This document shows positions 1 to 64,000 of a DNA stretch of 64,000 bases, one piece after another; the stretch's first letter is position 1, and the number at the start of each line of letters is the position of its first letter. The notes below the pieces were generated by a model. That model searched no databases, was not told the origin of the DNA, and saw only the letters and a list, made by a program, of their open reading frames with translations. This DNA comes from Sipunculus nudus. Its lineage: Eukaryota > Annelida > Sipuncula > Golfingiida > Sipunculidae. The position numbers and the translations under genes are program-made. Location: positions 66,098,019-66,162,018 of the forward strand of contig CM049306.1 of NCBI GenBank assembly GCA_026874595.1. The letters are read 5' to 3'.

Positions 1-635
1 GGTAACTTCAGTTACTTTGATATTTAGTTAAGTTGACCAGCGATGTTTTCAAACGCACCAGCAAATCGTGACATGGAGCGATGTCAACGTACGATGTGAC
101 GAAGATAATACCGAAGTAACCGGTATGAAAATGATTTGAATCTTCCGAGTTATTCCAGAAAATGGAATTTTCATCAAAAATTAATATTTCAAAATATTAC
201 TTTTAGAATTAAAATATACAGTGACTTGAAATAGATCAACAAATATTTTTTTCCAAAATATAATGACAAATCAGTAGCAAACAAGAATACGGCACGGAAT
301 ATAAAATCTGTATAAACGGGAAGAGGTTCACCGCCCTTACGTCTTCCCAAACTTCATGCTTGAGTGACCCTGCAAAAAGTGTTATGATGTGTTTAAATAA
401 AATGCCCAAGGAATTTTTAAAGTGGACAGGAATGGCCGAGTCGCAACCTACCCGTGTTCATTTCTAGATGATTGCTCGATTGTGTCTTTTGTCAAATCAT
501 TCCGTAGCGAAAGTTGGTGCGGTTTTAAAGGGGGGTTCTTAGTATTTGAGCCCCTCGCGGTGTCTCGCCTGGAATTTCGGCGAAGTCTGGGTGCGGTTTT
601 AATCGGAAGTGCGGTTTTAAGTGGAGATTTTACGG
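1..635. mobile_element. pogo/Tigger-like DNA element, one end only
   Basis: The right end, read inward, is CCGTAAAATCTCCACTTAAA followed by runs of AAAACCGCA, the style of pogo/Tigger terminal repeats. It stops exactly at a TA (636-637). The interrupted F2 body continues on the far side and is intact at 39280, where a single TA stands at the same point, so the TA is the target site. A second copy lies at 36473-37110 and also ends at TA. No transposase frame is visible, so the copy is non-autonomous or decayed. The left end lies outside the window. Confidence 0.6.
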
Positions 636-637
636 TA

Positions 638-1462
638 CTAAACATTTTAAACAAGAAACAATTACACAAACATAATTGCTGAAATTCTGGCATGGGTGCA
701 CACAACACAAAAATGATTGTAGCTGTCACCACTAGTCTTATATACAACGAAGCTATCTGAGATATATACATATGCCAAATATCAGACTGATATATCAAAC
801 CCCTCCTGAGAAATAAGCAGGGACAACCACTGTGCAAAAATTATTGTAGGTGGCACCACCAGTTTTGTATACGACAAAGCTATTCAATATGTATAAATAT
901 GCTAAATTTCACGTTGATATATCCAATTCCTCCACAGAAATAAGCAAAAGTCACTGTAGATGGCAACACCTGTCTTGTGAATGAGAAAGCCATTAAAGAC
1001 ACATAGACAGGTCAAAACACCTTGAGTCTGATGCACGGGGCTGACTAGGCTTAGGTGAGAAAGGCAGTTGCCCCGAGTAAACTATGACATTGCTGGCTAA
1101 GGCTACTGCACTGAGTGAACTCTTGACCTGCACCTGGCAAGACTGAGTGAACTTTTGACCTGTATCTGGCTGCACTGAGTAAACTCTTGACCTGTTGCAT
1201 AATCCGACACAGTTGGCAGTCTGCCAAAGTTATAAATAGATCCAGGCTATACTTTGGTGCCAAATCTGATGCAGTGGGCAGTCTGCCACAGCTGATTGAA
1301 CTCCTGACCTATACCTGGCTGCACTGAGTGAACTCTTGACCTGTTGCCAAATCTGATACAGCTGGCAGTCTGCCAAAGCTGTAAATAGATCAAGACTGAC
1401 CTTTGGCCTGTTGCCAAATCTGAAATAGTAGCCACACCATTGCATAAGCTCACAGATTGGCT
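638..1462 (+). mobile_element. F2 element, long body, 5' part cut by the pogo-like insertion
   Basis: This matches 39283-40050 block by block: a start near AACAATTACACAAAC, two GGTGGCACCACC-type palindromic motifs, then a stretch reiterating CTGCACTGAGTGAACTCTTG every 35-70 bp. It ends in GCATAAGCTCACAG followed by a diverged version of the F2 3' terminus. Short open frames on the minus strand here follow the reiterations and show no protein family. Confidence 0.6.
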
Positions 1463-1483
1463 CTACATGCAGTCCTCAGGGGC

Positions 1484-1576
1484 ATGATACTTGTGAGGTG
1501 ATCACATGATACTTGTGAGGTGATCACATGCTACCTATTAGGTGTTCACATGGTGCCAATGAGGTGATCAGATGCC
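1484..1576. repeat. 22-bp minisatellite, four units
   Basis: GAGGTG recurs at 1495, 1517, 1539 and 1561, an exact 22-bp spacing, within units resembling GATCACATGATACTTGTGAG. The same unit and spacing occur at 40075-40180 and 40247-40312. Confidence 0.8.
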
Positions 1577-1578
1577 TT

Positions 1579-1840
1579 CACTGCCAAAAATAATTTTCTT
1601 ATCTAAGGAAATATTAGTTATTTTCACTTGAAACAAGTAAAATTTACCTAAAACAAGTAAGTACCTAGAAATTAATCCTTGAATCACAAGAATGAAGCCC
1701 ATCTCTTTGATAAACAAGTAAAAGTACCTACAGTTTAGAAAAATTTACTTGATATAAGTTAATTTACCTTCAGCTGTAGGCTTTACTCCCTGATTTGAGA
1801 AAATTTAACTTTAGAATGAGTGAGGTGCAAGTAAAGCTTA
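1579..1840. mobile_element. MITE-like element built from CTTG/CAAG reiterations, one end
   Basis: It starts CACTGCCAAAAATAATTTTC and continues with loosely repeated AAACAAGTAAAATTTACCT modules. The reverse complement of this end closes the element at 10283-10647. No second terminal repeat is recognised here, so the right boundary is approximate. Confidence 0.5.
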
Positions 1841-3030
1841 CTAATATGAATGTAACCACATATTTAACATATGCAAAATACAATTTTAATCACTGTATAT
1901 TGTAACATTGTCAATTAGGTTTACAGTCCTACATCTAACAAATGTTAAATAAACGGGGTGCATAAAAGGGGCTGTAAAGAATTTCTAAGTGAAAAATATT
2001 GAGTAATTATAAACATTTATGCCCACTCATTGTCATACAGCAGTTGTTCTCATTTTGGCTAACCAAGTCACTGAGGTAAATTTAAAGTTTTCAAACCTTC
2101 AGGGTTATAAGTGTGATAATTTATAAAGCAGAAAGTACTAAAAAAATAGTAATGTTCACAAAATCCTGTATTTAAGCTGACTTTATCTTTAGGTGATGGT
2201 TAAGGGCACCAGTTTTCAAATTTATCTGTGAATTTACTTTATCCTGGTTTTTGTTCATACTGATTTTCAGAACAATTTAACCATCTCTACCACCCTTCTT
2301 GAAAAATCTAATTCATGCTCGGTGTTATTTTCACAGTATGTGGATTTATACAAGATCAAGGTCTCTTTTAATTATATTAAATTATTAAAGTCATGACCCT
2401 ACTTTAAGGAGTCTAGCTAGGCCTTTTCTTTATCACAGAAATCAAAATAAACTCTTAAATGAATTCACAGCTAGCAGTTAATTTGTTTAAAATTAAAATT
2501 TATTTCCAGTTTTATTTAACATTTTATTTGACCTGAATTAATAAACTTAAGATATGTGAAGCATCATATTATAAAATATGGAGAATTGCATGTATGTATT
2601 GTAAAATAGTATATTAGGAGATTTAACTGTAATAAAAATGAAAAAAATGGGACACATGTTATATGTATATACACACAAGAAACTTAAAAAAAAATAAGAA
2701 AGAAATTTTCATGCAATAATTAATTTATACACAAAAATATTATATCTTCATAATCTTACAGTTGTTTCATTAATCACACAAATAATGTACCATAATGGAA
2801 GGTAACTTTGCCTGCTTTTTTTTATTTCCTGCTTATTTTCATCAGATATAGTGCAACCCAGAAATAATTGTGAAACAAATGTCATTTATATCTTATGATT
2901 ATTAATTATAAACAGAATCAATATCTGAAAAATTTACTGTCATTGTTACCGCAGGACATGCAAATTTTGAATTAATTTACACACATACATATAAATATAT
3001 ACATATATGTATATATATTATTAAGTATTG
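1841..3030. other. AT-rich DNA, nothing recognised
   Basis: There is no open frame of note, no recognisable repeat end and no RNA gene. A short alternating (TA/CA) tract lies at about 2980-3020. Confidence 0.5.
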
Positions 3031-3360
3031 TGTATTTTACGACATGACTGCACTTACGGCATGTCCGCTTTACGGTACCAGTGACAGTTTATGGCGCCTA
3101 AAACTTTGTCAGAACGTGTATTGTCAGTTGAAATGAGGTGCTCGCATATGAACTCAACCAATTTGGATGACTTGTATCAGCTTACCTATGAGCGTAAGAA
3201 ACCACAAATATCTTATTCTAAACTGCCATCGTGCATTTTGTGCTTTTTTTATTCGACTTGTGACATTGACCCCTAAAATACCCCCATTATCGCTCACGCG
3301 CGACAGCAGTTTTGTGCTATAGTCCGTTTCACCACATGCTGTCCACCTGTTTTTTGTTGA
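3031..3360. other. CpG-containing single-copy segment
   Basis: It is richer in G+C and CpG than its surroundings (for example GCTCACGCGCGACAG near 3292-3306) and not repeated elsewhere in the window. A 61-codon open frame at 3091-3276 shows no known domain, and I do not call it a gene. It could be a regulatory segment, an untranslated exon or an old element. Confidence 0.3.
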
Positions 3361-4540
3361 TAATTTTCTTAAATGTTTATAATTTTAATTAATTTTCAAT
3401 AAACTAACATATGGAAGTGACAACCTAATATGGCAATTAAGAATTTTACAATAAATCTGCCGTATATGTTTTACAACATTTAAGTCTCTTCACCATGATC
3501 TGGCAGATATGAAGTGTCCCTCCATAAGTAGCCATCTTTGTTTTAGCTGGTTATATTTTTTAGAGTATTTACATGAGATCATCCAATCAACAGCTGTCAG
3601 TTGAGGCTGTGTTTGCATGTGACCAATGACCTTGACCGCCATAAATGGGTCTGATATGTTGTAAAATGTAGACTGATTTCTCATATTTTAAAATAATTCT
3701 GTTTCTTAAATAAGGTGTAAGGTAGGTATTTATTTACCTTGTTGAAAATTAGGTTCTTTAATCCTCTGCTCTACACTATAATTGTTTCCCTTGAAATGTA
3801 ACTAATAAAAATTTTCATAGCAAAAAACACGTGGACATGAGGGGATGAAATGGACTATAGTGTTAAGTAAACCTTCATACTATGTGACTTATCACAGAGC
3901 ATTGTTAGAAAATAAATAATAACAGTAGCTGTAACATATATTAATAATTTAATGAACTTTTGACGCCGTGAATGACCTTTAGAAGAAAACTTGTTTGACT
4001 TGAAGTTGACATTTTTAGTAAGGCTAAAACGTGGATGTCAGAAGTCTGATCATGGATATACTACATATCACTTATAAGCAAACAGAGAAATCAAACATAA
4101 ATATGTAATTTCAGTTTTAATTATTTATGAGTGTAGAAACATGTTTAAATTTGTAATAAATGTATTGTTATTAAAAGTTTATGCAAGTTACTCACTGTTT
4201 CATATTTACAGTTAGATTAACAATATGACAATTGACATCCATTTTCTGTGGAATCATATGATTACTGTGAGATACTCTGCAGAAAATTATTTTAAAACCA
4301 TAGATCTTTATTAGCAAGTTTTATTTTCCTTACATCTCTCAGACATCTATGAGTTGAATCATAATTTAGATATTTAAAAAAAGTTTAATTTTAAAATAGT
4401 TTAGCTTAATAATAATACTTATATACAACATACAGCACATACAACATTTAAAACTTAACATACAAGTGGAAACACTTCTTTTTTTCAATATATCAATATT
4501 TTAGTTCCAATTATAAATAAATTTAATTTTAAACACATAT
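3361..4540. other. AT-rich DNA, nothing recognised
   Basis: I see no repeat termini, coding signal or RNA gene. A 64-codon minus-strand frame near 3490-3684 has no recognisable motif. Confidence 0.5.
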
Positions 4541-5388
4541 TTGCATAGTTTCAGGACTGCCTAATATAAAAACCACTGATCTGTTTCTGCTCATATTTAT
4601 TTTGCATGTCCTTCTATACTTTCCTTTGTACATACCAAAAATTAGGCCAGTATTGCTTAATTTGTTGAAGTTATGTTCCGAACATTGTACACTTTGTAAA
4701 AAATCAGGATATATATTTACTTAGTTAACATATGAATTGCTGAAGCTACAGACTTTCTTTCAGGGTAATTTGCATTTAATCAAGATTTAATTATAAACCA
4801 AATATTTGGTCTGAAATTTTCAAATTTTATAAGTTATAAGCATTAATATAAAACCAGTACTTTAAATTTTGGCCATGGAACTTTTTTTCCTGTAAGCTCT
4901 GTTGATTTTATTTTAATATCATGCACACTTAAGGATTTTAACTTCTAAATTTTGAAATTTTAAAGGAATTGACTTAAAACTGTATCTCTTATTAAAGTTT
5001 TAATGAGACCAAGTCACACCTAGGCTATACTGAAGCCTCTCTATATGTCCCTATGTTGACCTTTCAGGCTTATTATGCATGCTTGAAGGGTGGCAAACTT
5101 TACAGTCCTCCAGCTCTTGAGTGGCCACACCTGGATCTAACTGTGTCACACACCACTCCTCTAGTAGTTGTTTTGGCCAAAAACAAAATAAACAATAATT
5201 AAAACAAAAAATTTGTTATATAATAACAAATTTAAGAAAAATTAATGGTAAAGGAATTTTTTGTCAGTGAATAACAGCAACCTTTTTAATTTCTGATGTT
5301 TTATGGATCTTTTATGGATGGCCAAAAATGTATTCCAAATGACACCATGCAGTCACCATTGGGTATTTTTCATTTAAATCATAAAAAT
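4541..5388 (-). mobile_element. Old F1-B core fragment
   Basis: Landmarks of the F1 core occur in reverse order: GACTGCCTAATATAAAAACC, TAATCAAGATTTAATT-like, a TTTTGGCCATGG motif, then the reverse of the F1-B body including AACAATAATT and CACCATGCAGTCACC. It is more diverged than the copies at 19097, 22149, 29071 and 56309. It stops at 5388, where an F1 head in plus orientation begins. Confidence 0.6.
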
Positions 5389-7828
5389 AACAAGTGACCC
5401 ATGGGTCATGACGCTCAGCTGCCAAGCATGACCTGTGACATCATGCACTGAGATTCACAACTTCCAGTCAAATTAAAAAGAACCAATTAGCCAATTTGTT
5501 GAAAATTTTCTATGACAACAGAAATATATATCACCTATGTCTGGTTAAAACACTGTGAATTGATGGTCTGAGGAAAATGCATGATTATAAGCTATCAGGA
5601 ACTATTCAACAGCTTGCTTGAAACCTGTCAGTCTCAAAAGGAACACCACAAAGGGCAAATATAAGATCAAAATATATAGCAAAAATCAAGGAAATACATG
5701 CAAGAATTATTGAGAAACAGGTGCTTCTGTATGAATTTTTATTCAATACAATCCAACTGTACTGCACTTTTATAAATGATGGTAATATTTATTCAGAAAT
5801 ATTTGACCCAATCCTTTACAAGATTACATAAATATACATCCAACTGCATTCACTTTAACTGTTCTTGAGATAATATGATCAAAAGGAATTTAAAGATGTT
5901 TGCCTGGTGGCCATATTGGACTTCTGACAAGTCTGAAATCAGACAAAAACATTCTCTAAATCGGACCAAACATTAAAGAAAAATTACTGAAACTGCCCTG
6001 AAGAAAGAATTTCTAAGGTGGCTAACTGGCAGACATAATGGATTTCTGACAAGTATGACATTTGATATCCCACATTCTCCAATAAGAGACCAAACTTGGC
6101 GCAAATTATCCAGTAAAAATTGCCCAAAATAATTCAAAAGGCATGTCCAGGCCCTCATATCAGATTTATAGATAAGCAATTGTAAAAAGTGTAAGTCCAA
6201 TATTTTTTATTATCACTCTGCTTTTCAATGGGGTCAGCAGGGTAGGTAAACTGCCAAACCTGAAAGAAAAGAAATGCAGAAAGCATGACTAAGAGCCTTG
6301 AAATAAAACAAAAAGCCATCCTAAATCAAGGTACACATCCACATATTATGAGAAAAAACACTTGCTTTTATATGTGGTGATATATATTAAAATATTCAGA
6401 TATCTAGGAAACTAAGTTTATTGCTAGGATTCCATAAAATAAACTGCAAAATGTTCCCATCATCTTATATATCAGTAGCTTAACCTTAATACTATACTCT
6501 CATAGTCTTATTGCCTGTCTGAAGCATTCTGACAACAGTGTTTTTGTTATGAAGTAACAGGTACTTATCACTGAGCCTTATCACTTAATAGGCTGATACA
6601 AAAGGGAGTCATATGTCACCAGTGTCACTCACAATTACAGCCACACAGGGACATGTACCAGCTGGAGTGGGATGGTTATATATACAAGAAAAATAGAGAT
6701 GGTCTATAAAATAAGTAATTGTGAACATCCCTGACCTATGACCTTGGCCTTTTGCCCATATATCAACTGGATTCTTTCTAAATGATGGGTAACTACTGAC
6801 CACTTAAATCTGGTGTAATTACTTGGCAACCAATGGGTGAATAACTTTGACCTGCAACCTTTAACCTGCTGACCAGCTGACCCCAAAATCAATAAGTTAT
6901 TTATTCAAGCAAAAAGACCCATAAATATGAAGTTTGAGTGAAACTGAGTGATGCATAGATGTGGCATATGTGAAAGACTGAAGGTTTGGGTTGAACAGTT
7001 ACACTTGAAATATGCTCACAAGCATTTAGAACAATTAAATATTGTGACCTTGACCTTTGACTTTTTGACCTCAACATCAATAGGCTTCTTCCCTTATTGG
7101 TAGGTAAGCCATATATGACAGATGGAAGGTACAGATTGAAAAGTTTGCCTGAAAATGACTCCACGCAAGAAGTGGGTGCTGTGAACTTGACCTTTGACCT
7201 CAAAATCAACAGGTCTTTTCCCCTGTTGGCAGAGAAGCGATACCAGTGCTGGAAGGTTTGGAATGAAAAGTCTAGCTTGAAATGTGTCCACTACCTTTTC
7301 AAAGAAGTGGATCCTGTGACCCTGACCTTTGACCTTGTGACCTCAAAATCTATAGGATTCTTCTCCAACTTAGTAGGTGAGCTATATGTGAAAGATCAAA
7401 GAATTGGGATGAAAGGGTTGGCTTAAAATGCATCCACAAGCTTTTCAAAGAAGAGGCTCCTGTGACCTTGACCCTTTGACCTTTTGACCTAAAAAAAATT
7501 ATGGTTCTTCCCCTGTTGGTTGGTGAGCTGTATGTGAAAGATGGAAGGTTTGGGATGAAAATTTTTTCTCAAAGAGTTATTTCTGGGGGGTGCAAACACA
7601 CCCCATTACTTTGAGAATATAGGTCGCAGTGACCTAATTTCAGGTTTGCAAGGAGATCTTTTTATAACCTCTAAGACTGCATAGGGTTCATGGCCCTAGC
7701 CCCTACGGTTACGATTTGTGCCCTGCTAACGGACGGACGGCCGGCCGGCCGGACGGACAGACGGAAGGACGCTGGACAAAGACCCATCGCTATAGCCCAG
7801 CATGACTGAAAGTCAGCTGAGCTAAAAA
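5389..7828 (+). mobile_element. F1-E element, head to 3' terminus
   Basis: The head at 5389-5421 reads AACAAGTGACCCATGGGTCA, then GCTCAGCTG. The 3' end at 7731-7828 holds an ACGG/CCGG microsatellite and closes with GTCAGCTGAGCTAAAAAA. Between them lie about 1.3 kb of unrecognised AT-rich body and a tandem core (6725-7570). Pairing this head with this end is inferred from orientation and from a length (2.4 kb) close to other F1 copies. No coding capacity is seen. Confidence 0.55.
6725..7570 (+). repeat. Tandem core rich in TGACCTTGACCTTTGACCT
   Basis: Units start near 7045, 7182, 7317 and 7463, a spacing of 135-146 bp, with decayed units upstream near 6730 and 6850. Each begins with variants of TGACCTTGACCTTTGACCT followed by conserved text such as CCTCAAAATC and CCCCTGTTGG. 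On the minus strand the motif reads as AGGTCA half-sites in direct-repeat spacing. Short frames across the array are products of the repeat. Confidence 0.75.
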
Positions 7829-7911
7829 ATAATTGAGTACAGTTGTTGTATACTTTTGGTTTAAGGGATTATTTTTAGCAAATTAATGATAGACAAGGAT
7901 GCAGTTGGTTA

Positions 7912-9525
7912 TATTAAGTCATCTGAGCTATAGCCATGGTCCATTGTCCATCGTCTGTCTGTCCATCCGTCTATCCGTTAGACTGGCATGTTTTGAAACC
8001 AATAGGCCTTCAAACCCAAAATCCGGCATACTGTTAAGCCAGCTGTACATGAGGCAACATGTCGCGCGACAAGTCGCAGAACACGCTTGTTCTGCGACAA
8101 GTCGCACAGGGGTAAATCGCACGTTTTCATGGGTTGCGTGACATGTCACAGAAAAAGGAACATGTTTTTTTTACCTGCAACTTGTCGTGTGACATCTGGC
8201 CAAGTGTTGGGAAAAGCCAACAAATAACAGTTTTATATACATAACGATTGATCATGTTATCCATTGATAATGTGACCGTCCATGGTTTCACTGTGTCTGA
8301 TTAGGGTGCTATATATATGTGTGTGTGTTTGACGGTAAACAGGAAACTCAGAAGAAATTGTGTAGCTATCCCAGAATGCCTATGCCTATTTTTCTTATAT
8401 ATCTATATTAATAAAGAGAAACAAGATGAAATATGTCCTAGGCAGAATACATTTTTTTTGTCACTCGCACTTATATTGATAAATTGTGTTATTTTGTTGA
8501 AACCTGGAAGTTATGTTTGGTGCATGTAGCTTTAATAATAGTTTTGCAGGACATGTTGCAGAACATGTCGCTGTGTGTATGGACTGTTCTTGTTGTGCAA
8601 CATGTCGCAGAACTCTGTATTCTACAACATGTCGCCTCGTGTATGGCTGGCTTTAGATGTTCCCAAGATCTCCTACTTAACGAAAATTTGGTCATTGTCA
8701 CTCTGTCCCTTTAAGAAATTAAAGAAAAAAAATAAATTTTCCATTAAAAATCTCTTTTCAAACTTCAGGACTGCATAAATTCAAAACCAATCATCTGTAT
8801 TTTTCGTCATATGAACCACAAATATTCCCTCATATAGTTCCTATGTTCATTTCAGAAATAAGGTGTCAGTATTACTTAATTTATAAAAGTTATTGGCCCA
8901 AACATAATGTACTTTGAAAAAAAATCAGTAAAGATATTTACCACTTAACATAATAACTGTCGAAGCTAGAGACTTTTCTTCAGGTATATAACTGTATTTA
9001 ATCAAGATTAAATTGTACACCCGAAATTGGATCTGAAATTTGTAAACAAGTTATAAGCATTTATATAAAATCAGTACCTTAAATTTTGCTGATCTTTGAC
9101 CATGTCACTTTTTTTTCCTGTAGGTATATTCATTTTTAATTTTATAGCAGGTACACATAATTAATAAAACTGTTAAATACTGAAATTTGAAAATAAATGC
9201 AAAAAAATTAGGCTAGTCATTAAATTTTTTCAGGGGCTCTATTGTATTCATTTGCCATTTCATGCAAGCTCCAGGCTGCCAACTTCCGGTCACAACAGCC
9301 CTGCCAGGGTAACCTTATAAGTGATGCCACAACATTCCAGAATCCCTGCTGTGACAGGTGTACAGTTATTCTTATGTCAACTCCCCTCCCCCCTTCAATC
9401 ATATCAACCATCCATGACCTTATTATTACCTGTTCCTCTCAGACTTTATCTCCATTTGATATTATTTTAGATTTTACCTTCAAGGTCAGCTTCAGCTGAG
9501 CACAGTAACCCATAGGTCCCTTGTT
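7912..9525 (-). mobile_element. F1-A-like element on the minus strand
   Basis: The 3' terminus lies at 7912-7975 (AAGTCATCTGAGCTATAG, then CCGTC-type microsatellite) and the reversed head at 9492-9525 (TCAGCTGAGC ... GGTCCCTTGTT). Next to the head the body is the reverse of the F1-A body found at 15105. One F1 core unit (8655-9200) is present. It is interrupted by the MITE at 8037-8652. Confidence 0.65.
8037..8652. mobile_element. PIF/Harbinger-like MITE with TTA target duplication
   Basis: The element is flanked by TTA at 8034-8036 and 8653-8655. The same F1 core at 22314 reads uninterrupted with one TTA (AATGTTAGATGTCC). Its ends are imperfect inverted repeats: AGCCAGCTGTACATGAGGC on the left and, reverse-complemented, AGCCAGCCATACACGAGGC on the right. 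It carries many CATGTCGC/AAGTCGC motifs, a 12-bp palindrome TGTCGCGCGACA (8060-8071), and a 10-bp-stem hairpin GTCGCAGAAC/GTTCTGCGAC (8073-8098). TTA duplications are typical of PIF/Harbinger. No transposase is encoded. Confidence 0.8.
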
Positions 9526-9589
9526 GACTGTTGTATTTAATAGGGTAGCATGTATATCACAAGTACAAAGAAGTATAAGCATCAATGAA

Positions 9590-9960
9590 ACAAATATTAC
9601 TCCTGAAATACTGGCATGGATTGCAGTAAAATAATTTTAGGTGTTTGATATGAATTCAAACCCATCTTGAGCTGCACAGATGTATGAAACCCAAAACAAT
9701 TGTAGTTTGTACCACAAGTCTTGTAAATGATTTAGCTATCTGAAATGTATAAATAGGCCCATTTTCTATCTGATATGGCAAACCCCTCTTGAAAAATAAT
9801 CAGGGATATACATGGTGCAAAAATTATTGTAGGTAGCCCCATTGGTCTTGAATAGGATGAAGCTATCCTAAATGTAGAATTAAATAAATTTTCAGAATTA
9901 TATAGCAAATTCTGCCTGAGAAATCAGCGAGATATACACTATGCAAAAATTAATATTTAT
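9590..9960 (+). mobile_element. Degenerate F2 long-body fragment
   Basis: It follows the order of the F2 copies at 680 and 39320 (CTGAAATACTGGCATGG, AAAAATTATTGTAGGTAGC, repeated AAATAATCAGGGATATAC-type stretches) with many substitutions. No head or 3' terminus is present. Confidence 0.5.
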
Positions 9961-10282
9961 TTATGTTCATATCGCTAGTCATTTCCTTTAATACAACATT
10001 TAGCTCACTTGAGAATTGAAGTTTTGCATATTGTATTTGTCACAGATACTTATTTCATGATGAGTAATACAATAAATTTTATAGATTACTTGAAACTTTT
10101 TTTAAGCATGACAGATTGACAGTAATCTTATGTATAATTACTTTAAAGTATTACTCATTGTAGGATCCAAATATGGGATAACTGATATCATTTGCATTGA
10201 TCAATTATATAATATGCTTTGATTTTTAGTCCACTGCATGCATTTGCATTGCTACAATGCATGCATATTGCATTAAGGGTGG

Positions 10283-10647
10283 TTTTAGGATTCCTTTCTT
10301 GCTTAAGGATATTTTCCTTGAGTAAGTAAATATTCCTTAAACATTTGGAAAAATATATGAATTTTCTTACCCCACTCCCAAATGACTTAAAACAAGAAAA
10401 TATTTTTAAGAAACTATTCCTTATTTTAAGTCCAATTTTCTTATTTAAGTTAAATTTCCTTGTTTGTTTCTTATTTAAGATAAATTTCCTTGTTTGTTTC
10501 CTAGGTCCTAGCAAGAAAATATTTCTAGTTTTTCAAGTAAAATTTTCTAGATTATATTTAAGGAAATATTTCTTGCCTCACTCCCAAGGATATTTTACTT
10601 ATATAAAGTTTTTTTTTCTTATTATAAGAAAGTGATTTTTGGCAGTG
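10283..10647. mobile_element. MITE-like element of CTTG/CAAG reiterations, opposite end
   Basis: It consists of repeated TTTCCTTGTTTGTTTCTTA-like and AAGAAAATATTT modules spaced about 30 bp apart and ends in GTGATTTTTGGCAGTG. That end is the reverse complement of the start of the element at 1579. The alternating orientation of CTTG and CAAG modules would let a single strand fold on itself. Confidence 0.5.
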
Positions 10648-11135
10648 TTGTGCTTGGCTGCACTGATTTAACTCTTGACCTATATCTGGCTGCACTGAAT
10701 AAACTCTTGATCTGTTGCCAAATGTGAAACAGTTGGCAGTTTCTCAACCTATTCAAGATACAGACACAATCTTGGCCTGTTGGTAAATCTGTTTACACAT
10801 ACTGAAAGACTTTGGCTGATATGCTTTTTTTTCAAGCTGACATATTCATAAACACCTTTATCAAAATATCGAGAATAATAAAAGATGCAGTCCTTTCATT
10901 GTTAAAGGTCCAATAAATCTGCCAAAAAATCATTCAAGTAAACTTGAATAAAGGGTACCTAAGAATAATTTTTGTGCAGTGTTACAGAAGTTATAATTGA
11001 AACAACAATTTTGTGGATGAACACTTATTGCAGTCCTCAGTTTGAAATAGACATAATAATGGCCATAAGACCAACTTAAGCTTTTCACGACTCAACCAAA
11101 AATCAACAAACTCAATCTATTCTGATATGATTGAA
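10648..11135 (+). mobile_element. F2 tail, left part, interrupted by F5
   Basis: This matches 40187-40735 (TGTGCTTGGCTGCACTGA, ACACATACTGAAAGACTTTG, TAATGGCCATAAGACCAAC). The match breaks at 11135 and resumes at about 12168 with CCATGTCCTGGGATAATTC. The copy at 40735 is continuous, which makes it the empty-site reference for F5. Confidence 0.7.
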
Positions 11136-12167
11136 CTAGAATATCAGCAGAAGCTGACAAAAGCCCTCAGCCAAAAGAACAGTGTTTATAGGTGTAACAG
11201 TAACAAGTACAAAATATCTGTTCTCACATGGATGTATATCTGTACATGTCTCAGTTATAAATTTAAAATGGAGAGGTATGTACCATGATTCTTAACAATC
11301 CACTAAATGCTTCCTGAAAAATAAGCTTCTAAGTTTTATTCTTTAATAAGCTCTGTGACCTTGAAAAGTAGGTCAAGGTCACCCATCTTCGAACTTGACC
11401 GAGATTTTGTCGATATACATCTTCACCAAAGGAATAAAATTCCTATTGTGAATCCTTTTAGAGATATCCCGCTCACAAGGCCAAAGTTGAAAAATCCAAG
11501 AAAAATTCATTAAAAATCAGAAATTGTTGGTGGCACCCCCAAACTTGTGCAGCAGTTACAGACCATCAGTCCCTATGATCATAGTAAGTTTTGTGGAAAT
11601 CCACCCAATGGTTCCTGAGAAATAAGCTTCTAAATGTTTTTTATATAATAAGCTCTAAAACGTAGAAAAATAGGTCAAGGTCACCCATCTTTGAATTTGA
11701 CCGAGATTTTTTCAATATACATCTTCACCGAAAAAATAAAATTCCTACAGTGAATCCTTTTAGAGATATCCCGCTCACAAGCCCAAAGTTGAAAAATCCG
11801 ATAAAAATTCATTAAAAATAAAAAATTGTAGGTGGTGCCACCAAACTTGTGCAGCAGTTACAGACCATCAGTCCCTATGATCATAGTAAGTTTTGTGAAA
11901 ATCCACCAAATGGTTCCTGAGTAATAAGCATCTAAGTGTTTTTCTATAATCAGCTCTAAAATGTAGAAAAATAGGTCAAGGTCACCCATCTTCGAACTTG
12001 ACCGAGATTTTGTCGATATACATCTTTACCGAGGAAATAAAATTCTGACGGTGAATCCTTTTCAAGATATCCCGCTCACAAGGTAAAAGTTACCGGACGC
12101 CGGAAGGACGGACGGACAGCTTGGGTGACGACAATAGCCCATCAGCCTAAGGGCTGAGGGCTAAAAA
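11136..12167 (+). mobile_element. F5 element, complete and nested in F2
   Basis: The head is CTAGAATATCAGCAGAAGC, with hairpin TCAGC-AGAA-GCTGA, then AGCCCTCAGCC at 11162-11172. The 3' end (12097-12167) has GGACGGACGGACAGC and a hairpin within TAGCCCATCAGCC/GGGCTGAGGGCTA, then A residues. The head block AGCCCTCAGCC is the exact reverse complement of the terminal GGCTGAGGGCT, an asymmetric terminal inverted repeat as in Helitron2/Helentron elements. Three tandem core units fill the middle. There is no coding capacity. Confidence 0.75.
11345..12095 (+). repeat. F5 core, about 301-bp tandem units
   Basis: GGTCAAGGTCACCCATCTT recurs at 11371, 11673 and 11974, spacings of 302 and 301 bp. Each unit also carries GATATCCCGCTCACAAG, and two carry a form of the GGTGGYGCCACC motif shared with F2 and F3. 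Confidence 0.85.
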
Positions 12168-12299
12168 ACCATGTCCTGGGATAATTCTTTTGAAAAATTG
12201 AACGATTCAACTTGACAGTTTCATCATAAACGTTTTTTAACCCATATAAAACAGGTCAATGTAGGTGGCACCACAGAATCTGACCAACATTTGCACAAT
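12168..12299 (+). mobile_element. F2 tail, right part
   Basis: It resumes the F2 match (CCATGTCCTGGGATAATTC, TTCAACTTGACAGTTTCATC, CAATGTAGGTGGCACCAC) and is cut at a TA (12299-12300), where the uninterrupted copy at 40917 continues with CTTGGTAATGCTAGC. Confidence 0.65.
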
Positions 12300-12300
12300 A

Positions 12301-12380
12301 CAGCAGAACCTGTCATGAGGGGACACCTGTGGGATATCATTAGAGTGTCCCTACATTACAGGTGTCCCTTCATGAGAGGT
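12301..12380. mobile_element. pogo/mariner-like MITE end inserted at TA
   Basis: The start CAGCAGAACCTGTCATGAGG directly follows a TA and has the look of a mariner/pogo terminal repeat. CATGAGGGGACACCTGT (12314-12330) pairs with ACAGGTGTCCCTTCATG (12358-12374), 17-bp arms with one mismatch. The outer right terminus is missing and the host F2 sequence does not resume, so the right side is truncated. Confidence 0.5.
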
Positions 12381-12497
12381 AGGGACAGATGTGGGCGGGG
12401 ATGATATGAAAAATCATTCAACAATAAAAACAAATGAATCACATACCTGTAAGTATATAAAAAATAAAAAATATTTATAAAATCAATAATATATGAA
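12381..12497. other. Unassigned AT-rich spacer
   Basis: A/T-rich DNA between the truncated MITE and the F2 head. Nothing is recognised. Confidence 0.4.
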
Positions 12498-12671
12498 AAC
12501 AAGACCTACAGGCCTAATGCGAACCTGTGCAAAGTTTTGGAGTATGAATGGAGGTTTATTTTTAAAATTTAATATTGATCCTTTTAAGTGCTGCATATCT
12601 ACCTTAGTCATTATGATTTCAGCAAAATGGACATTTCGGACCTGCAAGTTTCAGACTAGGACATTTTAAAA
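12498..12671 (+). mobile_element. F2 head segment interrupted by F3
   Basis: The head contains ACAAGACCTACAGGCCTAAT followed by GCGAACCTGTG. The following 140 bp match 46338-46477 nearly base for base. Both copies are interrupted by F3 at the same position (GACATTTTAAAA, then CTAG). Confidence 0.7.
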
Positions 12672-14962
12672 CTAGAATATGGGTAGTCGACAAGCGACTA
12701 TGTGCATCTGCAGAAATCAGAGTGGGACAGGTGAAGTGAGGCATGGATTAAGTGGCAAGGGGAATAGAGTGAGGTGTGTTGCATTTTAGCATGGATGTCT
12801 GCAGCATAAATGTGAATGTGGGTGGTGCCACCTGTCATAAAATCGAGGAAATTGTCCCGGATGTATAAACCTGCAAAATTTCAGGTGGATTAGTCAAACC
12901 ACTGCGGAGATATGAGTGATTTTATCCCAAGGCAGATGAACAGATGGACGGTGTTCATAAGTGGTTGCAGGTGGGGCCACCAGTTTTGCTTATGATGAAG
13001 AGCTATGCGAGATCTATACACAAGCAAAATTTTGGCCCAATCAGTCAAATGGTTCCCAAGATATGAGCTTGGATGTCTGCAGAGTAAACATGAATGTAGG
13101 TGGCGCCACCAGTCATAAAATCAAGAAGGCTGTCCAGGATGTATATACCTGCAAAATTTCAGGTGGATAAGTCAAACCACTTCTGAGATATGAGTGATTT
13201 TATCACAAGGCAGATGAACAGATGGATGCTGTGCATAAGAGGTTGCAGGTGGCACCACCAGTTTTGCCTATGATGAAGAGCTATGTGAGATCTATACCCA
13301 TGCAAACTTTTGGCCCCATCGGTCAAACGGTTCCCCAGATATGTGCTTGGATGTCTGCAGCGTAAACCTGAATCTGGGTGGTGCCACCTGTCATAAAATC
13401 GAGAAAGCTTTCCAGGATGTATAAACCTGCAAAATTTCAGGTGGATATGTCAAACCACTTCTGAGATATGAGTGATTTTATCAGAAGGCAGATGAACAGA
13501 TGGATGCTGTGCATAAGAGGTTGCAGGTGGGGCCACCGGTTTTGCCTATGATGAAGAGCTATGTGAGATCTATACACATGCAAACTTTTGGCCCAATCAG
13601 TCAAACGGTTCCCGAGATATGTGCTTGGATGTCTGCAGCGTTAACGTGAATCTGGGTGGTGCCACTTTTCATAAAATTGAGAAAGCTTTCCAGGATGTAT
13701 AAACCTGCAAAATTTCAGGTGGTTATTTCAAACCACTTCTGAGATATGAGTGATTTTATCACAAGGCAGATGAACAGATGGATGCTGTGCATAAGAGGTT
13801 GCAGGTGGCACCACCGGTTTTGCCTATGATGAAGAGCTATGTGAGATCTATACACATGCAAACTTTTGGCCCAATCGGTCTAACGGTTCCCGAGATAAGT
13901 GCTTGGATGTCTGCAGCGTAAACGTGAATCTGGGTGGTGCCACCTGTCATAAAATCGAGAAAGCCTTCCAGGATGTATGATCCTGCAAAATTTCAGGTGG
14001 ATATGTCAAAGCACTTCTGAGATATGAGTAATTTTATCACAAGGCAGATGAACAGATGGATGCTGTGGATAAGAGGTTGCGGGTGGCACCACGGGTTTTG
14101 ACTAGGATGAGGAGCTATGTGAGATCTATACACATGAAAACTTTTGGCCCAATCGGTCAAACTGTTCCCGAGATATGTGCTTGGATGTCTGCAGCGTAAA
14201 CGTGAATCTGGGTGGTGCCACCTGTCATAAAATCAAGAAAGCTTTCCAGGACGTATGAACCTGCAAAATTTCAGGTGGATATGTCAAACCACTGCTGAGA
14301 TATGAGTGATTTTAAAACAAAGCAGATGAACAGATGGATGCTGTGCATAAGAGGTTGCAGGTGGTGCCACCAGTTTTGCCTATGATGAAAAGCTATGTGA
14401 GATCTATACCCATGCAAAAATTTGGCCCAATCGGTCAAACAGTTACCAAGATATGAGCTTGGATGTCTGCAGCGTAAGCGTGAATGAAGGTGGCCCCACC
14501 TGTCATAAAATCCAGAAAGCTATCAAGGATGAATACATTCAAAATTTCAGGTGGATAAGTCCATTCACTGCAGAGATATGAGTGATTTTATCCCCAGGCA
14601 GATGAACAGTTGGACGCTGTGCAGAAATGGTTGCAGGTGGTGCCACCATTTTTTATGTATGTTATAAAGCTATCCAAGGGCTACATTAGTGCAAATTTTT
14701 TTTCCTGATTGGTCAAACGAGTTTGAAGATATGTGGATTAATATGTCAAAACACACGCACAGATGGAGGCACTGGAAAGAGGAAAGGTCAGAGGTCAACG
14801 CAAAATATTTTGGCACCAGTTCACATGTGACCCCATAATTGTGTAAAGTTTCGAAAAAATCTGTCCAGTTGTCTCAGAGTTCTATTCCGGAAATGAACGT
14901 GGCAGCGGCGCTAAACCCGGTAAAAACATAGTATCTGCAAAACTTAGTTTTGGCGCATACAA
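12672..14962 (+). mobile_element. F3 element, complete
   Basis: It starts CTAGAATATGGGTAGTCGAC with hairpin stem TAGTCG/CGACTA and ends with the hairpin-forming GTATCTGCAAAAC ... GTTTTGGCGCATACAA. The right flank begins with T and the left flank ends with AA. A tandem 278-bp core occupies most of it, followed by a 3' unique segment including GGTCAGAGGTCAACG and TTCACATGTGACC. No transposase or Rep frame is present. Confidence 0.8.
12963..14640 (+). repeat. F3 core, 278-bp tandem array, six units
   Basis: GGTTGCAGGT or GGTTGCGGGT begins units at 12963, 13241, 13519, 13797, 14075 and 14353, all 278 bp apart, and again at 14629 after 276 bp. Each unit holds two forms of the palindrome GGTGGYGCCACC, plus TGGATGTCTGCAG and CCTGCAAAATTTCAGGTGG. 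Apparent open frames of 60-70 codons repeat with the same period and do not resemble a protein family. Confidence 0.9.
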
Positions 14963-15070
14963 TAATAGGTTATCCCTACCCAAGAGTAGCACTAGCACAA
15001 ATAATATAAGTAAATATATTTTATCAAACCGTCATTAATAACAAATTCTGATTCAAATATAATTTAATTT

Positions 15071-16480
15071 AACAAGGGACCCATGGGTCACTGTGCTCAG
15101 CTGAAGTTGACCTTGAAGGTAAAAATCTAAAATAATATCAAATGGAGATAAAGTGTGAGAGGAAGAGGTAATAAAGGCCATGGTTGGTTTATATGATTGG
15201 TTTGTATTGATGAGCAAGAAATTGTTGCAAAAAATATTTTGTGACCTGACCATGTGTTTCCTAATGTTGAAACTAAAGCATGTGAGCAGTTTGTGAACAA
15301 ATGATCTGTACTATTACCATGATCATTAGTTGGTTTTTCGATTAACTGTTGACATTTCAGTAGTTTACACATTTGTTCAATTGCATCTATTTTTTTGTAT
15401 AATATATATTATTAAATATATATGTATTTTTTTTATGAAATGTATACAGTTGAAATATAGCTAATAAACAACATAAACAGGGCAAACAAAACCTGATCTC
15501 AAATTCTGCTGAGGCAGGAAAATAATGAACAAATGTTTGTATTAAATTCTCATTTTTTTATCACATCAATTATTTTCTAATTTAAGTTTATATTTCTAAA
15601 CATTTCCAATTTAACATATATATCTGAATATAAAAGTTGATTCATAATTCTCAATTGCATCATCATAAATCTCAATCTTGTCAGATAACACCACATCATG
15701 CATACAAATGTTTATTTATTTTTTACCATAGAAATATATCTTTTAAATCTGCAAAACAATAAATATCTAAAAATAATACTTGATTTAGATTTCACAATTT
15801 TTAATTGTGTCTTTATTTATCCATTATAATGTGCTTCATATTTTATAATAATTTAAGCATACTGATGGGTTCAATTATATTTGTTAAAATCATTTAAAAG
15901 AAAATTGATTTCTTTAAAAATGCTACATTACACAACATTGCATCTTCTTGATTACACCTTGAATTATTTTTTCAAGGAAAGTTTTTGCATATCGCAGTGG
16001 AAACAGCATTACAATTAAGGAGATACAGTGAAAACAATAACAATTAGTGTATAACACTTGGTGGGTTGGGTTTGCGGGGGGGGGGGGGGGGGGAGGGGGG
16101 TGATTGGGGTGGTGATATTAGAATAACTGTACACCTGTCACAGCAGGGGATCTCCCCCAGTGACTGAAACAAATCAGAAACCCTGGCATAGCTGACTTTC
16201 AGTGACCTGGAGTGGGACCCTGCATCTGTAATCAAAGCAAGTGACTACAGAAAAAAAATCAATAACTAGCTTAATTTTCAAGCTTTTATTTTCAAATTTC
16301 AGATTTAGACAAACTAAATATTTATGTTTACATGCTGTGAAAATTAAATCAATGGTTCCTACAGGAAAAAAACGTGCCATGGTCAAAGTTGGGCAAAATT
16401 TAAGGTAGTGATTTTTTTTTATGCTAATAACTTAAAAAATTTACAAAATTCAGATCTAATTTTCGGTAAACAAATGAATC
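15071..16480 (+). mobile_element. F1-A element, copy 1, 3'-truncated
   Basis: The head is CAAGGGACCCATGGGTCAC then GCTCAGCTGA (15095-15104). The body runs through TTGACCTTGAAGGTAAAAA, TTGTATTGATGAGCAAG and CACCACATCATGCATAC to a poly-G tract (18 G, then A, then 6 G, at 16076-16100). The F1 core then begins (GTGCCATGGTCAAAGTTGGG near 16374) and the match is lost at about 16480. Copies 2 (17923) and 3 (62539) are very similar. Confidence 0.8.
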
Positions 16481-16796
16481 TTAACCCTTTACTGTTTGTA
16501 TTTGGTTGTCACAAAACACCCCCCTTACTGTTCAATCTAGATTAATTCTAGGTTTCTCACACCTTCAATTTTGACACACTGTACATTAATGTTATGATTG
16601 ATAATGTGATCAATTTTTGGTGGATCCTTGTGAAATTTTTAACACATATTACAGAGTTACCAAGCAAGAGGTTAATGACTTTACCAATTATAAATTTCAC
16701 ATATATCTATTAGTAGAACCAGGTAAATTAGGTAAGTTCAGGTAAATATATTGTCTTTATTGTTTTAGCATATTTGTACATGAATGTCTATAGTAT
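16481..16796. other. Unassigned sequence between F1-A and foldback element
   Basis: Single-copy within the window and AT-rich, with a CACCCCCCTTACTG patch. No gene or repeat end is recognised. Confidence 0.4.
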
Positions 16797-16805
16797 ATCC
16801 CAGTG

Positions 16806-16905
16806 TAGTCCATCTCTGGACCCTTGAGTCCTATGTTAGACCTGATGGACCTACGTGTCCGTCCATCAGGTCTAACATAGGACACAAGGGTCCAGAGATG
16901 GACTA
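16806..16905. mobile_element. 100-bp foldback MITE with 9-bp target duplication
   Basis: Two 45-bp arms (16806-16850 and 16861-16905) are inverted copies with a single mismatch, separated by a 10-nt loop. The arms begin TAGTCCATCTCTGGACC and end GGACTA. The palindrome is bracketed by the direct repeat ATCCCAGTG (16797-16805 and 16906-16914). A 9-bp duplication with long terminal repeats suggests a Mutator-like (or Merlin-like) foldback element. A microRNA hairpin is the alternative, but the flanking duplication argues for insertion. Confidence 0.75.
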
Positions 16906-16914
16906 ATCCCAGTG

Positions 16915-17340
16915 AAGACATTGTAGAATTAAGGAACAATAAGGGAATTATCATCCGCCGGTACCTGGTGTAGTGTCATGGAAGATCGAGGTAAAACAGG
17001 TTAATGAAATATGATTAAGGTTATTTAATTTATTATAGGTTGGGAGTTCTGAAATAAATTAGACAAAAACAATATATGATTTGTTCGAGGAAATTTATAA
17101 AAAAAAATAAACTTGTATATTTGACATGAAATATCATGTTGATTTAAATAAGGGTAACTTGCAATTGCCTACCTGTTCAGGTATGAAGAACTAATTAAGA
17201 CCAGGTGAACTTCAAAGAAAGGTGATAAAAAATATAAAATGACAGATTTATCCATCAAATATGTATAAAACCCTATGAAAGTAACCAGAAGTCCACCAGA
17301 ATAGTAAAATCTAACATTTACATATGTATTTCAACCTTTG
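16915..17340. other. AT-rich single-copy DNA
   Basis: No repeat terminus, coding signal or RNA gene is recognised. Confidence 0.4.
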
Positions 17341-17900
17341 TAATGTTAACTTAGATCGTTTTGGTACTCCCGGTAAAGCGTGTATTTCCCGTTTTGTCGC
17401 CCAGTGACAGTTCTTTTCGGGGAATCCCCGTGGAATTGCATGGTTAACAGTGTCAAAACGATGTCAGACCTCTTTTTTTTTATCTTAAGACATAATAAAC
17501 ATTCTCGAATTTCAGTCAGTAAACTTTATTGAACATCTTTTCATATTTATTTTGTTCAAAACATATTCTGAGATTTGTCAAAGCACGAGGTCTATCGAGC
17601 GGCAAGTCCGACGGCCGCCATCTTGAAAATTAGTGACATCGCTCGACCTTCATAACAGGCATCATAATCACAGAAAATGGTTTTAGGAATGAGAAATATT
17701 CACATTTTAAGTACAAAATGATAATAATTTAGATAGATATCAATCTTTTGTGGAAGTTTTATATGAGTTATTGTCATTACAACCCGGCACGGTCAGTTGA
17801 AACATTGCGCTAGTTGGCAAACCTCGTGTCACTTGCCGACTCATTTCAACCAATCGGCTTGCCAACAGAGTCCTAATTAGAATTTAAATAATATTCACGA
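17341..17900. promoter_or_regulatory. CpG-containing island with YY1-type motif (candidate)
   Basis: This non-repetitive segment is richer in CpG than its neighbours. On the minus strand, near 17612-17625, it reads CAAGATGGCGGCC, the form of YY1 site often placed at animal transcription or translation starts, and a CCAATCGG box lies near 17860. No open frame or splice donor confirms a gene start; the ATG in the motif opens only nine codons. It is a candidate only. Confidence 0.25.
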
Positions 17901-17922
17901 GAAATTCCCATGTTAATAAATA

Positions 17923-19096
17923 AACAAGGGACCTATGGGTCACTGTGCTCAGCTGACGTTAACCTTGAAGGTAAAAATCTAAATAATATCTAATGGAGAT
18001 AAAGTGTAAGAAAGAGGAAGAGGTAATAAAGGCCATGGTTGGTTTATATGATTGGTTTGTATTGATGAGCAAGAAACTGTTGTAAAAAATATTTTGTGAC
18101 CTGACCATGTGTTTCCTAATGTTGAAACTAAAGCATGTGAGCAGTTTGTGAACAAATGATCTGTACTATTACCATGATCATTAGTTGGTTTTTCGATTAA
18201 CTGTTGACATTTCAGTAGTTTACACATTTGTTCAATTGAATCTATTATTTTGTATAATATATAATATTAAATATATATGTATTTTTTTAATGAAATGTAT
18301 ACAGTTGAAATATAGCTAATTAACAATATAAAACAGGGCAAACAAAGCCTGATCTCAAATTCTGCTGAGGCAGGAAAATAATGAACAAATGTTTGTATTA
18401 AATCCTGATTTTTTTATCACATCAATTATTTACTAATCTAAGTTTATATTTCTATACATTTCCAATATAACATATATATCTGAATATAAAAGTTGATTCA
18501 TAATTCTCAATTGCATCATCATAAATCTCAATCTTGTCAGATAACACCACATCATGCATACAAATGTTTATTTATTTTTTACCACAAAAATATATCTTTT
18601 AAATCTGTAAAACAATAAATATCTAAAAATAATACTTGATTTAGATTTCACAATTTTTAATTGTGTCTTTATTTATCCATAATGTGCTTCATATTTTATA
18701 ATAATTTAAGCATACTGATGGGTTCATTTATATTTGTTAAAATCATTTAAAAGAAAATTGATTTCTTTAAAAATGCTACATTACACAACATTGCATTTTT
18801 CTGGATTACACCTTGAATTATTTTTTCAAGGAAAGTTTTTGCATATTGGAGTGGAAACAGCATTACAATTAAGGAGATACAGTGAAAACAATAACAATAC
18901 TGCATAACACTTGGTGGGTTGGGTTTGGGGGGGGGGGGGGGGGGGGTGATTCGGGTGGTGATATGAGAATAACTGTACACCTGTCACAGCAGGGGATCTC
19001 CCCCAGTGACTAACAAATCAGAAACCCTGGCATAGCTGACTTCCAGTGACCTGGAGTGGGACCCTGCATCTGTAATCAAAGCAAGTGACTACAGAA
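17923..19096 (+). mobile_element. F1-A element, copy 2, interrupted by F1-B
   Basis: Head CAAGGGACCTATGGGTCAC then GCTCAGCTGA. The body is nearly identical to copies 1 and 3, including a 20-G tract (18927-18946). It stops in ACTACAGAAAA, where copies 1 and 3 continue with a run of A and TCAATAACTAGCTTA; the F1-B head begins there. Confidence 0.8.
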
Positions 19097-21548
19097 AACA
19101 AGGGACCTATGGGTCACGACGCTCAGCTGTTATATATGATAAAAAAATATTATTTAGAAATGAGGCACATGCTGGTTTTGTGTGGTAATAAATATAAGCT
19201 GTATTATGAGTTGTTGTTGTTTAGTTTATGTATGATTTTGATAGTACCTTTGGAGACAGGGAAGAGGATTGATTTCTTTTATTTTATTAACAATTGGAGT
19301 ACTATTGTCACACAGATTTTGACTTGGCCATATAACTTATAAGCAGAACATATAATATAAGAGTTTAACTATTTATTAAAAAAAATTACAAATATTGTCC
19401 CAAATATAATTTTTATTAAAAATAATAAGAGAATCATATGATTTTTTAAAATGAAATATAACTGATATGATTATTAAAATAATATTAAAGAATATATTCA
19501 TGAATGCATTCATGAATACATTTTGAAAGTATTTGCACGAGTATTAATATACTTTCATTTTTACCTGAATTCCCATTCTTTATGCAAGAAATTTTATAAT
19601 GGAGTACATAATCATATTCATATTTAAATACAATTACAAAGTATTCGCACCATGTCTGGTATTTATTCAATTTTCACCAAACAATGATGTTGAGAATCCA
19701 GAATATACAAAATTCACACATTTAAATAATGATCATAAGTACCTGGTTTTATGGCTTTTATTTATATTAAAAAATAACTGTAAAAAATTCATTTTGGACT
19801 ACTTTCACATCAATGTACACACTAGACACAGTAGGAATCTAGATTAATATTATCAACTGCATCTTTGTCTATCATTAATTTCCTTCATATGATCCCTAAT
19901 GATTAGTAATGAATAATATGATTTACTTCTTTATCATTAAAATTGAACTGAAAAATGCCATAGGTGACTGCATGGTGTTATTTGGAATATGTGACATTCT
20001 ACCCATCGATACAAGATTCTTATATCATCAGTAACTGCAAGTTAATTTCCTGTTATTATAAACTCACAAATTCCTTTTCTATTTTTCTTTAATTTGTTAT
20101 TAAGAACCAATAAAAATTTATTAATTTGTTGTTTATTGTTATGTTGTTGGTTAAAACTACTAGATGAGTTGGGTTGGACACCTGGATCAACTGTGGCTGG
20201 CCATAAGCTGCCTGGATTCCTGTATGCTTCGCCTCAAGCGTGCATAATTTGATGAAAGGTCAACAAGGTCAACATACAGAGGTGACTCAAGAGGGGCTGG
20301 AGAGAGCCAAAGTCTGACAGGGTGTCATAAAAAACATTAATAAAAGCTACAATTTTTGGCCAATTTCTTTCAGCTTTCTAAACTAAAAAGCTGAAATCCT
20401 TATGTGTGCATGATATGAAAATTATATCAACAGTGCTCACGGGAAACAAACATGCCATGGTCACAGTTGGGCAAAATTTAAGGTACTAATTTTATATTTA
20501 TACTAATAACTTATAAAATTTGAAAAATTCAGAACTAATTTTGGGTATTCAATTGAATCTTGATTAAATAATGTTACATCCATGACAAAAAAATCTCTAG
20601 CAATGCCCTTGTTAAGGGAGTAAATAGATTTCTTGATTTTTTACAAAGTGCATTATGTTTGGGCCCATAACTTAAAACAATTACGCAATACTGACATCAT
20701 TCTGGGATGTGCATAGAGAATGAAAAATATGTATATTGTTTATGACTAAAGTCAGATCAGTGGTTTTGATATTAGGCAGTCTTGAAGTGTAACAATGGGT
20801 TTTTAATGGAAAAATGAAGTTTTTCATTAAAATCTCGAAGGTATTAAGTCCTAGTGACCAAATTCTTGGCATGGTAGGGGATTTTGGAGACATCTAACTG
20901 TATGCTGAATTTAAGGAACTTAGAGCTGAAGCTGGGGAGCTGAGCTTTTGCAAAATGCATAACACTAGCTTGATGTAAACAATATGTTACAAGGTGCTTG
21001 AAAACTTGATTAAAATCTACAGTTTTTGATCAACTGGTTTCAAATTTTTGGTGTTAACAGTTGAAATGCTGACAAAAACATGCTGTGAAAATTAAATCCA
21101 CAGTACTTACAGGAAAAAACGTGCCATGGTCAAAGTTGGGCAAAATTTAAGGTACCAATTTTTTATTTTTATTAATATTTTAAAAAATGTAAAAGATTTT
21201 CATCTAATTTTGGGTATACAATTTAATTTTGATTAATTAAAGTTATATTACTGGAAAAAAGGTCCACAGCTTTAACATTTTTTGTGTTAAGTGATCAAAT
21301 ATCTTTCCTTATTTTTTTCAAAATGCATTATGTTTGGGCCCAGAACTTTTTTAAATTAAATAATACAGACATAATTTCTGGCATGTACATAGGAATTATA
21401 TAGAGGATTATTTATAGGAAATATGAGGAAAAACAGATGAGTGGTTTTGATATTAGGCAGTCCTGAAGTGTGAAAATAGGTTTTTAATAAAAAAATGAGG
21501 TTTTTCCTTAATTTCTCAAAAGGAACAATGTTGCAAAGACCTAAAAAT
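19097..21548 (+). mobile_element. F1-B element, copy 1, 3'-truncated and nested in F1-A
   Basis: Complete head (19097-19129) and B body (AATATTATTTAGAAATGAGG, ATTCATGAATGCATTCATGA, GTTGGGTTGGACACCTGG). Two core units follow, each opening with the GTGCCATGGTCA ... GTTGGGCAAAATTTAAGG signature, at about 20452 and 21121. The second unit breaks at about 21548 and no 3' terminus follows. Confidence 0.8.
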
Positions 21549-21736
21549 TATCAACTTTGCGGTAGGGGTTTCCCTGAACCATATGGAAATGTGTTCAATG
21601 GCGTGGCATAGATATTTAACGCAAATAATTAGCAGGGAAAATTGCATTAGGACGGTGAGTCCATCGTGCGTTATCGTGGCTTATGAATACAGCGTATTAG
21701 TTTTGTGACGGGTGTCCAGGGGGCGTCCCAAACAGC
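21549..21736. other. Unexplained 188-bp segment at a transposon junction
   Basis: This GC-richer piece (including GTGAGTCCATCGTGCGTTATC and GGGTGTCCAGGGGGCGTCC) lies between the broken F1-B and a resumed F1 core. It has no match elsewhere in the window and no useful open frame. It may be filler DNA copied at a deletion junction or a piece of another element. Confidence 0.35.
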
Positions 21737-21942
21737 AACCGGTTAATTAAACATAGTTATATACTTGAGAAAATAGACTCTAGTTTCAAAATTTTTCATG
21801 TTAAGTGAGTTATTATTTTTCCTGATTTTTTACAAAGTCCATTATGTTTGGGCCCATAACTTTTTTAAATTATATAATACTGACTTAATATCTGGCATGT
21901 ACATAGAAACTATATAGAGGAATATTTATTGTAAATATGAGG
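21737..21942 (+). mobile_element. F1-A core fragment
   Basis: TTAATTAAACATAGTTATATAC and AGACTCTAGTTTCAAAATTT match the F1-A core at 63950-64000. It continues through the TTTGGGCCCATAAC landmark and is cut by the F1-C head at 21943. Confidence 0.65.
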
Positions 21943-22148
21943 AACAAGGGGCCCATGGGTCATGGCGCTCAGCTGATCATTATTGGACTATAAATGTATC
22001 ACCATTGTTATACTATATTGAGTAGATAAAGCTTAGAATATCATGGCCATGTTGGGCTTTTATAAAGGAATATAATGTAATATGTGAGTAAATGATATAT
22101 GAAATAATCTGACTGATGGATTAATATGGGGTAAAATATAGTGGTTTA

Positions 22149-24794
22149 TTTTTAGCTCAGCTGACTATAAGTCATCTGAGCTATAGTCGTGGTCCATTGT
22201 CCGTCGTCCGTCCGTCTGTCCGTCCTTCCGTCCGTCCGTCCGTCCGTCCGTCCGTCCGTAGATGTGGCACGTTTTGAAACCGTAAGACCTAGGGATCCAA
22301 AATTCAGCATAATGTTAGATGTCCCCAAGATCTCCTACCAAGCCGAAAACTGGGTCTTTGCGACTTCATTCCTTTGAGAAATTAAGGAAAAACCTCAATT
22401 TTTTATTAAAAACCTATTTTCACACTTCAGGACTGCCTAATATCAAAACCACTCATCTGTTTTTCCTCATATTTCCTATAAATAATCCTCTATATAATTC
22501 CTATGTACATGCCAGAAATTAGGTCTGTATTATATAATTTAAAAAAGTTATGGGCCCAAACATAATGCATTTTGTAAATAATCAGGAAAGAAATTTTATC
22601 ACTTAACACCAAACTTGTTAAAGCTAAGCACTTTTTTTCCAGTAATATTACTTTTATTAATCAAAATTAAATTGTATACCCAAAATTAGATCAAAATCTT
22701 TTAAATTTTTTAAAATGTTAGCAAAAATAAAAAATTGGTACCTTAAATTTTGCCCAACTTTGACCATGGCACGTTTTTTTTGCTGTAACTGCTGTGGATT
22801 TAATTTTCACAGCATGTTTTTGTTAGCATTTCAACTGTTAACACCAAAAATTTGAAACCAGTTGATCAAAAACTGTAGATTTTATTCAAGTTTTCAAGCA
22901 CCATGTCACATATTGCTAGTGTTATGCAGTTTGCCAGAGCTCAGCTCCCGAGCTTCAGCTCTAAGTTCCTTAAATTTGGCATACAGTTAGATTTCTCCAA
23001 AATCCCCTACCATGCCAAGAATTTGGTCACTAGGACTTAATTCCTTCGAGATATCAATGAAAAACTTCATTTTTCCATTAAAAACCCATTGTTACACTTT
23101 AAGACTGCCTAATATCAAAACCACTGATCTGACTTTGATCATATATAATATACATATTTTTCTATACATTCGCTATGCCCATGCCAGAAATGATGTCAGT
23201 ATTGTGTATTTTTTTTAAGTTATGGGCCCAAACATAATGCACTTTGTAAAAAATCAAGAAATATATTTACTCCCTTAACAAGGGCATTGCTGAAGCTAGA
23301 GATTTTATTGTCAGGGATGTAACATTATTTAATCAAGATTCAATTGAATACCCAAAATTAGTTCTGAATTTTTCAAATTTTATAAGCTATTAGTATAAAT
23401 ATAAAATTAGTACCTTAAATTTTGCCCAACTGTGACCATGGCACGTTTGTTTCCTGAGAGCACTGTTGATATAATTTTCATATCATGCACACATAAGGAT
23501 TTCAGCTTTTTAGTTTAGAAAGCTGAAAGAAATTGGCCAAATATTGTAGCTTTTATTAATGTTTTTATGAGGCCCTGTCAGACTTTGGCTCTCTCCAGCC
23601 CCTCTTGAGTCACCTGTATGTTGACCTTGTTGACCTTTCATCAAATTATGCACGCTTGAGGCGAGAATCCAGGCAGCTTATGGCCAGCCACAGTTGATCC
23701 AGGTGTTCAACCCAACTCATCTAGTAGTTTTAACCAACAACATAACAATAAACAATAAATTAATAAATTTTTCTTGGTTTTTAATAACAAATTAAAGAAA
23801 AATAGAAAAGGAATTTGTTAGTTTATAATAACAGGAAATTAACTTGCTGATGATAAGTTACTGATGATATAAGAATCTTGTATTGATGGGTAGAATGTCA
23901 CATATTCCAAATAACACCATGCAGTCACCTATGGCATTTTTCAGTTCATTTTTAATGATAAAGAAGTAAATCATATTATTCATTACTAATCATTAGGGAT
24001 TATATGAAGGAAATTAATGATAGACAAAGATGCAGTTGATAATATTAATCTAGATTCCTACTGTGTCTAGTGTGTACATTGATGTGAAATTAGTCCAAAA
24101 TGAATTTTTTACAGTTATTTTTTAATATAAATAAAAGCCATAAAACCAGGTACTTATGATCATTATTTAAATGTGTGAATTCTGTATATTCTGGATTCTC
24201 AAAATCATTGTTTGGTGAAAACTGAATAAATACCAGACATGGTGCAAATACTTTGTAATTGTATTTAAATACGAATATGATTATGTACTCCATTATAAAA
24301 TTTCTTGCATAAAGAATGGGAATTCAGGTAAAAATGAAAGTATATGAATACTCGTGAAAATACTTTCAAAATGTATTCATGAATGCATTCATGAATATAT
24401 TCTTTAATATTATTTTAATAATCATATCAGTTATATTTCATTTTAAAAAATCATATGATTCTCCTATTATTTTTAATAAAAATTATATTTGGGACAATAT
24501 TTGTAATTTTTTTAATAAATAGTTAAACTCTTATATTATATGTTCTGCTTATAAGTTATATGGCCAAGTCAAAATCTGTGTGACAATAGCACTCCATTTG
24601 TTAATAATATAAATGAAATCAATCCTCTTCCCTGTCTCCAAAGATCCTATCAAAATCATACATAAGCTAAACACCCACAACTCATAATACAGCTTATATT
24701 TATTACCACACAAAACCAGCATGTGCCTCATTTCTAAAAAATATTTTTTTATCATATATTACAGCTGAGCGTCGTGACCCATAGGTCCCTTGTT
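22149..24794 (-). mobile_element. F1-B element, copy 2, complete, minus strand
   Basis: It begins on the plus strand with TTTTAGCTCAGCTGACTATA (its 3' terminus), then a (CCGT)n microsatellite (22199-22260), two F1 core units in reverse, the reversed B body, and the reversed head ending GGTCCCTTGTT (24762-24794). Its length (2.65 kb) agrees with the copy at 29071-31794. It sits inside an F1-C element at an A/T run. Confidence 0.85.
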
Positions 24795-25875
24795 TATTTA
24801 TTTGGGAGGGGTCGAAAAAAAACAATTTATTTGAGCAAATATGAATGCAATGACAGTATACTAACCAGTGGTATAATGATGATAAGGCTATTTGTTGAAG
24901 GATCTATAGTGTATAAAAAACTGCAAGCTTTCAATTTGACATATACAAGGTTATGATTAACTATGCTGATGAGGGGATTTATGAATTTGTGACTGTATGA
25001 CATGATATCTTGACAAGATCGGTCTTGACAAAGTACATTATTTTGATGACCCTCACGTCTACAAATTACACAATATTGACATAATTTCTGGCATGTACAT
25101 AGGTACCTATGGACAAATGGTCAACAGTACTGAACCACCTAGAAGGTTAAAATATTAAAAATATGATGAAATGTAGATAAAGTTTGAGAGGAAGAGGTAA
25201 TTTGGGCCATGGTTGGTTAATATGATTGAAGAAAATGTTGCAAATAATATTTGAGATCTGACCATGCCTTTCCATTGGTTACATTTTTGATAAGCTGTTG
25301 ACAGTTCAACAGTTTACACATTTGTCTGATGAGATCCAATTTATATGGTAAACCTTTTTTATCAATTTTATGATATGTATACAGTTGCCATAACGTCCCC
25401 ACTCCAATGCCTCTGTCTCTCTGTAGATATTTTCTTTAATTATTAAATTTTATGCTATAGACATAAAACTATTGTTCACAGTGCCAAGGAGCAAAGCCTC
25501 AGTGGGATGAAGAAGGGGATGGTGAGAGTTACAACACCATTGCATATACATACAGGATATGAAAAAAAAAGTTTATTCATGAACATTAAATATTTAAATT
25601 AGGCAGAAAGATGGAGAAACAAAGCAAATAATTTTTTTCCCCATTCTACTGAGCCAATAAAAAATTAACAATATTTGAATTTATTCCTTTTTCTCATTAC
25701 ATAATTTTTTATCCAGGTTTACGAATGTTACTATAAATTTACAGTATAATATACATGTGATTGTGAATATTTCAGTTGATTCACATTTCTAAATTGCATC
25801 AACATTTATAGCTAATGTATCTAGTTTATAGTACCTGTAAACAGAATGGGATGGAGGGAGGAAGGGAGGCAATAA

Positions 25876-25877
<2 letters not shown>

Positions 25878-25924
<47 letters not shown>

Positions 25925-25978
25925 AGAAAGAGAAAAAGCAGAGGAGAGAGAGAGAGAAAGAGAGAGAGAAAGAGAGGC
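25878..25978. repeat. (GA)n polypurine microsatellite in F1-C
   Basis: About 19 uninterrupted GA dinucleotides are followed by imperfect GAGA/GAAA runs ending before GGCTCTCTGG. The same place in the F1-C copy at 49806 carries a longer tract. Serine/leucine-rich minus-strand frames and arginine/glutamate-rich plus-strand frames here are artefacts. Confidence 0.9.
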
Positions 25979-28621
25979 TCTCTGGTAATTACTGCCTGAC
26001 CCAGCCTGACCCAGACACTCAAGTGGCAGTAGGTCAGACCTGAATGGGTTATGTAACTGCCCAGTACACTGCATTTATACTGACCTGATGTAAACAATGA
26101 AGACTTGGTACCTGGAAACTTGAATAAAATCTACAGTTTTTGATCAATTAGTTTCAAATTTCAGATTTTAACAGATGAAATGCTAATGTGTACATGCTGT
26201 GAAAATTAAATTCACAGCACTAACAGGAAAAATTTAAATATTTTTAATTTTTTAAATGGTATCAGGAAAAAAGAAAAGTATTCTCAACTATGAAACTAAT
26301 ACATGTGTTAAAATTAATCCAAGGATCAAAACACCCAATATATTATACCAGGAGCAAACTGGAGTTGGGAATGTTTAATTTTATGAACTGAAATAAAGGA
26401 TCAGCAATATAAATTTTGATTATTTAGCCAGTATCATGTAACAACTGATACAACCATGAGTTATAAGTCAAACAAATTAAAATCTTTAATGAGCACTCTG
26501 ATGAACATCCACACTTTCATAGCAATACATCACTTTGTGGACACAATTAAATGTGCACTTTAATCATTGTTACCCTGGTGGTACAATACAAAATCTAAAA
26601 TGTAGCATAGCCAAAAATAAAATAAAATACAGAAAATTATAACATTCATCTAGTTTATGCACCAGCTGGGGGGGGGGGGTGCAGAGGGGAAGCCTGCTAG
26701 TAGTGGCCAAGCTGGGCCAAGGTAAGCTGCCTGGGATGGGTTACATAATGCAAGTGAAGGCTGTACTACTAGGTGGGCTAGATGTAAACAACACTTGACA
26801 TGGTGTATGAAAACATGAATAAAAGCTATTCATTCCAATCAATTTCTTTTGAAAGTTCAGATTTTAAAAGATCAAATCCTTATGCATATATGCTGGGAAA
26901 ATTAAATCAACAGTGCCAAAGTTGGACAAAATTTAAGGTATTGATTTTTTATTTATGCTAATAACTTGAAAAATTTTCAAAATTCAGATCTAATTTTGGG
27001 TAAACAATTGAATCTTGATTAAATAAAGTTATATTCCTGAAAAAAAGTCTCTAGGTTCAGCAATTATCATGTAAGTGAGTAAATATATTTCCTGATTTTT
27101 TTAAAAATTGCATTATGTTTTGGCCCATAACTTCAAAATAATACCCAATACTGACCTAATTTTTGGTATGTTCATAGAAAATGTATGGAAGAATATGAAT
27201 ACTAAATATGATCAAAAACAGATCAGTGGTTTTGATATTAGGCAGCCTTGAAGTGTAACAATGGCTTTTTTTTATGGAAAACAGAATTTTTTTCCTTAAT
27301 ATCTCGAAGGAACAAAGTCCTAATGACCCAATTTTCGGTATGGTAGGAGATTTTGGGGACATCTAAAATTATGTCAACAGCCTGGGGAGCATAGAGATGT
27401 GCACTGAATGACCTACAGTCATCAAAGTGGACTGCTTGACAATGTAAGAGAATACAACAAGAGCCTCCAAAAAAATTCAATAACTAGCCTAATTTTGCAG
27501 CTTTTATTTTCAAATTTCAGATTTTAACAGATTATATCCTTATGTATACATGGTGTGAAAATTAAATCCACAGTACTAATAGGAAAAAAACGTGCCATGG
27601 CCAAAGTTGGGCAAAATTTAAGGTACCAATTTTACATTTTTGCCAAAATTTAAAAAAATTTAACAAATTTTATCTAATTTTTGGTATACAATTAAATTTT
27701 GATTAATTAAAGTTGTATTACTGGAAAAAAGTCCCTACCTTTAACACTTTTGGTCTTAAGTGACCAAATATCTTCCTGATTTTTTTACAAAGTCCATTAT
27801 GTTTGGGCCCATAACTTTTTTAAATTATATAATACTGACTTAATATCTGGCATGTACATAGGAACTATATAGAGGAATATTTATGGTAAATATGAAGAAA
27901 ACCAGATGAGTGGTTTTGATATTAGGCAGTCCTGAAGTGTGAAAATAGATTTCCAATAAAAAATTGAGGTTTTTCCTTAATATCTCAAAGGAACGAAGTC
28001 CTATTGACCCAATTTTTGGCATGGTAGGAGATTATGGGGACATCTAACTGTATGCCGAAATTCAGATTCGTAGGTCCAACGGTGTCTAAACGTGCCAGTC
28101 TTCAGACGGACATCCAGACGGACGGACGGACGGACGGACAGACAGACGGACGACGGACAATGGACCATGACTATAGTCAGCTGAGCTAAAAACAGATGAG
28201 TGGTTTTGATATTAAGCAGTCCTGAAGTGTGAAAATAGGATTTTAATAAAAAATTGAGGCCACATCTACGGACGGACGGACGACAGACAATGGACCACGA
28301 CTATAGCTCAGCTGACTATAACGTGCCATTGCCAAAGTTACATTTGTTTTGATATTAGGCAGCCTTTAAGTGTAACAATGGCTTTTTTTTATGGAAAACA
28401 GAGGTTTTTCCTTAATATCTGGAAGGAACGAAGTCCTAATGACTCAATTTTCGGTATGGTAGGAGATTTTGGGGACATCTAATGGTATGCACAATTTTGG
28501 ATTTGTAGGTCCAACAGTTTTAAAAAGTGCCCTGTTAACGGATGAATGGCCAGATGGACGGACGACGGACAAAGGACCACGACTATAGCTCAGATGACTT
28601 ATAGTCAGCTGAGCTAAAATC

Positions 28622-29070
28622 TTTTATTTATTTATTGTTTATTGTTATGTTGTTGGTCAAAACAAATAATCCATGTGTATGGTTGGACACCTGAATCAAC
28701 TGGTGCCAGCTATAAGCTGCCTGGCTGACCAGCATATGCCTTGCCTCAAGCATGTATAATTTGCCTGAAAGGTCACAAGGTGACATACAGGTGACTAAAG
28801 AGGGGCTGGGTAGAGCCTGGGTGTGACAAGTCTCATAAAAACATTAATCAAAGCTACAGTTTATGGCCAATTTCTTACAACTTTCAAAACTAACAAGCTG
28901 AAATCTGTATGTGTGCATGATATTAAAATTATGTCAACAGTGCTTACAGGAAACAATCATGCCATTGTCAAAGTTGAGAGCTGGCCTGGGAAGCTGGGGA
29001 GCTGAGCTCTAGCAAACTGCATAACACTAGCTTAATCTAAATAATACTTTATACAGTGCTTGAAAACTTG
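28622..29070 (+). mobile_element. F1-B internal fragment
   Basis: TTATTGTTATGTTGTTGGTC, GGTTGGACACCTGAATC and CTTTCAAAACTAACAAGCTG match the middle of the F1-B body with moderate divergence. Neither end is present. It is cut by the F1-B head at 29071. Confidence 0.6.
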
Positions 29071-31794
29071 AACAAGGGACCTATGGGTCACGACGCTCAG
29101 CTGTTATATATGATAAAAAAATATTATTTAGAAATGAGGCACATGCTGGTTTTGTGTGGTAATAAATATAAGCTGTATTATGAGTTGTTGTTGTTTAGCT
29201 TATGTATGATTTTGATAGTACCTTTGGAGACAGAGAAGAGGATTGATTTCATCTATTTTATTAACAAATGGAGTACTATTGTCACACAGATTTTGACTTG
29301 GCCATATAACTTATAAGCAGAACATATAATATAAGAGTTTAACTATTTATTAAAAAAAATTACAAATATTGTCCCAAATATAATTTTTATAAAAAATAAT
29401 AAGAGAATCATATGATTTTTTAAATGGAATATAACTGATATGATTATTAAAATAATATTAAAGAATATATTCATGAATGCATTCATGAATACATTTTGAA
29501 AGTATTTGCACGAGTATTAATATACTTTCATTTTTACCTAAATTCCTATTCTTTATGCAAGAAATTTTATAATGGAGTACATAATCATATTCGTATTTAA
29601 ATACAATTACAAAGTATTCGCACCATGTCTGGTATTTATTCAGTTTCACCAACAAATGATGTTGAGAATCCAGAATATACAAAATTCACACATTTAAATA
29701 ATGATCATAAGTACCTGGTTTTATGGCTTTTATTTATATTAAAAAATAACTGTAAAAAATTCATTTTGGACTAATTTCACATCAATGTACACACTAGACA
29801 CAGTAGGAATCTAGATTAATATTATCAACTGCATCTTTGTCTTTCATTAATTTCCTTCATATGATCCCTAATGATTAGTAATGAATAATATGATTTACTT
29901 CTTTATCATTAAAATTGAACTGAAAAATGCCATAGGTGACTGCATGGTATTATTTGGAATATGTGACATTCTACCCATCGATACAAGATTCTTATATCAT
30001 CAGTAACTGCAAGTTAATTTCCTGTTATTATAAACTAACAAATTCCTTTTCTATTTTTCTTTAATTTGTTATTAAAAACCAATAAAAATTTATTAATTTG
30101 TTTATTGTTATGTTGTTGGTTAAAACTACTAGATGAGTTGGGTTGGACACCTGGATCAACTGTGGCTGGCCATAAGCTGCCTGGATGCCTCGCCTCAAGC
30201 GTGCATAATTTGATGAAAGGTCAACAAGGTCAACATACAGGTGACTCAAGAGGGGCTGGAGAGAGCCAAAGTCTGACAGGGTCTCATAAAAAACATTAAT
30301 AAAAGCTACAATTTTTGGCCAATTTCTTTCAGCTTTCTACACTAAAAAGCTGAAATCCTAATGTGTGCATGATATGAAATTTATATCAACAGTGCTCACA
30401 GGACACAAACGTGCCATGGTCACAGTTGGGCAAAATTTAAGGTACTAATTTTATATTTATACTAATAACTTATAAAATTTGAAAAATTCAGAACTAATTT
30501 TGGGTATTCAATTGAATCTTGATTAAATAATGTTACATCCCTGACAAAAAAATCTCTAGCTTCAGCAATGCCCTTGTTAAGGGAGTAAATATATTTCTTG
30601 ATTTTTTACAAAGTGCATTATGTTTGGGCCCATAACTTAAAACAATTACGCAATACTGACATCATTCTGGCATGTGCATAGAGAATGAAAAATATGTATA
30701 TTATTTATGATTAAAGTCAGATCAGTGGTTTTGATATTAGGAAGTCTTGAAGTGTAACAATGGGTTTTTAATGGAAAAATGAAGTTTTTCATTAATATCT
30801 CGAAGGTATTAAGTCCTAGTGACCAAATTCTTGGCATGGTAGGGGATTTTGGAGACATCTAACTGTATGCCGAATTTAAGGAACTAAGAGCTGAAGCTGG
30901 GGAGCTGAGCTCTTGCAAACTGCATAACACTAGCTTGATGTAAACAATATGTTACATGGTGCTTGAAAACTTATTAAAATCTACAGTTTTTGATCAACTG
31001 GTTTCAAATTTTTGGTGTTAACAGTTGAAATGCTAACAAAAACATGCTGTGAAAATTAAATCCACAGTACTTACAGGAAAAAAACGTGCCATGGTCAAAG
31101 TTGGGCTAAATTTAAGGTACCAATTTTTTATTTTTATTAATATTTTAGAAAATTTAAAAGATTTTCATCTAATTTTGGGTATACAATTTAATTTTGATTA
31201 ATTAAAGTTATATTACTGGAAAAAAGGTCGATAGCTTTAACATTTTTTGTGTTAAGTGATCAAATATCTTTCCTGATTTTTTACAAAATGCATTATGTTT
31301 GGGCCCATAACAAAGTTATATTACTGGAAAAAAGGTCGATAGCTTTAACATTTTTTGTGTTAAGTGATCAAATATCTTTCCTGATTTTTTACAAAATGCA
31401 TTATGTTTGGGCCCATAACTTTTTTAAATTAAATAATACAGACATAATTTCTGGCATGTACATAGGAACTATATAGAGGAATATTTATGGTACATATGAA
31501 GAAAAACAGATGAGTGGTTTTGATATTAGGCAGTCCTGAAGTGTGAAAATAGGTTTTTAATAAAAAATTGAGGTTTTTCCTTAATTTCTCAAAGGAACGA
31601 AGTTGCAAAGACCCAGTTTTCGGCTTGGTAGGAGATCTTGGGGACATCTAACATTATGCCGAATTTTGGATTCCTAGGTCTTACGGTTTCAAAACGTGCC
31701 ACATCTACGGACGGACGGACGGACGGACAGACGGACGGACGACGGACAATGGACCACGACTATAGCTCAGATGACTTATAGTCAGCTGAGCTAA
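29071..31794 (+). mobile_element. F1-B element, copy 3, complete reference copy
   Basis: Head at 29071-29103, B body, and two core units whose GTGCCATGGTCA signatures lie at 30411 and 31086 (about 675 bp apart). An (ACGG)n-type tract at 31707-31745 is followed by GGACCACGACTATAGC and the terminal TCAGCTGAGCTAA. A 93-bp stretch containing AAAAAAGGTCGATAGC is duplicated in tandem near 31220-31410. Terminal GCTCAGCTGA is inverted between head and tail. No protein is encoded. Confidence 0.85.
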
Positions 31795-31799
31795 TAAAA

Positions 31800-31950
31800 T
31801 CTACCATTTTTGATCAACTGGTTTCAAATTTCAGATGTTAACAGATTTTTTTCCTGTAACTGTTGTGGATTTAATTTTCACAGCATGTTTTAATAAGCAT
31901 TTCATCTGTTAACATCTGAAATTTTAAACCAGTTGAACAAAAATCTGGTC
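31800..31950. repeat. Inverted repeat, about 40-bp arms
   Basis: GATCAACTGGTTTCAAATTT and CAGATGTTAACAGAT (31813-31850) are mirrored by ATCTGTTAACATCTG and AAATTTTAAACCAGTTGA (31906-31940). The inner region also mixes both orientations of the F1 core text TTAATTTTCACAGCATG. It looks like two F1 core pieces joined head to head. Confidence 0.65.
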
Positions 31951-32430
31951 AACTCTTGGCAAAATATATATTAATGCTAATAACCTATAAAATTTGAAAA
32001 ATTCAGATCTAATTTTGGGTATAAAATTAAATCTTGATTAAATATAGTTACATACCTGAAAAAAAATCTCTAGCTTCAGCAATTCTCAAAATAAGGGAGT
32101 AAATATATTTCCTGAATTTTTACAAAGTGCATTATGTTTGGGCCCATAACTACAAGAATTTAAAAAATATTGAACTAATTTCTGGTATGAACATAGGAAA
32201 TATATAGAGGATTTAATATATTAAAAAATGATCAATATCAGGTCTGTGGTTTTGAAATTAGCCAGTCTTGAAGTGTAACAATGGGTTTTTAAGGGAAAAT
32301 GGAGGTTCTTCCTTAATATCTTGATGAAACAAAGTCCTAGTCACCCAATATTTGTATGGTAGGAGATTTTGGGGACATCTAATGGTATGCAGAATTTCAG
32401 ATTTGTAGGTAGGACGGTTTCAAAAACAGT
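31951..32430 (+). mobile_element. F1 core fragment
   Basis: It contains TTTGGGCCCATAACTACAAG, TTGAAGTGTAACAATGGG and GGAGATTTTGGGGACATC in plus order, without head or 3' terminus. Confidence 0.6.
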
Positions 32431-32439
32431 TTCAAATCT

Positions 32440-32730
32440 CATTGTCCCCTCACGGCGGGATCTGGTTTACTTGGTAATGCTAGCTTCTGTCATTTCTGAG
32501 ATTACTATGTCAACTGGTATGCTTATTTTGCCAGACGATTAAGTTCAAATTTGTGTAACCCTACTAAAATTTATCAAACACAAACCATTTGAACAAACTT
32601 GAGAGGGCTTGCCTCTGGGATCATTTCTGTAAAATATTGAATAATTTGCTGAACCATTTACAAGAAGAAGACTTTTAAAGGTTTACCAGCTTTTCCCCTA
32701 TAAAATCTAAGTAAATGCATGCAGATAGCA
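32440..32730 (+). mobile_element. F2 core fragment
   Basis: TTGGTAATGCTAGCTTCTGTC, CCATTTGAACAAACTTGAG and TTTTCCCCTATAAAATC match the F2 core at 40915-41125. It ends where an F1 head begins. Confidence 0.6.
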
Positions 32731-32775
32731 AACAAGGGACCTATGGGTCACATCGCTCAGCTGAATTTTGGAAAA
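32731..32775 (+). mobile_element. F1 head stub
   Basis: A complete F1 head (CAAGGGACCTATGGGTCAC, then GCTCAGCTGA) is followed within about 20 bp by F3 core text, so nearly the whole F1 element has been lost or replaced. Confidence 0.65.
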
Positions 32776-33895
32776 TATTAGTAACTGCAAAATCTATACA
32801 CAAGCAGAATTTTGGCAAAATCGGTCAAACGGTTCCTGAGATATGAGTTTGGATGTCTGCAGAGTAAACCTGAATGTAGGTGGCACCACCTGTCATAAAA
32901 TCAAGAGAGCTGTCAAGGATGTATAAACCTGCAAAATTTCAGGCGGATAAGTCAAACCACTTCTGAGATATGAGTGATTTTATCCCAAGGCAGATGAACA
33001 GAGTGTCCATAAGTGGTTGCAGGTGGCGCCACCAGTTTTGCCTATGATGAAGAGCCATGTGAGATCTATACACAAGCAGAATTTTGGCCCAATCGGTCAA
33101 ACGGTTCAGGAGATATGAGTTTGGATGTCTGCAGAGTAAACCTGAATGTAGGTGGCGCCACCTGTCATAAAATCAAGAGAGCTGTCCAGGATGTATAAAC
33201 CTGCAAAATTTCAGGCGGATAAGTCAAACCACTTCTGAGATATGAGTGATTTTATCCCAAGGCAGATGAACAGATGGACACTGTGCATAATTGGTTGCAG
33301 GTGGCGCCACCAGTTTTGCCTATGATGAAGAGCTATGTGAGATCTATACACAAGCAGAATTTTGGCCCAATCGGTCAAACGGTTCCTGAGATATGAGTTT
33401 GGATGTCTGCAGAGTAAACCTGAATGTAGGTGGCGCCACCTGTCATAAAATCAAGAGAGCTGTCCAGGATGTATAAACCTGCAAAATTTCAGGCAGATAA
33501 GTCAAACCACTTCTGAGATATGAGTGATCTTATCCCAAGGCAGATGAACAGATGGACAGTGTGCCTAAGTAGTTGCATTTTTAGTGTATGTTATAAAGCT
33601 ATCAAAGGGCTACATTTGTGCAAAATTTTAAGCCTAATCGGTCAAACAGTTCCCGAGATATGTCGGTTTATGTGTGGAAACAGATGCACAAATGGACGCT
33701 GGGCAGAGCAAAGGTCAGAGGTCAACAAAAAATGAGGGCGCAGCAGTTCACATGTGACCGATCATAATTCCAAATTTAAAAAATTCTGCCCATTGGTTAT
33801 GGAGGAGTTCTCTGGAAACCTATGCGGCGATGGCGGCAGCGTCAGCATCTGACAGAAAACATAGTATCCGCAAAACTCTGTTTTGGTGGATACAA
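32776..33895 (+). mobile_element. F3 element, 5'-truncated, 3' end intact
   Basis: It starts inside a core unit (TGCAAAATCTATACACAAGC). Units follow at GGTTGC 33015 and 33293 and an equivalent AGTTGC at 33571, again 278 bp apart. The end is GTATCCGCAAAAC ... GTTTTGGTGGATACAA, followed by T. Several exact GGTGGCGCCACC palindromes are present. Confidence 0.75.
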
Positions 33896-34680
33896 TGATT
33901 GTAGCTGGCACCACCAGTCTTATATACAACAAAGAGATATATAAATATGCCCAATGTCAGACTGATATGTCAAACCCCTCCTGTGAAATAAGCAGGGACA
34001 TACACTGTGCAAAAATTATTGTAGGTGGCGCCACCAGTCTTGTACACTATAAAGCTACCCGATATGTATAAACATGCCAAATTTTAGGCTGATGTATCAA
34101 ATTCCTCTGTAGAAATATGCAGGCGCATACACTGCAAAAGTCAATGTAGGTGGCACCACATGTCTTGTAAATAAGAATACCATCAAAGACACATAGACAG
34201 ATCAAAGTATCAGTCCAATACATCAAAATTCCAAGTTGAGGCTGACAAGGCTTAGGTCAGGAAGGCAGTTGCCCCCGAGTGACCTGTGACAAATTGCTGC
34301 CTCAAGCTACTGCACTGAGTGAACTCTTGACCTGCACCTGGCTAGACTGAGTGAACTTTTGAACTGTACCTGGCTGCACTGAGTGAACTCTTGACCTATT
34401 GCATAATCTGACACAGTTGGAAGTCTGCAAAAGCTATAAATGGATTCAGGCTGAACTTTGGTGTCAAATATGATGCAGTTAGCAGTCTTCCAAAGCTATA
34501 AATAGAATGCAGCTACTGCACTGAGTGAACTCTTGACCTCTACCTTGCTGCACTTTTTCCAATCCTGGCACTGTGCCAAAACTATTTATAGAGCTGACAT
34601 CATCTTGGCTAATGGCCAACATCAAGGCACTGGCAATCTCCCAATGGTAAACCCAGTGCTGCCATCTGTACACATAAGTG
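33896..34680 (+). mobile_element. F2 long-body fragment
   Basis: It matches 700-1400 and 39355-39970 (TGATTGTAGCTGGCACCACC, GCAGGGACATACACTGTGC, the CTGCACTGAGTGAACTCTTG reiterations). It joins directly to the end of the F3 element. Confidence 0.6.
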
Positions 34681-34900
34681 GTTCCTACTTGAAATAACTT
34701 TGAAATTTATTTTACCAATACAAAATGCTTTTCAGCTGACTTTTTGTAAAAAAGAAATCAGGAATATATGTAAATTTATTACAGATGCATACTGAATGCA
34801 AAATTAAAATACAGATATATCTCATTGATGGCAAATTCTTGAATTAAGTTGAGTAGAGATACCAATAGTTTATAATCCATGCACAGTTGTCTTTATATAG
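34681..34900. other. Unassigned AT-rich spacer
   Basis: Nothing is recognised apart from isolated F1-like words. Confidence 0.35.
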
Positions 34901-36151
34901 CCACAGAGAGCTGAATATCCATGATTGTAACATTGCCTGGTATGATGAATAACTTAAATCACAAATCTAAATTTTTTTTAAAAGCTTTAAAAAAACTTTC
35001 TTGTCAATATTAACCAAAGATAACCTGAAATCTAAATGTCTAGTGGCATGATGTAATAGATGCTGATAAACTGGTGCCAGGCTAGATGTAACAGCATAAC
35101 ACCGCTAACATATATGGTAAAATGACTCCATTCAATCTCCATAATTCAGCCAAATATCATTCATGTGGAACCATTAATTACAATTATTATAAGAATTATT
35201 GTAGGGATTATTCTTGTAAAATATTTAACAAACTGGCTTCAGCGGCATCAGTCGAAAAACGTTTCGTAGGTTTATAACTCATATAGGAAGATACAGCAAA
35301 CTGGCTAAGTTCAGCTTCCCATAACTCAGCCAAAAAGCACTGAACCAAAACCATTTGAACAAACTTAAATTATCAACATCTGAGGATAATTAGTGTGTGA
35401 GATTTAAGAATTTGGCCAAGTGGTTTTTGAGAAGAAGATCTTTGTAGCCACTGAGCTAAAATGGGCTGTTATGGCATATGACTAAATTCAGCTTCCCATA
35501 ACTTGGCCAAAAGTCACTGAAAAGAGACCATTTGAACAAACTTCAGAAAGCACTACCCTAGGATCCTTTCTGTGCGATATTAAACATTTTGGCCATATGG
35601 TTTCAGAGAAGAAGTTTTTTGTAGCACTCAGTGTGATACAGGCACTGATGACCCCTTACAAAAAAGGCCGATGCAGATGGCGCCACCAATACCTCAATTT
35701 CAGATATGACCTATGTGACCAATATTGGCATAAAATTTGATGATGATAGCTCCAGCCATTTCTGAGATTTAAATTTTTATATGCTTTTTTGCACAGTTAA
35801 CAAAGTTCAAACTCCTGTAACTAGGCCAAAAATCTCCGAACTGGAACCATTCGAACAAACTTGAGAAAGATTGTTCCAGGGATCATTTCTGTGAAATATT
35901 GGACAATTTGGCTGGACAATTTCGGAGAAGAAGATTTTTAAAGCTTTTTTAGCTTTTTCCATATAAAATCTAAGAAAATGCAGTTAGAAAAAAAATAAAC
36001 AAAATCCGATATAGTTTTTGGATGACTGATTATTTGCAAAAAATTTGGTGATGCTAGGTCGTGCCGTTTTTGAGATAGCTATAGTTAACGTTCAGACAAC
36101 GCACGCCGCACAACGCCACACCATCGCATAAGCTCACAAGTTCGCTAAAAA
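34901..36151 (+). mobile_element. F2 core and 3' terminus
   Basis: Reiterated core units share CCCATAACTCAGCCAAAA, CCATTTGAACAAACTT and GAGAAGAAGATCTTTG, with a GATGGCGCCACCAATACC motif at about 35678. The 3' end reads CACCATCGCATAAGCTCAC then AAGTTCGCTAAAAA (one mismatch to other F2 ends). No head is found, so it is 5'-truncated or fused to preceding fragments. Confidence 0.65.
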
Positions 36152-36472
36152 GCTGACATCGTAAAGAGTCACACAATGGCAGATGATCGTTTTAAAATGA
36201 AGTTTGAGTGCCGCCATGTGCTGAAACGCCCCGGTATTCTGCTTAAAATATTTTTAACGGCTGTACGTGGTGGGTGGTAAACAGAACAGTCACCTATTCC
36301 GTCCCAGCGTGCCTTGCGGGAATGCTGCCTTGACAAGATGGCTCCCCGCACAGGAACTTGCTTCAGGAAAAAAAACTGGCTTACCTCGACTGGCCACTTT
36401 AATTTTACTTTAAAATCACTCGTTTTCACGTGTCATTTTTCCTATACCTCCTATATGTGCATATCTCGACAA
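36152..36472 (+). promoter_or_regulatory. Single-copy CpG-bearing segment with AAGATGGC motif (candidate)
   Basis: It is non-repetitive, with CAAGATGGCTCC near 36336-36347 (a YY1-like start motif) and CACGTG near 36427. It ends at GACAAG followed by GTAAATT, which has the form of a splice donor. An ATG in the motif opens about 50 codons without a known domain. It lies exactly between an F2 3' end and the pogo-like copy, so it could be a captured first exon or simply internal DNA of that element. Confidence 0.25.
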
Positions 36473-37110
36473 GGTAAATTCAGTTATTTTTTTAAATTTA
36501 GTTAAGTTGACCAGGGATGTTTTCAAAAGCATCAACAAAGTGTGACATGGAGCGATGTCAATGTACATTGTGACGATGATGATACTGAAGTAACCGGTAT
36601 GAAAATGATTTAAATCTTCCAAGTAATTCAAGGAAATGGAATTTTCATCATAGATTAAGATTTCAAAATATTACCTTTATAATTAAAATATATAGTGACT
36701 TGAAATTGATCAGCAGAATATTTTTTTCCAAAATATAATGGAAAATCAGTAGCAAACAAGAATATGGAATGGCATATAAAATCTGTATAAACACTCAGAG
36801 GTTCCTCGGCCCTTACGTCTTCCCAAACTTCATGCATGAGTGACCCTGCAAAAAAGGTGTTTTGGTGTATTTAAATAAAATGCCAAAGGAATTTTATAGT
36901 GGACAGGAATGGCCGTCTCTCAACCTACACATGTTGATTTCTAGAGGATAGCTTGATTGTGTCTTATGTCAAATCATTCCGTAGCAAAAGTTGGTAGGGT
37001 TTTAAAGGGGGGTTCTTAGTATTTGAGCCCCTCAGTGTCTTACCTGGGATTTCGACAAATTCTGGGTGCGGTTATTATCGAAAATGCAGTTTTAAGTGGA
37101 GATTTTACGG
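36473..37110. mobile_element. pogo/Tigger-like element, copy 2
   Basis: It matches 1-635 throughout (TGACATGGAGCGATGTCAA, AAGTAACCGGTATGAAAATG, GGGTTTTAAAGGGGGGTTC) and ends GGAGATTTTACGG followed by TA. Whether the element also includes 36152-36472 cannot be decided because copy 1 starts at the window edge. Confidence 0.6.
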
Positions 37111-37113
37111 TAC

Positions 37114-37751
37114 ATTAAATCCTAATATTTTATCACAATTGAATATTAGGATTACTGCTCGTTGCTGAAAAAAATGTTAATTTTAAGATGCATCTAGTTT
37201 AAAGTACAGGTCTGTCAACAGAATGGGGTGGGGTGGGGGGGGGGGGGAGACAAAAAGGCTCCCTGTGGTATGGTATTAACTGCCAGCCTGATCAAGCTCA
37301 ACTCAGTGGAGAGAGGGCTTGCCCTAGTGATGGGATTGCATAACATTATGCCAACAGCCTGGGGAGCATAAAGAGCAGCAAACATTTTTATTTCTTGAAT
37401 GTACATAGGAACTATATAAAGGAATATTTATGGTAAATATGAGGAAAAACAGATGAGCGGTTTTGATATTAGGCAGTCCTGAATTGTGAAAATAGGTTTT
37501 TAATAAAAAATTGAGGTTTTTCCTTAATTTCTCAAAAGGAACAATGTTGCAAAGACCCAGTTTTCGGCTTGGTAGGAGATCTTGGGGACATCTAACATTA
37601 TGCCGAATTTGGGATTCCTAGGTTCTTATGGTTTCAAAACGTGCCACATCTACGGATGGATGGACGAGCGGACGCATGGAGGGACAGATGGACGGACGAC
37701 GGACAATGGACCACGACTATAGCTCAGATGACTTATAGTCAGCTGAGCTAA
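37114..37751 (+). mobile_element. F1-C 3' fragment with 3' terminus
   Basis: It opens beside a 12-bp-stem hairpin (AATCCTAATATT at 37118-37129 with AATATTAGGATT at 37142-37153). It then has the F1-C poly-G segment (about 37228-37247), ACAGCCTGGGGAGCATA and one core unit. It closes with an ACGG-type tract and TCAGCTGAGCTAA at 37751. No head is present. Confidence 0.6.
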
Positions 37752-37960
37752 TAAAAAATTGAGGTTCTTCCTTAATTTCTAAAAGGTACAAAGTCGCAAA
37801 GACCCAGTTTTCGGCTTGGTAGGAGATCATAGGGACATCTAATATTATGCCGACTTTTGGATTCCCAGGTCTTACGGTTTCAAAACTTGCCACATCTACA
37901 GACGGACGGACAACGGACCACGACTAGAGCTCAGATGACTTATAGTCAGCTGAGCTCAAA
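37752..37960 (+). mobile_element. Second F1 3' end in tandem
   Basis: It repeats the last part of the core (ATTGAGGTTCTTCCTTAATT, GCTTGGTAGGAGATCAT), a short GACGGACGGAC tract and GTCAGCTGAGCTC. It directly follows the terminus at 37751. Confidence 0.65.
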
Positions 37961-39176
37961 ATAAGTGTAATCCCACAACATTTGATGTGTGTCAGATAAT
38001 TGCATCAAATCTCAGGATGGTAGCTCCTGCTGTTCCTGAGAAATTATGAGTTTATGTACAGATGATATCTAAAATCATAAATCATTCTTGTCAATATTTA
38101 CTAAGATAACCTGAAATCTAAATGTCTAGAGGCATGATGTAATGGATGTTGATAAACTGTTGCCAGGTTATATGTATCTGCTTCACACAGCTAACATATA
38201 TAGTAAAATGTTATGGTTAAAACTTTATAATTCAGCCAGAATTCATTCTTTGGAATCATAAAAGACAATTATTATAAGAATTATTCAGGGGATTTTTCTT
38301 GTAAAATATTAAACTAATTGGCCTCAGTGGCATCAGCCGAAAAACTTTTTGCAGGTTTATAACTCATATAGGAAAATACAGCAAAATGGCTAATTTCAGC
38401 TTCCCATAACTCAGCCAAAAATCACTGAACCAAAACCATTTGAATAAACTTGAATAATCAATATCCAAGGATATGTGAGATATGTGTGAGATTTAAGAAT
38501 TTGGTCAAGTGGTTTTTGAGAAGAAGATCTTTGTAGCCACTCAGCTAAAATGAGATGTTATGGCATATGATTAAATTCAGCTTCCCATAACTCAGCCAAA
38601 AGTCACTGAACTGAGACCATTTGAACAAACTTCAGAAAGCACTACCCTAGGATCATTTCTGTGCCATATTTAACTATTTGGCCATATGGTTTCAGAGAAG
38701 AAGTTTTTTGTAGCCCTCAGTATGTTATGGGCACTGATGACCCCCAGTACAAGGCCGATGCAGGTAGCGCCACCAATACCTCAATTTCAGATACGACTCA
38801 TGTGATCAACATTGGCATAAAATTTGGTGATGATAGCTCCAGCCGTTTCTGAGATTGTAATTTTAGTATGCTTTTTTTGACAGATGACTAAATTCAACTT
38901 CCTATAACTCAGTCAAAAATCACCCAACTAGAACCATTCAAACAAACACCGTTTTTGTATCAAATTTTTAATTATTTCGGGGGTACTTATGAGCCCAATA
39001 GCTCACAGGATATGGGTAACAGAGACCTAATTTCAGATTTCCATGAAGACTTTTCATGGAGCTCCCTAGGTGTCAAGTATGAAGATTCTAGGTCAAGTGG
39101 TTACGATTTGTGCCCTGTTACAAGATGAGGCTTTATTTGAAAGTCTCAAAATGAGAAAAAAATGCGTACAAATTAA
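37961..39176 (+). mobile_element. F2 core fragment
   Basis: It has the same reiterated core as 34901-36151 and 44770-45900 (GAAATCTAAATGTCTAGAGG, CCCATAACTCAGCC, GCGCCACCAATACCTC), then GGTTACGATTTGTGCCCTG. No head or 3' terminus is seen. It is followed directly by a new F2 head. Confidence 0.6.
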
Positions 39177-40050
39177 AACAAGGCCTACAGGCCTAATGCG
39201 AACCTGTGCATTGGGAAATACACCAGGTATAATGCTTCAATGTTGGACCATTACTTTTCATGTATATGAACAATGCAAGTACTAAACATTTTGAATATGA
39301 AACAATTACACAAACATCACTGCTGAAATTCTGGCATGGGTGCACACAACACAAAAATGACTGTAGCTTGCACCACCAGTCTTGTAGACAACAAAGCTAT
39401 CAGAGATATATACATATGCCCAATTTCAGACTGATATATCAAACCCCTCCTGAGAAAAACGCAGGGACACACTGTGCAAAAGTCATTGTAGGTTGCAACA
39501 CCTGTCTCGTGAGCGAGAAAGTCATCAAAGACACATAGACAGGTCAAAATACTAGACCAATACATCAAACTTACCTAGAGTTTGATGCATGGGGCTGACC
39601 AGGCTTAGGTGAGAAAGGCAGTTGCCCCGAGTGAACTGTGACAAATTGCTTGCTCAGGCTACTGCACTGAGTGAACTCATGACCTGCACCTGGCAAGACT
39701 GAGTAAAATTTTGACCTGTACCTGGCTGCACTGAGTGAACTCTTGACCTGTTGCATAATCTGACACACTTGGCAGTCTGCCAAAGCTATAAAAGATCCAG
39801 GCTGAACTTTGGTGCCAAATCTGATGCAGTGGGCAGTCTGCCAATGCTATAAATAGAATGCAGCTACTGCACTGAGTAAACTCCTGACCTATACCTGGCT
39901 GCACTGAGTGAACCCTTGACCTGTTGCCTAATCTGATACAGTTATCAGTCTGACAATACCATAAATAGATCCAGACTGACCTTTGGCCTGTTGCCAAATC
40001 TGAAATAGTAGCCACACCTATGCATAAGCTCTCAGATTGGCTCCACATGC
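39177..40050 (+). mobile_element. F2 element, long body, with head
   Basis: The head is CAAGGCCTACAGGCCTAATG then GCGAACCTGTG. The body contains the uninterrupted TA target of the pogo-like element of 1-635 (GCAAGTACTAAAC near 39277-39288), the CTGCACTGAGTGAACTC reiterations and a diverged 3' end near 40021-40045 (GCATAAGCTCTCAG). A 131-codon minus-strand frame here follows the reiterations and is not a gene. Confidence 0.65.
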
Positions 40051-40074
40051 AGCCCTGAGGGGCATGACACACAT

Positions 40075-40312
40075 GAGGTGATCACATGATATTCATGAGT
40101 TGATCACATGCTACCTATGAGTTGATCACATAGTGCCCATGAGGTGTTCACATGTCACCCATGAGGTGATCACATGCCTTGTGCTTGGCTGCACTGATTG
40201 AACTCTTGACCTATATCGGCTGCACTGAATGAACTCTTGATCTGTTGAGGTGATCACATTGTGCCCATGAGGTATTCACATGTCACCCATGAGGGGATCA
40301 CATGCTTTGTGC
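40075..40312. repeat. 22-bp minisatellite in two blocks
   Basis: GAGGTG/GAGTTG recurs at 40075, 40097, 40119, 40141 and 40163, then at 40247, 40269 and 40291, always 22 bp apart. The blocks are separated by about 65 bp of TGGCTGCACTGA text. It is the same unit as at 1484-1576. Confidence 0.85.
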
Positions 40313-41263
40313 TTGGCTGCACTGAATGAACTTTTGATCTATTGCCAAATCTGAAACAGTTGGCAGTTTTTTAACCTATGTAAATATACAGACACAATCT
40401 TGGCCTGTTGGCAAATCTGTTTACACATACTGAAAGACTTTGGCTAAAATGCTTTTTTTTTCAAGCTGAAATATTCATAAACTTTTTATCAAAATATCTA
40501 GAAAAATAAAAGATTCAGTTCTTTCATTGTTAAAGGTCCAATAATTCTGCCAAAAATCATTCAAGTAAACTTGAACAAAGGCCACCTAAGAATAATTTTG
40601 GTGCCATGTAAACAGAAGTTATAACTGAAACAATAATTTTGTTGAAGAACAGTTTTGCAGTCCTCCGTTTGAGTTAGACATAATAATGGCCATAAGACCA
40701 ACTTAAGTTTTTCTGATATTATTGAAAGAACCATGTCCTACGATAATTGTTTTGAAAAATTGAACAATTCAACTTGACAGTTTCATCATAAACATTTTTA
40801 GTTGAAAGAGGCTAAAATTATAAGGTTTTTGCCCATAAAAAAACAGGTCAATGTAGGTGGCACATCAAAATCTGCAACTTCAGATATGAGTCATGTAACC
40901 AACATTTGCACAATACTTGGTAATGCTAGCTTCTGTCATTTCTGAGATAACTATGTCAGTATGCTTACTTGGCCAAATGACCGTTCAAATGCAAACCATT
41001 TGAACAAACTTGAGAGTACTTGCCTCTGGAATCATTTCTGTAAAATATTGAACAATTTGGCTGGACTGTTTACAAGAAGACTTTTAAAGGTTTTTCAGCT
41101 TTTCCCCTATAAAATCTAAGTAAATGCAGATAGCAAAAAACATAAGTTGAATCCCACAACATTTGATATGTGACAGATAACTGCATAAAATCTGGGGATT
41201 GTAGCTCCTGCAATTCCTGAGAAATTATGGGTTGATATACAGATGACCAATGACCCCCGTACA
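40313..41263 (+). mobile_element. F2 tail and core, uninterrupted reference copy
   Basis: It is collinear with 10648-11135 plus 12168-12299 and then with 32440-32730. It serves as the empty-site reference for the F5 insertion (near 40725-40733) and for the TA insertion at 12300 (near 40917). It is cut at 41264 by an F1 head. Confidence 0.7.
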
Positions 41264-44200
41264 AACAAGGGACCCATGGGTCACGGCGCTCAGCTGATCT
41301 TGATTGGACTATAAATGTTTCTCCACTGTGATACTATATCAAGTCGATAAAGCTTATGAATATCATGTACATGTTGGGCTATTATAAAGGAATGTAATGT
41401 AATATGTGAGTAAATGATAAATGAAATTACCTGACTGATGGATTAAAAGAGTCAAATAAAGTGGTTTATTTTTTATTTATTTAGGAGGGGTTGAAAATTG
41501 TGATATATTTGAGCAAATATGAATGCAATGACAGCAGTAATAAGCAGTAGTAGAATGATGATAAGGCTATTTGTTGAAGGATCTAAAGTGTATGGTAGTC
41601 TGCAAGCGTTCAATTTGACAGATATGATGTTATGATTAACTATGCTGATGAAGTGATTTATGAATATGTGACTGTATGACACAATATCTCTTTAGTCTTG
41701 ACAAGGTACATTATTGTGATGCCCACTATGTCTACATATTACACAATATTGACATAATTTCTGGCATGTACATAGGTACCTATGGACGAATAGTTATACA
41801 AAATATTAAAGTATGAATATATCTGATTCATCTTGTTCTTGTTTACTGAGGCTGACTTTGGGATGGGGTTCGGAGAAGGGAAAAGTGAGGGCAGCACGAA
41901 GGTGGATGTAGAAATATTCTATTGTAATGTTTTTCATTTATATAAGAATATGAAAAGCTAAGAGGAAAGGGGCCCTCCTACTTGGTTATAGTAAAGTTCT
42001 AAATAAATGATTGCAAACTAATACTCTGACAAGACTGTCATGAAGAAAAACAGTAAAAGTTTTGAGATACTGTGTTGCATATGAAAATATACAGATGGAC
42101 AGGCAAGTGGACAGAATGGACTAATACCTTTATTTCACTTTCAAGTGAATAATGCATTTAAGTTTATATATAATCCTATTTTTTTAAGCAGATCCACTTT
42201 TACATTAAGAAGTTTTTTAATCTGAATCATTTTTTTATTTACAGGTTTATAAATTTTAATTAAAAAACCTGAAAATATAAGTTAAAATATTAGAATTGTT
42301 GCAAAAGTTGCAATCATTATATATACAGAGTAAAAAACATTGGGTCATATTATGCATACACATATATTTTATTATTTTTAAATCAGTTTTTAAACTGATT
42401 TTAAAAGAAAATAATGCGACAACATGGCATCTACAAGAATATTCCTTGAATCACTATTTAAAAGTTTTGCACATTGGAGTTTTCAGGACATGCTTAATTT
42501 TATTCACCAAAATAAAATAAAAGTAAATTTGATAAAATAAAACATCTTTTCAAATTAAGTATACACACTGTTGGTTGAATGAGGGACAAACAATATCATT
42601 GTGCTAATTACTATCCCAGTTTTAATTAATTACTGGAATTAATAGTCAATTTCACACCTGGTGAAGTTTTTACTCTTCTGAAGTAAGGAATAACTGATCT
42701 CATGAACATCCACACTTTCACAGCAATACACCACTTTGTGGACACAATTAAATGTACACTTTAATCATTGTAACCCTGGTGGTTCAATACAAAATCTAAA
42801 ATGTAGCATGTCCAAGAATAAAATAAAATACAGAAAAATTATAACATTCATCTAGTTTATGCACCAGCTGGGGGGGGATGAGTGCAGGGCAGAGGGGAAG
42901 CCTGCTAGTAGTGGCCAAGCTGGGCCAAGGTAAGCTGCCTGGGGTGGGTTACATAATGCAAGTGAAGGCTGTACTACTAGGTGGGCTAGATGTAAACAAC
43001 ACTTGACACGGTGTATGAAAACATGAATAAAAGCTATTCATTCCAATCAATTTCTTTTGAAAGTTCAGATTTTAAAAGATTAAATCCTTATGCATATATG
43101 CTGGGAAAATTAAATCAACAGTGCCAAAGTTGGACAAAATTTAAGGTACTGATTTTTTATTTATGCTAATAACTTGAAAAATTTGCAAAATTCAGATCTA
43201 ATTTTGGGTAAACAATTGAATCTTGATTAAATAAAGTTATATTCCTGAAAAAAAGTTTCTAGGTTCAGCAATTCTCATGTTAGGTGAGTAAATATATTTC
43301 CTGATTTTTTAAAAAATTGCATTATGTTTTGGTCCATAACTTCAAAATAATACCCAATACTGACCTAATTTTTGGTATGTTCATAGAAAATGTATAAAAG
43401 AATGTGAATACTAAATACGATCAAAAACAGATCAGTGGTTTTGATATTAGGCAGCCTTGAAGTGTAACAATGGCTTTTTTTTTTAACTTAATATCTCGAA
43501 GGAACAAAGTCCTAATGACCCAATTTTTGGTATGGTAGGAGATTTTGGGGACATCTAAAATTATGTCAACAGCCTGGGGAGCATAGAGATGTGCACTGAA
43601 TGACCTACAGTCATCAAAGTGGACTGCTTGACAATGTAAGGGAATACAACAAGAGCCTCCAAAAAAATTCACTAACTAGCCTAATTTTGCAGCTTTTATT
43701 TTCAAATTTCAGATTTTAACAGATTAAATCCTTATGTATACATGGTGTGAAAATTAAATCCATAGTACCTACAGGAAATAAACGTGCCATGGCCAAAGTT
43801 GGGCAAAATTTAAGGTACCAATTTTATATTTTTGCCAATATTTAAAAAATTTAACAAATTTTGATCTAATTTTTGGTATACAATTAAATTTTGATTAATT
43901 AAAATTGTATTACTGGAAAAAAGTCTCTACCTTTAACACTTTTGGTCTTAAGTGACCAAATATCTTCCTGATTTTTTTACAAAGTCCATTATGTTTGGGC
44001 CCATAACTTTTTTAAATTATATAATACTGACCTAATATCTGGCATGTACATAGGAACTATATAGAGGAATATTTAAGGTAAATATGAAGAAAACCAGATG
44101 AGTGGTTTTGATATTAGGCAGTCCTGAAGTGTGAAAATAGATTTCTATTAAAAAATTGAGGTTTTTCCTTAATATCTCAAAGGAACGAAGTCCTATTGAC

Positions 44201-44382
44201 CCAATTTTTGGCATGGTAGGAGATTATGGGGACATCTAACTGAATGCCGAAATTCAGATTCGTAGCTCAAATGGTGTCGAAACGTGCCAGTCTTACGGAC
44301 GGACAGACAGACAGATGGACGGACGACGGACAATGGACCATGACTATAGCTCAGATGACTTATAGTCAGCTGAGCTAAAAAT
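41264..44382 (+). mobile_element. F1-C element, copy 2, complete
   Basis: Head CAAGGGACCCATGGGTCACG then GCTCAGCTGA. The C body includes GTGGTTTATTTTTTATTTAT (uninterrupted here), a divergent middle at about 41830-42690, the CATCCACACTTTCACAGC block and two core units. A GACGGACAGACAGACAG-type tract precedes the terminal TCAGCTGAGCTAAAAA, followed by T. From about 42700 to the end it parallels 26503-28190 closely. Confidence 0.8.
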
Positions 44383-45992
44383 GGTCAATGCAGGTGGCGC
44401 CAACAATACCTGAATTTCACATATGACTCATGTGACCAACAGTGGCATAAAATTTGAGACTGTCATTTTAGTTTTCTTTATTTGGACAGATGACTAGGTT
44501 CAACTTCCTGTAATTCGGCCAAAATTCACATAACTTGAACCATTTGAACAAACTTGAGAGAGATGGTATAAAAGATTATTTCTGTGAAATATTGAACAAA
44601 TTGGCTCGACCATTTCAGAGGAGAAGATTTTTAAAGGTTTTCAGCTTTTTCTCTAAAAAATCTAAGAAAATGCAGATTTTTTTTCAGATCATGAGATGGC
44701 TAATTTTTTGCATTAAATTTCATGATGCTAGCTCCAGTCATTTTCGAAATAGTATGGGTTAACGTATACCTGTGATTGTAAACATTGCCTGGCATGAGGA
44801 ATATCTAAAATCATAAATCTACATTTTTTTAAGTTTTTAAAAAACATTCTTGTCAATATTAACCAAAGATAACCTGAAATCTCAATGTCTGGAGGCATGA
44901 TGTAACGGATGCTGGTAAACTGGTTCTAGGCTAGATGTATCTGCTTCACACAGCTAACATATATGGTAAAATGACTCAATTAAATCTTTATTATTCAGCC
45001 AAAATTTATTCTTTGGAACCATAAAAGACAATTATTATAAGAATAATTCAGGGGATTATTCTTGTAAAATATTAAACAAATTGGCCTCAGTGGCGTCAGT
45101 CAAAAAACGTTTTAGTTTATAACTCATATGGAAAAATAAAGCAAAATGGCTAAGTTAAGCTTCCAATAACTCAGCCAAAAATCACTGAACCAAAACAATT
45201 TGAACAAACTTGAATTATCAACATCTAAGGATAATTAATGTGTGGGATCTAAGAATTTGGTCCAGTGGTTTTTGAGAAGAAGATCTTTGTAGCAACTGAG
45301 CTAAAATTGGCTGTTATGGCATATGACTAAATTCAGCTTCCCATAACTCAGCCAAAAGTCACTGAACTGACACCATTTGAACAAACTTCAGAAGGCACTA
45401 CCCTAGGAACATTTCTGTGCGATATAAAACAATTTGGCCAAATGGTTTCAGAGAAGAAGTATTTTGTAGATGTCAGTATGATACCGGCACTGATGACCCC
45501 CGTTCAAAAAAGGCCGATGCAGGTGGCGCCACCAATACCTGAATTTCAGACATGACTCATATGACCAACATTGGCATAAAATTTGGTAATGACAGCTCCA
45601 GCCGTTACTAAGATTGTAATTTTAGTATGCTTTTTTGGACAGATGACTAAGTTCAACTAGCTGTAACTCGGCCAAAAATCACCGAACTTAAACCATTCGA
45701 ACAAAATTGAGAAAGATTGTTCCAGGGATCCTTTCTGTGAAATATTGGACAATTTGGCTGAACAGTTTGGGAGAAGAAGATTTTTTAGTTTTTTTAGCTT
45801 TTTATCTATAAAATTTAAGAAAATGCAGTTAGCCAAAAAATAAGCAGTTCCGATAGAGTTTTTTAGATGAATAATTATTTGCAGAAAATTACTTGATGCT
45901 AACTCTTGCCGTTTTCAAAATAGTATGGTTTACAGAAAACGGACGACGGCCGACGCCACACCATCGCATAAGCTCACAGGTTCGCTAAAAAA
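44383..45992 (+). mobile_element. F2 core with 3' terminus
   Basis: Reiterated core units (CCAATAACTCAGCCAAAA, CCCATAACTCAGCCAAAA, GGTGGCGCCACCAATACC at 45522) are followed by GACGACGGCCGACGCCACAC and the terminus CATAAGCTCACAGG then TTCGCTAAAAAA. The last block is the reverse complement of GCGAACCTGTG in F2 heads. No head is seen. Confidence 0.7.
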
Positions 45993-46304
45993 TAGGTGGC
46001 GCCACCAGTCTGCAGGAACTGATGAAACACTCCATGATCAATATGAATGCAAAAAATCATGGCCATCAGTACATTTGTTATTCAGATACTGCAGCTTTTG
46101 TATCACATTTTTAATCATTCTTAGGAGTACTTACAAGCCCCATAGCTTGAAGGATATGGATAACAGAGACCTAATTTCAGGTTTCCATAGAGACTTTTCA
46201 TGGACCTATCTTGATGTCAAGTTAGAAGAATCCAGGTCCAGCGGTTACGATTTGTGCCCTGTTAACAGATGACAGCTTCTTTGAAGGTCTCAAATGTATG
46301 GAAA
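45993..46304 (+). mobile_element. F2 fragment between two F2 ends
   Basis: It starts TAGGTGGCGCCACCAGTCTG and includes GGTTACGATTTGTGCCCTG; the same fragment recurs at 48116-48395. It lies between one F2 3' terminus and the next F2 head, as at 48097-48452. Confidence 0.55.
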
Positions 46305-48096
46305 AACAAGGCCTACAGGCCTAATGCGAACCTGTGCATAGTTTTGGAGTATGAATGGAGGTTTATTTTTAAAATTTGATATTGATCCTTTTAAGTCCTG
46401 CATATCTACCTTAGTCATTATGATTTAAGCAAAATGGATATTTTGGACCTGCAAGTTTGAGACTAGGACATTTAAAACTAGAATATGGGTAGTCGACAAG
46501 CGACTATGTGTATCCGCAGAAATCAGAGAATCAAACGGTTCCTGAGATATGAGCTTGGATGTCTGCAGAGTAAACAAATGTACGTGGCGCCACCTGTCAT
46601 CAAATCGAGAAAGCTATCCAGGATGTATAAACCTGCAAAATTTCAGGCGGATAAGTCAAACCACTTCTGAGATAGGAGTTATTTTATCCCAAGGCAGATG
46701 AACAGATGGATGCTGTGCATAAGTGGTTGCAGGTGGCGCCACCAGTTTTGCCTATGATGAAGAGCTATGTGAGATCTATACTTGTGCAAAATTTTGGCCC
46801 AATCAGTCAAACAGTTCCCGAGATATGAGCTTGGATGTCTGCAGAGTAAAAGTGAATGTAGGTGGTGCCACCTGTCATAAAATTGAGAAAGCTGTCCAGG
46901 ATGAATAAACCTGCAAAATTTCAGGTGGATAAGTCAAACCACTGCTGAGATATAAGTGATTTTACCCCAAGGCAGATTAACAGATGGACGCTGTGCAGAA
47001 ATGGTTGTAAGTGGCACCACCATTTTTAGTGTATGTTATAAAGCTATCAAAGGGCTACATTTGTGCAAAATTTTTAGCCTGATCGGTCAAACGGTTCCCG
47101 AGATATGTGGGTTTCTGTGTGGCAACAGACGCACAAATGGACGCTGGTCAGCCAGGAAAGGTCATAGGTCAACCAAAAATAAGGGCGCAGCAGTTCACAT
47201 GTGACCTGATGATAAACCTAATTGGCTAAAAATGCAAACCAAGTCTTTTCAAACAGTTGAAAGATATAGTTCCAATAATCTGGGAATTCTGCATCTAAAC
47301 ATTGCGTCTAGACACCCCCCCAAGAGCAAGGTCAGTTGCCATGGTGATGTCTGGATCCCACCTGTTTGTACTGAGTGACCTCTTGACTTGGCTGCTGAAA
47401 CTCAGCACATTGTCAAATCTGTTTTCAAATACAGAAAGCCTTTTTCAATTGGCTACAATGTTTTTTTAAAACTGTATTTACCCAATCTATTATAATAAAA
47501 CTGGCAGAAGCCTACCATAGAATAATTCTTGTAAAGTTTAAACAAATCAGCTTAACAGTTTCATCATAAATCAGTGTATAAGCTAGAAGAGTTTAAAATT
47601 ACATTTTCACTTGTAAAAAAAGATCAATGTAGGTGGCTCCACTAATACCTCATTTTCAGATATGACATATGTGACAAACATTGGTAAAAAATTTGGTGAT
47701 TATAGCTCTAGCCGTTTCTGAGATTTTAATTTTAGTCTGCTTTTTTGGACAGGTGACTAAGTTCAACCTCCTGTAACTCGGCCAAAAATCTCAGAGAGAG
47801 ATTGTTCCAGGGATCATTTCTGTGAAATATTGGACAAATTGGCTAGACAGTTTCAGAACAGAAGTTTTTTAAAGGTTTTTAAGCTTTTACTCTATAAAAT
47901 CTAAATTAATGCAGATACCCAATAATAAGCTCCAGGGCACCAAGTTTCACATGTGACTAATTCTTACATGTAATTTGGAGCTGCTAGCTCTGATGGTTTC
48001 TGACTTACAGCCATGGATGGCAGAAGCCAGCACTGGACGGCGGACGGCTGACGGACGACACTGCACCATCCAATAAGCTCACAGGTTCGCTAAAAA
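46305..48096 (+). mobile_element. F2 element, head to 3' terminus, carrying nested F3
   Basis: The head at 46305-46337 (CAAGGCCTACAGGCCTAATG, GCGAACCTGTG) and the terminus at 48066-48096 (AATAAGCTCACAGG, TTCGCTAAAAA) are in the same orientation with core units between them. A 3'-truncated F3 occupies 46478-47203 at the same position as the F3 in the F2 at 12498. Pairing of the ends is inferred. Confidence 0.6.
46478..47203 (+). mobile_element. F3 element, 3'-truncated, nested in F2
   Basis: It starts CTAGAATATGGGTAGTCGAC after TTTAAAA, then holds two core units (GGTTGCAGGTGGCGCC at about 46727) and the post-core text GCAGTTCACATGTGACC. The terminal GTATCCGC hairpin is absent. Confidence 0.75.
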
Positions 48097-48452
48097 TCGT
48101 AAAATTGGAAAAAAACACAGGTGGTGCCACCAGTCTGCAGGAAGTGATGGAACATCCCATGATCAATATTCATGCAAAGAATCATGGTGATCAATGTAGT
48201 AGTTATTCATATACTTGAGCTTTTGTATCAAATTTTGCATTATTCTGGGGGGTTCTTCACAGCCCCATAGCTCAAAGGATATGGGTAACAGAGACCTCAA
48301 TTCAAGTTTTCAATGAGATTTTTGATGGACCTCCCTGGATATTAAGTTTGAAGATTCCAGGTCCAGTGGTTACGATTTGTGCCCTGTTAACAGATGACAT
48401 GCAGTTTCATTGCAGGTCTGAAAAAAAAGAGAAAAAAATCGTAACAATTGGA
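48097..48452 (+). mobile_element. F2 fragment
   Basis: It contains CAGGTGGTGCCACCAGTCTG and GGTTACGATTTGTGCCCTG like 45993-46304. It is cut by the F1-C head at 48453. Confidence 0.55.
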
Positions 48453-49803
48453 AACAAGGGACCCAGCTGATCATGATTGGACTATAAATGTATCACCATT
48501 GTGATACTATATTGAGTAGATAAAGCTTATGAATATCATGGTCATGTTGGGCTTTTATAAAGGAATATAATGTAATATGCGAGTAAATGATAAATGAAAT
48601 AACCTGACTGATGGATTAATATGGAGTAAAATATAGTGGTTTATTTTTTATTTATATGGGAGGAGTCGAAAAAAAGCAATTTATTTGAGCAAATATGAAT
48701 GCAATGACAGTATACTAAGTAGTGGTATAATGATGATAAGGCTATTTGTTGAAGGATCTATAGTGTATGGAAAACTGCAAGATTTCAATTTGACAGATAC
48801 AAGGTTATGATTAACTATGCTGATGAGGGGATTTATGAATTTGTGACTGCATGACATGATATCTTGACAAGTTCGGTCTTGACAAGGTACATTATTTTGA
48901 TGCCCCTCACGTCTACATATTACACAATATTGACATAATTTCTGGCATGTACATAGGTACCTATGGACAAATGGTAAACATTACTGAACCACCTGGAAGG
49001 TTAAAATCTTAAAAATATGATGAAATGTAGATAAAGTTTGAGAGGAAGAGGTAATCTGGGCCATGGTTGGTTGATATGATTGAAGAAAATGTTGCAAATA
49101 ATATTTGAGATCTGACCATGCCTTTCCATTGGTTACCTTTTTGATAAGCTGTTGACAGTTCAACAGTTTACACATTTGTCTGATGAGATCCAATTTATTT
49201 GGTAAACCTTTTTTATCAATTTTATGATATGTTTACAGTTGCCAAAACGTCCCCACTCCACAGGTGCAATGACTCGATGGGGGGGGGGGGGGGTTGTGTT
49301 ATGATCAGAGTTACAACGCCTCTGTCTCTCTGTAGATATTTTCTTTAATTATTAAATTTTATGCTATAGCCATAGAACTATAGTTCACAGTGCCAAGGAG
49401 CAAAGCCTCAGTGGGATGAAGAACGGGATGGTGAGAGTTACAACACCCTTGCATATACATACAGGATATGAAATTTAATTGAACAGTGCTTATAAAAAAA
49501 GCTTATTCATGAACATTAAATATTTAAAACAGGCAGAAAGATGGAGAAACAAAGTAAATCATTTTTTTCCCATTCTACTGAGCCAAGAAAAAATTAACAA
49601 TATTTGCATTTATTCTTTTTTTTCATTATATAATTTTAATCCAGGTTTACGAATGTTACTATAAATTTACAGTATAACATACATGTGACTGTGAATATTT
49701 CAGTTGATTCACATTTCTAAATTGAATCAACATTTATAGCTAATGTATCTAGTTTATAGTACCTGTCAACAGAATGGGATGGAGGGAGAAAGGGAGGCAA
49801 TTA

Positions 49804-49867
<64 letters not shown>

Positions 49868-49903
49868 AAGAAAGATGGAGAGAGAAAGAGAAAAAGCAGA
49901 GGG

Positions 49904-49949
<46 letters not shown>

Positions 49950-52308
49950 AAGAGACAGCTAGACTGCCAAAGAGATATAGAAAGAGAAAGAGAAAGAGAG
50001 GCTCTCTGGTAATTACTGCCTGACCCAGCCTGACCCAGACACTCACAGTGGCAGTAGGTCAGACCTGAAGGTGTTATGTAATTGCCCAGTACACTGCATT
50101 TATACTGACCTGATGTAAACAATGAAGACATGGTACTTAGAAATTTAAATGAAATCTACAGTTTTTGATAAACTGGTTTCAAATTTCAGACTTTAACAGA
50201 TGAGATGCTAATGTGTACATGCTGTGAAAATTAAATCCACAGCACTTACAGGAAAAATTTGTATAATTTTATTTTTTACAAGGTATCAGGAAAAAAGAAA
50301 AGTATTCTCAGCTATGAAACTAATACATGTGTTAAAATTAAACCAAGGATCAAAACACCCAATATATTATACCAGGAGCAAACTGGAGTTGGGAATGTTT
50401 AATTTTATGAACTGAAATAAAGGATCAGCAATATAAATTTTGATTATTTAGCCAGTATCATGTAACAACTGATACAACCATGAGTTATAAGTCAAACAAA
50501 TTAAAATCTTTAATGAGCACTTGTCTGAGTAATATTTTTGACATATTAATTTATTATTTTATTTTGTAATAAATATAAAAAACAAGTTAAACACCTGGAA
50601 ATGACCTGGAAATTTAGATTAATTTAATATAATCAACTGCATCCTTGTCTATCATTATCTTGCTTCATATAATCCCTAATAGTTAACAACAATTTATTTT
50701 AATTATTTATTTTTCATTTTTATGGTTGAAATGAAAAATACCCAATGGTGACTGCATGGTGTCATTTGAAATACAATTTTGGCCATCCATGAAAGATCCA
50801 TAAATGATCAGTAATTGCGAGGTAATTCCCTGTAACTCATTAACTATAAATTCCTTTCCATTTATTTTTTTAAGTTCTTATCATAAACCAAGAATTTAAA
50901 AAAAAAAAATATTGTTATGTTTATGGCCTAAACAAATACTAGAGGAGGGGGTTGGACAGTTTTAGAAGCTTTAATTTAGAAGCTAAAATCCTTACATGTG
51001 CAAGATATGAAAATTAAATCAACAGTGCTTACAGGGAAAAAACATGCCATGTCCAAAGTTGGGCAAAATTTAAAGTACTGATTTTATATTTATGCTAATA
51101 ACTTATAAAATTGAAAAATTCAGAACTAATTTTGGGAATACAATTGAATCTTGATTCAATAATGTTATATCCCTGGCAAAAAATCTCTACCTTCAGCAAT
51201 TCTCATGTTAAGAGAGTAAATATATATCTTGATTTTTTACAAAGTGCATTATGTTCGGGCCAATAACTTATAACGATTATGCAATACTGACATCATTTCT
51301 GGCATATGCATAGCGAATGTATAGAAAAATATGTATATTATATATGATCAAAGTCAGATCAGTGGTTTTGATATAAGGAAGTCTTAAAGTGTAACAATGG
51401 GTTTTTAATGGAAAAATGAAGTTTTTTCTTAATATTTTGAAGGAATGCAGTCCTAGTGACCAAACTTTTGGTATGGTAGGGGATTGGGGGACATCTAACT
51501 GTATGCCAAATTTAAGGAACTTAAAGCTGAAGCTGGGGAGCTGAGCTCTAGCAAACTGCATAACACTAGCTTGATGTAAACAATATGTGACATGGTGCTT
51601 GAAAACTTGAATAAAATCTACAGTTTTTTGAACAACTGGTTTCAAATTTTTGGTGTTAACAGTTGAAATGCTAACAAAAACATGCTTTGAAAATTAAATC
51701 CACAGCAGTTACAGGAAAAAAACGTGCCATGGTCAAACTTGGGCAAAATTTAAGGTACCAATTTTATATTTTTGCCAATATTTAAAAAAATTTAAAAGAT
51801 TTTGATCTAATTTTTGGTATACAATTAAATTTTGATTAATTAAAGTTGTATTACTGAAAAAAAAAGTCCCTACCTTTAACACTTTTGGTCTTAAGTGACC
51901 AAATATCTTTCCTGCTTTTTTACAAAGTCCATTATGTTTGGGCCCAAAACTTTTTAAAATTAAATAATACTGACTTATTTTCTGGCATGTACATAGGAAC
52001 TATATAGAGGAATATTTATGGTAAATATGAGGAAAAACAGATGAGTGGTTTTGATATTAGGCAATCCTGAAGTGTGAAAATAGGTTTTTGATAAAATATT
52101 GAGGTTTTACCTTAATTTCTCAAAGGAACGAAGTCGCAAAGACCCAGTTTTCGGCTTGGTAGGAGATCTTGGGGACATCTAACATTATGCCGAATTTTGG
52201 ATTCCTAGGTCTTATGGTTTCAAAACGTGCCACATCTACGGACGGACGGACGACGGACAATGGACCACGACTATAGCTCAGATGACTTATAGTCAGCTGA
52301 GCTAAAAA
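48453..52308 (+). mobile_element. F1-C element, copy 3, complete but with damaged head
   Basis: The head has lost 16 internal bases (CAAGGGACCCAGCTGA), so the 5' palindrome and most of the inverted terminal block are gone. The C body, poly-G, (GA)n, a B-like segment and two core units follow, ending in GACGGACGGACGACGG and TCAGCTGAGCTAAAAA, then T. The length is 3.86 kb. Confidence 0.8.
49806..49970. repeat. (GA)n polypurine microsatellite, long
   Basis: Nearly 60 bp of uninterrupted GA is followed by imperfect GAGA/GAAAG runs and a second GA stretch near 49905-49955. The (RE)n and (LS)n frames across it are artefacts. The paralogous tract at 25878 is shorter. Confidence 0.9.
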
Positions 52309-52850
52309 TACAAAATTTTGATCTAATTTCTAGAATACAACTAAAACTAAGTTGAATATCTAGATATATGCTTGAAATAAAAGCTCTAGCTAAACAAATT
52401 ATCATGTTAATTGAGTAAATTTATTTCCTGACTTTTGACAAAGCGCATTATGTTTTGGGCTCATAACTTTAATGATTTACCCAAATATTGACTTAATTTC
52501 TGGCATGTAAATAGGAAATATATGTAGAAATGGTAACATCAACAGTTTATGATACATGATGACAGACTTGAACAGATTTACAACAGCAGTTATCATAGTG
52601 GGCAATTTTGAAGTGTAACAATAGGTTTTTACTGGAAAATTGAGGTTTTACCTTAATTTCTTGAAGGAACGAAGTCGCAGTGACCCAGTTTTAGGTGTGG
52701 CAGGAGAACTTATAGGTACATCTAACTCTATGTCAAATTTAGGATTAGTAGGTTTAACGGTTTCCAAACTTGCCCTGTTACCAGCTGGCCATCCAGATCG
52801 ACGGACAACAGACGAAGGACTGTGACTATAGCTAAGATGTCTCTCATATC
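52309..52850 (+). mobile_element. F1 core fragment with decayed 3' end
   Basis: Core words (TTTTGGGCTCATAAC, GGTTTTTACTGGAAAATTG, GAACGAAGTCGCAGTGACCC) lead to GACGGACAACAGACG and a degraded GACTATAGCTAAGATG end. The final TCAGCTGAGCTAA is missing. Confidence 0.6.
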
Positions 52851-52907
52851 TAGTATTCAAATGAAAACTCTGCATATATGCTTCACCCTAAACCATATCA
52901 ATCTAAG

Positions 52908-53600
52908 AACAAGGGACTCATGGGTCACAGTGGTCAGCTATTATTTATGATCATAAAATATTATTTGGAAGAAGGGGTGGACAAATGTTGGTTTTGTGTC
53001 ATAATATAAGCTGATATATATGAGGATGGTGGCAATTAACTCAAGTTATGTGCAGATTTTTTATAAAATTCTTGGAGAGGGAAGAGGGCTGATGTCATTT
53101 ATATTATTTTCATTTGGAAAAGGAGTGCTATTGTCAGACAGGTTTTGACTTGGCCTAATAACTTTACCTACATTGTGGAAGAAGTATTTGAAAAAAAATG
53201 TCTACTATAAGTCATGATAACTATAAGGCTTTTTACAAAGAAGTTAACTGTTATTCAATAATTACAGGTTACCTATAAGTAGCACTAGCATAAATGATAT
53301 AAGAGTTTTAACTATTTATTAAAAATTAATTGCAGTTTTGGGGCCAAATATAATTTTAATTTAAAAATACTAATAGTATCAACTATAAAGATTTTTTTAA
53401 AATAATATAACTGAAATAAATGATTACTAAAATAATATTATAAATGTATTCATGAATGTATTCATGTATGCATGCATGAATACATTTTGAAAGTATTTGC
53501 ACTTCCATTCAAATACTTTCTTTTTACCTGTATAAGTATTTGTATTCATTTTCATGATGGAACTATTGAATATTTGTATTCATATTCAAATACAACTAGA
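52908..53600 (+). mobile_element. Diverged F1-B 5' part
   Basis: The head is altered (CAAGGGACTCATGGGTCACA, then GGTCAGCT). The B body is recognisable to about 53600 through TTATTTATGATCATAAAAT, TTTTGACTTGGCC and TTCATGAATGTATTCATG, with many indels. It is an old copy. Confidence 0.6.
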
Positions 53601-54957
53601 TGTGGATGGACAATGGTCCTCAAAGGGCCCCATATTTTTGGTGGTGCTGGGCTAGTTAACATATTGGTGAAAAGTTTTGGTTAAAGTTGAAAAATAGTAG
53701 TGATATAACTTTATATACCATAACTTTGGTAAGTCAAGAGCAGCTTATTGAGCTAGCAGCAAATTTACGCTTAAAAAACTATACGCTTACGCATAAATGA
53801 GACGGAGATGTTACATTTAGTTCCAGTTACCGATTGTTTTAATTATTTTGGGAAAAGAAATTTGGGCGTTTATTCATTTTATACTTGTCAAACAATTACT
53901 ACTTATAGCCACAGACCTGAACAGACAGGCATCGTACCAGGGCAACATACGCTGGCACGGCCGACTGCCTAAATTGCCTAGATCTTTTTAATTAACGTTG
54001 AATAGAGCCTAACATAAGTGTCTACGCTATGTTTTTTTTTTCGCAAGTTAAGTTTTTCAAAACATAACAGTAAATTTCAATACTGATTTGCCACTTGGGA
54101 ACTTCCTCAATGAGCAACAGATATGATCATATGTCAACAGTTTCCAATCTGCATATCGATGTATACTGTGGATCTTCATGAGACAAAGGGCTCCCATCAG
54201 TTATTTGGGAAAAGCTTACGATTCTGCTTTTCATCATAAGCCCATTTCAAAACTTTTCTAAGGTCAACTTTTTTTATATTCTTTAAATGCAGGAAAAAAT
54301 GCCATATCTTGAGCAAAAATAATGGACCTGGCTGCCAGTAATATGTAACCAAATTGATGGGGATGATTTGAAATGCAGAATGAACAGGGAAAGCTTTGTT
54401 TTTTAAATGGAAGAATGGCTCTAACATAAGAATGGCTCTAATTCTAAGTGTTAAGTAACAAAATCAGTCATATTAAGTATGACTTGGCAACACTTTATAA
54501 TCCATGGCGTGCCTTTTAAAATATTTATTATATATGGTTTCTCTGTGTAATTAATAGATTTAAGAAAACAAAATAATTAAGAATAAGTGTTGTTATGCAG
54601 ATCCATATAGAACAGATTATGAAGATAAAGATGGGCTCTTCAAAGGACAAGTTGTGTTGATCATTTTATCAATTTAACCCAATTCTGTATGAGGGAATGT
54701 AACTTTTGAATGGGCAATGTAACAGCACTTCACAGCATTCCCTCAGGGGAATGTAACTTTTTTCCATTATTTCTATCCCTGTTGACCTTTGACCTTGTGC
54801 CCCAAAATCAATTGGGGTCATGCATGCTTTTTCAATGGGACATATATAAGTCAAGTTTGAAATCCATACATCAATAAAAGCTGGAATTATCATCTGGAAA
54901 CTAATTTTTTTTTACAATTATGGGGGCATTAAAAGGTGTGAAAACAAGAAAAGGATA
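53601..54957. other. Single-copy DNA downstream of the UBE2N exon
   Basis: I recognise neither a repeat end nor an exon here. The last UBE2N exon, expected to encode the short C-terminal ARAW...NNI-type tail, was looked for on the minus strand and not seen. One TTGACCTTTGACCTTGTGCC motif lies near 54782. Confidence 0.4.
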
Positions 54958-55292
54958 ATAGGTGGCGCCACCAGTTTCCCGCATATCACAAGGCTATCCA
55001 GGATCTTCGGTCACCTTGATTTTTGGAACAATCCATACAAGCTTTCTTGAGATATTTAAGAATTTGTGTTATTTTCAGCAAAAATGGACCTATTCTAGGT
55101 CAAGGTCGCTCTTCTACCAAAGGTCATGACCCCATTTTAAATAGGCTTCGTCCTCTTACCTATATCTATACATATGTAATGTTTGATAAAGATCAGTGAA
55201 AATTTTTTGAGTTATCCCGCTCACAAGATATTTCTGCGGCGGCGCAGGACCATCATGAAACTATAGTATCCTGACTTTTTCTAGGGATACAA
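54958..55292 (+). mobile_element. F3-like fragment with intact-looking 3' hairpin
   Basis: It begins near TAGGTGGCGCCACCAGTTTC, includes GGTCAAGGTCGC and ATCCCGCTCACAAGATATTTC (text shared with F5), and ends GTATCCTGACT ... AGGGATACAA. The end has the same hairpin-plus-ATACAA layout as F3 but a different sequence. It lies about 300 bp downstream of the UBE2N exon, inside its 3' intron. Confidence 0.5.
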
Positions 55293-55590
55293 CTAGGAAA
55301 GTGTGGCTTAAGTGATGTGGTGGGATGGACAGACAAATAGATGTGGACCATTTTAGTAGTCCTCCCTCCATATGGCGAGGGATTAATTACGTAATACTGA
55401 CCAAAATTCTGACTGGTACTTAGGAAATATATAGAAACAAACAGAAAGATGGATGGACCACCCATATTTAGCTTATATGACTTACAGTCATCTAAACAGC
55501 ATAATTTGAATAAATGTAGCCAGCGGGGAGTGAACGCACCACAAACACACACACACACTTACCCTATACCCTTGGGTGGCAAGCACATAC
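55293..55590 (-). other. UBE2N intron, 3' side, with F1 traces and (CA)n
   Basis: It includes a decayed F1 core piece (ATTAATTACGTAATACTGAC, CTTATATGACTTACAGTCATC) and a short CACACACACACA tract at about 55543-55557. The intron begins on the minus strand with the donor GTATGTGC at 55590-55583. Confidence 0.5.
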
Positions 55591-55731
55591 CTGTTTCTAT
55601 TGCCTGAGCTTCATTGACTTTCCATTGCTCTGCTACATCATTGGCTAGGGGATCATCTGGATTAGGTGCGCTGAGTAATGCTTGGATGGAAAGCAACACT
55701 GTGCGGATCTGCAGAGCCGGGCTCCATTTGT
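55591..55731 (-). CDS. UBE2N: Ubiquitin-conjugating enzyme E2 N (Ubc13), internal exon
   Basis: This 141-bp exon encodes 46 whole codons, starting [16 protein letters not shown] and including [17 protein letters not shown] and NEAQAIET. In human numbering it spans the split codon of Asp93 to the split codon of Ala140. It follows TTTTTCAG (acceptor, 55739-55732) and is followed by GTATGTGC (donor), so both boundaries are phase 1. Ubc13 pairs with a UEV partner (MMS2 or UEV1A) to build Lys63-linked ubiquitin chains in DNA-damage tolerance and immune signalling. The exon carries the Ser-Pro-Ala loop (96-98) that contacts RING/U-box ligases and the loop near residues 114-124 beside the active site. 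The catalytic Cys87 belongs to the preceding exon, which is not seen here. Val replaces human Thr131, a common change in invertebrates. Intact frame and splice sites argue against a processed pseudogene; an isolated duplicated exon cannot be excluded. Confidence 0.95.
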
Positions 55732-56308
55732 CTGAAAAATGAAGAATGAGGTTTGACAGCCTTTTACAACAACTGGCTCTGGTGCTTATATGCATTCTAA
55801 GGAATGCAAGCCTCCACCTTGTAAGAAGGGGGGAGGTGGTCCCTATTGTGGGATGCATCCAACCAGAGATTGCATTCACTTATTTAGCCCAAATCCCCGG
55901 ATTCCATTGTGTACAAAGAAAAAGTTAATCTATAGAACAGATTTAATATGTCTCCAGCCTGTTGGGAAAAGCTAGAAATATTTGAGAATACATGTATGAA
56001 ATTTGAGATCAGTATATGTCCCACACCAAGAGTACCTCTGTGACGTAGAAAATGGCATAAAGTCATGCATATGTGACGTGGAGTTACAGATGTATGAATT
56101 GATAAACAATATTTGTAAACAACGGTATAATTCCAATCTTCATAGACAGCACCTGGCATCACAGTTACAATGAAATATTACTATGTTGTACTATAAACTA
56201 ATCTTCCTATCCATTCTCAACTACTAACTGCAGCTCCCAGGTATAAGCTGCCTCCTGTCCTGAGACACCCCGCTTTTATTATCCTCAACACAGTCCTTTT
56301 AACCAATC
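55732..56308 (-). other. UBE2N intron, 5' side, single-copy
   Basis: A pyrimidine-rich stretch precedes the acceptor on the minus strand. Short frames on both strands here show no family. If no exon was missed, this intron extends beyond the window end and holds the F1-B, F3, F4 and F1-A elements that follow. Confidence 0.5.
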
Positions 56309-59300
56309 AACAAGGGACCTATGGGTCACGGCGCTCAGCTGATATATATGATAAAAAATATGATTTAGAAATGAGGCACATGCTGGTTTTATATGGTAAT
56401 AAAAATAAGCTGTATTATGAGTTGTTGTTGTTTAGCTTATGTATGATTTTGATAGTACCTTTGGAGACAGGAAAGAGGATTAATTTCATTTATTTCATTA
56501 ACAAATGGAGTGGGATTGTCACACAGATTTTGACTTGGCCATATAACTAATATAAGCAGAACATATAATATAAGAGTTTAACTATTTATTAGAAAAATTA
56601 CAAATATTGTCCTAAATATAATTTTTATTAAAAATAATAAGAGAATAGTATGATTTTTTCAAATAAAATATGACTGAAATGATTATTAAAATAATATTAA
56701 AGAATATATTCATGAATGCATTCATTAATACATTTTGAAAATATTTGCACTGGTATTCATATACTTTCATTTTTACCTGAATTCCCATTCTTATGAAAGA
56801 AATTTTATAATGGAGTACATATTCATATTCGTGTTTAAATACAATTGCAAAGTATTCGCACCATGTCTGGTATTTATTCAGTTTTCACCAAACAATGATG
56901 TTGAGAATCCAGAATATACAAAATTCACACATTTAAATAATGATCATAAGTACCTGGTTTTATGGCTTTTATTTATATTAAAAAAAAAATGTAATATATT
57001 TATTTTGGACTAATTTCACATCAATGTACACACTAGACACAGTAGGAATCTAGATTAATATTATCAACTGCATCTTTGTCTATCATTAATTTCCTTCATA
57101 TGATCCCTAATGATTAGTAATGAATAATATGATTTACTTTTTTATCATTAAAATTAAACTGAAAAATACCATAGGTGACTGCATGGTGTTATTTGGAATA
57201 CATGACATTCTATCCATCGATACAAGATTCTTATATCATCGGTAACTGCAAGTTATTTTCCTGTTATTATCAACTAACAAATTCCTTTTCTATTTTTCTT
57301 TAATTTGTTATTAAAAACCAATAAAAATTTATTAATTTATTGTTTATTGTTATGTTGTTGGTTAAAACTACAAGATGAGTTGGGTTGGACACCTAGATCA
57401 ACTGTGGCTGGCCATTATATAATAAGCTGCCTGGACGCCCCAGTTTATGTCTTGCCTCAAGCATGCATAATTTGCTGAAAGTTCAACCAGGTCAACATAC
57501 AGGTGACTCAAGAGGTGCTACAGAGAGCCAAGGTCTGACATGGTCTCATAAAAACATTAATAAAAGCTACAATTTTTGGCCAATTTCTTTCAGCTTTTCA
57601 AACTAAAAAGCTGAAATCTTTATGTGTGCATGATATGAAAATTATATCAACAGTACTCACAGGAAACAGACATGCCATGGTCAAAGTTGGGCAAAATTTA
57701 AGGCACTAATTTTATATTTATACTAATAACTTATACAATTTGAAAAATTCAGAACTAATTATGGGTATTCAATTGAATCCTGATTAAATAATGTTACATC
57801 CCTGACAAAAAATCTCTAGCTTCAGCAATCCTCTTGTTAAGGGAGTAAATATATTTCTTGATTTTTTAAAAAGTGCATTATGTTTGGGCCCATAACTTAA
57901 AACAACTAGAATACGGGTAGTCGACAAGCGACTACGCGTATCCGCCTAAATCAGAGTGGAACGGGTGAAGTGAGGCATGGATTGAGTAGCAAGGGGAAAT
58001 AGAGTGTTGCATATTAGCATGGATGTCTGCAGCCAAATTGTGTATGTAGGTTGCCCCCCTACCACAAAATCCAGAAAGCCTTCCAAGTTGTATACATATG
58101 CAAAATTTAAGGCAGATAAGTCAAACCACTACATGTATATGAGTGATTTTAGCCCGTGGCAGACAAACAGATGGACGCAGAGCAAAAATGGCTGCAGGTG
58201 ACGCCACCAGTTTTGCGTATGATAAAGAGCTATGTGAGAACTATACACATGCAAAACTTTGGCCCAATCAGTCAAACGGTTCCCCAGATATGAGCTTGGA
58301 TGTCTGCTGCATAAACTAGAATGCAGGTGGCGCCACCTGTCATAAAATCAAGAGAGCTGTCGGGGATGTATAAACCTGCAAAATTTTAGGCAGATATGTC
58401 AAACCACTGCCGAGATATGCGTGATTTTATCCCATGGCAGACAAACAGATGGGAGCTGTGCAAAAATGGCTGCAGGTGACGCCACCAGTTTTGCATATGA
58501 TAAAGAGCTATGTGAGATCTATACACATGCAAAATTTTGGCCAAATCGGTCAAACGGTTCCTGAGATATGAGCTTAGATGTCTGCAGCATAAACGTGAAT
58601 GTAGGTGGCGCCACCTGTCATAAAATCAGTAAAGCTATCCAGGATGTATACGCATTCCGAATTTCAGGTGAAGTAGTCAAGTCACTGCAGAGATATGAGT
58701 GATTTTAACCCAAGGCAGACGAACAGATGGACACTGTGCAAACATGGTTGCAGGGTAGCGCCACCATTTTTGGTGTATGTTATAAAGCTCTCCAAGGGCT
58801 ACATTTGTGCAAAAGAATTTTCCTGATCCGTCAAACGGTTCCCGAGATATGAGCTTGGATGTCTGCAGCATAAACGTGAATGTAGGTGGCGCCACCTGTC
58901 ATAAAATCAGAAAAACTATCCAGGATGTATACGCATGCCCAATTTCAGGTTAATTAGTCAAGTCACTGCAGAGATATGAGTGATTTTAACCCAAGGCAGA
59001 CAAACAGATGGACACTGTGCAAACATGGTTGCAGGTGGCGCCACCATTTTTGGTGTATGTTATAAAGCTCTCCAAGGGCTACATTTGTGCAAAAGAATTT
59101 TCCTGATCGGTCAAACGGTTCCCGAGATATGAGCTTGGATGTCTGGTGCGTAAACGTGAATGTAGGTGGCGCCACCTGTCATAAAATCAGAAAAGCTATC
59201 CAGGATGTTTACGCATGCCCAATTTCAGGTGAATTAGTCAAGTCACTGCAGAGATATGAGTGATTTTAACCCAAGGCAGACGAACAGATGGACACTGTGC

Positions 59301-60660
59301 AAACATGGTTGCAGGTGGCGCCACCATTTTTGGTGTATGTTATAAAGCTCTCCAAGGGCTACATTTGTGCAAAAAAATTTTCCTGATCGGTCAAACGGTT
59401 CCCAAGATATGTGGGTTTATGTGTGGAAACAGACGCACAAACGGACGCAGAGCGCAGAGGAAAGGTCAGAGGTCAAAACAAAATCGGGGCGCAGCGGTTC
59501 ACATGTGACCCGAACATAATCCCCGGTTTCGTAAAAATCCGCCCAGCCGTTACGGAGGAGTTCTCCGGACACCTACGCCGCGGCGGCAGCGGCGTGCAGC
59601 TGAAAACATAGTATCCGCAAAACTCTGTTTTGGCGGATACAATTACGCAATACTGACATCATTTCTGGCATGTGCATAGAGAATATATAGAAAAATATGT
59701 ATATTATATATGATTAAAGTCAGATCAGTGGTTTTTATATTAGGCTGTCTTGAAGTGTAACAATGAGTTTTTCATTAATATCTCGAAGGTATTAGGTCCT
59801 AGTGATCAAATTCTTGGCATGGTAGGGGATTTTTGAGACATCTAATTGTATGCCAAATTTTAGGAACTGAGAGCTGAAGTTGGGGAGCTGAGCACTTGCA
59901 AACTGCATGACACTAGTTTGATGTAAACAATATGTTACATGGTGCTTGAAAGCTTGAATAAAATCTACAGTTTTTGATCAACTGGTTTCAAATTTTTGGT
60001 GTTTACAGACAAAATGCTAAAAAAAACATGCTGTGAAAATTAAATCCACAGTACTTACAGGAAAAAAACCTGCCATGGTCAAAGTTGGGCAAAATTTAAG
60101 GTACCAATTTTTTATTTTTGTTAATATTTTAAAAAATTTAAAAGATTTTGATCTAATTTTGGGTATACAATTTAATTTTGATTAATTAAAGTTATATTAC
60201 TGGAAAAAAAGTTTAAAGCTTTAACATATTTTGTGTTAAGTGATCAAATATCTTTCCTGATTTTTTACACAATGCATTATGTTTGGGCCCATAACTTTTT
60301 AAATTTTTATAATACAGACATAATTTCTGGCATGTACATAGGAACTATATAGAGGAATAACTATGGTAAATATGAGAAAAAACAGATGTGTGGTTTTGAT
60401 ATTAGGCAGTCCTGAAGTGTAAAAATAGGTTTTTAATAAAAAATTGAGGTTTTTCTTTGATTTCTCAAAGGAACGAAGTCGCAAAGACCCAGTTTTCAGC
60501 TTGGTAGGAGATCTTGGGGACATCTAACATTATGCCGAATTTTGGATTGCTAGGTCTTATGGTTTCAAAACGTGCCACATCTACGGACAAACGGACGGAC
60601 GGACGACGGACAATGGACCACGACTATAGCTCAGATGACTTATAGTCAGCTGAGCTAAAA
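56309..60660 (+). mobile_element. F1-B element, copy 4, complete, split by F3
   Basis: Head at 56309-56341, B body, first core unit to 57905 (CCCATAACTTAAAACAA), then F3. The core resumes at 59643 (TTACGCAATACTGACATC), a second unit follows, then GACGGACGGACGACGG and TCAGCTGAGCTAAAA. Without the insertion it is about 2.6 kb, matching copies 2 and 3. Confidence 0.85.
57906..59642 (+). mobile_element. F3 element, complete, clean insertion
   Basis: Start CTAGAATACGGGTAGTCGAC, with perfect 7-bp stem GTAGTCG/CGACTAC, then GTATCCGCC (57939-57947). Core units carry GCTGCAG or GTTGCAG at 58191, 58469, 58747, 59028 and 59308 (278-281 bp apart). The end is GTATCCGCAAAAC ... GTTTTGGCGGATACAA. The uninterrupted F1-B at 30640-30650 reads AAAACAATTACGC, so the host was split as ACAA/TTAC without a clear target duplication. 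Confidence 0.9.
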
Positions 60661-60665
60661 ACCCA

Positions 60666-62070
60666 AACAAGATGACCAGAGGTCACGCTCTTGCCGGGAA
60701 TGGAAATAATACAGACAGATAGACAGAGAGAGCATGTAGAAACAGTCATATGAATGAGCAACGTTGTGGGGGCAGAGATTTGGAGAGACTTTCAGTTTTA
60801 TCATGCCAAGCTGCCTATAGGCTACATAATGACCGAAACCAGACGTCTGTAGCTTAAACGGTGATCAAATTATAAGCATATCTGTGAAATCTCATTATTT
60901 CTCGTTTGACCATAAACCGAGCGAAATTTGACGAAACTTGCAATTGAATGACTTAGAACCAAGGGGAAGCAGCCTTATGCAAAAAACCAGACCCTTGAAA
61001 CATAAATATTAACCGAGATAAAAGCCTAAAACTGCATATTTTCAGATAGTCAAGTTTAACCCAAAAATTTGGTAACGGCAGCACAAAGCTACATGTGCGG
61101 AAGAATAAGCCAATGTTCCTAGTTTAAGATACAACAATAAAAATTGTGCCATGTTTAAAATTATTTTAGATATTGCAGAAAAATGATATGTTACAGTGTT
61201 TCCGGTACCACGCCCCCTGGTGGCTATTTCCAAAAAATGAAAAATTGATTTCGAGATATTTATAAATAACACAAAATATATCAATTTCAAAGGCATTGTT
61301 AAAAAAATGCAACCTGTAGGTCATATTTAATGAAATCTCGGAAACTCTCGTTTTACGAGAAATGGTGTGAGATTTTACGAGACTTTCACTTGTATGATAA
61401 ATAGCTTATTTAGTACTATCTGGTGCAAAAAACTAGACCTCTCTAGCATTAAAACTGACAAAGTTAGGAAAATTGGTCCATTGATTTTCGATTTTCATCA
61501 CTTTTACCCAAAAATACGTAACCATGGTGACAACAAATTTGACACAAAATATATCAATTTCAAAGCCATTGTTAAAAAAATGCAACCTGTAGGTCATATT
61601 TAATAAAATCTCGAAGACTCTCGTTTGACGAGAAATGGTGCAAGATTTGGCGAGACTTTCAGTTTTATCATGTCAAGCTGCCTATAAGCTACATAATGAC
61701 CAAAACCAGACGTCTGTAGCTTAAAAATTGACAAAGATAGAAAATGTAGCATGACTATTTTCAAATTATCAAGATTTAACCCAAAAATGCGTAACCATGG
61801 TAACAGCAGATTTGAGTCAGGTACCCATCATATAAAAGGCCATGGAATGACGGATAAAACAAGCTATGGTTTAAGTGGCTACGACCATTTGTACAAAGTT
61901 ATGGAGCAAAAACTGTATTGCATACTTTCCATGACCTTGACCTTCACAATGATGCGATGTTAACCAAAAACAACAGGGTTCCAGGACTCTGGGTTGTCAA
62001 TCATCCCTGTAAGTTTCAAGTCGATTGCTGCAAAACTGTGGCCAGGAGAGTAGAGACAAACAGACCAAAA
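60666..62070 (+). mobile_element. F4 element, first head and body
   Basis: Head CAAGATGACCAGAGGTCAC with hairpin TGACC-AGA-GGTCA, then GCTCTTGCCGGG. The body repeats segments such as GAGACTTTCAGTTTTATCATG (60787 and 61653, with a variant at 61379), ACCAGACGTCTGTAGCTTAA (60839, 61706) and ATGCAACCTGTAGGTCATAT (61307, 61579). No matching 3' terminus is present before the second F4 head, so its extent is uncertain. No protein is encoded. Confidence 0.5.
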
Positions 62071-62538
62071 AACTAGACGACCATTGGTCGAGAGCTTGCC
62101 GGACTGGAATGACAGACAGACGGACAAACTGTCGGTTTTCTATCAATTGAATGACTTTCAGAGCGAGTGCTGGAAAGTTTTGCCTGTTGAATGGCATATA
62201 TCACACAAAAGAACATGAAAGCAGACATAGCTCAAAACAGACAGATATACTGACACACCTGACATAACAGACTACCAGAAAAAAGTTGGGAACGTAAAAA
62301 GAAGCAAAATGAGCTATAGTTTTAGTAGGTAGAGTTTATAGTGTCGGAGGTATGGCCAATATATGGTAGGGGCCATATCCCAAACATTAAAAAATTCTTT
62401 TGAGACTTTAATGTAAGAAATAAGATGTTGTTCCAGTTCCAAAGGATTCCCGTAAAACTGTGTCCTGAAAATTGCAAGAAGCAAGGTCCAGCAAGCAGGC
62501 GAAATTTAGGATCACTGACAAACAGACAGACATACTCA
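62071..62538 (+). mobile_element. F4 variant, second head
   Basis: The head CTAGACGACCATTGGTCG, with perfect stem CGACC/GGTCG, is followed by GAGCTTGCCGGACTGGAATG and a CAGACAGACGGAC run. The remaining body is unassigned and is cut by the F1-A head at 62539. Confidence 0.45.
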
Positions 62539-64000
62539 AACAAGGGACCTATGGGTCACTGTGCTCAGCTGACGTTAACCTTGAAGGTAAAAATCTAAAA
62601 TAATATCTAATGGAGATAAAGTGTAAGAGGAAGAGGTAATAAAGGCCATGGTTGGTTTATATGATTGGTTTGTATTGATGAGCAAGAAATTATTGCAAAA
62701 ATATTTTGTGACCTGACCATGTGTTTCCTAATGTTGAAACTAAAGCATGTGAGCAGTTTGTGAACAAATGATCTGTACTATTACCATGATCATTAGTTGG
62801 TTTTTTGATTAACTGTTGACATTTCAGTAGTTTACACATTTGTTCAATTGAATCTATTTTTTTGCATAATATATATTTTTAATTATATATGTATTTTTTA
62901 TGAAATGTATACAGCTGAAATATAGCTATTTAACAACATAAAACAGGGCAAACAAAACCTGATCTCAAATTCTGCTGAGGCAGGAAAATAATGAACAAAT
63001 GTTTGTATTAAATCCTGATTTTTTTATCACATCAATTATTTTCTAATTTAAGTTTATATTTCTATACATTTCCAATTTAACATATATATCTGAATATAAA
63101 AGTTGATTCATAATTCTCAATTGCATCATCATAAATCTCAATCTTGTCAGATAACACCACATCATGCATACAAATGTTATTTATTTTTTACCACAAAAAT
63201 ATATCTTTTAAATCTGCAAAACAATAAATATCTAAAAATAATACTTGATTTAGATTTCAAAATTTTTAATTGTGTCTTTATTTATCCAGAATGTGCTTGA
63301 TATTTTATAATAATTTAAGCATACTGATGGGTTCATTTATATTTGTTAAAATCATTTAAAAGAAAATTGATTTCTTTAAAAATGCTACATTACACAACAT
63401 TGCATCTTCTGGATTGCACCTTGAATTATTTTTTCAAGGAAAGTTTTTGCATATCGGAGTGGAAACAGCATTACAATTAAGGAGATACAGTGAAAACAAT
63501 AACAATTACTGCATAACACTTGGTGGGTTGGGTTTGCGGGGGGGGGGGGGGGGGGGGGGGGGGGAGATGATTGGGGTGGTGATATGAGAATAACTGTACA
63601 CCTGTCACAGCAGGGGTTCTCCCCCAGTGACGGTAACAAATCAGAAACCCTGGCATAGCTGACTTCCAGTGACCTGGAGTGGGACCCTGCATCTGTAATC
63701 AAAGCAAGTCACTACAGAAAAAAAAATCAATAACTAGCTTAATTTTCAAGCTTTTATTTTCAAATTTCAGATTTAGACAAACTAAATATTTATGTTTACA
63801 TGCTGTAAAAATTAAATCAATGGTGCTTACAGGAAAAAAATGTGCCATGGTCAAAGTTGGGCAAAATTTAAGGTACTGATTTTTTTTTATGCTAATAACT
63901 TAAAAAATATACAAAATTCAGATCTAATTTTGGGTAAACAATTGAATCTTAATTAAACATAGTTATATACTTGCGAAAATAGACTCTAGTTTCAAAATTT
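62539..64000 (+). mobile_element. F1-A element, copy 3, continues past the window
   Basis: Head CAAGGGACCTATGGGTCACT then GCTCAGCTGA. The body is nearly identical to copies at 15071 and 17923, including a poly-G tract of 27 G (63538-63564), followed by the F1 core up to the end of the window. The 3' terminus is not reached. Confidence 0.8.

Follow-up and report, generated by a model that had tools for sequence, protein, structure and literature searches.

Within a window of Sipunculus nudus DNA (the 64,000 nucleotides of contig CM049306.1 analysed here), the initial annotation described five families of elements, F1 to F5, which are unrelated in sequence yet share one order of motifs at their heads: AA, CWAG, a short palindrome and a short block. 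Such a locus raises the question of whether this common order is a new transposon architecture, and of what moves the elements. The elements in the window very probably belong to several families of non-autonomous Helentrons (HINEs), many sit inside one another, and they would be mobilised in trans by a Rep-helicase which for F1 belongs to Helentron clade A and for F4 probably to clade B.

All five head types are present in the window. Twelve F1 heads follow the pattern AACAAGGGACCYATGGGTC...GCTCAGCTGA with variants, ten on the + strand (5389, 15071, 17923, 19097, 21943, 29071, 32731, 41264, 56309 and 62539) and two on the - strand (about 9525 and about 24794). F2 heads are located at 39177 and 46305, with a mutated head at about 12498; F3 heads at 12670, 46476 and 57904; F4 heads at 60666 and 62071; and the F5 head at 11134. 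The F1 palindrome had been called perfect or near-perfect, a description that does not extend to 8 of the 12 heads (17923, 19097, 29071, 32731, 56309, 62539 and both on the - strand), which read GACCTATGGGTC or similar and are imperfect palindromes. As claimed, the block recurs inverted at the far end of F1, F2, F3 and F5. For F4 no inverted block was found within the window, as initially reported, yet genomic copies do contain one (GCTTGCCGGAAAT / ATTTCCGGCAAGC). Five types of F1 body in the window have only the terminal head, about 34 bp, in common.

Read on the opposite strand, the heads consist of a subterminal inverted repeat, the palindrome, CTWG and TT, while the tails consist of a T-run, an inverted repeat (mostly within a hairpin) and often GTCC-rich DNA. 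In this direction elements start at a T-rich target with TAGC or TTGT and a 9-13 bp inverted repeat, followed often by a GTCC-rich stretch, then by satellite-like central repeats, the inverted repeat copy, the palindrome, CTWG and TT (Table 1). The 3' inverted repeat is subterminal and directly upstream of the palindrome in all five families, the F4 repeat pair being seen in genomic copies only. Together with downstream bases the 5' repeat forms a hairpin in F1, F3 and F5 from the window and in F4 from genomic copies, with energies between -9.8 and -13.3 kcal/mol; in F2 the repeat is present and its folding is unconvincing (-1.2 and -2.1 kcal/mol). Tandem repeats of 278-302 bp are central in F3 and F5, and GTCC-rich stretches follow the 5' ends of F1 and F5, and more weakly those of F2. 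The F3 element at 12672..14966 is positioned about 170 bp inside the mutated F2 3' end.

Table 1. Elements and isolated ends in the window. Strand (-) is opposite to the direction of the initial annotation, whose heads are there 3' ends and whose tails are 5' ends.
Feature	Position	Strand	3' end	5' end	Remarks
F1 HINE	5391..7824	-	5391-5421 (inverted repeat, TGACCCATGGGTCA, CTTG then TT)	7813-7824 (TAGCTCAGCTGA)	Ends paired by inference, nearest compatible end
F1 3' end	9492..9523	+	9492-9523		Opposite orientation; another at about 24794
F5 HINE	11136..12163	-	11136-11172 (TCAGC/GCTGA palindrome, CTAG then TT)	Hairpin end and GTCC-rich stretch, about 12140-12163	302-bp repeats internal
F3 HINE	12672..14966	-	12672-12711	Mutated hairpin end, about 14966	278-bp central repeats 12792-14653
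F1 3' end	15073..15104	-	15073-15104
F1 3' ends	Starts 17925, 19099, 21945, 29073, 32733	-			Oriented as 15073..15104
F2 HINE	39179..45987	-	39179-39208	45975-45987	Holds nested F1; pairing inferred
F1 HINE	41266..44377	-	41266-41297	44366-44377	Inside F2 element
F2 HINE	46307..48092	-	46307-46336	48080-48092	F3 3' end inside, 46478-46517
F1 HINE	56311..60657	-	56311-56342	60646-60657	Nested F3 inside
F3 HINE	57906..59642	-	57906-57946 (GTAGTCG/CGACTAC, then CTAG and TT)	Hairpin end TTGTATCCGCC...GCGGATAC, about 59610-59642	Inside F1 element
F4	60668..62070	-	60668-60697	Hairpin end absent at this copy	F4-type body
F4 3' end	62073..62102	-	62073-62102		Orientation as first F4, 1.4 kb apart
F1 3' end	62541..62572	-	62541-62572		Right edge of annotated range; body extends rightward

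Short inverted repeats near both ends, the lack of coding capacity and the nesting would also suit cut-and-paste MITEs, a class to which DINE-1 and the Pearl elements of bivalves were once assigned. However, only one of the two repeats is terminal; its partner sits about 20-30 bp further in, with the palindrome outside it. The parent with coding capacity encodes Rep and helicase rather than a DDE transposase, leaving MITEs with hardly any credibility. Canonical Helitron1 elements (5' TC, 3' CTRR, A/T insertion, no 5' inverted repeat) were also considered and rejected. The ends here are TAGC or TTGT at the 5' side and CTTG or CTAG at the 3' side, of which only CTAG fits CTRR, and a TT target and inverted repeats are present.

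The palindrome beside the block had been taken for an undescribed 5' layout. On the opposite strand the identical order is a published 3' end. For Helitron2, Bao and Jurka (2013, PMC3627910) report these ends together with compensatory changes: a 5' ATIR near the 5' end folds with downstream bases, a 3' ATIR lies directly upstream of the 3' hairpin, the RepHel frame is reversed in some elements, and insertion occurs beside T-runs. Unlike the parents found here, which have an endonuclease match, Helitron2 is described without an endonuclease in PMC4067079, and F2 differs from it in having no clear 5' hairpin. Thomas et al. (2014, PMC4067079), on Helentrons, HINEs and DINE-1, present a Rep/helicase/endonuclease parent, subterminal repeats and a 3' palindrome common to short derivatives, TT targets and a reversed-frame element (Helentron-Da-40A.1); tandem arrays, a further listed likeness, are reported there for Helitrons and ascribed to a bypassed termination signal. 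The repeat and palindrome sequences of S. nudus are, in contrast, those of other families.

In the Pacific oyster study (PMC7492417), Cg_HINE elements have a left flank of subTIR, complementary inverted repeat and GTCY-type microsatellite, satellite-like central repeats, a right flank of subTIR then palindrome, modules combined across elements, and oligo-T insertion sites. Autonomous Helentrons could not be related to HINEs there, whereas here autonomous elements with F1 ends exist. In Fusarium FoHeli elements (PMC5148889) the terminal inverted repeats are likewise asymmetric and form hairpins, end sequences differ between several subgroups, and some frames are reversed, yet no endonuclease domain was found in the fungal elements and the end motifs differ. 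The suggestion that the families are Helentron/HINE-like with a common architecture was correct; both end structures match these published descriptions. The shared 'grammar' is an already published hallmark of Helentron-type ends and not a new architecture.

AACWAG with a short palindrome might be common by chance in AT-rich DNA, the cases having been selected. Under loose criteria a palindrome follows AACWAG at 26 of 78 sites versus 1,349 of 5,747 permuted control hexamers (33% v 23%), a small excess that agrees with chance. The palindrome following AACWAG therefore says little by itself, and its use as a generic element finder was rejected given the 23% among controls. Under strict criteria the counts are 12/78 versus 265/5,747 (Fisher p = 2.7e-4), and a strict palindrome with an inverted 10-mer then an A-run occurs at 3/78 versus 14/5,747 sites (p = 1.4e-3). 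Ten of the 12 strict matches are recognised ends; those at 8091 (- strand) and 58314 are not.

Across the genome, pattern matches without any mismatch number 6,625 for F1 3' ends of the main, TGACCC type, 3,625 for F2, 4,657 for F3 (pattern with six N), 927 for F4 and 1,123 for F5, with 0 matches to the reversed pattern as control in each case. TT directly follows 6,220 of the 6,625 F1 3' ends; this genome-wide count is for F1, and TT or T-rich insertion in F2-F5 was observed in the copies seen. Hundreds to thousands of matches per end against zero in the controls, and flanks which on alignment diverge at the predicted boundary, refute chance for the recognised ends and leave it a negligible probability overall.

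Autonomous Rep-helicase Helentrons with the same ends, which the initial annotation proposed to look for, were found for F1 elsewhere in the same genome. C17, C5 and C10 are three copies of one Helentron whose unrelated 5' flanks diverge at the junction between TTTT and TAGC, and whose 3' alignments end within a few bases past CTTG. The 2,342 aa frame of C17 matches Rep (PF14214, E 5e-27) and PIF1 (7e-23) and contains HUH, two-tyrosine, Walker A and GDFN motifs. Its endonuclease match (20.5 bits) is below the Pfam cut-off of 24.5, while that of a clade-B locus, L005, is above it (43.2 bits). F1 ends are common to the window HINEs and the autonomous Helentron at both sides, and the 3' end of the HINE at 5391..7824 is of the C17/C5/C10 type (TGACCC...CTTG). 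Among 45 Rep loci, F1 3' ends were found on the coding strand at 18 and on the other strand at 1 (sign test p = 7.6e-5, with related Rep copies counted as if independent). At least one of the 18, the match at L023, was discounted as the Rep element's own end; it belongs to a neighbouring HINE with an unrelated body. For F1, the coding strand of the transposase makes the heads 3' ends, not 5' ends as annotated, and F1 HINEs are proposed to be served by Helentron clade A.

F4 is probably served by clade B, with the frame opposite to the ends. The F4 hairpin end and head were seen around clade-B frames in genomic copies, and the F4 body at 60668..62070 is related to DNA downstream of these frames. 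Since the frame is reversed, the coding strand fails as an orientation guide for F4 and clade B. A new 5' layout, with a palindrome mandatory before the block, would gain from the clade-B frame running in the annotated direction and from ten F4-type hairpin ends, all pointing one way around the frames that were examined. It is nonetheless very unlikely, given the published 3' end, the F1 parents coding in the opposite-strand direction, and reversed-frame elements already described in PMC3627910, PMC4067079 and PMC5148889.

Whether one trans-acting Rep reads a common structure and mobilises all five families is a separate matter. The architecture common to all families is consistent with this, as is a body of F3 repeats whose 3' end is of F1 type in the window (32731) and of F2 type in L052, as if ends were exchangeable. 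Nor was an F3 or F5 parent found among the 45 Rep loci examined, or F3/F5 ends at four further Rep loci searched (L075-L078). However, the Reps found with F1 ends and with F4 ends belong to distant clades, A and B, with 31% identity across most of the frame, so one shared Rep is not favoured, an argument that covers F1 and F4; within F1, moreover, the palindrome variant tracks the Rep subclade. We regard a single Rep as improbable. The other initial proposal, family-specific Reps co-evolving with each hairpin, fared better: F1, and probably F4, seem to have Reps of their own, because Rep subclades carry different palindromes and F4 goes with the second Helentron clade. No partner was found for F3 or F5, and F2 has one candidate parent locus (L070/L052), whose 3' flank also carries F3-type repeats. 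F2 3' ends at L056 and L058 were rejected as ends of autonomous elements, their Reps falling in clade B and the F1c group, and are probably those of neighbouring HINEs. The Rep tree recovered three groups, two of which, at 84/83 and 93/91, did not reach the level that the tree tool marks with a star.

Genome-wide, the arm pairs of the F1 palindrome are A..T in 6,220 copies, G..C in 774, G..T in 64 and A..C in 36. Both arms are altered in 774 copies, against 96 expected under independence, and a single arm in 100. One F1-type end variant has a count of 17, which bears on that variant and not on end exchange. We tentatively entertain the idea that the 3' palindrome may act as a family address, rewritten by paired arm changes as Rep clades split while the inverted repeat stays fixed, and that bodies may swap 3' ends. 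If so, one or two bases would assign HINE copies to the Rep that moves them.

In the favoured reading of the HINEs, a Rep-helicase of the two-tyrosine HUH kind, acting in trans, would nick the 5' end, and one strand would be peeled off by rolling-circle replication. Replication would stop at the 3' repeat, palindrome and CTWG, and the freed strand would be joined between two T residues of a T-rich target.

The layout is already published and does not merit treatment as a new architecture. Set against the literature compared, the contribution lies in autonomous Helentrons bearing HINE-family ends in a genome with abundant satellite-carrying HINEs, a connection that the oyster study (PMC7492417) states it could not establish, and in paired changes of the palindrome arms counted on a genome scale. 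Since Rep subclade and palindrome correspond, it becomes directly testable whether the Rep recognises the 3' end.

The initial annotation had described five families (F1 to F5), unrelated in sequence, whose ends share the order AA, CWAG, palindrome and 9–11 bp block (the head), with the block inverted at the far end (the tail) in four of them; heads and tails alike were found in the window where it had placed them. Under strict criteria (arms of at least 5 with at least 2 G/C, loop of at most 5, within 9 nt), a palindrome followed AACWAG at 12 of 78 window sites; for 148 permuted control hexamers, with 5,747 sites in all, the figure was 265 (p = 2.7e-4). Relaxing the criteria left only a small excess (26/78 versus 1,349/5,747), so elements are not identified by this pattern alone. 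That the ends are real repeats is settled by genome-wide pattern matches, which numbered 6,625 for TGACCC-type F1 ends, 3,625 for F2, 4,657 for F3, 927 for F4 and 1,123 for F5, each with 0 in the reversed control. A TT target follows 6,220 of the 6,625 F1 ends (94%). The 12 F1 heads of the window lead into five body types that have only the ~34 bp head in common, and their outer flanks differ. The window also holds long (GA)n stretches (Table).

On the reverse complement, the head consists of an inverted repeat and a palindrome followed by CTTG or CTAG and TT, and the tail of T-rich DNA, then TAGC or TTGT, then an inverted repeat with its complement and often a GTCC-rich stretch. In the description of Helitron2 ends by Bao & Jurka (PMC3627910), the 5' asymmetric terminal inverted repeat (ATIR) lies near the 5' end and pairs with downstream bases, and the 3' ATIR lies directly upstream of the 3' hairpin. 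The order in F1–F5 is the same, and is also that described for oyster HINEs, short non-autonomous Helentron derivatives (PMC7492417). The palindrome before the block, taken initially for a 5' feature not known to have been described, is on the opposite strand the published 3' end order. As such, the shared architecture was seen correctly and is already known, its direction was taken wrongly, and F1–F5 are new members of the Helentron/HINE kind. DNA folding gave 5' hairpins of -9.8 (F1), -10.9 (F3), -12.0 (F5) and -13.3 kcal/mol (genomic F4 copies), and only -1.2 and -2.1 kcal/mol for two variants of the F2 5' end.

The genome (1.43 Gb, 153 contigs) gave at least 143 listed Helitron Rep matches, with 150 of 195 candidates scored. 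Ends were counted by strand around 45 Rep loci, in 46 stretches that lie at the locus or downstream of it (four of 10 kb including the frame, others 3.5–4 kb; L052 extends L032). F1 3' ends lay on the coding strand in 18 stretches and on the opposite strand in one, L029, which has a coding-strand end too; F2 3' ends were found in 3 and 0, respectively. Sign tests (p = 7.6e-5 for F1; p = 1.1e-5 for F1 and F2 together, 21 versus 1) overstate independence because the Rep copies are related. The only F3 3' end belonged to the element nested in L006, and F4 and F5 3' ends were found in none of the 46 stretches. Among the 18, the L023 end was rejected as the Rep element's own, being that of a HINE.

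An autonomous Helentron with the same ends was found for F1. On contig C17 a 2,342 aa frame matches Rep, PIF1 and, weakly, an endonuclease, and carries HUH, two-tyrosine, Walker A and GDFN motifs; it is followed on the coding strand by the F1 3' end TCAGCTGAGC ATCATGACCCATGGGTCACTTG and then TT. Copies on C5 and C10 are about 95–98% identical to it in long aligned blocks, with shorter open frames around Rep (1,124 and 676 aa). All three start directly after TTTT with TAGCTCAGCTGACTGAAAGTCA, A or T, and CTGAGC, next to unrelated flanks; at the 3' end the C5 and C10 copies align with C17 until just past CTTG. F3 ends are also present in the C5 and C10 copies at the position of C17's nested F3 element. 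A second 5'-end-like copy lies inside the 5' end, by ~0.7 kb in C17 and by ~1.1 kb in C5 and C10; it looks as though one element took up the 5' end of another. The N-terminal 27–210 aa of the L006 and L007 frames match Pfam Herpes_teg_N (E about 1e-11), where the name denotes the family and nothing more; in L005 the match is to an OTU protease instead.

Three F1 palindrome variants sort with Rep groups (Table), with one palindrome base altered in each of L014, L029 and L060 as exceptions or decay. In a Rep tree of 19 rows, the F1a Reps L008 and L041 grouped with support 100/99. The F1b Reps L006, L013 and L031 grouped with L007 (84/83), and the F1c Reps L025, L026, L028, L030 and L060 with L058 (93/91), both supports being under the tool's starred level; the own ends of L007 and L058 were not assigned. 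Alignments of related 3' flanks in the three groups stop a few bases past CTTG or CTAG among the matches listed. L033 and L041 carry a second end, of TGACCC type, further downstream; after their own ends stand TA and TG in place of TT. Two adjoining F1-type 3' ends, F1b-like (one base changed) then F1a-like, are found in L014. Genome-wide, with the remainder of the end fixed, the palindrome arms were A..T in 6,220 copies, G..C in 774, G..T in 64 and A..C in 36. Changes in both arms thus number 774 versus 96 expected under independence, which does not mean 774 separate events because copies are not independent. The two-arm variant spread in a way that the one-arm variants did not; compensatory changes were already noted in two related elements (PMC3627910). 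One more end built in the same way, GTGTCG-TTC-CGACAC-AT-CTAG before TT, occurs at one locus only, L017, ~2.1 kb into the stretch on the coding strand; the Rep upstream of it is distant and sits on a long branch.

F4 accompanies a second, distant Helentron clade, clade B (L005 and relatives). Hairpin ends of F4 type (CTTGCCGAAATCGAAGATTTCCGGCAAGC or a close variant) lie downstream of the frames in every locus extended far enough (4 loci, 8 copies) and upstream in both loci extended 11.5 kb (one each); extending a third locus by 5 kb upstream showed none. All 10 have the same orientation, and at the clade-B loci v12 and b12 the F4 3' ends (heads) run in the same reading direction. If these ends are the element's own, the clade-B frame is therefore opposite to the canonical order; reversed frames are described in PMC4067079. 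Element limits are only approximate, since b18 and b5 share sequence past the hairpin end. The F4 DNA of the window is related, at up to 84% over 779 bp, to DNA downstream of clade-B frames. In the list of F4 ends, the first 100 include 36 pairs of neighbours at most 5 kb apart, all same-strand, where 0.3 would be expected; the same number of F3 ends, again the first listed, gave 2 pairs where 2.8 would be expected. The F4 clustering is as expected of head-to-tail arrays, whereas F3 ends lack it; PMC4067079 explains tandem arrays of Helitrons by bypassed termination. Within same-strand F4 clusters the spacing is 1.7–4.8 kb, and the longest run among the first 100 ends listed has 8.

F2 3' ends occur near Reps of three clades, two of the three coding-strand matches lying beside Reps of other clades. 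The one locus sufficiently distinct for a candidate F2 parent is L070, which is a single case. Its protein, used as query, gave two more close places on C7 (Table). In the 3' flank of L070 the F2-type 3' end comes after repeats and a 5' end of F3 type. No F3 or F5 parent was found among the 45 Rep loci. One body with an F3-type 5' end and repeats, common to the window and L052+L032 (blocks about 90–92% identical), carries a 3' end that is of F1 type in the window and of F2 type in L052; 3' end exchange is possible, as is nested insertion with deletion.

Table. Locations and make-up of the elements, ends and repeats discussed
Feature	Location or loci	Sequence, size or content
F1a palindrome	L008, L041	GACCCATGGGTC-CCTTG/CCTAG
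F1b palindrome	L006, L013, L014, L031, L040	TGACCCATGGGTCA-CTTG
F1c palindrome	L025-L030, L033, L053, L057, L060	TGGCCCATGGGCCA-CTAG/CTTG
Adjoining F1-type 3' ends	L014, coding strand, ~2596-2674	
C17 Helentron copy	C17:35625479-35640362 (L006+L010)	14,884 bp, includes nested F3 element of 859 bp
C5 Helentron copy	L019+L022	
C10 Helentron copy	L020+L021	
Helentron frame	L006:1303-8328 (-)	
Helentron frame	L007:905-8164 (+)	
Clade-B Helentron	L005	DUF6570, OTU, Rep, PIF1, endonuclease
F4 3' end clusters, examples	C1:64761022-64777670; C1:105182948-105207167; window 60666, 62071	
L070 relative	C7	71% identical, with stops
L070 relative	C7	split match, 86 and 78%
F3-repeat body	window 32731-34327; L052+L032	
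(GA)n stretches and one run of 27 G	window 25880-25976, 49808-49955, 63538-63564	

To the known architecture these results add a link from HINEs to an autonomous element for F1, and a correspondence between palindrome and Rep that is open to testing.
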